Source: Flavobacteriales bacterium UBA7519 (GTDB lineage Bacteria > Bacteroidota > Bacteroidia > Flavobacteriales > Weeksellaceae). From it: a stretch of 13,649 bases of DNA. The translations under genes were made by a program, and so were the position numbers. Below, one piece after another: positions 1 to 13,649 of the stretch. The stretch spans positions 1-13,649 of the forward strand of contig DLND01000193.1 in the NCBI GenBank assembly GCA_002476905.1, read 5' to 3'. The notes under the pieces were generated by a model. That model was not told where the DNA came from. It did not search any database and saw only the letters and a program-made list of their open reading frames with translations. Each line of letters begins with the position of its first letter. Position 1 is the first letter of the stretch.

Positions 1-1
1 A

Positions 2-187
2 ACGAATGATTTGGATGAAGGACCGATTATTTATCAGGATACTATCAAAGTCAGTCATTCTAAAACCGCAAAGGATTTGGCTAAAATGGGAAAAGATGTT
101 GAGCGAATTGTTTTGGCAAATGCACTCAAATTAGTATTCGAAGACAAAGTTTTTATCGACGGAAACAAGACCATTATTTTCGAATAA
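2..187 (+). CDS. purU: Formyltetrahydrofolate deformylase, C-terminal 61 residues (partial)
   Basis: The open frame runs in from the left edge and ends at TAA 185-187, so only the last 61 residues are present. They include LDEGPII, then V-S-H, a DL..MGKDVER stretch and a D.VFIDGNKTIIF tail. This order matches the C-terminus of PurU, whose formyltransferase-fold catalytic domain carries the conserved Asp of the LDEGPI motif. The enzyme hydrolyses 10-formyl-THF to formate and THF in the cytoplasm, supplying formate for purine synthesis and balancing one-carbon pools. The N-terminal ACT domain lies outside the window. A strong terminator follows 18 nt after the stop. Other formyltransferase-fold enzymes such as PurN are less likely because this exact ending is PurU-like. 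Confidence 0.88.
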   Translation, partial: TNDLDEGPIIYQDTIKVSHSKTAKDLAKMGKDVERIVLANALKLVFEDKVFIDGNKTIIFE

Positions 188-204
188 AAAAGTTAATAAA
201 TTAT

Positions 205-235
205 AAAAAGCATCCAATTATTCGGATGCTTTTTG
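205..235 (+). terminator. Rho-independent terminator of purU
   Basis: An 11-bp perfect stem (AAAAAGCATCC at 205-215 with GGATGCTTTTT at 224-234) encloses an 8-nt loop and ends in a short T-run. It follows the purU stop directly. The end of the T-run (TTTG, 232-235) also sits where the -33 element of the next gene's promoter should be. Confidence 0.85.
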
Positions 236-262
236 TATTTCTAATTTTATCGTTTAGTTTTG
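232..262 (+). promoter_or_regulatory. Bacteroidota-type promoter for the GHL10 lipoprotein gene
   Basis: TTTG at 232-235 (-33 element) and TAGTTTTG at 255-262 (-7 element, consensus TAnnTTTG) are separated by 19 nt, within the spacing known for Bacteroidetes sigma-ABfr promoters. The -7 box ends 6 nt before the ATG at 269, so the transcript would start at or just before the start codon. The -33 element lies in the T-tract of the purU terminator. Confidence 0.7.
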
Positions 263-268
263 CAAACT

Positions 269-1834
269 ATGCGTTTCAGATTATCATTTTTCCAAATATT
301 ATTGCTGGCAGTTTTTGTGGTTTCTTGTGCAACAAAAACTAAGAAATCACCTTCAAAATCGGGTATTAAAAAACCTGTTGTAAAGACAGAAGTCAAACTT
401 CCACCAAAACCGGCTGTCAAATTAGATAATATCGATTTGCCTGAAATCAAAAGGGAATTCAGAGCGGTTTGGATTGCTTCTGTTGCTAATATCAATTGGC
501 CTTCGAGAAATAACCTTTCTGTTGACCAGCAAAAACAAGAAGCCATACAATTGTTGAATCTTCTTGTTGACCTTAATTTCAATGCAGTGATTTTGCAAGT
601 TCGTCCTTCCGCAGATGCTTTGTATAAAAGTCAGCACGAACCTTGGTCTTATTTTTTAACGGGACAAATTGGTCAAGCTCCTTATCCAGAATATGACCCT
701 TTGCAATTTTGGATTGAAGAATCTCACAAACGCGGTCTGGAATTTCACGCTTGGCTCAATCCGTTCCGTGCGCATCATTCCAATGGAGGTATCATTTCAT
801 CAGAATCTATGGTTAGAAAATCACCAGAAAATGTGGTGAGACTGAAAAACGGAATGTATTGGTTTGATCCTGCTGATGACAGAACTCAAGATCAAGCTTC
901 AAAAGTCATCAAAGACATCATTTCAAGATACGATGTGGATGGAATTCACCTCGATGATTATTTTTATCCTTACGCCGAATATAACGGTGGAAAAGATTTT
1001 CCGGATTACAAAACTTGGTCAGCTTACCAAAACTCTGGCGGAACACTTTCCAGAGCAGATTGGAGAAGAGCAAATGTCAACAAATTCGTGAAGCGAATCT
1101 ATGACGAAATCAAAGCTCAGAAAAATGATGTAAAATTTGGAATCAGTCCGTTTGGAATATGGAAACCCGGTTTTCCTTCTGGAATCAAAGGGTCTTCTCA
1201 GTACGATGAATTGTATGCTGATGCCAAACTTTGGCTGAACCAAGGCTGGATCGATTATTTTACGCCACAACTTTATTGGCCGATTGACCCAGCAGGTCAA
1301 AGCTTTCCACTCTTGTTGCAATGGTGGAACGATGAAAATATAAAAGGTCGCCATCTTTGGCCAGGTCTTAATACTGTTGCTGTAAAATCTTCGAATCCTG
1401 TTTCAGAAATTGCAAGAGAAATAGATGTTACAAGACAAATTGTAAAAAATAATACAGGCCAAGTGCATTGGAGCATAGCGGGAATCACTAAAAGTAAAGT
1501 AATGCAGGATGAACTGAAGCTAAACGTGTATAAAGATAAAGCCCTGATTCCTGAAACCAAATGGCTGTCTTCAAAAAATCTGCCGGAGTTGGATGTGACG
1601 TGGACAAAACAGCAAGGTCACTTTTTACTGAATTGGAATAAACAATCTGAAGCATTATCGTACGTGCTATATCTGAAATATGGCAATACTTGGCAGACAG
1701 AAATTCTTGCTCCAGAGCTGTTGTCCAAAAAGGTTCCTTCAGAATCTAATGGAAAAAAATTATCAACATTTGTAATAAGATCTCTGAATAGATTAGGAAA
1801 ACTGAATGATTATAAAGCTGTTATCGTGAATTAA
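269..1834 (+). CDS. Glycosyl hydrolase-like 10 (DUF187/YngK-type) lipoprotein
   Basis: This 521-aa protein starts with a lipoprotein signal peptide: a basic and hydrophobic stretch to residue 16, then VVSC with the lipid-bearing Cys20. The residues after Cys are basic (ATKTKK) and lack the acidic export signal of surface lipoproteins, so a periplasmic-facing location is inferred. Residues about 62-420 form the GHL10 TIM barrel, with REFRAVWIASVANINWPS (63-79), QVRPSADALY (110-119), AWLNPFRAH (161-169), DGIHLDDYFYPY (224-235) and ISPFGIW (292-298). The acidic DD at 229-230 is a candidate catalytic pair. A fibronectin-like C-terminal module covers about 437-521. GHL10 proteins are predicted to act on polysaccharide or peptidoglycan-derived glycans; the substrate here is unknown. 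ATG 269 was chosen over the upstream TTG at 260, which falls inside the -7 promoter box. Confidence 0.88.
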   Translation: MRFRLSFFQILLLAVFVVSCATKTKKSPSKSGIKKPVVKTEVKLPPKPAVKLDNIDLPEIKREFRAVWIASVANINWPSRNNLSVDQQKQEAIQLLNLLVDLNFNAVILQVRPSADALYKSQHEPWSYFLTGQIGQAPYPEYDPLQFWIEESHKRGLEFHAWLNPFRAHHSNGGIISSESMVRKSPENVVRLKNGMYWFDPADDRTQDQASKVIKDIISRYDVDGIHLDDYFYPYAEYNGGKDFPDYKTWSAYQNSGGTLSRADWRRANVNKFVKRIYDEIKAQKNDVKFGISPFGIWKPGFPSGIKGSSQYDELYADAKLWLNQGWIDYFTPQLYWPIDPAGQSFPLLLQWWNDENIKGRHLWPGLNTVAVKSSNPVSEIAREIDVTRQIVKNNTGQVHWSIAGITKSKVMQDELKLNVYKDKALIPETKWLSSKNLPELDVTWTKQQGHFLLNWNKQSEALSYVLYLKYGNTWQTEILAPELLSKKVPSESNGKKLSTFVIRSLNRLGKLNDYKAVIVN

Positions 1835-1900
1835 ATTAAACGTTCAATATTGTTTTATAATATTTTAAAATGTTTAAATTCGGAGAAATTATTTTCCGGC

Positions 1901-3004
1901 ATGAATATCAACAGAAGAGATTGGCTGAAAACCGCTTTTTTAGGAAGTGCTGCTTTGACACTTTCGCCATTAGAATTTTTGGCAAACGAAACTCCGAATT
2001 TCAATGAATTAAAAAACAGCAACGAAACAATTCGGCTTTGCTTTAACGAAAATCCGTTTGGAACTTCGCCCAAAGCTTTGGAAGCAATGCAGAAAAGTCT
2101 GAGTCTATCATCTAGGTATGATTTCAAATTGGCTGATGTTTTGTGTGAGAAAATTGCTGGAAATAATAATGTCAAAAAAGAGAATATTTTGGTTTCTGCG
2201 GGTTCGTCTTTTCTTTTGGAATTGATTACCAAATATGTGTCTCTCTACAAAGGTCACATCATTATTCCAGACCCATCATTCACGATATTCGCACCTATCG
2301 CTGAGTTTCTTGGAATGTCAAAATCGGTGATTGAGCTGAACGATAAAAAGAAAATCGATTTGGAAAAGATGAAAAGTTCGATCCAAAAAGACACGAAACT
2401 CATCTACATTTGCAACCCGAATAATCCAACCGGAGATTTGCTCTCAAGAGCGGAAATTGAGAATTTCATCAAATCAATTCCAGACAATATCATCATTTTG
2501 GTGGATGAAGCATACATCGAATTTACGACTCAAAAATCTCTAAGTGATTTGGTTGATATCTATAAAAACCTGATTGTCACGAGAACATTTTCCAAACTTT
2601 ATGGATTTGCCGGCGCAAGATTAGGTTATGCGATTGGACATCCGAAAATGATTGAAAACCTGAAGAAACTCCAGAGTTGGAGTGGTGCGGAAATCAGTGT
2701 TGTGACTATGGCTGGCGCAATTGCAGCTATGGATGACCAGGAATTTATTACCAAGGTTTTGGACAATAATAAGAAAGTAAAAGATTTTACGATTTCAGAA
2801 TTCAATATAAGAGGCATCAAAACCATTCCATCGTCTGCTAATTTTGTTTATTTCTCATTGGAAAATTACAAAGGCGATTACTTCAAAAAGTTGAAAGAAG
2901 CTAAAATTCTCGGCGGAAAAACGTATGAAGAAAAAGGAAAGTGGACGCGGATTAGTTTGGGAACGATGGAGGAGATGCGACAATACTTTGATGTGATTTC
3001 TTAA
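1901..3004 (+). CDS. HisC-like PLP-dependent aminotransferase with a Tat signal peptide
   Basis: This 367-aa class I/II fold-type I aminotransferase most resembles histidinol-phosphate aminotransferase. Visible landmarks are NENPFGTSP (49-57), NPNNPTG (172-178), DEAYIEF (202-208, Asp for the pyridine nitrogen), TFSKLYGFAGARLGY (229-243) with Lys232 as Schiff-base lysine and Arg240 contacting PLP phosphate, and TRISLG (349-354) with Arg350 as substrate-carboxylate arginine. The N-terminus is unusual: NRRDWLK at 4-10 followed by a hydrophobic segment to about residue 29 is a twin-arginine export signal, which suits a protein that folds around PLP before export. Cytoplasmic HisC lacks this, so a periplasmic role on an unknown amino donor is inferred. 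ATG 1901 puts the RR motif at residues 5-6; a TTG at 1850 would add 17 residues and is less likely. It lies 66 nt downstream of the lipoprotein gene and may be cotranscribed. Confidence 0.85.
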   Translation: MNINRRDWLKTAFLGSAALTLSPLEFLANETPNFNELKNSNETIRLCFNENPFGTSPKALEAMQKSLSLSSRYDFKLADVLCEKIAGNNNVKKENILVSAGSSFLLELITKYVSLYKGHIIIPDPSFTIFAPIAEFLGMSKSVIELNDKKKIDLEKMKSSIQKDTKLIYICNPNNPTGDLLSRAEIENFIKSIPDNIIILVDEAYIEFTTQKSLSDLVDIYKNLIVTRTFSKLYGFAGARLGYAIGHPKMIENLKKLQSWSGAEISVVTMAGAIAAMDDQEFITKVLDNNKKVKDFTISEFNIRGIKTIPSSANFVYFSLENYKGDYFKKLKEAKILGGKTYEEKGKWTRISLGTMEEMRQYFDVIS

Positions 3005-3008
3005 TCTG

Positions 3009-3881
3009 TCAAGCCAAAATATTACTAAACTCCTTCCGATATTGCGAAGGACTTTTCTGCGTATGTTCTTTAAAAGTTTTGTTGAAGTAACTGAAATTAT
3101 TAAATCCACTGTCAAAACAAACTTCTGTGATACTCATTGGTTGTTCTGCCAAGAGTTTTAGAGAATGCGTGATTCGATATTCATTCACAAATTGAGTAAA
3201 TGTTTTGTTTGTGATTTTCTTGAAATATCGGCAGAATGAAGGAACAGTCATATTGGATAATTCGGCGACAGTTTCCAAAGTAATTTGCTCCTTGAAATGG
3301 TCTTTCACATAATTGAAAATCACATTGATTCGGTCATTATCTTCTTTTTGGGTTTGCAGATAGTATTTTGAAGCGTTTAGGATTTTGTAATCTTGGGTTA
3401 GTGACATCTGATCCAGAACTTCAATCAGAAGAAGCAATTTGTTCAGAGAATGTGAATCCGTCAATGCATCAATTTTTGGTTTCAAAGCTTTTTTAAAATC
3501 TCCCCCGAAAACAATTCCACTTTTTGCTTTTTCCAGCAATGCAGAAATCCGGTTCATTTCTACAGCCTTCCAAAAATCCTGACCGAGAAATTCTTTTGAA
3601 AACTGAATCACCACTTCGTATTCGTTTTTGGTGTTCTCATTCGTCATTCCACAATGCGGAAGATTACTTCCGATAAGAATCAGATCGCCATCTGTAAAAT
3701 AAGAAATATTACTGCCTATTTGCCTTTTACCAGAACCTTTGTGAACAAATATAAGTTCAATCTCCGGATGATAATGCCAGAAATTGGACTTTATATTTTC
3801 ATCACGATGATATTTGAGACAAGTAAAACTGCTTCCCACATCAGGACTAACAGATTCTAAAACTGGATTATAATGTTTCAT
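3009..3881 (-). CDS. AraC-family transcriptional regulator with cupin sensor domain
   Basis: This 290-aa protein has the two-part layout of AraC-type activators. The N-terminal cupin-like domain includes FWHYHPEIELIFVHKG (34-49) and a GDLILIGSNLPH segment (65-76), typical of sugar-sensing or small-ligand-sensing regulators. The C-terminal domain (about 185-286) has two helix-turn-helices: TLETVAELSNMTVPSFCRYFKK (201-222) and SITEVCFDSGFNNFSYFNKTF (250-270), ending in SPSQYRKEF. The ligand and targets are not evident. It is convergent with the aminotransferase, with only 4 nt between stops and no hairpin, and divergent from the secreted-protein gene at 4047. ATG 3881 is taken as start; the TTG at 3899 lies upstream of the predicted promoter -7 box and would be untranscribed. 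Confidence 0.9.
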   Translation of the reverse strand: MKHYNPVLESVSPDVGSSFTCLKYHRDENIKSNFWHYHPEIELIFVHKGSGKRQIGSNISYFTDGDLILIGSNLPHCGMTNENTKNEYEVVIQFSKEFLGQDFWKAVEMNRISALLEKAKSGIVFGGDFKKALKPKIDALTDSHSLNKLLLLIEVLDQMSLTQDYKILNASKYYLQTQKEDNDRINVIFNYVKDHFKEQITLETVAELSNMTVPSFCRYFKKITNKTFTQFVNEYRITHSLKLLAEQPMSITEVCFDSGFNNFSYFNKTFKEHTQKSPSQYRKEFSNILA

Positions 3882-3885
3882 TGCA

Positions 3886-3893
3886 CAAAAATA
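3886..3893 (-). promoter_or_regulatory. -7 box TATTTTTG of the AraC-family gene
   Basis: On the minus strand TATTTTTG matches TAnnTTTG perfectly and ends 4 nt before ATG 3881, predicting a near-leaderless transcript. No TTG is found at the expected -33 distance, so the upstream element is weak or the gene depends on an activator. Confidence 0.5.
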
Positions 3894-3929
3894 AGACAAT
3901 ACAAATATATGTTTTATATTGCCTTAATT

Positions 3930-3947
3930 ACTAATTTAATATTTAGT
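3930..3947. promoter_or_regulatory. Possible operator dyad between the AraC-type gene and the secreted-protein gene
   Basis: ACTAA (3930-3934) and TTAGT (3943-3947) form an inverted pair 8 nt apart in the 165-nt divergent intergenic region. It lies upstream of both genes and could be an operator. The region is very AT-rich, so a chance match is quite possible. Apart from this and the two promoters I see nothing else in the interval. Confidence 0.2.
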
Positions 3948-4008
3948 TAATGTTAAAATAGTATATACTTCTGAAAATTCAATGCTATTAAAAGAGTTTA
4001 ATCCGCTA

Positions 4009-4016
4009 TAAATTTG
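4009..4016 (+). promoter_or_regulatory. -7 box TAAATTTG upstream of the secreted-protein gene
   Basis: TAAATTTG matches TAnnTTTG and lies 30 nt before ATG 4047, leaving a leader of roughly 25 nt. A TTA at 3988-3990 sits near the -33 position in place of TTG. Unlike several other genes here, this one has a conventional leader. Confidence 0.5.
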
Positions 4017-4046
4017 CTTCATCATTAATCAAGTAAATCAATAATT

Positions 4047-4643
4047 ATGAAAAATATATTAAAGTTATGTCTAATTGTGGGTGCATTATTTTTCACAATA
4101 AACATCTCAGCAAAAGATAGAGTCTTTTCAATATCGTTAGGGGAAGTTAATTCCAAAGTTTTAAAGTTTGAAGTAATGAATGCGGAGAACGTGTCGCTTT
4201 ATTTTTATAACAATAGAAAAGATGAAATCTATTCAGAAAATCTTGGCAACAGAGCTATTGTTGAGAAAACCTATGATCTTTCTACCCTTTCCACAGGCGA
4301 ATATTTTCTGGTAGCTGAATCGGAATTAAAAATAGAAAAATATAGAGTAACCATTGATAAAGATGGGAATGTGAAAGCAGATAAAACACCTATACTGGCA
4401 TTAAATAAACCTGAATATACGATTGAAAACAACATAGTAAAACTATATATGAACAATGTTGAAAACGGCGTTAATGTTTCCATTTCAGATTTAGCCAATA
4501 ATGAATATTACAACCAAACTGTTAATACAAAAAATGGTGAGATCAACCTTAAATTTGATTTCAATGCCAATAATTCTCCAGCCTATGTTATCAGCGTAAC
4601 AAAAGACGGCGATGTGTTTAACAAACTGATTACTTTGAAATAG
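4047..4643 (+). CDS. Secreted two-module beta-sandwich protein (sorting-domain-like), function unknown
   Basis: This 198-aa protein has a Sec signal peptide: MKN, a hydrophobic core at about 4-20, and likely cleavage after ISA (residue 22). The remainder splits into two similar modules of about 68 residues (38-105 and 130-198). Each runs from a V/I-K-hydrophobic strand through N-V-S-L or N-V-S-I and a tyrosine strand (GEYFLVA, AYVISVT) to a K-aromatic or K-L-I-T ending. The second module resembles the C-terminal sorting domain of type IX secretion substrates (Y-V-I-S-V-T-x-D-G then K-L-I), but no cargo domain is present. It could be a periplasmic or surface beta-sandwich protein. I cannot assign a function; it is not a recognisable enzyme. 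It is single-gene, flanked by its own promoter and strong terminators. Confidence 0.75.
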   Translation: MKNILKLCLIVGALFFTINISAKDRVFSISLGEVNSKVLKFEVMNAENVSLYFYNNRKDEIYSENLGNRAIVEKTYDLSTLSTGEYFLVAESELKIEKYRVTIDKDGNVKADKTPILALNKPEYTIENNIVKLYMNNVENGVNVSISDLANNEYYNQTVNTKNGEINLKFDFNANNSPAYVISVTKDGDVFNKLITLK

Positions 4644-4676
4644 TTTCTCTAAACTAAGGTTATATATTATTTTCTT

Positions 4677-4707
4677 AAAAGCTTCACATTGTGTGAAGCT
4701 TTTTTTG
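4677..4707 (+). terminator. Rho-independent terminator of the secreted-protein gene
   Basis: AAAAGCTTCACA (4677-4688) pairs perfectly with TGTGAAGCTTTT (4692-4703) around a 3-nt loop, followed by T4704-4707, giving an uninterrupted T-run from 4700. The A-run on the other side lets it work in both directions, so it may also serve the convergent poxB gene. Confidence 0.87.
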
Positions 4708-4719
4708 ATTATTCAATTT

Positions 4720-4747
4720 AAAATCCCAATTTAATATTGGGATTTTT
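4720..4747 (-). terminator. Terminator hairpin of poxB (second of a tandem pair)
   Basis: AAAATCCCAAT (4720-4730) pairs perfectly with ATTGGGATTTT (4736-4746) around a 5-nt loop, starting only 5 nt past the poxB stop. On the minus strand it is followed by TTTT then AAATT; on the plus strand by another T. The hairpin is likely bidirectional and backs up the neighbouring one. Confidence 0.72.
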
Positions 4748-4751
4748 GAGA

Positions 4752-6488
4752 TTATAAAACTTCTTTGATATGCTTATAATTGCTTGTAATAGTATCCGCA
4801 ACTTCTTTGAAATTACCATCCAGCATCATTCTTGTCATCGCAACGCCCATACCTTTTATCTGTTCCCAGCCAACTTTTGGTGGCATTGCCAGAGCGTTTG
4901 GATCGGTAAAAATATTGACCAAAACTGGACCAGCAATTGCTAATGCATCTTGAATTGCTATTTCTACTTTTTCCGGATCTGTAACATTGATGCCATTGAT
5001 GCCGAAAGCTTGAGCTAATAACCCAAAATCTGGATTAACCATATCAGTTTCGTTATCAGGAATACCGTTAACTTCCATTTCTAATTTTACCATTCCCAAA
5101 GATCTGTTGTTGAATACAATAATCTTGATGGGAAGATTATATTGTTTGATGGTCGCGATATCTCCCAACAACATAGAAAGTCCGCCATCACCACAAAGTG
5201 CAATCACTTGCTTATCCGGATTGGACAGCTGAGCACCAATAGCCATTGGCATGGCATTGGCCATAGTTCCGTGATTGAAAGATCCTAAGAGTTTTCTCTC
5301 TCCAGTAGCTTCTAGATATCTTGCGCCCCAAACACAACACATTCCTGTATCGACTGTGAAAATGGTATCTTTATTAGCCTTTAGGTTGATTGTTTCTGCT
5401 ACGAATTCGGGCGAGATATGGTTTTCTTTGCCTTTATCCTCAACATAAGATCTAAGATTATTTTTTACTTTTTGATAGAATTCTAGTTGCTTGTCAAGAA
5501 AATCTTGGTTATCATTGATTTTAATTAAAGGTAGAAGATTTATTAAAGAATCCTTTATTTTTCCAGCAAATCCTCTTTTCAATTGGGCTCGTCTTCCTAA
5601 ACGTTCTGGCTTATCATCAATTTGAATAATCACTTTATCAACAGGCATAAATTTGACATAAGGAAAATCGGTACCTAAAAGTAAAACAATATCTGCTTCG
5701 TGCATCGCTTTGAAGGCGGAAGGTAAACCCAAAAGTCCAGTCATTCCCACTTCATAAGGATTATTATATTGGATACCCATTTTTCCACGGAAAGAATATC
5801 CTATTGGTGCTTTCAGTTTTTCTGCTAAAGCAACAACTTCTGTGTGAGCTTCGGAAGCTCCTATTCCACAATAGATCGCTACTTTTTTTCCTGAATTAAG
5901 CTGATTTGCGATCCAGTTTATTTCTTCTTCTGAAGGAATGATTCTAGGATTTGTTTTGAATACGAGATCAGAACTAATATTTTTTTCAGATTTGACCTCA
6001 AAAAGATCACCCGGAACACCTAAAACCGAAACGCCTTTTTGTGATATCGCATGTTGTAAAGCAGCTTGTAACATTCTTGGAGCTTGTTCTGGTGTATTGG
6101 CTACCTGATTGTAAACAGAGCAGTCATCAAACAATTTGATGGTATTAGTTTCCTGAAAATAAGAGGTACCAAACTCAGAACTCTCGCAAGTTGATGCTAT
6201 GGCAAGAACTGGAACATTCCCTCTATTAGCTTCGTAAAGACCATTAATGAGATGAACGTGACCAGGACCAGAACTTCCTGCGCAGACAGCCAAACCTTCT
6301 AGCTCAGCTTCGGCAGCCGCCGCAAAAGCACCGACTTCCTCATGTCTTACGTGGATCCATTGGATAGAACCATCACGTTTTATAGCATCATTTAAAAAAT
6401 TAAGGCTGTCTCCAGTGACAGCATATATACGTTTAATTCCTGCTTTTACAAGAATCTCTACAAATTGTTCGGCAATATTTTTTGACAT
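4752..6488 (-). CDS. poxB: Pyruvate:ubiquinone/menaquinone oxidoreductase (pyruvate dehydrogenase, quinone)
   Basis: This 578-aa protein is a full-length TPP-dependent enzyme closely resembling E. coli PoxB. The N-terminal Pyr domain has VTGDSLNFLNDA (24-35), RHEEVGAFAA (48-57) with the conserved Glu50 that activates TPP, and CAGSSGPGHVHLINGL (69-84). The central FAD-binding domain (about 180-345) includes GMTGLLG (248-254) and LLGTDFPY (270-277). The C-terminal PP domain has LGSFNHGTMANAMP (401-414) and the TPP/Mg motif GDG (433-435) to NN (460-461). The last about 25 residues align with the lipid-binding amphipathic C-terminal peptide of E. coli PoxB. The reaction converts pyruvate to acetate and CO2 with electrons passed to membrane quinone; in this lineage that would be menaquinone. 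Acetolactate synthase is less likely given these matches. It is downstream of the glycosyltransferase gene, with its own 83-nt leader region. Confidence 0.93.
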   Translation of the reverse strand: MSKNIAEQFVEILVKAGIKRIYAVTGDSLNFLNDAIKRDGSIQWIHVRHEEVGAFAAAAEAELEGLAVCAGSSGPGHVHLINGLYEANRGNVPVLAIASTCESSEFGTSYFQETNTIKLFDDCSVYNQVANTPEQAPRMLQAALQHAISQKGVSVLGVPGDLFEVKSEKNISSDLVFKTNPRIIPSEEEINWIANQLNSGKKVAIYCGIGASEAHTEVVALAEKLKAPIGYSFRGKMGIQYNNPYEVGMTGLLGLPSAFKAMHEADIVLLLGTDFPYVKFMPVDKVIIQIDDKPERLGRRAQLKRGFAGKIKDSLINLLPLIKINDNQDFLDKQLEFYQKVKNNLRSYVEDKGKENHISPEFVAETINLKANKDTIFTVDTGMCCVWGARYLEATGERKLLGSFNHGTMANAMPMAIGAQLSNPDKQVIALCGDGGLSMLLGDIATIKQYNLPIKIIVFNNRSLGMVKLEMEVNGIPDNETDMVNPDFGLLAQAFGINGINVTDPEKVEIAIQDALAIAGPVLVNIFTDPNALAMPPKVGWEQIKGMGVAMTRMMLDGNFKEVADTITSNYKHIKEVL

Positions 6489-6541
6489 AGTTTTATGAAT
6501 TTTATAATATCATAATTTACAAAAAATATTCCAAGCAAATG

Positions 6542-6553
6542 ATTATTAATAAT
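6542..6553. repeat. 12-bp AT palindrome upstream of poxB
   Basis: ATTATTAATAAT is a perfect palindrome in the 83-nt gap between the glycosyltransferase stop and the poxB start. It could be a regulator half-site pair or a weak hairpin, but it contains no G or C. The same gap holds TATTTTTTG on the minus strand (6528-6520), a -7-like box with one extra base. Confidence 0.25.
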
Positions 6554-6571
6554 AAGTAAATGTTAAAGAAA

Positions 6572-7570
6572 TCAATGAAAATGCTTCGGAAAAGCTTCTC
6601 TTGGCGTTTGTTTCAGAATATTGAGCATAAACCAAGATTTAAGAAAACCGTAACCGTATGAAAACATTTGGATGTAGGTAGAAATTATCGCCATCGCGGC
6701 AATGCTGATATTTTTTGTAACGATCAAAGCGTGCAAGAAAACTAGAAATGTATAAAGTCCATACAATGCGAGAATCAAACCATTTCCCCATACGAAATAA
6801 TGAATAACTCCAACCACATAACCCAACAGAAAAAGGCTCGGAAACCAAAACGTAGGTTTCACATATTTTGGATGTCTTTGATTAAGGATTGGTCTTGCAC
6901 AACCGAATTGATACACTTGTTTTGAGAATTTGCCAAAGTCTGTTCTACGTTTGTGATAAACGCCAATATTATCATAGAATAATGTTGTGTAGCCATTTTC
7001 CCAAAATGTCATCGACAAATCTGGGTCTTCACCAATTCTCATTTCAGAAAACCCACCTATGCTCAAGAATTTCTCCTTATTCACGCCCATATTGAAACTT
7101 CTTGGCTGAAATTTAGTCACTGCTTTTTTACTTCCTCGGATTCCACCGGTTGTGAAAACTGAAGTCATAGAATAAGAAATGGCTTTCTGCATCAGATTGA
7201 AACCTCTATGCGCTTTGTCTGCGCCTCCGAAAGCATCGCAAGGTTTTTCGGTGAGGTTTTTCTTGATATTCTCGATGTAATCTGTTTCTACAATCACGTC
7301 AGAATCTACAAAAACCAGCCATTCATTTTTTGCTCGTTTTGCACCATAATTTCGGCTCAATCCAGGACCGGAATTGTCTTTTCGGAAGAATTTAATATCG
7401 AGTTGATTTTCAAATAATTCAACAGTTGGGAGAAGCGTCATCTTGGAGCCATCATCTACAATTATTACTTCAAAATCCTTGTCAGTTTGATGTGACAGAG
7501 AATTTAGAAGCTCGAATAATTCGTCTTTTCTATTGAAGATGGCGATGATGATGGAGATTGTTGGATTCAA
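6572..7570 (-). CDS. Membrane-associated family 2 glycosyltransferase
   Basis: This 332-aa protein has an N-terminal GT-A domain: ISIIIAIFNRKDEL (5-18), VIIVDDGS (35-42) for nucleotide binding, GPGLSRNYGAKRAKNEWLVF (68-87), and the metal-binding DSD at 89-91. Further on are FNMGVNKEKF (159-168) and GEDPDLSM (180-187), whose ED is the likely catalytic acidic pair, then an HKRR patch (206-209). About 240-315 holds two to three hydrophobic segments, so the protein is probably anchored in the inner membrane. It would transfer a sugar from a nucleotide donor to a lipid or surface-polysaccharide acceptor; neither is identifiable. The start is TTG 7570: no ATG precedes the IIIAIFN strand before an in-frame stop, and the next ATG (codon 44) would remove the DDG motif. 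It lies 17 nt after the 37-aa ORF, consistent with one operon. Confidence 0.88.
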   Translation of the reverse strand: MNPTISIIIAIFNRKDELFELLNSLSHQTDKDFEVIIVDDGSKMTLLPTVELFENQLDIKFFRKDNSGPGLSRNYGAKRAKNEWLVFVDSDVIVETDYIENIKKNLTEKPCDAFGGADKAHRGFNLMQKAISYSMTSVFTTGGIRGSKKAVTKFQPRSFNMGVNKEKFLSIGGFSEMRIGEDPDLSMTFWENGYTTLFYDNIGVYHKRRTDFGKFSKQVYQFGCARPILNQRHPKYVKPTFWFPSLFLLGYVVGVIHYFVWGNGLILALYGLYTFLVFLHALIVTKNISIAAMAIISTYIQMFSYGYGFLKSWFMLNILKQTPREAFPKHFH

Positions 7571-7587
7571 TTTTATAATTTAATAAT

Positions 7588-7701
7588 TTATTTCAAATTT
7601 TTGAAATGTTCTCTCGCTTCTTTGTTATTATTCTTTTTTCCATTTCCATTTGAAAAAAGATTGAAAAACTCAAAAATTAATTCGATGAGATTACCGATCA
7701 T
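7588..7701 (-). CDS. Small protein (37 aa), translationally coupled, function unknown
   Basis: This short ORF begins with ATG at 7701-7699, overlapping the TGA stop (7700-7698) of the RlmL-like gene as ATGA. Its stop is 17 nt before the TTG of the glycosyltransferase. The product has a hydrophobic N-terminal helix with acidic residues on one face (IGNLIELIFEFFNLF, 2-16), an Asn/Gly/Lys-rich linker (18-26) and a basic tail (KEAREHFKNLK). The N-terminal helix could be amphipathic and membrane-associated. I do not recognise a family. The overlap, the operon position and the filling of an otherwise empty 127-nt gap support a real gene. Against it is the chance that a 37-codon ORF arises at random in AT-rich DNA. 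Confidence 0.6.
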   Translation of the reverse strand: MIGNLIELIFEFFNLFSNGNGKKNNNKEAREHFKNLK

Positions 7702-8858
7702 TCTTTAATTTTATGAAGTTTCTTTGTCCCGTCATACATTTCATACTGCAAAAATCTCGTCTCCAGTTTCCCATTGAATAATTTGATTTTTCTGGAAGGT
7801 CTCAATCCAATTTTCTTCGGAGCGTCCAAGTCTGCAGAAATCAACCAAGCCAAAGTATTGGGATAATGTTGTTTGAAAGTATCACCAATTTTTTTGTAGA
7901 AATCATCATCATTAATAGAAATTCTCTCATCATAAGGCGGATTGAACACTATTAATAAAGGGAACATATCTTTTTCTGAATCAAAGAAATTTTGTTTTCT
8001 TACTTCGATGACATCTTCCATTTCTGCAGATTCAATATTCGCTCTTGCTGCATCCAAGGCACTATAATCGATGTCGTAACCAACAATCTTTCCTGTGAAT
8101 TCCTTCACACGGTTCAGTCGTACTTCTTTTATGGTTTTGAATAATTCAGAATCATAGTTTTTCCAATTTTGGAAAGCAAAATTTCTTCTGAAAGTCTGCG
8201 CCGGCAAATCCATTGCAATCATCGCCGCTTCGATAAGCAAAGTTCCAGAACCGCACATTGGGTCTAGGAAATTCCCTTTTCCGTCCCAACCTGCCAATTG
8301 TAACATTCCGCTAGCTAAAACTTCATTGATTGGCGCGACAGTTTGTTCCTTTCTGTAACCACGTTTGAAAAGTGGGTCTCCAGAACTATCAAGAGAAATC
8401 GAAACTAATTCTCGGTCGATATGAAGATGGAATTTGATATCCGGATTGTCTTTACTAATGTTCGGTCTTACCTTATGTTTTTCCTGAAAATAATCTACAA
8501 TCGCATCTTTCATTTTCAAAGTCATAAACTGCGAGTGACTGAATCTCTCAGAGTTTACAGTGGCATCAATAGAAAAAGTCTGGTTTGGTTCCAAAAACTG
8601 ATCCCACTCAAACTTGTATAATTTATCGTAATATTTCGTTTCGTTAAAAGCTTTAAACTCCATTATCGGAACCAAAATTTTAACCGCTGTTCTGCAAGAG
8701 TAATTGAGTTTATAAAGAAAACCAAGGTCGCCTTCACAAGTTACTGCGCGGTTTTTAACTTCCACATTTTTACCACCCAATTTCTTAACTTCCTCAGCCA
8801 AAACCTGTTCTAATCCAAAGAAAGTTTTGATTTGTATTTGCAGATTATCTGTATTCAT
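7698..8858 (-). CDS. rlmL: THUMP-domain class I SAM-dependent RNA methyltransferase (RlmL-type)
   Basis: This 386-aa protein has an N-terminal ferredoxin-like plus THUMP region (about 1-155), starting with KTFFGLEQVLAEEVKKLGG (11-29), a typical RlmL/YpsC opening. The linker carries PLFKRGYRKEQ (162-172). The Rossmann methyltransferase domain has DPMCGSGTLLIEAA (199-212) for SAM binding, GYDID (260-264), and NPPYDER (306-312), the catalytic N-P-P-Y motif of amino-group methyltransferases. By homology it makes m2G in 23S rRNA (position 2445 in E. coli). Its length matches the stand-alone N-terminal half of E. coli RlmKL; the RlmK half is absent. The symbol reflects family resemblance, not a proven site. 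ATG 8858 is chosen because it lies 4 nt after a -7 box; the upstream TTG at 8900 would place that box inside the coding sequence. Confidence 0.88.
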   Translation of the reverse strand: MNTDNLQIQIKTFFGLEQVLAEEVKKLGGKNVEVKNRAVTCEGDLGFLYKLNYSCRTAVKILVPIMEFKAFNETKYYDKLYKFEWDQFLEPNQTFSIDATVNSERFSHSQFMTLKMKDAIVDYFQEKHKVRPNISKDNPDIKFHLHIDRELVSISLDSSGDPLFKRGYRKEQTVAPINEVLASGMLQLAGWDGKGNFLDPMCGSGTLLIEAAMIAMDLPAQTFRRNFAFQNWKNYDSELFKTIKEVRLNRVKEFTGKIVGYDIDYSALDAARANIESAEMEDVIEVRKQNFFDSEKDMFPLLIVFNPPYDERISINDDDFYKKIGDTFKQHYPNTLAWLISADLDAPKKIGLRPSRKIKLFNGKLETRFLQYEMYDGTKKLHKIKE

Positions 8859-8862
8859 AGCG

Positions 8863-8870
8863 CAAAGATA
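8863..8870 (-). promoter_or_regulatory. -7 box TATCTTTG of the rlmL-type gene
   Basis: TATCTTTG on the minus strand matches TAnnTTTG and ends 4 nt before ATG 8858, again predicting a leaderless or near-leaderless mRNA. No well-spaced TTG is visible; the nearest is about 27 nt upstream. Confidence 0.5.
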
Positions 8871-8937
8871 ATAGATTATTAGATGATAGATAAAAGACAA
8901 ATGAAAATCCTTTAAAATCTATTGTCTATAATCTATT
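8870..8937. repeat. Inverted repeat in the divergent rlmL/methyltransferase promoter region
   Basis: AATAGATTAT (8870-8879) and its exact inverse ATAATCTATT (8928-8937) sit 48 nt apart in the 110-nt region between the two divergent genes. The left arm abuts the rlmL-type -7 box; the right arm is 19 nt before the other -7 box. Each arm reads ATAATCTATT toward its gene, which could be a shared regulator site. Confidence 0.35.
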
Positions 8938-8956
8938 CGTCTCGCATCTTTTTTCA

Positions 8957-8964
8957 TAATTTTG
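8957..8964 (+). promoter_or_regulatory. -7 box TAATTTTG of the SAM methyltransferase gene
   Basis: TAATTTTG matches TAnnTTTG and ends 4 nt before ATG 8969. Only a TTCG at 8936-8939 is near the -33 position, so the upstream element is imperfect. The transcript would start within a few bases of the start codon. Confidence 0.55.
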
Positions 8965-8968
8965 TAGG

Positions 8969-9694
8969 ATGCAATGGTTCGAAGAATGGTTTGATACACC
9001 ATATTATCATATTCTTTATAAAAATCACGATTACAAAGAAGCAGAAGATTTTCTGAATCTTTTAACCGATTACGTGAAACTTGAGAAAAATTCAAAAATA
9101 ATTGATTTAGCATGCGGAAAAGGCAGACATTCTGTTTACCTAAACAAATTGGGTTATGATGTTTTAGGATTAGATTTATCTGAGCAAAGTATCCGTTTTG
9201 ATAAGCAATTTGAGACAGAAACTTTGAAGTTTCAAGTTCACGATATGCGAAATAAAATAGAAAGTGAGCCAGTAGATGCGGTTTTCAATCTGTTTACAAG
9301 TTTTGGATATTTTGAAACTGAGGAAGAGGACAGAAGTGTTTTCCAGTCTGTTTCCGATGTTTTGAAGGATGAAGGTTATTTCGTTTTAGATTTTCTGAAT
9401 TCTGATTATGTGAAAAATAGCATCGTTCCAAAAACTTCCATCGAAAGAGAAAATATTACCTTTAATATTCAAAAACATATTGAGAATAATTTTATTATCA
9501 AAGAAATAGATTTTGAAGACCAAGGCAAAAAGTTTCATTTTTTCGAACGTGTAAAACTGACTTCTCCAGAGAAAATTCTGAAATTTGCACAAGAATTTGG
9601 TTTTGAATTAATCCAGCGTTGGGGCGATTATCAACTGAACGACTTTGATGAAAAGACTTCTCAGAGATGTATTAATTTATTCAAAAAGAAATAA
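8969..9694 (+). CDS. Class I SAM-dependent methyltransferase
   Basis: This 241-aa protein has a 7-strand Rossmann methyltransferase core. Motif I is IIDLACGKGRHSVYL (44-58), motif II ends in GLDLS (67-71) with acidic Asp69 for the SAM ribose, HDM (91-93) fits motif III, and DAVFNLFTSFGYF (103-115) fits motif IV. The C-terminal part has beta-strands compatible with a substrate-binding cap. The N-terminus MQWFEEWFDTPYYHILY is aromatic-rich and supports ATG 8969 as start. The substrate is not evident; small molecules or quinone-like compounds are typical of this broad group. It heads a rightward cluster; the metal-transporter gene begins 25 nt after its stop. Confidence 0.87.
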   Translation: MQWFEEWFDTPYYHILYKNHDYKEAEDFLNLLTDYVKLEKNSKIIDLACGKGRHSVYLNKLGYDVLGLDLSEQSIRFDKQFETETLKFQVHDMRNKIESEPVDAVFNLFTSFGYFETEEEDRSVFQSVSDVLKDEGYFVLDFLNSDYVKNSIVPKTSIERENITFNIQKHIENNFIIKEIDFEDQGKKFHFFERVKLTSPEKILKFAQEFGFELIQRWGDYQLNDFDEKTSQRCINLFKKK

Positions 9695-9719
9695 TTAAAA
9701 CAAAAGAACTAGGTTTTAA

Positions 9720-10412
9720 ATGATAATTATTCTATTAATTTTTAGTGTTCTGATTGGCGTTTTTCTCGGAAAATATTTTGGGAGCAAACAACAATTCGCC
9801 AAAAATCTTCTCATTCTAAGCGCCGGTTTCCTGATAACGATTTGCTTGAATGAAGTTTTTCCAGAAGTTTATCATTCCGAAGACCATAATATTGGGATTT
9901 TCGTGATTCTTGGTGTTTTGATTCAGATGTTATTGGAAAGTTTGACCAAAGGTTTTGAACACGGACATCTTCATCACCATTCGGATGAGCATTCTATCAT
10001 TCCGGTTGCGTTGATTATTGGACTATTTGTTCACGCTTTTATAGAAGGAATTCCTTTGTCACACGAGAAAGAAACTTTGTCGCCTTATCTTCTGGGGATT
10101 TTATTTCATAACATTCCGATTTCATTTGTTTTGGGAAGTTTCTTGGCACATAGCAAAAATTTTACAACCAAATTCTGGTTCATTGTTTTGGTATTTTCAT
10201 TAGCTTCACCTTTGGGAATGCTTCTCGGTAAATACTTTGACGAAAATCTTAAAGTTTATTTTCTTGCAATTGTCGGCGGAATTTTCCTTCATATTTCGTC
10301 CGTAATTATTTTTGAAAGTAATAAGAATCACAAGATGGACTGGCAAAAAATTATTCTAGTCATTTGCGGAGTTGTCTTGGCTTTAGGCGGACATTTGTTT
10401 CATCATCATTAA
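9720..10412 (+). CDS. ZIP-family divalent metal transporter
   Basis: This 230-aa inner-membrane protein has about seven to eight hydrophobic segments (about 1-18, 28-47, 58-74, 92-110, 121-142, 150-170, 177-198, 209-226). A His-rich cytoplasmic-loop stretch, EHGHLHHHSDEH (80-91), lies before the TM4 motif HAFIEGIPLS (105-114), the ZIP H-x3-E-G signature. TM5 has LFHNIPISF (128-136), corresponding to the HEIP.E motif but lacking both glutamates, so only part of the usual binuclear site is present. The C-terminus is again His-rich (GGHLFHHH). The family takes up Zn, Fe or Mn; which metal applies here is unknown. It is cotranscribed with the preceding methyltransferase (25-nt gap) but has no obvious functional link to it. 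Confidence 0.85.
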   Translation: MIIILLIFSVLIGVFLGKYFGSKQQFAKNLLILSAGFLITICLNEVFPEVYHSEDHNIGIFVILGVLIQMLLESLTKGFEHGHLHHHSDEHSIIPVALIIGLFVHAFIEGIPLSHEKETLSPYLLGILFHNIPISFVLGSFLAHSKNFTTKFWFIVLVFSLASPLGMLLGKYFDENLKVYFLAIVGGIFLHISSVIIFESNKNHKMDWQKIILVICGVVLALGGHLFHHH

Positions 10413-10468
10413 TTAAAAAATATTTTTTATTTCGATAGGAAAATCATAATTTTACTCAAATCAATTTT

Positions 10469-10843
10469 ATGGGATTTTTAAATCAATTATTTGGTAAAAA
10501 AGAAGAGCAGGACCAGACAAAAAGTCTTTGGAAGAAAATTGAATCTGAAAAAGATTTGGACTCGGCTGTTGAGAAATCTTATCAGCAAAAAGTCTTGATT
10601 TTCAAACATTCTACGCGTTGTTTCATCAGCAAAACGGTTTTGAAAAACTTTGAAAAGCAAATGCAGAATTCTGATAAAGATTATGCTTATTATTTTTTGG
10701 ATTTGTTAGCCCACAGAAACTTATCAAACGAAATAGAATCCCGTTTTGACGTTGTTCATCAAAGTCCACAGCTTATTGTTCTGGAAAATGGAAAAGCTAC
10801 ACGCAACGCATCTCATCAAAGTATCGATTTGGATACAGTTTAA
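10469..10843 (+). CDS. ytxJ: Monothiol bacilliredoxin BrxC/YtxJ (bacillithiol system)
   Basis: This 124-aa thioredoxin-fold protein carries the YtxJ active-site region FKHSTRCFISKTVLKNFE (45-62), with the single Cys51 in place of the TCPIS cysteine of the Bacillus protein. A cis-proline segment HQSPQLIVLENG (97-108) follows, and residues 109-124 match the end of the family. It removes bacillithiol from mixed disulphides on cytoplasmic proteins, implying that this organism makes bacillithiol. The N-terminal helix (MGFLNQLFGKK) is typical. A TAATTTTA at 10447-10454, off-consensus in the last base, may be its promoter -7 box 14 nt before the ATG. The next gene, a Crp/Fnr regulator, starts 42 nt downstream. 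Confidence 0.87.
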   Translation: MGFLNQLFGKKEEQDQTKSLWKKIESEKDLDSAVEKSYQQKVLIFKHSTRCFISKTVLKNFEKQMQNSDKDYAYYFLDLLAHRNLSNEIESRFDVVHQSPQLIVLENGKATRNASHQSIDLDTV

Positions 10844-10850
10844 TTAAGGG

Positions 10851-10865
10851 AGTTAGAATTTAACT
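10851..10865. promoter_or_regulatory. Candidate operator dyad upstream of the Crp/Fnr-type gene
   Basis: AGTTA (10851-10855) and TAACT (10861-10865) are perfect inverted half-sites with a 5-nt spacer, 20 nt before ATG 10886. Crp/Fnr proteins bind dyads of this size, so autoregulation is possible. The half-site is neither the Crp TGTGA nor the Fnr TTGAT sequence. Confidence 0.3.
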
Positions 10866-10885
10866 TCAAAAAGTGAAAAACATTT

Positions 10886-11479
10886 ATGATTCATCAAAAC
10901 TTTAGCAATCATCTTTCGCAGATCTTAAGCGTTCCCATTAGCAGTATAGAATTTTGTTCTTCTTTTTATGAAGTGAAAGAAGTTAAAAAAAATGAAATTA
11001 TCCTAAGAGAAGGCGAGATTTCAGATTCTACATTCTTTGTTGAAAAAGGTTTGCTGAGAATGTATTCTATCGATAAAGTGGGTAAAGAGCACGTGATACA
11101 GTTTGCGCCAGAAGGTTGGATTATTTCCGATACAACCATTCAATTACTGAATGAAAAATCGAGATTTTATATAGAAGCTATTGAAGAAAGTACAATTATA
11201 ATTGTAAGAGATGGTTTTTTTGAACATCTTACCAAAGAATATCCTGAAGTTGCTGAGAAAAATCAAAGATTGATGTTCAATCACATCAAAAATCTTCAAA
11301 ACAGAGTCAATTCATTGATTAGCACAACTGCAGAAGAACGTTATCTTGATTTCCTGAATAAGTACCCAAATCTAATGCTTCGTACACCACAATGGATGGT
11401 AGCTTCTTATCTTGGAATCACGCCCGAAAGCTTGAGCAGAGTTAGAAAAGAGTTGGCTAAAAAGAAATTTGAGATTTAA
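10886..11479 (+). CDS. Crp/Fnr-family transcriptional regulator
   Basis: This 197-aa protein has a cyclic-nucleotide-binding-type beta-roll (about 30-115) containing EIILREGEISDSTFFVEKGLLRMY (37-60), then a long dimer helix (about 116-147) and a C-terminal winged helix-turn-helix, WMVASYLGITPESLSRVRKEL (170-190). The usual cAMP phosphate-binding segment (G-E-L then R-x-A or R-x-S) is not recognisable at about 80-95, so binding of cAMP is unlikely. No N-terminal cysteine cluster typical of Fnr exists; C24 is the sole Cys in the first half. Family members in Bacteroidetes sense varied small signals. The nuclease gene begins 4 nt after its stop, and the bacilliredoxin gene ends 42 nt before it, which hints at redox or stress control but does not prove it. 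Confidence 0.9.
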   Translation: MIHQNFSNHLSQILSVPISSIEFCSSFYEVKEVKKNEIILREGEISDSTFFVEKGLLRMYSIDKVGKEHVIQFAPEGWIISDTTIQLLNEKSRFYIEAIEESTIIIVRDGFFEHLTKEYPEVAEKNQRLMFNHIKNLQNRVNSLISTTAEERYLDFLNKYPNLMLRTPQWMVASYLGITPESLSRVRKELAKKKFEI

Positions 11480-11483
11480 TATT

Positions 11484-11984
11484 TTGAATAAATTCTTAGT
11501 CTTAATTTTATTTTCGATTTTCAGTTTTGGGCAAAGTCAATTACAGGAAAACCTTAGTCATAAAACATTTTCAGCAAAAGTCATTGGTATTTCTGATGGC
11601 GATACGATGGAGATTCTTTATGAGGAAAATCCAATTAAAATTCGTCTTGCTCACATAGATTCGCCGGAGAAAAGAGGAACTCAGCCTTTTGGTAATAACG
11701 CCAAACAAGCTCTATCCAATCTTTGTTTTGGAAGAATTGTCACCGTTCAAGCAGAGAAATATGACCGATATAAACGGTTGATTGCGGTTGTTATCAATGA
11801 TAAAAATCAAAACATTAATAAACAAATGCTAAAGCAAGGAATGGCTTGGCATTATAAAAAATACTCTACCGATTCCGACTACGCCAAACTGGAAACCGAA
11901 GCTCGAAAAAATAGAGTAGGACTTTGGCAAGATAACAATCCAATTGCGCCTTGGCTCTGGAGAGAAAATAAAAAGAAAAAATGA
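11484..11984 (+). CDS. Secreted staphylococcal-nuclease-like endonuclease (thermonuclease)
   Basis: This 166-aa protein has a signal peptide (MNKFLVLILFSIFSFGQS, likely cut after FG or QS) followed by a single SNase OB-fold domain. Active-site counterparts are visible: SDGDT (37-41) for calcium, IRLAHIDSPEK (53-63) with Arg54 and Glu62, and DRYKRLIA (94-101) with Arg98 as the second catalytic arginine. The enzyme cleaves DNA and RNA, probably in the periplasm or medium. The start is a TTG: TTG 11484 gives a classic signal peptide four bases after the regulator stop, while TTG 11469 would overlap that gene by 11 nt and add MRFNI. No ATG is available. The stop TGA overlaps the ATG of the acetyltransferase as ATGA. 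Confidence 0.86.
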   Translation: MNKFLVLILFSIFSFGQSQLQENLSHKTFSAKVIGISDGDTMEILYEENPIKIRLAHIDSPEKRGTQPFGNNAKQALSNLCFGRIVTVQAEKYDRYKRLIAVVINDKNQNINKQMLKQGMAWHYKKYSTDSDYAKLETEARKNRVGLWQDNNPIAPWLWRENKKKK

Positions 11985-12427
11985 ATCACGAAATTTTAAA
12001 AGCAAACCTCTCCGACATCCCTGAATTATGCGAAATGATGAAGGATTTTTATGCGATTGATTTATATCCTTTTGATGAAAAAGAGGCTGCTGCTAATTTT
12101 GTAAAATTCCTTGATAATGATAGTTATGGTAATTGTTTTAAAGTAGTATTTGAAGGGAGAATTGCAGGTTATATTATTTTGGTTAAATATTTCAGTTTTG
12201 AATTTGGTGGTGAGATTTTGTTCTTGGATGAATTATTTATAAAACCAGAATTTCAGGGTAAATCTCTTGGTAAAAAAGCATTGGAATTTGTGAAAGATTA
12301 TTCTGTTGAAAATAATTTTAAAATTGTCTTATTGGAAATAGAAAATCATAATGAAAAAGCTAAAAAACTTTACGAAAATTATGGATTCCAAAATCATAAA
12401 AGGAGTTTGATGATTCTTAAAAATTGA
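11981..12427 (+). CDS. GNAT-family N-acetyltransferase
   Basis: This 148-aa single-domain protein has the GNAT fold. Residues 1-70 give the first strand and helices (ILKANLSDIPELCEMMKDF, 5-23). LDELFIKPEFQGKSLGKKAL (82-101) is motif A, with Q-G-K-x-L-G-K-K as the acetyl-CoA pyrophosphate loop. LLEIENHNEKAKKLYENYGF (117-136) is motif B, with Tyr131 as a possible general acid. The substrate cannot be told. Its ATG overlaps the nuclease TGA by 4 nt, suggesting translational coupling at the end of the operon. The next gene is convergent, with 8 nt between the stops and no terminator visible. Confidence 0.88.
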   Translation: MNHEILKANLSDIPELCEMMKDFYAIDLYPFDEKEAAANFVKFLDNDSYGNCFKVVFEGRIAGYIILVKYFSFEFGGEILFLDELFIKPEFQGKSLGKKALEFVKDYSVENNFKIVLLEIENHNEKAKKLYENYGFQNHKRSLMILKN

Positions 12428-12435
12428 TAACAAAT

Positions 12436-12708
12436 CTAAAATTTTAATTGATCTGTTTTACAGTACCATTTTGGGTCACACCCCATAAGTTCACAACCTC
12501 CAAAATAAAATTTATTTTTGTTTTTTTTCATAAATTTTCCAGGTGCTAAACCATAAAAAATAGGTAACACCTTTTTGTCACCTTTACATTTAGGACATAT
12601 TGAACTTTTGTTTTCTCGATAACCACAGTTGATGGTATCATTAATTTTTTTCTGTGAGAAATAATTTAATGATGCTAATAAAAACGATAAAAACACAATT
12701 TTGCTCAT
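12436..12708 (-). CDS. Small exported Cys-rich (zinc-ribbon-like) protein
   Basis: This 90-aa protein has a signal peptide (MSK, hydrophobic 5-15, FSQ at 17-19), then CPKCKGD (38-44), YGLAPGKF (52-59), GGC (70-72) and CDPKWYC (77-83). The order CPxC, YGL, GGC, PKWYC follows a widespread family of small putative zinc-ribbon proteins whose usual ending is WYC..CG. Here the last cysteine pair is incomplete: after WYC comes KTDQLKF, and extra cysteines are at 28 and 77. The gene starts 3 nt past the HAD gene stop, so they form an operon. ATG 12708 was preferred to the preceding TTG. Function is unknown. Export of such a protein is unusual, since metal-binding ribbons are normally cytoplasmic; disulphides could replace the metal site. 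Confidence 0.72.
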   Translation of the reverse strand: MSKIVFLSFLLASLNYFSQKKINDTINCGYRENKSSICPKCKGDKKVLPIFYGLAPGKFMKKNKNKFYFGGCELMGCDPKWYCKTDQLKF

Positions 12709-12711
12709 CAA

Positions 12712-13323
12712 TTAAAAAATAAGATTAAAATTTCTTAATTCTGCTCCAAGATCCGTTTCTGGCTGTATGTGTACGGTTTTAAAACCCAGGTTCTTTGCAG
12801 TAGCAATGTTCTTCACATTATCATCTATAAATACAGACTCTTCAGATTTTAAATTATAACGATTGAGCAACACTTCGAAAATCTCCTTGTCCGGTTTGAT
12901 TAACTTTTCTGTTCCAGAAACAACAATTTTTCCTTCAAAAACTTGGAAAAAATCATAGTTTTCCAAAGCAAATGGAAAGGTTTCCTCAGACCAATTGGTC
13001 AATCCATAAAGATGATATTTACCTTCTAACTTTCTTAATACGTCTACATTTTTAGGAATATCACTTTTCAGCATCACTGTCCAGTTATCATAGTAAGCAC
13101 GGATTTCTTTTTCCCACTCCGGGTGTTGCATAACTAATAATTCCGTACCTTCTTTCAGCGTTCGCCCACGGTCTTGTTCTATATTCCATTCATCTTTGGC
13201 TATGTTTTTTAAGAACCATTCCATCTTTTGATCATCATTGAAATAGGTTCTGAAAAAATATCTGGGATCCCAATCCATTAATACGCCGCCAAAATCGAAA
13301 ACTATATTTTTTATCATTATCAT
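12712..13323 (-). CDS. HAD-superfamily hydrolase (HAD-IA type phosphatase)
   Basis: This 203-aa protein contains the four HAD motifs: VFDFGGVL (8-15) with nucleophile Asp10; GLTNW (107-111) with Thr109; LIKPDKEIF (141-149) with Lys143; and VFIDDNVKNI (164-173) with Asp167-168. A helical cap lies between about 17 and 90. In motif I the second Asp (DxDxT) is replaced by Gly (DFGGV), as in YihX-like sugar-phosphatases and haloacid dehalogenase relatives. A cytoplasmic small phosphatase is likely but the substrate is unknown. Start: ATG 13323 lies 6 nt after a -7 box; ATG 13317 is an alternative. The TTG 13332 falls within the -7 box and is rejected. The Cys-rich protein gene follows 3 nt after its stop. 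Confidence 0.88.
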   Translation of the reverse strand: MIMIKNIVFDFGGVLMDWDPRYFFRTYFNDDQKMEWFLKNIAKDEWNIEQDRGRTLKEGTELLVMQHPEWEKEIRAYYDNWTVMLKSDIPKNVDVLRKLEGKYHLYGLTNWSEETFPFALENYDFFQVFEGKIVVSGTEKLIKPDKEIFEVLLNRYNLKSEESVFIDDNVKNIATAKNLGFKTVHIQPETDLGAELRNFNLIF

Positions 13324-13329
13324 TTTTTT

Positions 13330-13337
13330 CAAAAATA
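13330..13337 (-). promoter_or_regulatory. -7 box TATTTTTG of the HAD gene
   Basis: TATTTTTG on the minus strand matches TAnnTTTG and ends 6 nt before ATG 13323. It is continuous with the T-tract of the upstream terminator. No TTG stands at the -33 position, so promoter strength is uncertain and readthrough from upstream may contribute. Confidence 0.5.
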
Positions 13338-13368
13338 AAAAAAAGACTTCAGATTTCTCTAAAGTCTT
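13337..13368 (-). terminator. Terminator of the 82-aa protein gene, GAAA tetraloop
   Basis: On the minus strand AAGACTTTAGA (13368-13358) pairs with TCTGAAGTCTT (13353-13343) through 10 Watson-Crick pairs and one G-U pair. It encloses a GAAA tetraloop and is followed by an uninterrupted T-run to 13337. This is a textbook intrinsic terminator 26 nt after the stop of the 82-aa gene. Confidence 0.88.
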
Positions 13369-13394
13369 AGGTTTATGAAGATTTTTGTGTTTGA

Positions 13395-13643
13395 TTACTT
13401 ATCAATTGATCCCATTACTTTTTGAGCAAAAGAATTAAGTGCGTCTTTTTCGCTCATTCCGTTCTTTACATTGGCGTGCACTTCCAAAGCGCCACAAATG
13501 TTTGTGATGAGTTCGCCAGCAACATTCATATCTTCCTCAGAAACATTACGGAACTCACAGAAGCTTTCTAAAACTTCCAAAGTCGCTTCTAGATTTTCCG
13601 GCGTCTGATTCTGGTAAAATTGTCTTATGATTGGTAATTTCAT
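13395..13643 (-). CDS. 82-aa conserved small protein (DUF6952-like)
   Basis: This complete small acidic ORF starts with ATG 13643 and opens MKLPIIRQFYQ, which looks like the flavobacterial family I recall as DUF6952. It is mostly helical and holds EATLEVLESFCEF (19-31), then VAGELITNICGALEVHANVKNG (41-62), with three cysteines or near-cysteine positions only at 29 and 50. No signal peptide or membrane segment is seen, so it is cytoplasmic. Function is unknown. In other flavobacteria I recall related genes near thioredoxin or peroxiredoxin genes, but the upstream side is outside this window and cannot be checked. It is closed by the GAAA terminator. Confidence 0.72.
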   Translation of the reverse strand: MKLPIIRQFYQNQTPENLEATLEVLESFCEFRNVSEEDMNVAGELITNICGALEVHANVKNGMSEKDALNSFAQKVMGSIDK

Positions 13644-13649
13644 TTTAAT

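Follow-up and report, generated by a model that had tools for sequence, protein, structure and literature searches.

Consensus −7 boxes exactly 4 nt before ATG point to a conserved minority of predicted leaderless genes in Epilithonimonas and its relatives

Leaderless mRNAs have been mapped in Flavobacterium psychrophilum, where they are reported for 5.5% of 890 genes (PMC9723704), and in F. johnsoniae leaders of 10 nt or less are described for 13% of the genes with a probable promoter (PMC6847099). In Bacteroides thetaiotaomicron, 5′ UTRs shorter than 10 nt were detected by dRNA-seq at a frequency of about 3.7% (PMC7366714). A survey that made use of Pribnow-like boxes reports leaderless genes in one of 37 Bacteroidetes/Chlorobi genomes, and concedes that its method may underestimate such genes in Bacteroidetes (PMC3160421). 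The promoter consensus given for F. johnsoniae is TAHHTTTG, with a G at the third position almost never present, and transcription starts 4 or 5 nt past this box (PMC6847099); the published position of the −7 box is −12 to −5 (PMC6847099, PMC9723704).

The window investigated here, which is the whole stretch of 13,649 nucleotides, originates from an Epilithonimonas near E. hominis and comprises 19 occurrences of TAnnTTTG, both strands taken together. A sequence-only reading had proposed that five genes with a perfect −7 box 4–6 nt ahead of the ATG form one set of leaderless genes. Letters, coordinates and gaps of all five boxes were re-read and found correct, but the boxes are not one set: in three of the genes, a gap of exactly 4 nt separates a consensus −7 box from the ATG. 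The boxes at 3893, 8870, 8957 and 13337 comply with TAHHTTTG, while the one at 255 has a G at position 3 and is not perfect. As predicted leaderless genes, those starting at 3881, 8858 and 8969 were retained, the gene at 269 would be near-leaderless at best, and the start at ATG 13323 had to be dropped. Taking 16 as a rough estimate of the starts in the window, the window's own box rate gives a chance expectation of 0.033 boxes at gaps 4–6 and a probability of about 2e-7 for at least three boxes at gap 4. Orthologues were tallied for ten of the 16 window genes, with hisC left out and matches kept only if beginning at query residue 4 or earlier.

The reading that we prefer, with a probability of roughly 0.85, takes the boxes at 3893, 8870 and 8957 for −7 elements of the ordinary sigma-A kind (sigma-ABfr type) located very close to the gene, and the gene at 269 for a near-leaderless relative with a leader of about 2 nt, and leaves the 13337 box outside the set. 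A gap of 4 nt, combined with a box at −12 to −5, would place +1 on the A of the ATG; the resulting mRNAs are predicted to begin with 5′-AUG, and the ribosome would take this 5′-terminal AUG without any leader. We infer both the transcription start at the A and this way of ribosome loading from the features described below. What counts against them is that a start 5 nt after the box would leave a gap-4 mRNA without the A of its AUG. The clade would have two initiation modes, one in which the leader is missing or perhaps 1 nt long and one with a leader of at least about 10 nt, A-rich upstream of the start.

The SAM-dependent methyltransferase gene (8969..9694, + strand; Pfam Methyltransf_31/25), predicted to be leaderless, is preceded at gap 4 by the box TAATTTTG (8957..8964, +), with the A of ATG 8969 as predicted +1. 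This gap is kept in all 48 orthologues (47 loci and the window; locus L042 contains the methyltransferase alone), among which the six fixed letters of the box are invariant and 45 distinct upstream sequences occur. The next ATG, GTG or TTG in the frame is found only at codon 36, and upstream the frame meets a stop at −12, which is the TAA of the box. Divergent from this box, and also at gap 4, TATCTTTG (8863..8870, − strand) precedes ATG 8858 of an RlmL/THUMP rRNA methyltransferase-like gene (7698..8858, −; Pfam UPF0020, THUMP, RlmL_1st), another predicted leaderless gene; the stretch between the two ATGs measures 110 nt. For this gene the next start codon in the frame is a TTG at codon 20, with one TTG upstream at −42, and the gap of 4 is kept in 34 of 47 orthologues (46 loci and the window). 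The 13 rlmL orthologues without a gap-4 box have a common box 113–115 nt upstream (180 and 234 nt in two of them), at a distance of two bases from the box of the methyltransferase gene, which is on the opposite strand. A location of these orthologues inside operons was considered and rejected, the gene being divergent from the methyltransferase gene in 47/47 cases (46 loci and the window). Judging from these box positions, the rlmL orthologue group may represent a switch between leaderless and leadered forms.

The AraC-family regulator gene (3009..3881, −; Pfam HTH_18, HTH_AraC) is likewise predicted to be leaderless, with the box TATTTTTG (3886..3893, −) at gap 4 to ATG 3881, and has a possible second, leadered promoter in the box TATATTTG (3902..3909, −) at gap 20. 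Among 14 orthologues (13 loci and the window) the box is found at gap 4 in eight, at gap 16 in three, at gap 51 in one and not at all in two, and the gap-20 box of the window is absent from the E. hominis locus (L001). Transcription could use the gap-20 box, which counts against the leaderless reading of this gene. The gene at 4047, which had been put forward as a contrast case, was confirmed as such: its box TAAATTTG (4009..4016, +), an ordinary leadered promoter by its position, lies at gap 30 to the ATG and is kept in 14/14 orthologues (13 loci and the window), but with a gap that drifts from 28 to 32.

The two genes with gap-6 boxes fared differently. The GHL10 lipoprotein-like gene (269..1834, +; Pfam GHL10, lipoprotein nature judged by eye from the N-terminus) has the box TAGTTTTG (255..262, +), with the disfavoured G at position 3, at gap 6 to ATG 269, for a predicted leader of about 2 nt. 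Gap 6 was found in 15 of 21 cases (14 of 20 loci and the window), the box being absent in six loci at 58–59% identity. This gene was found in 20 of 23 genomes of the genus, compared with 8 of 23 for the HAD-family hydrolase gene (Pfam Hydrolase/HAD_2), whose TATTTTTG box (13330..13337, −) at gap 6 to ATG 13323 is unsupported as a leaderless promoter. None of the eight HAD orthologues has an ATG at the position of 13323; four start at the position of 13317 and four one codon further upstream, and ATG 13317 is most likely the true start, for a gene at 12712..13317 (−). One of the eight orthologues has the box, at a gap of 12; the box of the window is directly preceded by a terminator-like hairpin (13368–13343).

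The spacing of TAnnTTTG to gene starts was then determined in 1.78 Mb sampled from five relatives, comprising 1438 genes, with the G002 stretches (L082–L087) left out of the counts. The sequence-only reading had named a sharp excess at 4–6 nt as the result that would support it; a sharp excess was present, but at gap 4. Against a background of 2.9 boxes per gap, gap 4 held 25 (P ~1e-15), whereas gap 5 was marginal (7 boxes, P 0.03) and gap 6 showed no excess (2 boxes); gaps 0–3 totalled five boxes, and a broad mode was found at 14–30. With 25 boxes at gap 4 versus 245 at gaps 14–35, the initiation mode that had been proposed as general holds for a minority of genes only, in line with the 5.5% of leaderless genes in F. 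psychrophilum (PMC9723704) and with the 13% share of leaders no longer than 10 nt in F. johnsoniae (PMC6847099). Among gene starts at gap 4, no codon is enriched nearly as strongly as ATG (25 versus 2.25 expected); TTG does not occur (0 versus 1.8 expected), and smaller rises are seen for GTG (3 versus 0.74 expected), which may also serve as a start, and AGA (5 versus 1.34 expected). Leaderless mRNA genes generally show a strong preference for AUG, and the gap-4 starts agree with this. The flanks of the gap-4 boxes are promoter-like: upstream A+T was 0.74 for gap-4 promoters and 0.75 for leadered ones, as opposed to 0.63 for boxes inside genes, and a C follows the box in 48%, 37% and 20% of these classes, respectively. 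A-content just before the start was lower in leaderless than in leadered genes, but not significantly (P 0.15), and neither the leaderless nor the leadered promoters of this clade showed a clear TTG peak for a −33 element; the −33 TTTG is reported to be weak in F. johnsoniae as well (PMC6847099).

Chance matches in AT-rich DNA, with the true promoters further upstream, would suit the 13337 box, unconserved and preceded by a terminator-like T-tract, and possibly also some of the singletons sampled from the relatives. As an account of the three gap-4 genes this is very unlikely and poor, because the exact spacing is conserved among orthologues (48/48 and 34/47, with 8/14 for AraC as the weakest), and it also conflicts with the gap-4 count of 25 against 2.9 and with a gap-4 peak that persists at 50% GC (13 in 313 genes of G120, from the same phylum). 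Permuted motifs, ranked in three of the five pooled genomes, came nowhere near the real motif at gaps 4–6 in G001 (16 versus at most 4) and G004 (7 versus at most 2), but matched its performance in E. xixisoli (G003), where 2 of 29 scored higher (4 versus 3) and gap 4 held two boxes in 366 genes; in G270 it held one in 141 genes. In the Epilithonimonas/Chryseobacterium sample, gap-4 boxes were more often close behind a co-directional gene than leadered ones (4/24 versus 7/221, P 0.015), which suggests that some of them may be chance.

Bacteroidota use upstream sequence in place of Shine-Dalgarno pairing (PMC6847099), and TAnnTTTG near the ATG might serve the translation of leadered mRNAs and be no promoter; a few gap-4 genes do lie close behind a co-directional gene. 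We regard this as very improbable, since the translation signal already known is A-rich and not TTTG, the identical octamer with similar flanks also occurs at 14–35 nt, gap 4 equals the published box-to-start distance, and gap-4 genes stand close behind a co-directional gene less often than box-less genes do (7/42 versus 524/1526, P 0.02, for a pool of two groups that excludes cases at contig edges, among them 4 gap-4 and 105 box-less genes whose stretch contained no upstream neighbour). Compatible with the preferred reading, but unlikely, is that the genes combine leaderless starts with leadered promoters further upstream, the choice between them depending on conditions. The AraC gene, with boxes at gaps 20 and 4 and orthologues at gap 4 (8/14) or 16 (3/14), speaks for such dual promoters. 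The genes 8858 and 8969 speak against them: in the window neither has a box other than the gap-4 one within 60 nt, and no more than the 110 nt mentioned separate their ATGs.

The preferred reading, of leaderless starts set by a gap of 4, was also followed in whole-genome counts across the phylum. In just 17 of the 32 genomes picked by hand were raw any-ATG counts higher at gap 4 than at gaps 3 and 6 alike. This weak contrast is partly a reading-frame effect, so gap 7, which keeps the frame, was used as the single control gap, replacing a backward-read pattern whose background was too low. Of 247 genomes, 181 had a higher count at gap 4 than at gap 7 and 51 a lower one. A raw comparison of GTG+TTG with ATG at gap 4 is informative for G120 (61 ATG, 8 GTG+TTG) and uninformative for three Epilithonimonas genomes, where the two about equal each other (82 and 86, 112 and 106, 94 and 85). 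G120 and G046, in which gap 6 is raised too, were picked for high whole-genome counts; they document the class outside the clade and are no measure of how frequent it is on average. The sample of G050 (90 kb, 48 genes) held one box at gap 4.

The 16S 3′ tail reads CATCTCA, without CCTCC, in the genomes G001, G003, G004, G017, G100 and G215, and was not found in 170 of the 247 genomes. Kinship ignored, the gap-4 to gap-7 ratio was 2.18 in four genomes with an altered tail, 1.63–1.69 in 35 genomes with AAC/AAT/ATT-ACCTCC tails, and 1.17 in 38 genomes with the ATCACCTCC tail. These numbers bear on a doubtful, but not negligible, proposal: that in Weeksellaceae, with the anti-Shine-Dalgarno lost, leaderless initiation may be a fixed second mode and leaders of 2–9 nt thinly used, that single genes may switch in evolution between an exactly leaderless and a long-leader form, and that the leaderless share over Bacteroidota may rise with the loss of Shine-Dalgarno capacity. 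The link to anti-Shine-Dalgarno loss is kept as a tentative reading because the tail-type trend is confounded with kinship. The gap-6 rise in G120 and G046, and the strong gap-4 excess of G050 and G123 although CCTCC is kept there, argue against the proposal.

The results suggest a possible rule by which a box exactly 4 nt before the ATG makes leaderless genes predictable from DNA alone in Bacteroidota, and they name genes in which the gap-4 rule held over dozens of species. They also single out two genomes, G120 and G046, and an orthologue group in which the predicted leaderless form of a gene can be set against its leadered form. Since the clade lacks a normal anti-Shine-Dalgarno sequence, the results have a bearing on the way in which ribosomes recognise start codons.

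Compared with the known systems, the Flavobacterium cases are alike in phylum, in the −7 box, in mRNAs whose 5′ end coincides with the AUG or adjoins it, and in forming a minority class (PMC9723704, PMC6847099). They differ in coming from RNA data, whereas those of Epilithonimonas and Chryseobacterium are predictions from exact box spacing and conservation, the 16S tails found there lacking CCTCC. B. thetaiotaomicron shares leaderless, or nearly leaderless, mRNAs as a rare class; it is a Bacteroides, mapped by dRNA-seq, and no analysis of spacing or conservation is noted in the available part of that source (PMC7366714). In Actinobacteria and Deinococcus-Thermus, too, a promoter box just before the start codon marks leaderless genes (PMC3160421). 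Leaderless mRNAs as a minority in Bacteroidota were thus already known; added here are the exact spacing, its deep conservation, the candidate rlmL switch and the variation across the phylum, and leaderless starts look like a minority, but well conserved, mode in this group.

The positions and spacings of the five -7 boxes (TAnnTTTG) proposed to stand 4 to 6 nt before start codons were confirmed on rechecking the window sequence, where the window's own box rate predicts 0.033 chance boxes at these gaps before 16 starts. Their letters are as given, but the description of all five as perfect does not extend to the box at 255, which carries a G that is nearly absent there in Flavobacterium johnsoniae promoters (published consensus TAHHTTTG, with G virtually never at the third position; PMC6847099). 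The five had been predicted to give leaderless mRNAs; among them, three are supported (the methyltransferase at 8969, the RlmL-like gene at 8858 and the AraC gene at 3881), while gene 269 is near-leaderless and the ATG at 13323 was rejected. Relatives' DNA was the source of every count outside the window.

The most strongly supported of the three predicted leaderless promoters is that of the methyltransferase. A scan of relatives returned 47 loci in all, from Epilithonimonas, Chryseobacterium and related entries (protein identity 61–95%), with E. hominis as top match (95%). The box lies at gap 4 in 48/48 orthologues (47 loci plus the window), and its six fixed letters are invariant across 45 distinct upstream sequences, in which mean column conservation between -60 and -13 is 0.53. 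The ATG at 8969 is close to certain to be the true start: reading in frame, the TAA of the box itself places a stop at -12, and no further start codon occurs before codon 36.

For the divergent RlmL-like gene, gap 4 was found in 34 of 47 orthologues (46 loci plus the window), supporting a predicted leaderless promoter at 8858. The 13 orthologues lacking this box all share TAAATTTG upstream, 113–115 nt from the rlmL start (180 and 234 nt in two of them); two bases separate it from the box of the methyltransferase, which is on the other strand. The methyltransferase retains gap 4 in all 13, and L023 has an additional box at gap 56. Together, TAAATTTG and the methyltransferase box look like a two-way promoter. 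Such back-to-back -7 boxes, two bases apart, were observed in L020, L022, L023, L027, L030–L034, L036, L038, L041 and L047, and would yield a leaderless mRNA on one side and, on the other, an mRNA whose leader is about 110 nt or longer. The leaderless and leadered rlmL forms represent a predicted switch, which adds to the known picture.

AraC 3881 is the least supported of the three. Among 14 orthologues the box was at gap 4 in eight, gap 16 in three and gap 51 in one; two had no box, one of which carries TACCTTTA at gap 4. In the window a second box is present at gap 20. AraC orthologues, with the window (3881–3909), L007, L008 and L010 as the cases noted, have their box either 4 or 16 nt before the ATG. 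A switch between a leaderless form and a 12-nt leader is possible for these orthologues.

In the window and in 14 of 20 loci the gene 269 box stands at gap 6; it was missing from the six loci at 58–59% identity. A terminator-like hairpin (202–237) directly precedes it, separating the box from the upstream gene; nine such hairpins were found in the window versus 7.5 expected in shuffles. The HAD gene was rejected as leaderless: none of eight orthologues starts at the equivalent of 13323 (four use the counterpart of ATG 13317 and the other four begin a codon further upstream), the box was found in one of the eight, at gap 12, and in the window it lies directly behind a terminator-like hairpin (13368–13343). 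The gene at 4047 held as leadered contrast, with a box in 14/14 and a gap drifting from 28 to 32. Judging from these orthologue gap counts, spacing is exact in 8969 and in those 8858 orthologues that have the box; in leadered 4047 it is not.

Gene starts were sampled in 1.78 Mb from five genomes, comprising 1438 genes (open frames with a minimum length of 100 codons, every in-frame ATG that retained 80% of the frame being taken as a candidate start). Box-to-ATG counts for gaps 0–8 were 2, 0, 1, 2, 25, 7, 2, 7 and 3, for gaps 9–13 were 3, 1, 4, 6 and 3, and for gaps 14–30 ranged from 7 to 21 each. The excess anticipated at gaps 4–6 was thus found at gap 4 (25 versus a background of 2.9 per gap, from gaps 0–3 and 7–12; G001 12, G003 2, G004 5, G269 5, G270 1), but not at gap 6 (2), with 7 at gap 5. 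Since the box is reported at -12 to -5 in F. johnsoniae and F. psychrophilum (PMC6847099, PMC9723704), gap 4 would place +1 on the A of ATG; in F. johnsoniae the distance from box to transcript start is reportedly 4 or 5 nt (PMC6847099), and with 5-nt spacing a gap-4 mRNA would miss that A. Of the codons at gap 4, ATG showed by far the strongest enrichment (25 observed versus 2.25 expected); counts were 3 versus 0.74 for GTG, 5 versus 1.34 for AGA and 0 versus 1.8 for TTG. In upstream A+T and the base after the box, gap-4 boxes resemble leadered promoters, unlike boxes inside genes. The 25 genes include housekeeping functions (DnaG-like, DnaX-like, ferredoxin, tRNA-dihydrouridine synthase; N-termini judged by eye).

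Gap-4 genes followed a co-directional gene at a distance of up to 40 nt less often (7/42) than did genes without a box (524/1526; P 0.02) when Epilithonimonas/Chryseobacterium were pooled with G120 and G046; in Epilithonimonas/Chryseobacterium alone the difference was not significant (4/24 versus 348/1092, P 0.13). There, gap-4 boxes were commoner in this position (4/24) than leadered ones (7/221; P 0.015).

Across 247 phylum genomes, TAHHTTTG-N4-ATG, counted before any ATG rather than at gene starts only, occurred 9410 times versus 6481 for the frame-matched N7 control. Gap 4 exceeded the control in 181 genomes, fell below it in 51 and matched it in 15; 47/244 passed a 5% false discovery rate. 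In 15 of 32 hand-picked genomes, the raw count at gap 3, gap 6 or both was not below that at gap 4. The gap-4 peak recurs in gene samples of two among the strongest genomes, G120 (GC 0.50; 13 in 313 genes) and G046 (8 in 215), which also show an elevated gap 6 (5 and 3). At gap 4, GTG and TTG together gave 8 versus 61 for ATG in whole G120, and in Epilithonimonas their raw count was near that of ATG (82 and 86 in G001). In G120, G046, G050, G149 and G141, gap-4 boxes were 2.6 to 6.3 times gap 7; these lineages may make heavy use of leaderless mRNAs.

On the ribosome side, a first search of 32 genomes located the 16S tail in 10. In G001, G003, G004, G017, G100 and G215 the tail has CATCTCA instead of CACCTCC, changing the anti-Shine-Dalgarno core. 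Loss of this core has been published for Chryseobacterium, Elizabethkingia and Riemerella (PMC6107228). In the phylum set, CCTCC was found in 73/247 and an altered tail in 4/247; 170 had no class. Uncorrected for kinship, the gap4/gap7 ratio was 2.18 in the four altered-tail genomes, 1.63, 1.68 and 1.69 in those with AAC- (21), AAT- (10) and ATT-ACCTCC (4), and 1.17 in 38 ATCACCTCC genomes.

Among the literature matches listed, none was a 5'-end map of Epilithonimonas or Chryseobacterium. In published work, F. psychrophilum has leaderless mRNAs for 5.5% of 890 genes (PMC9723704), leaders of at most 10 nt occur in 13% in F. johnsoniae (PMC6847099), and 3.7% of 5' UTRs are below 10 nt in B. theta (PMC7366714). 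Leaderless mRNAs are thus a minority already in print for Bacteroidota, and the kind is known; what is added here is the exact spacing and its conservation, together with the predicted switch and the occurrence across the phylum.
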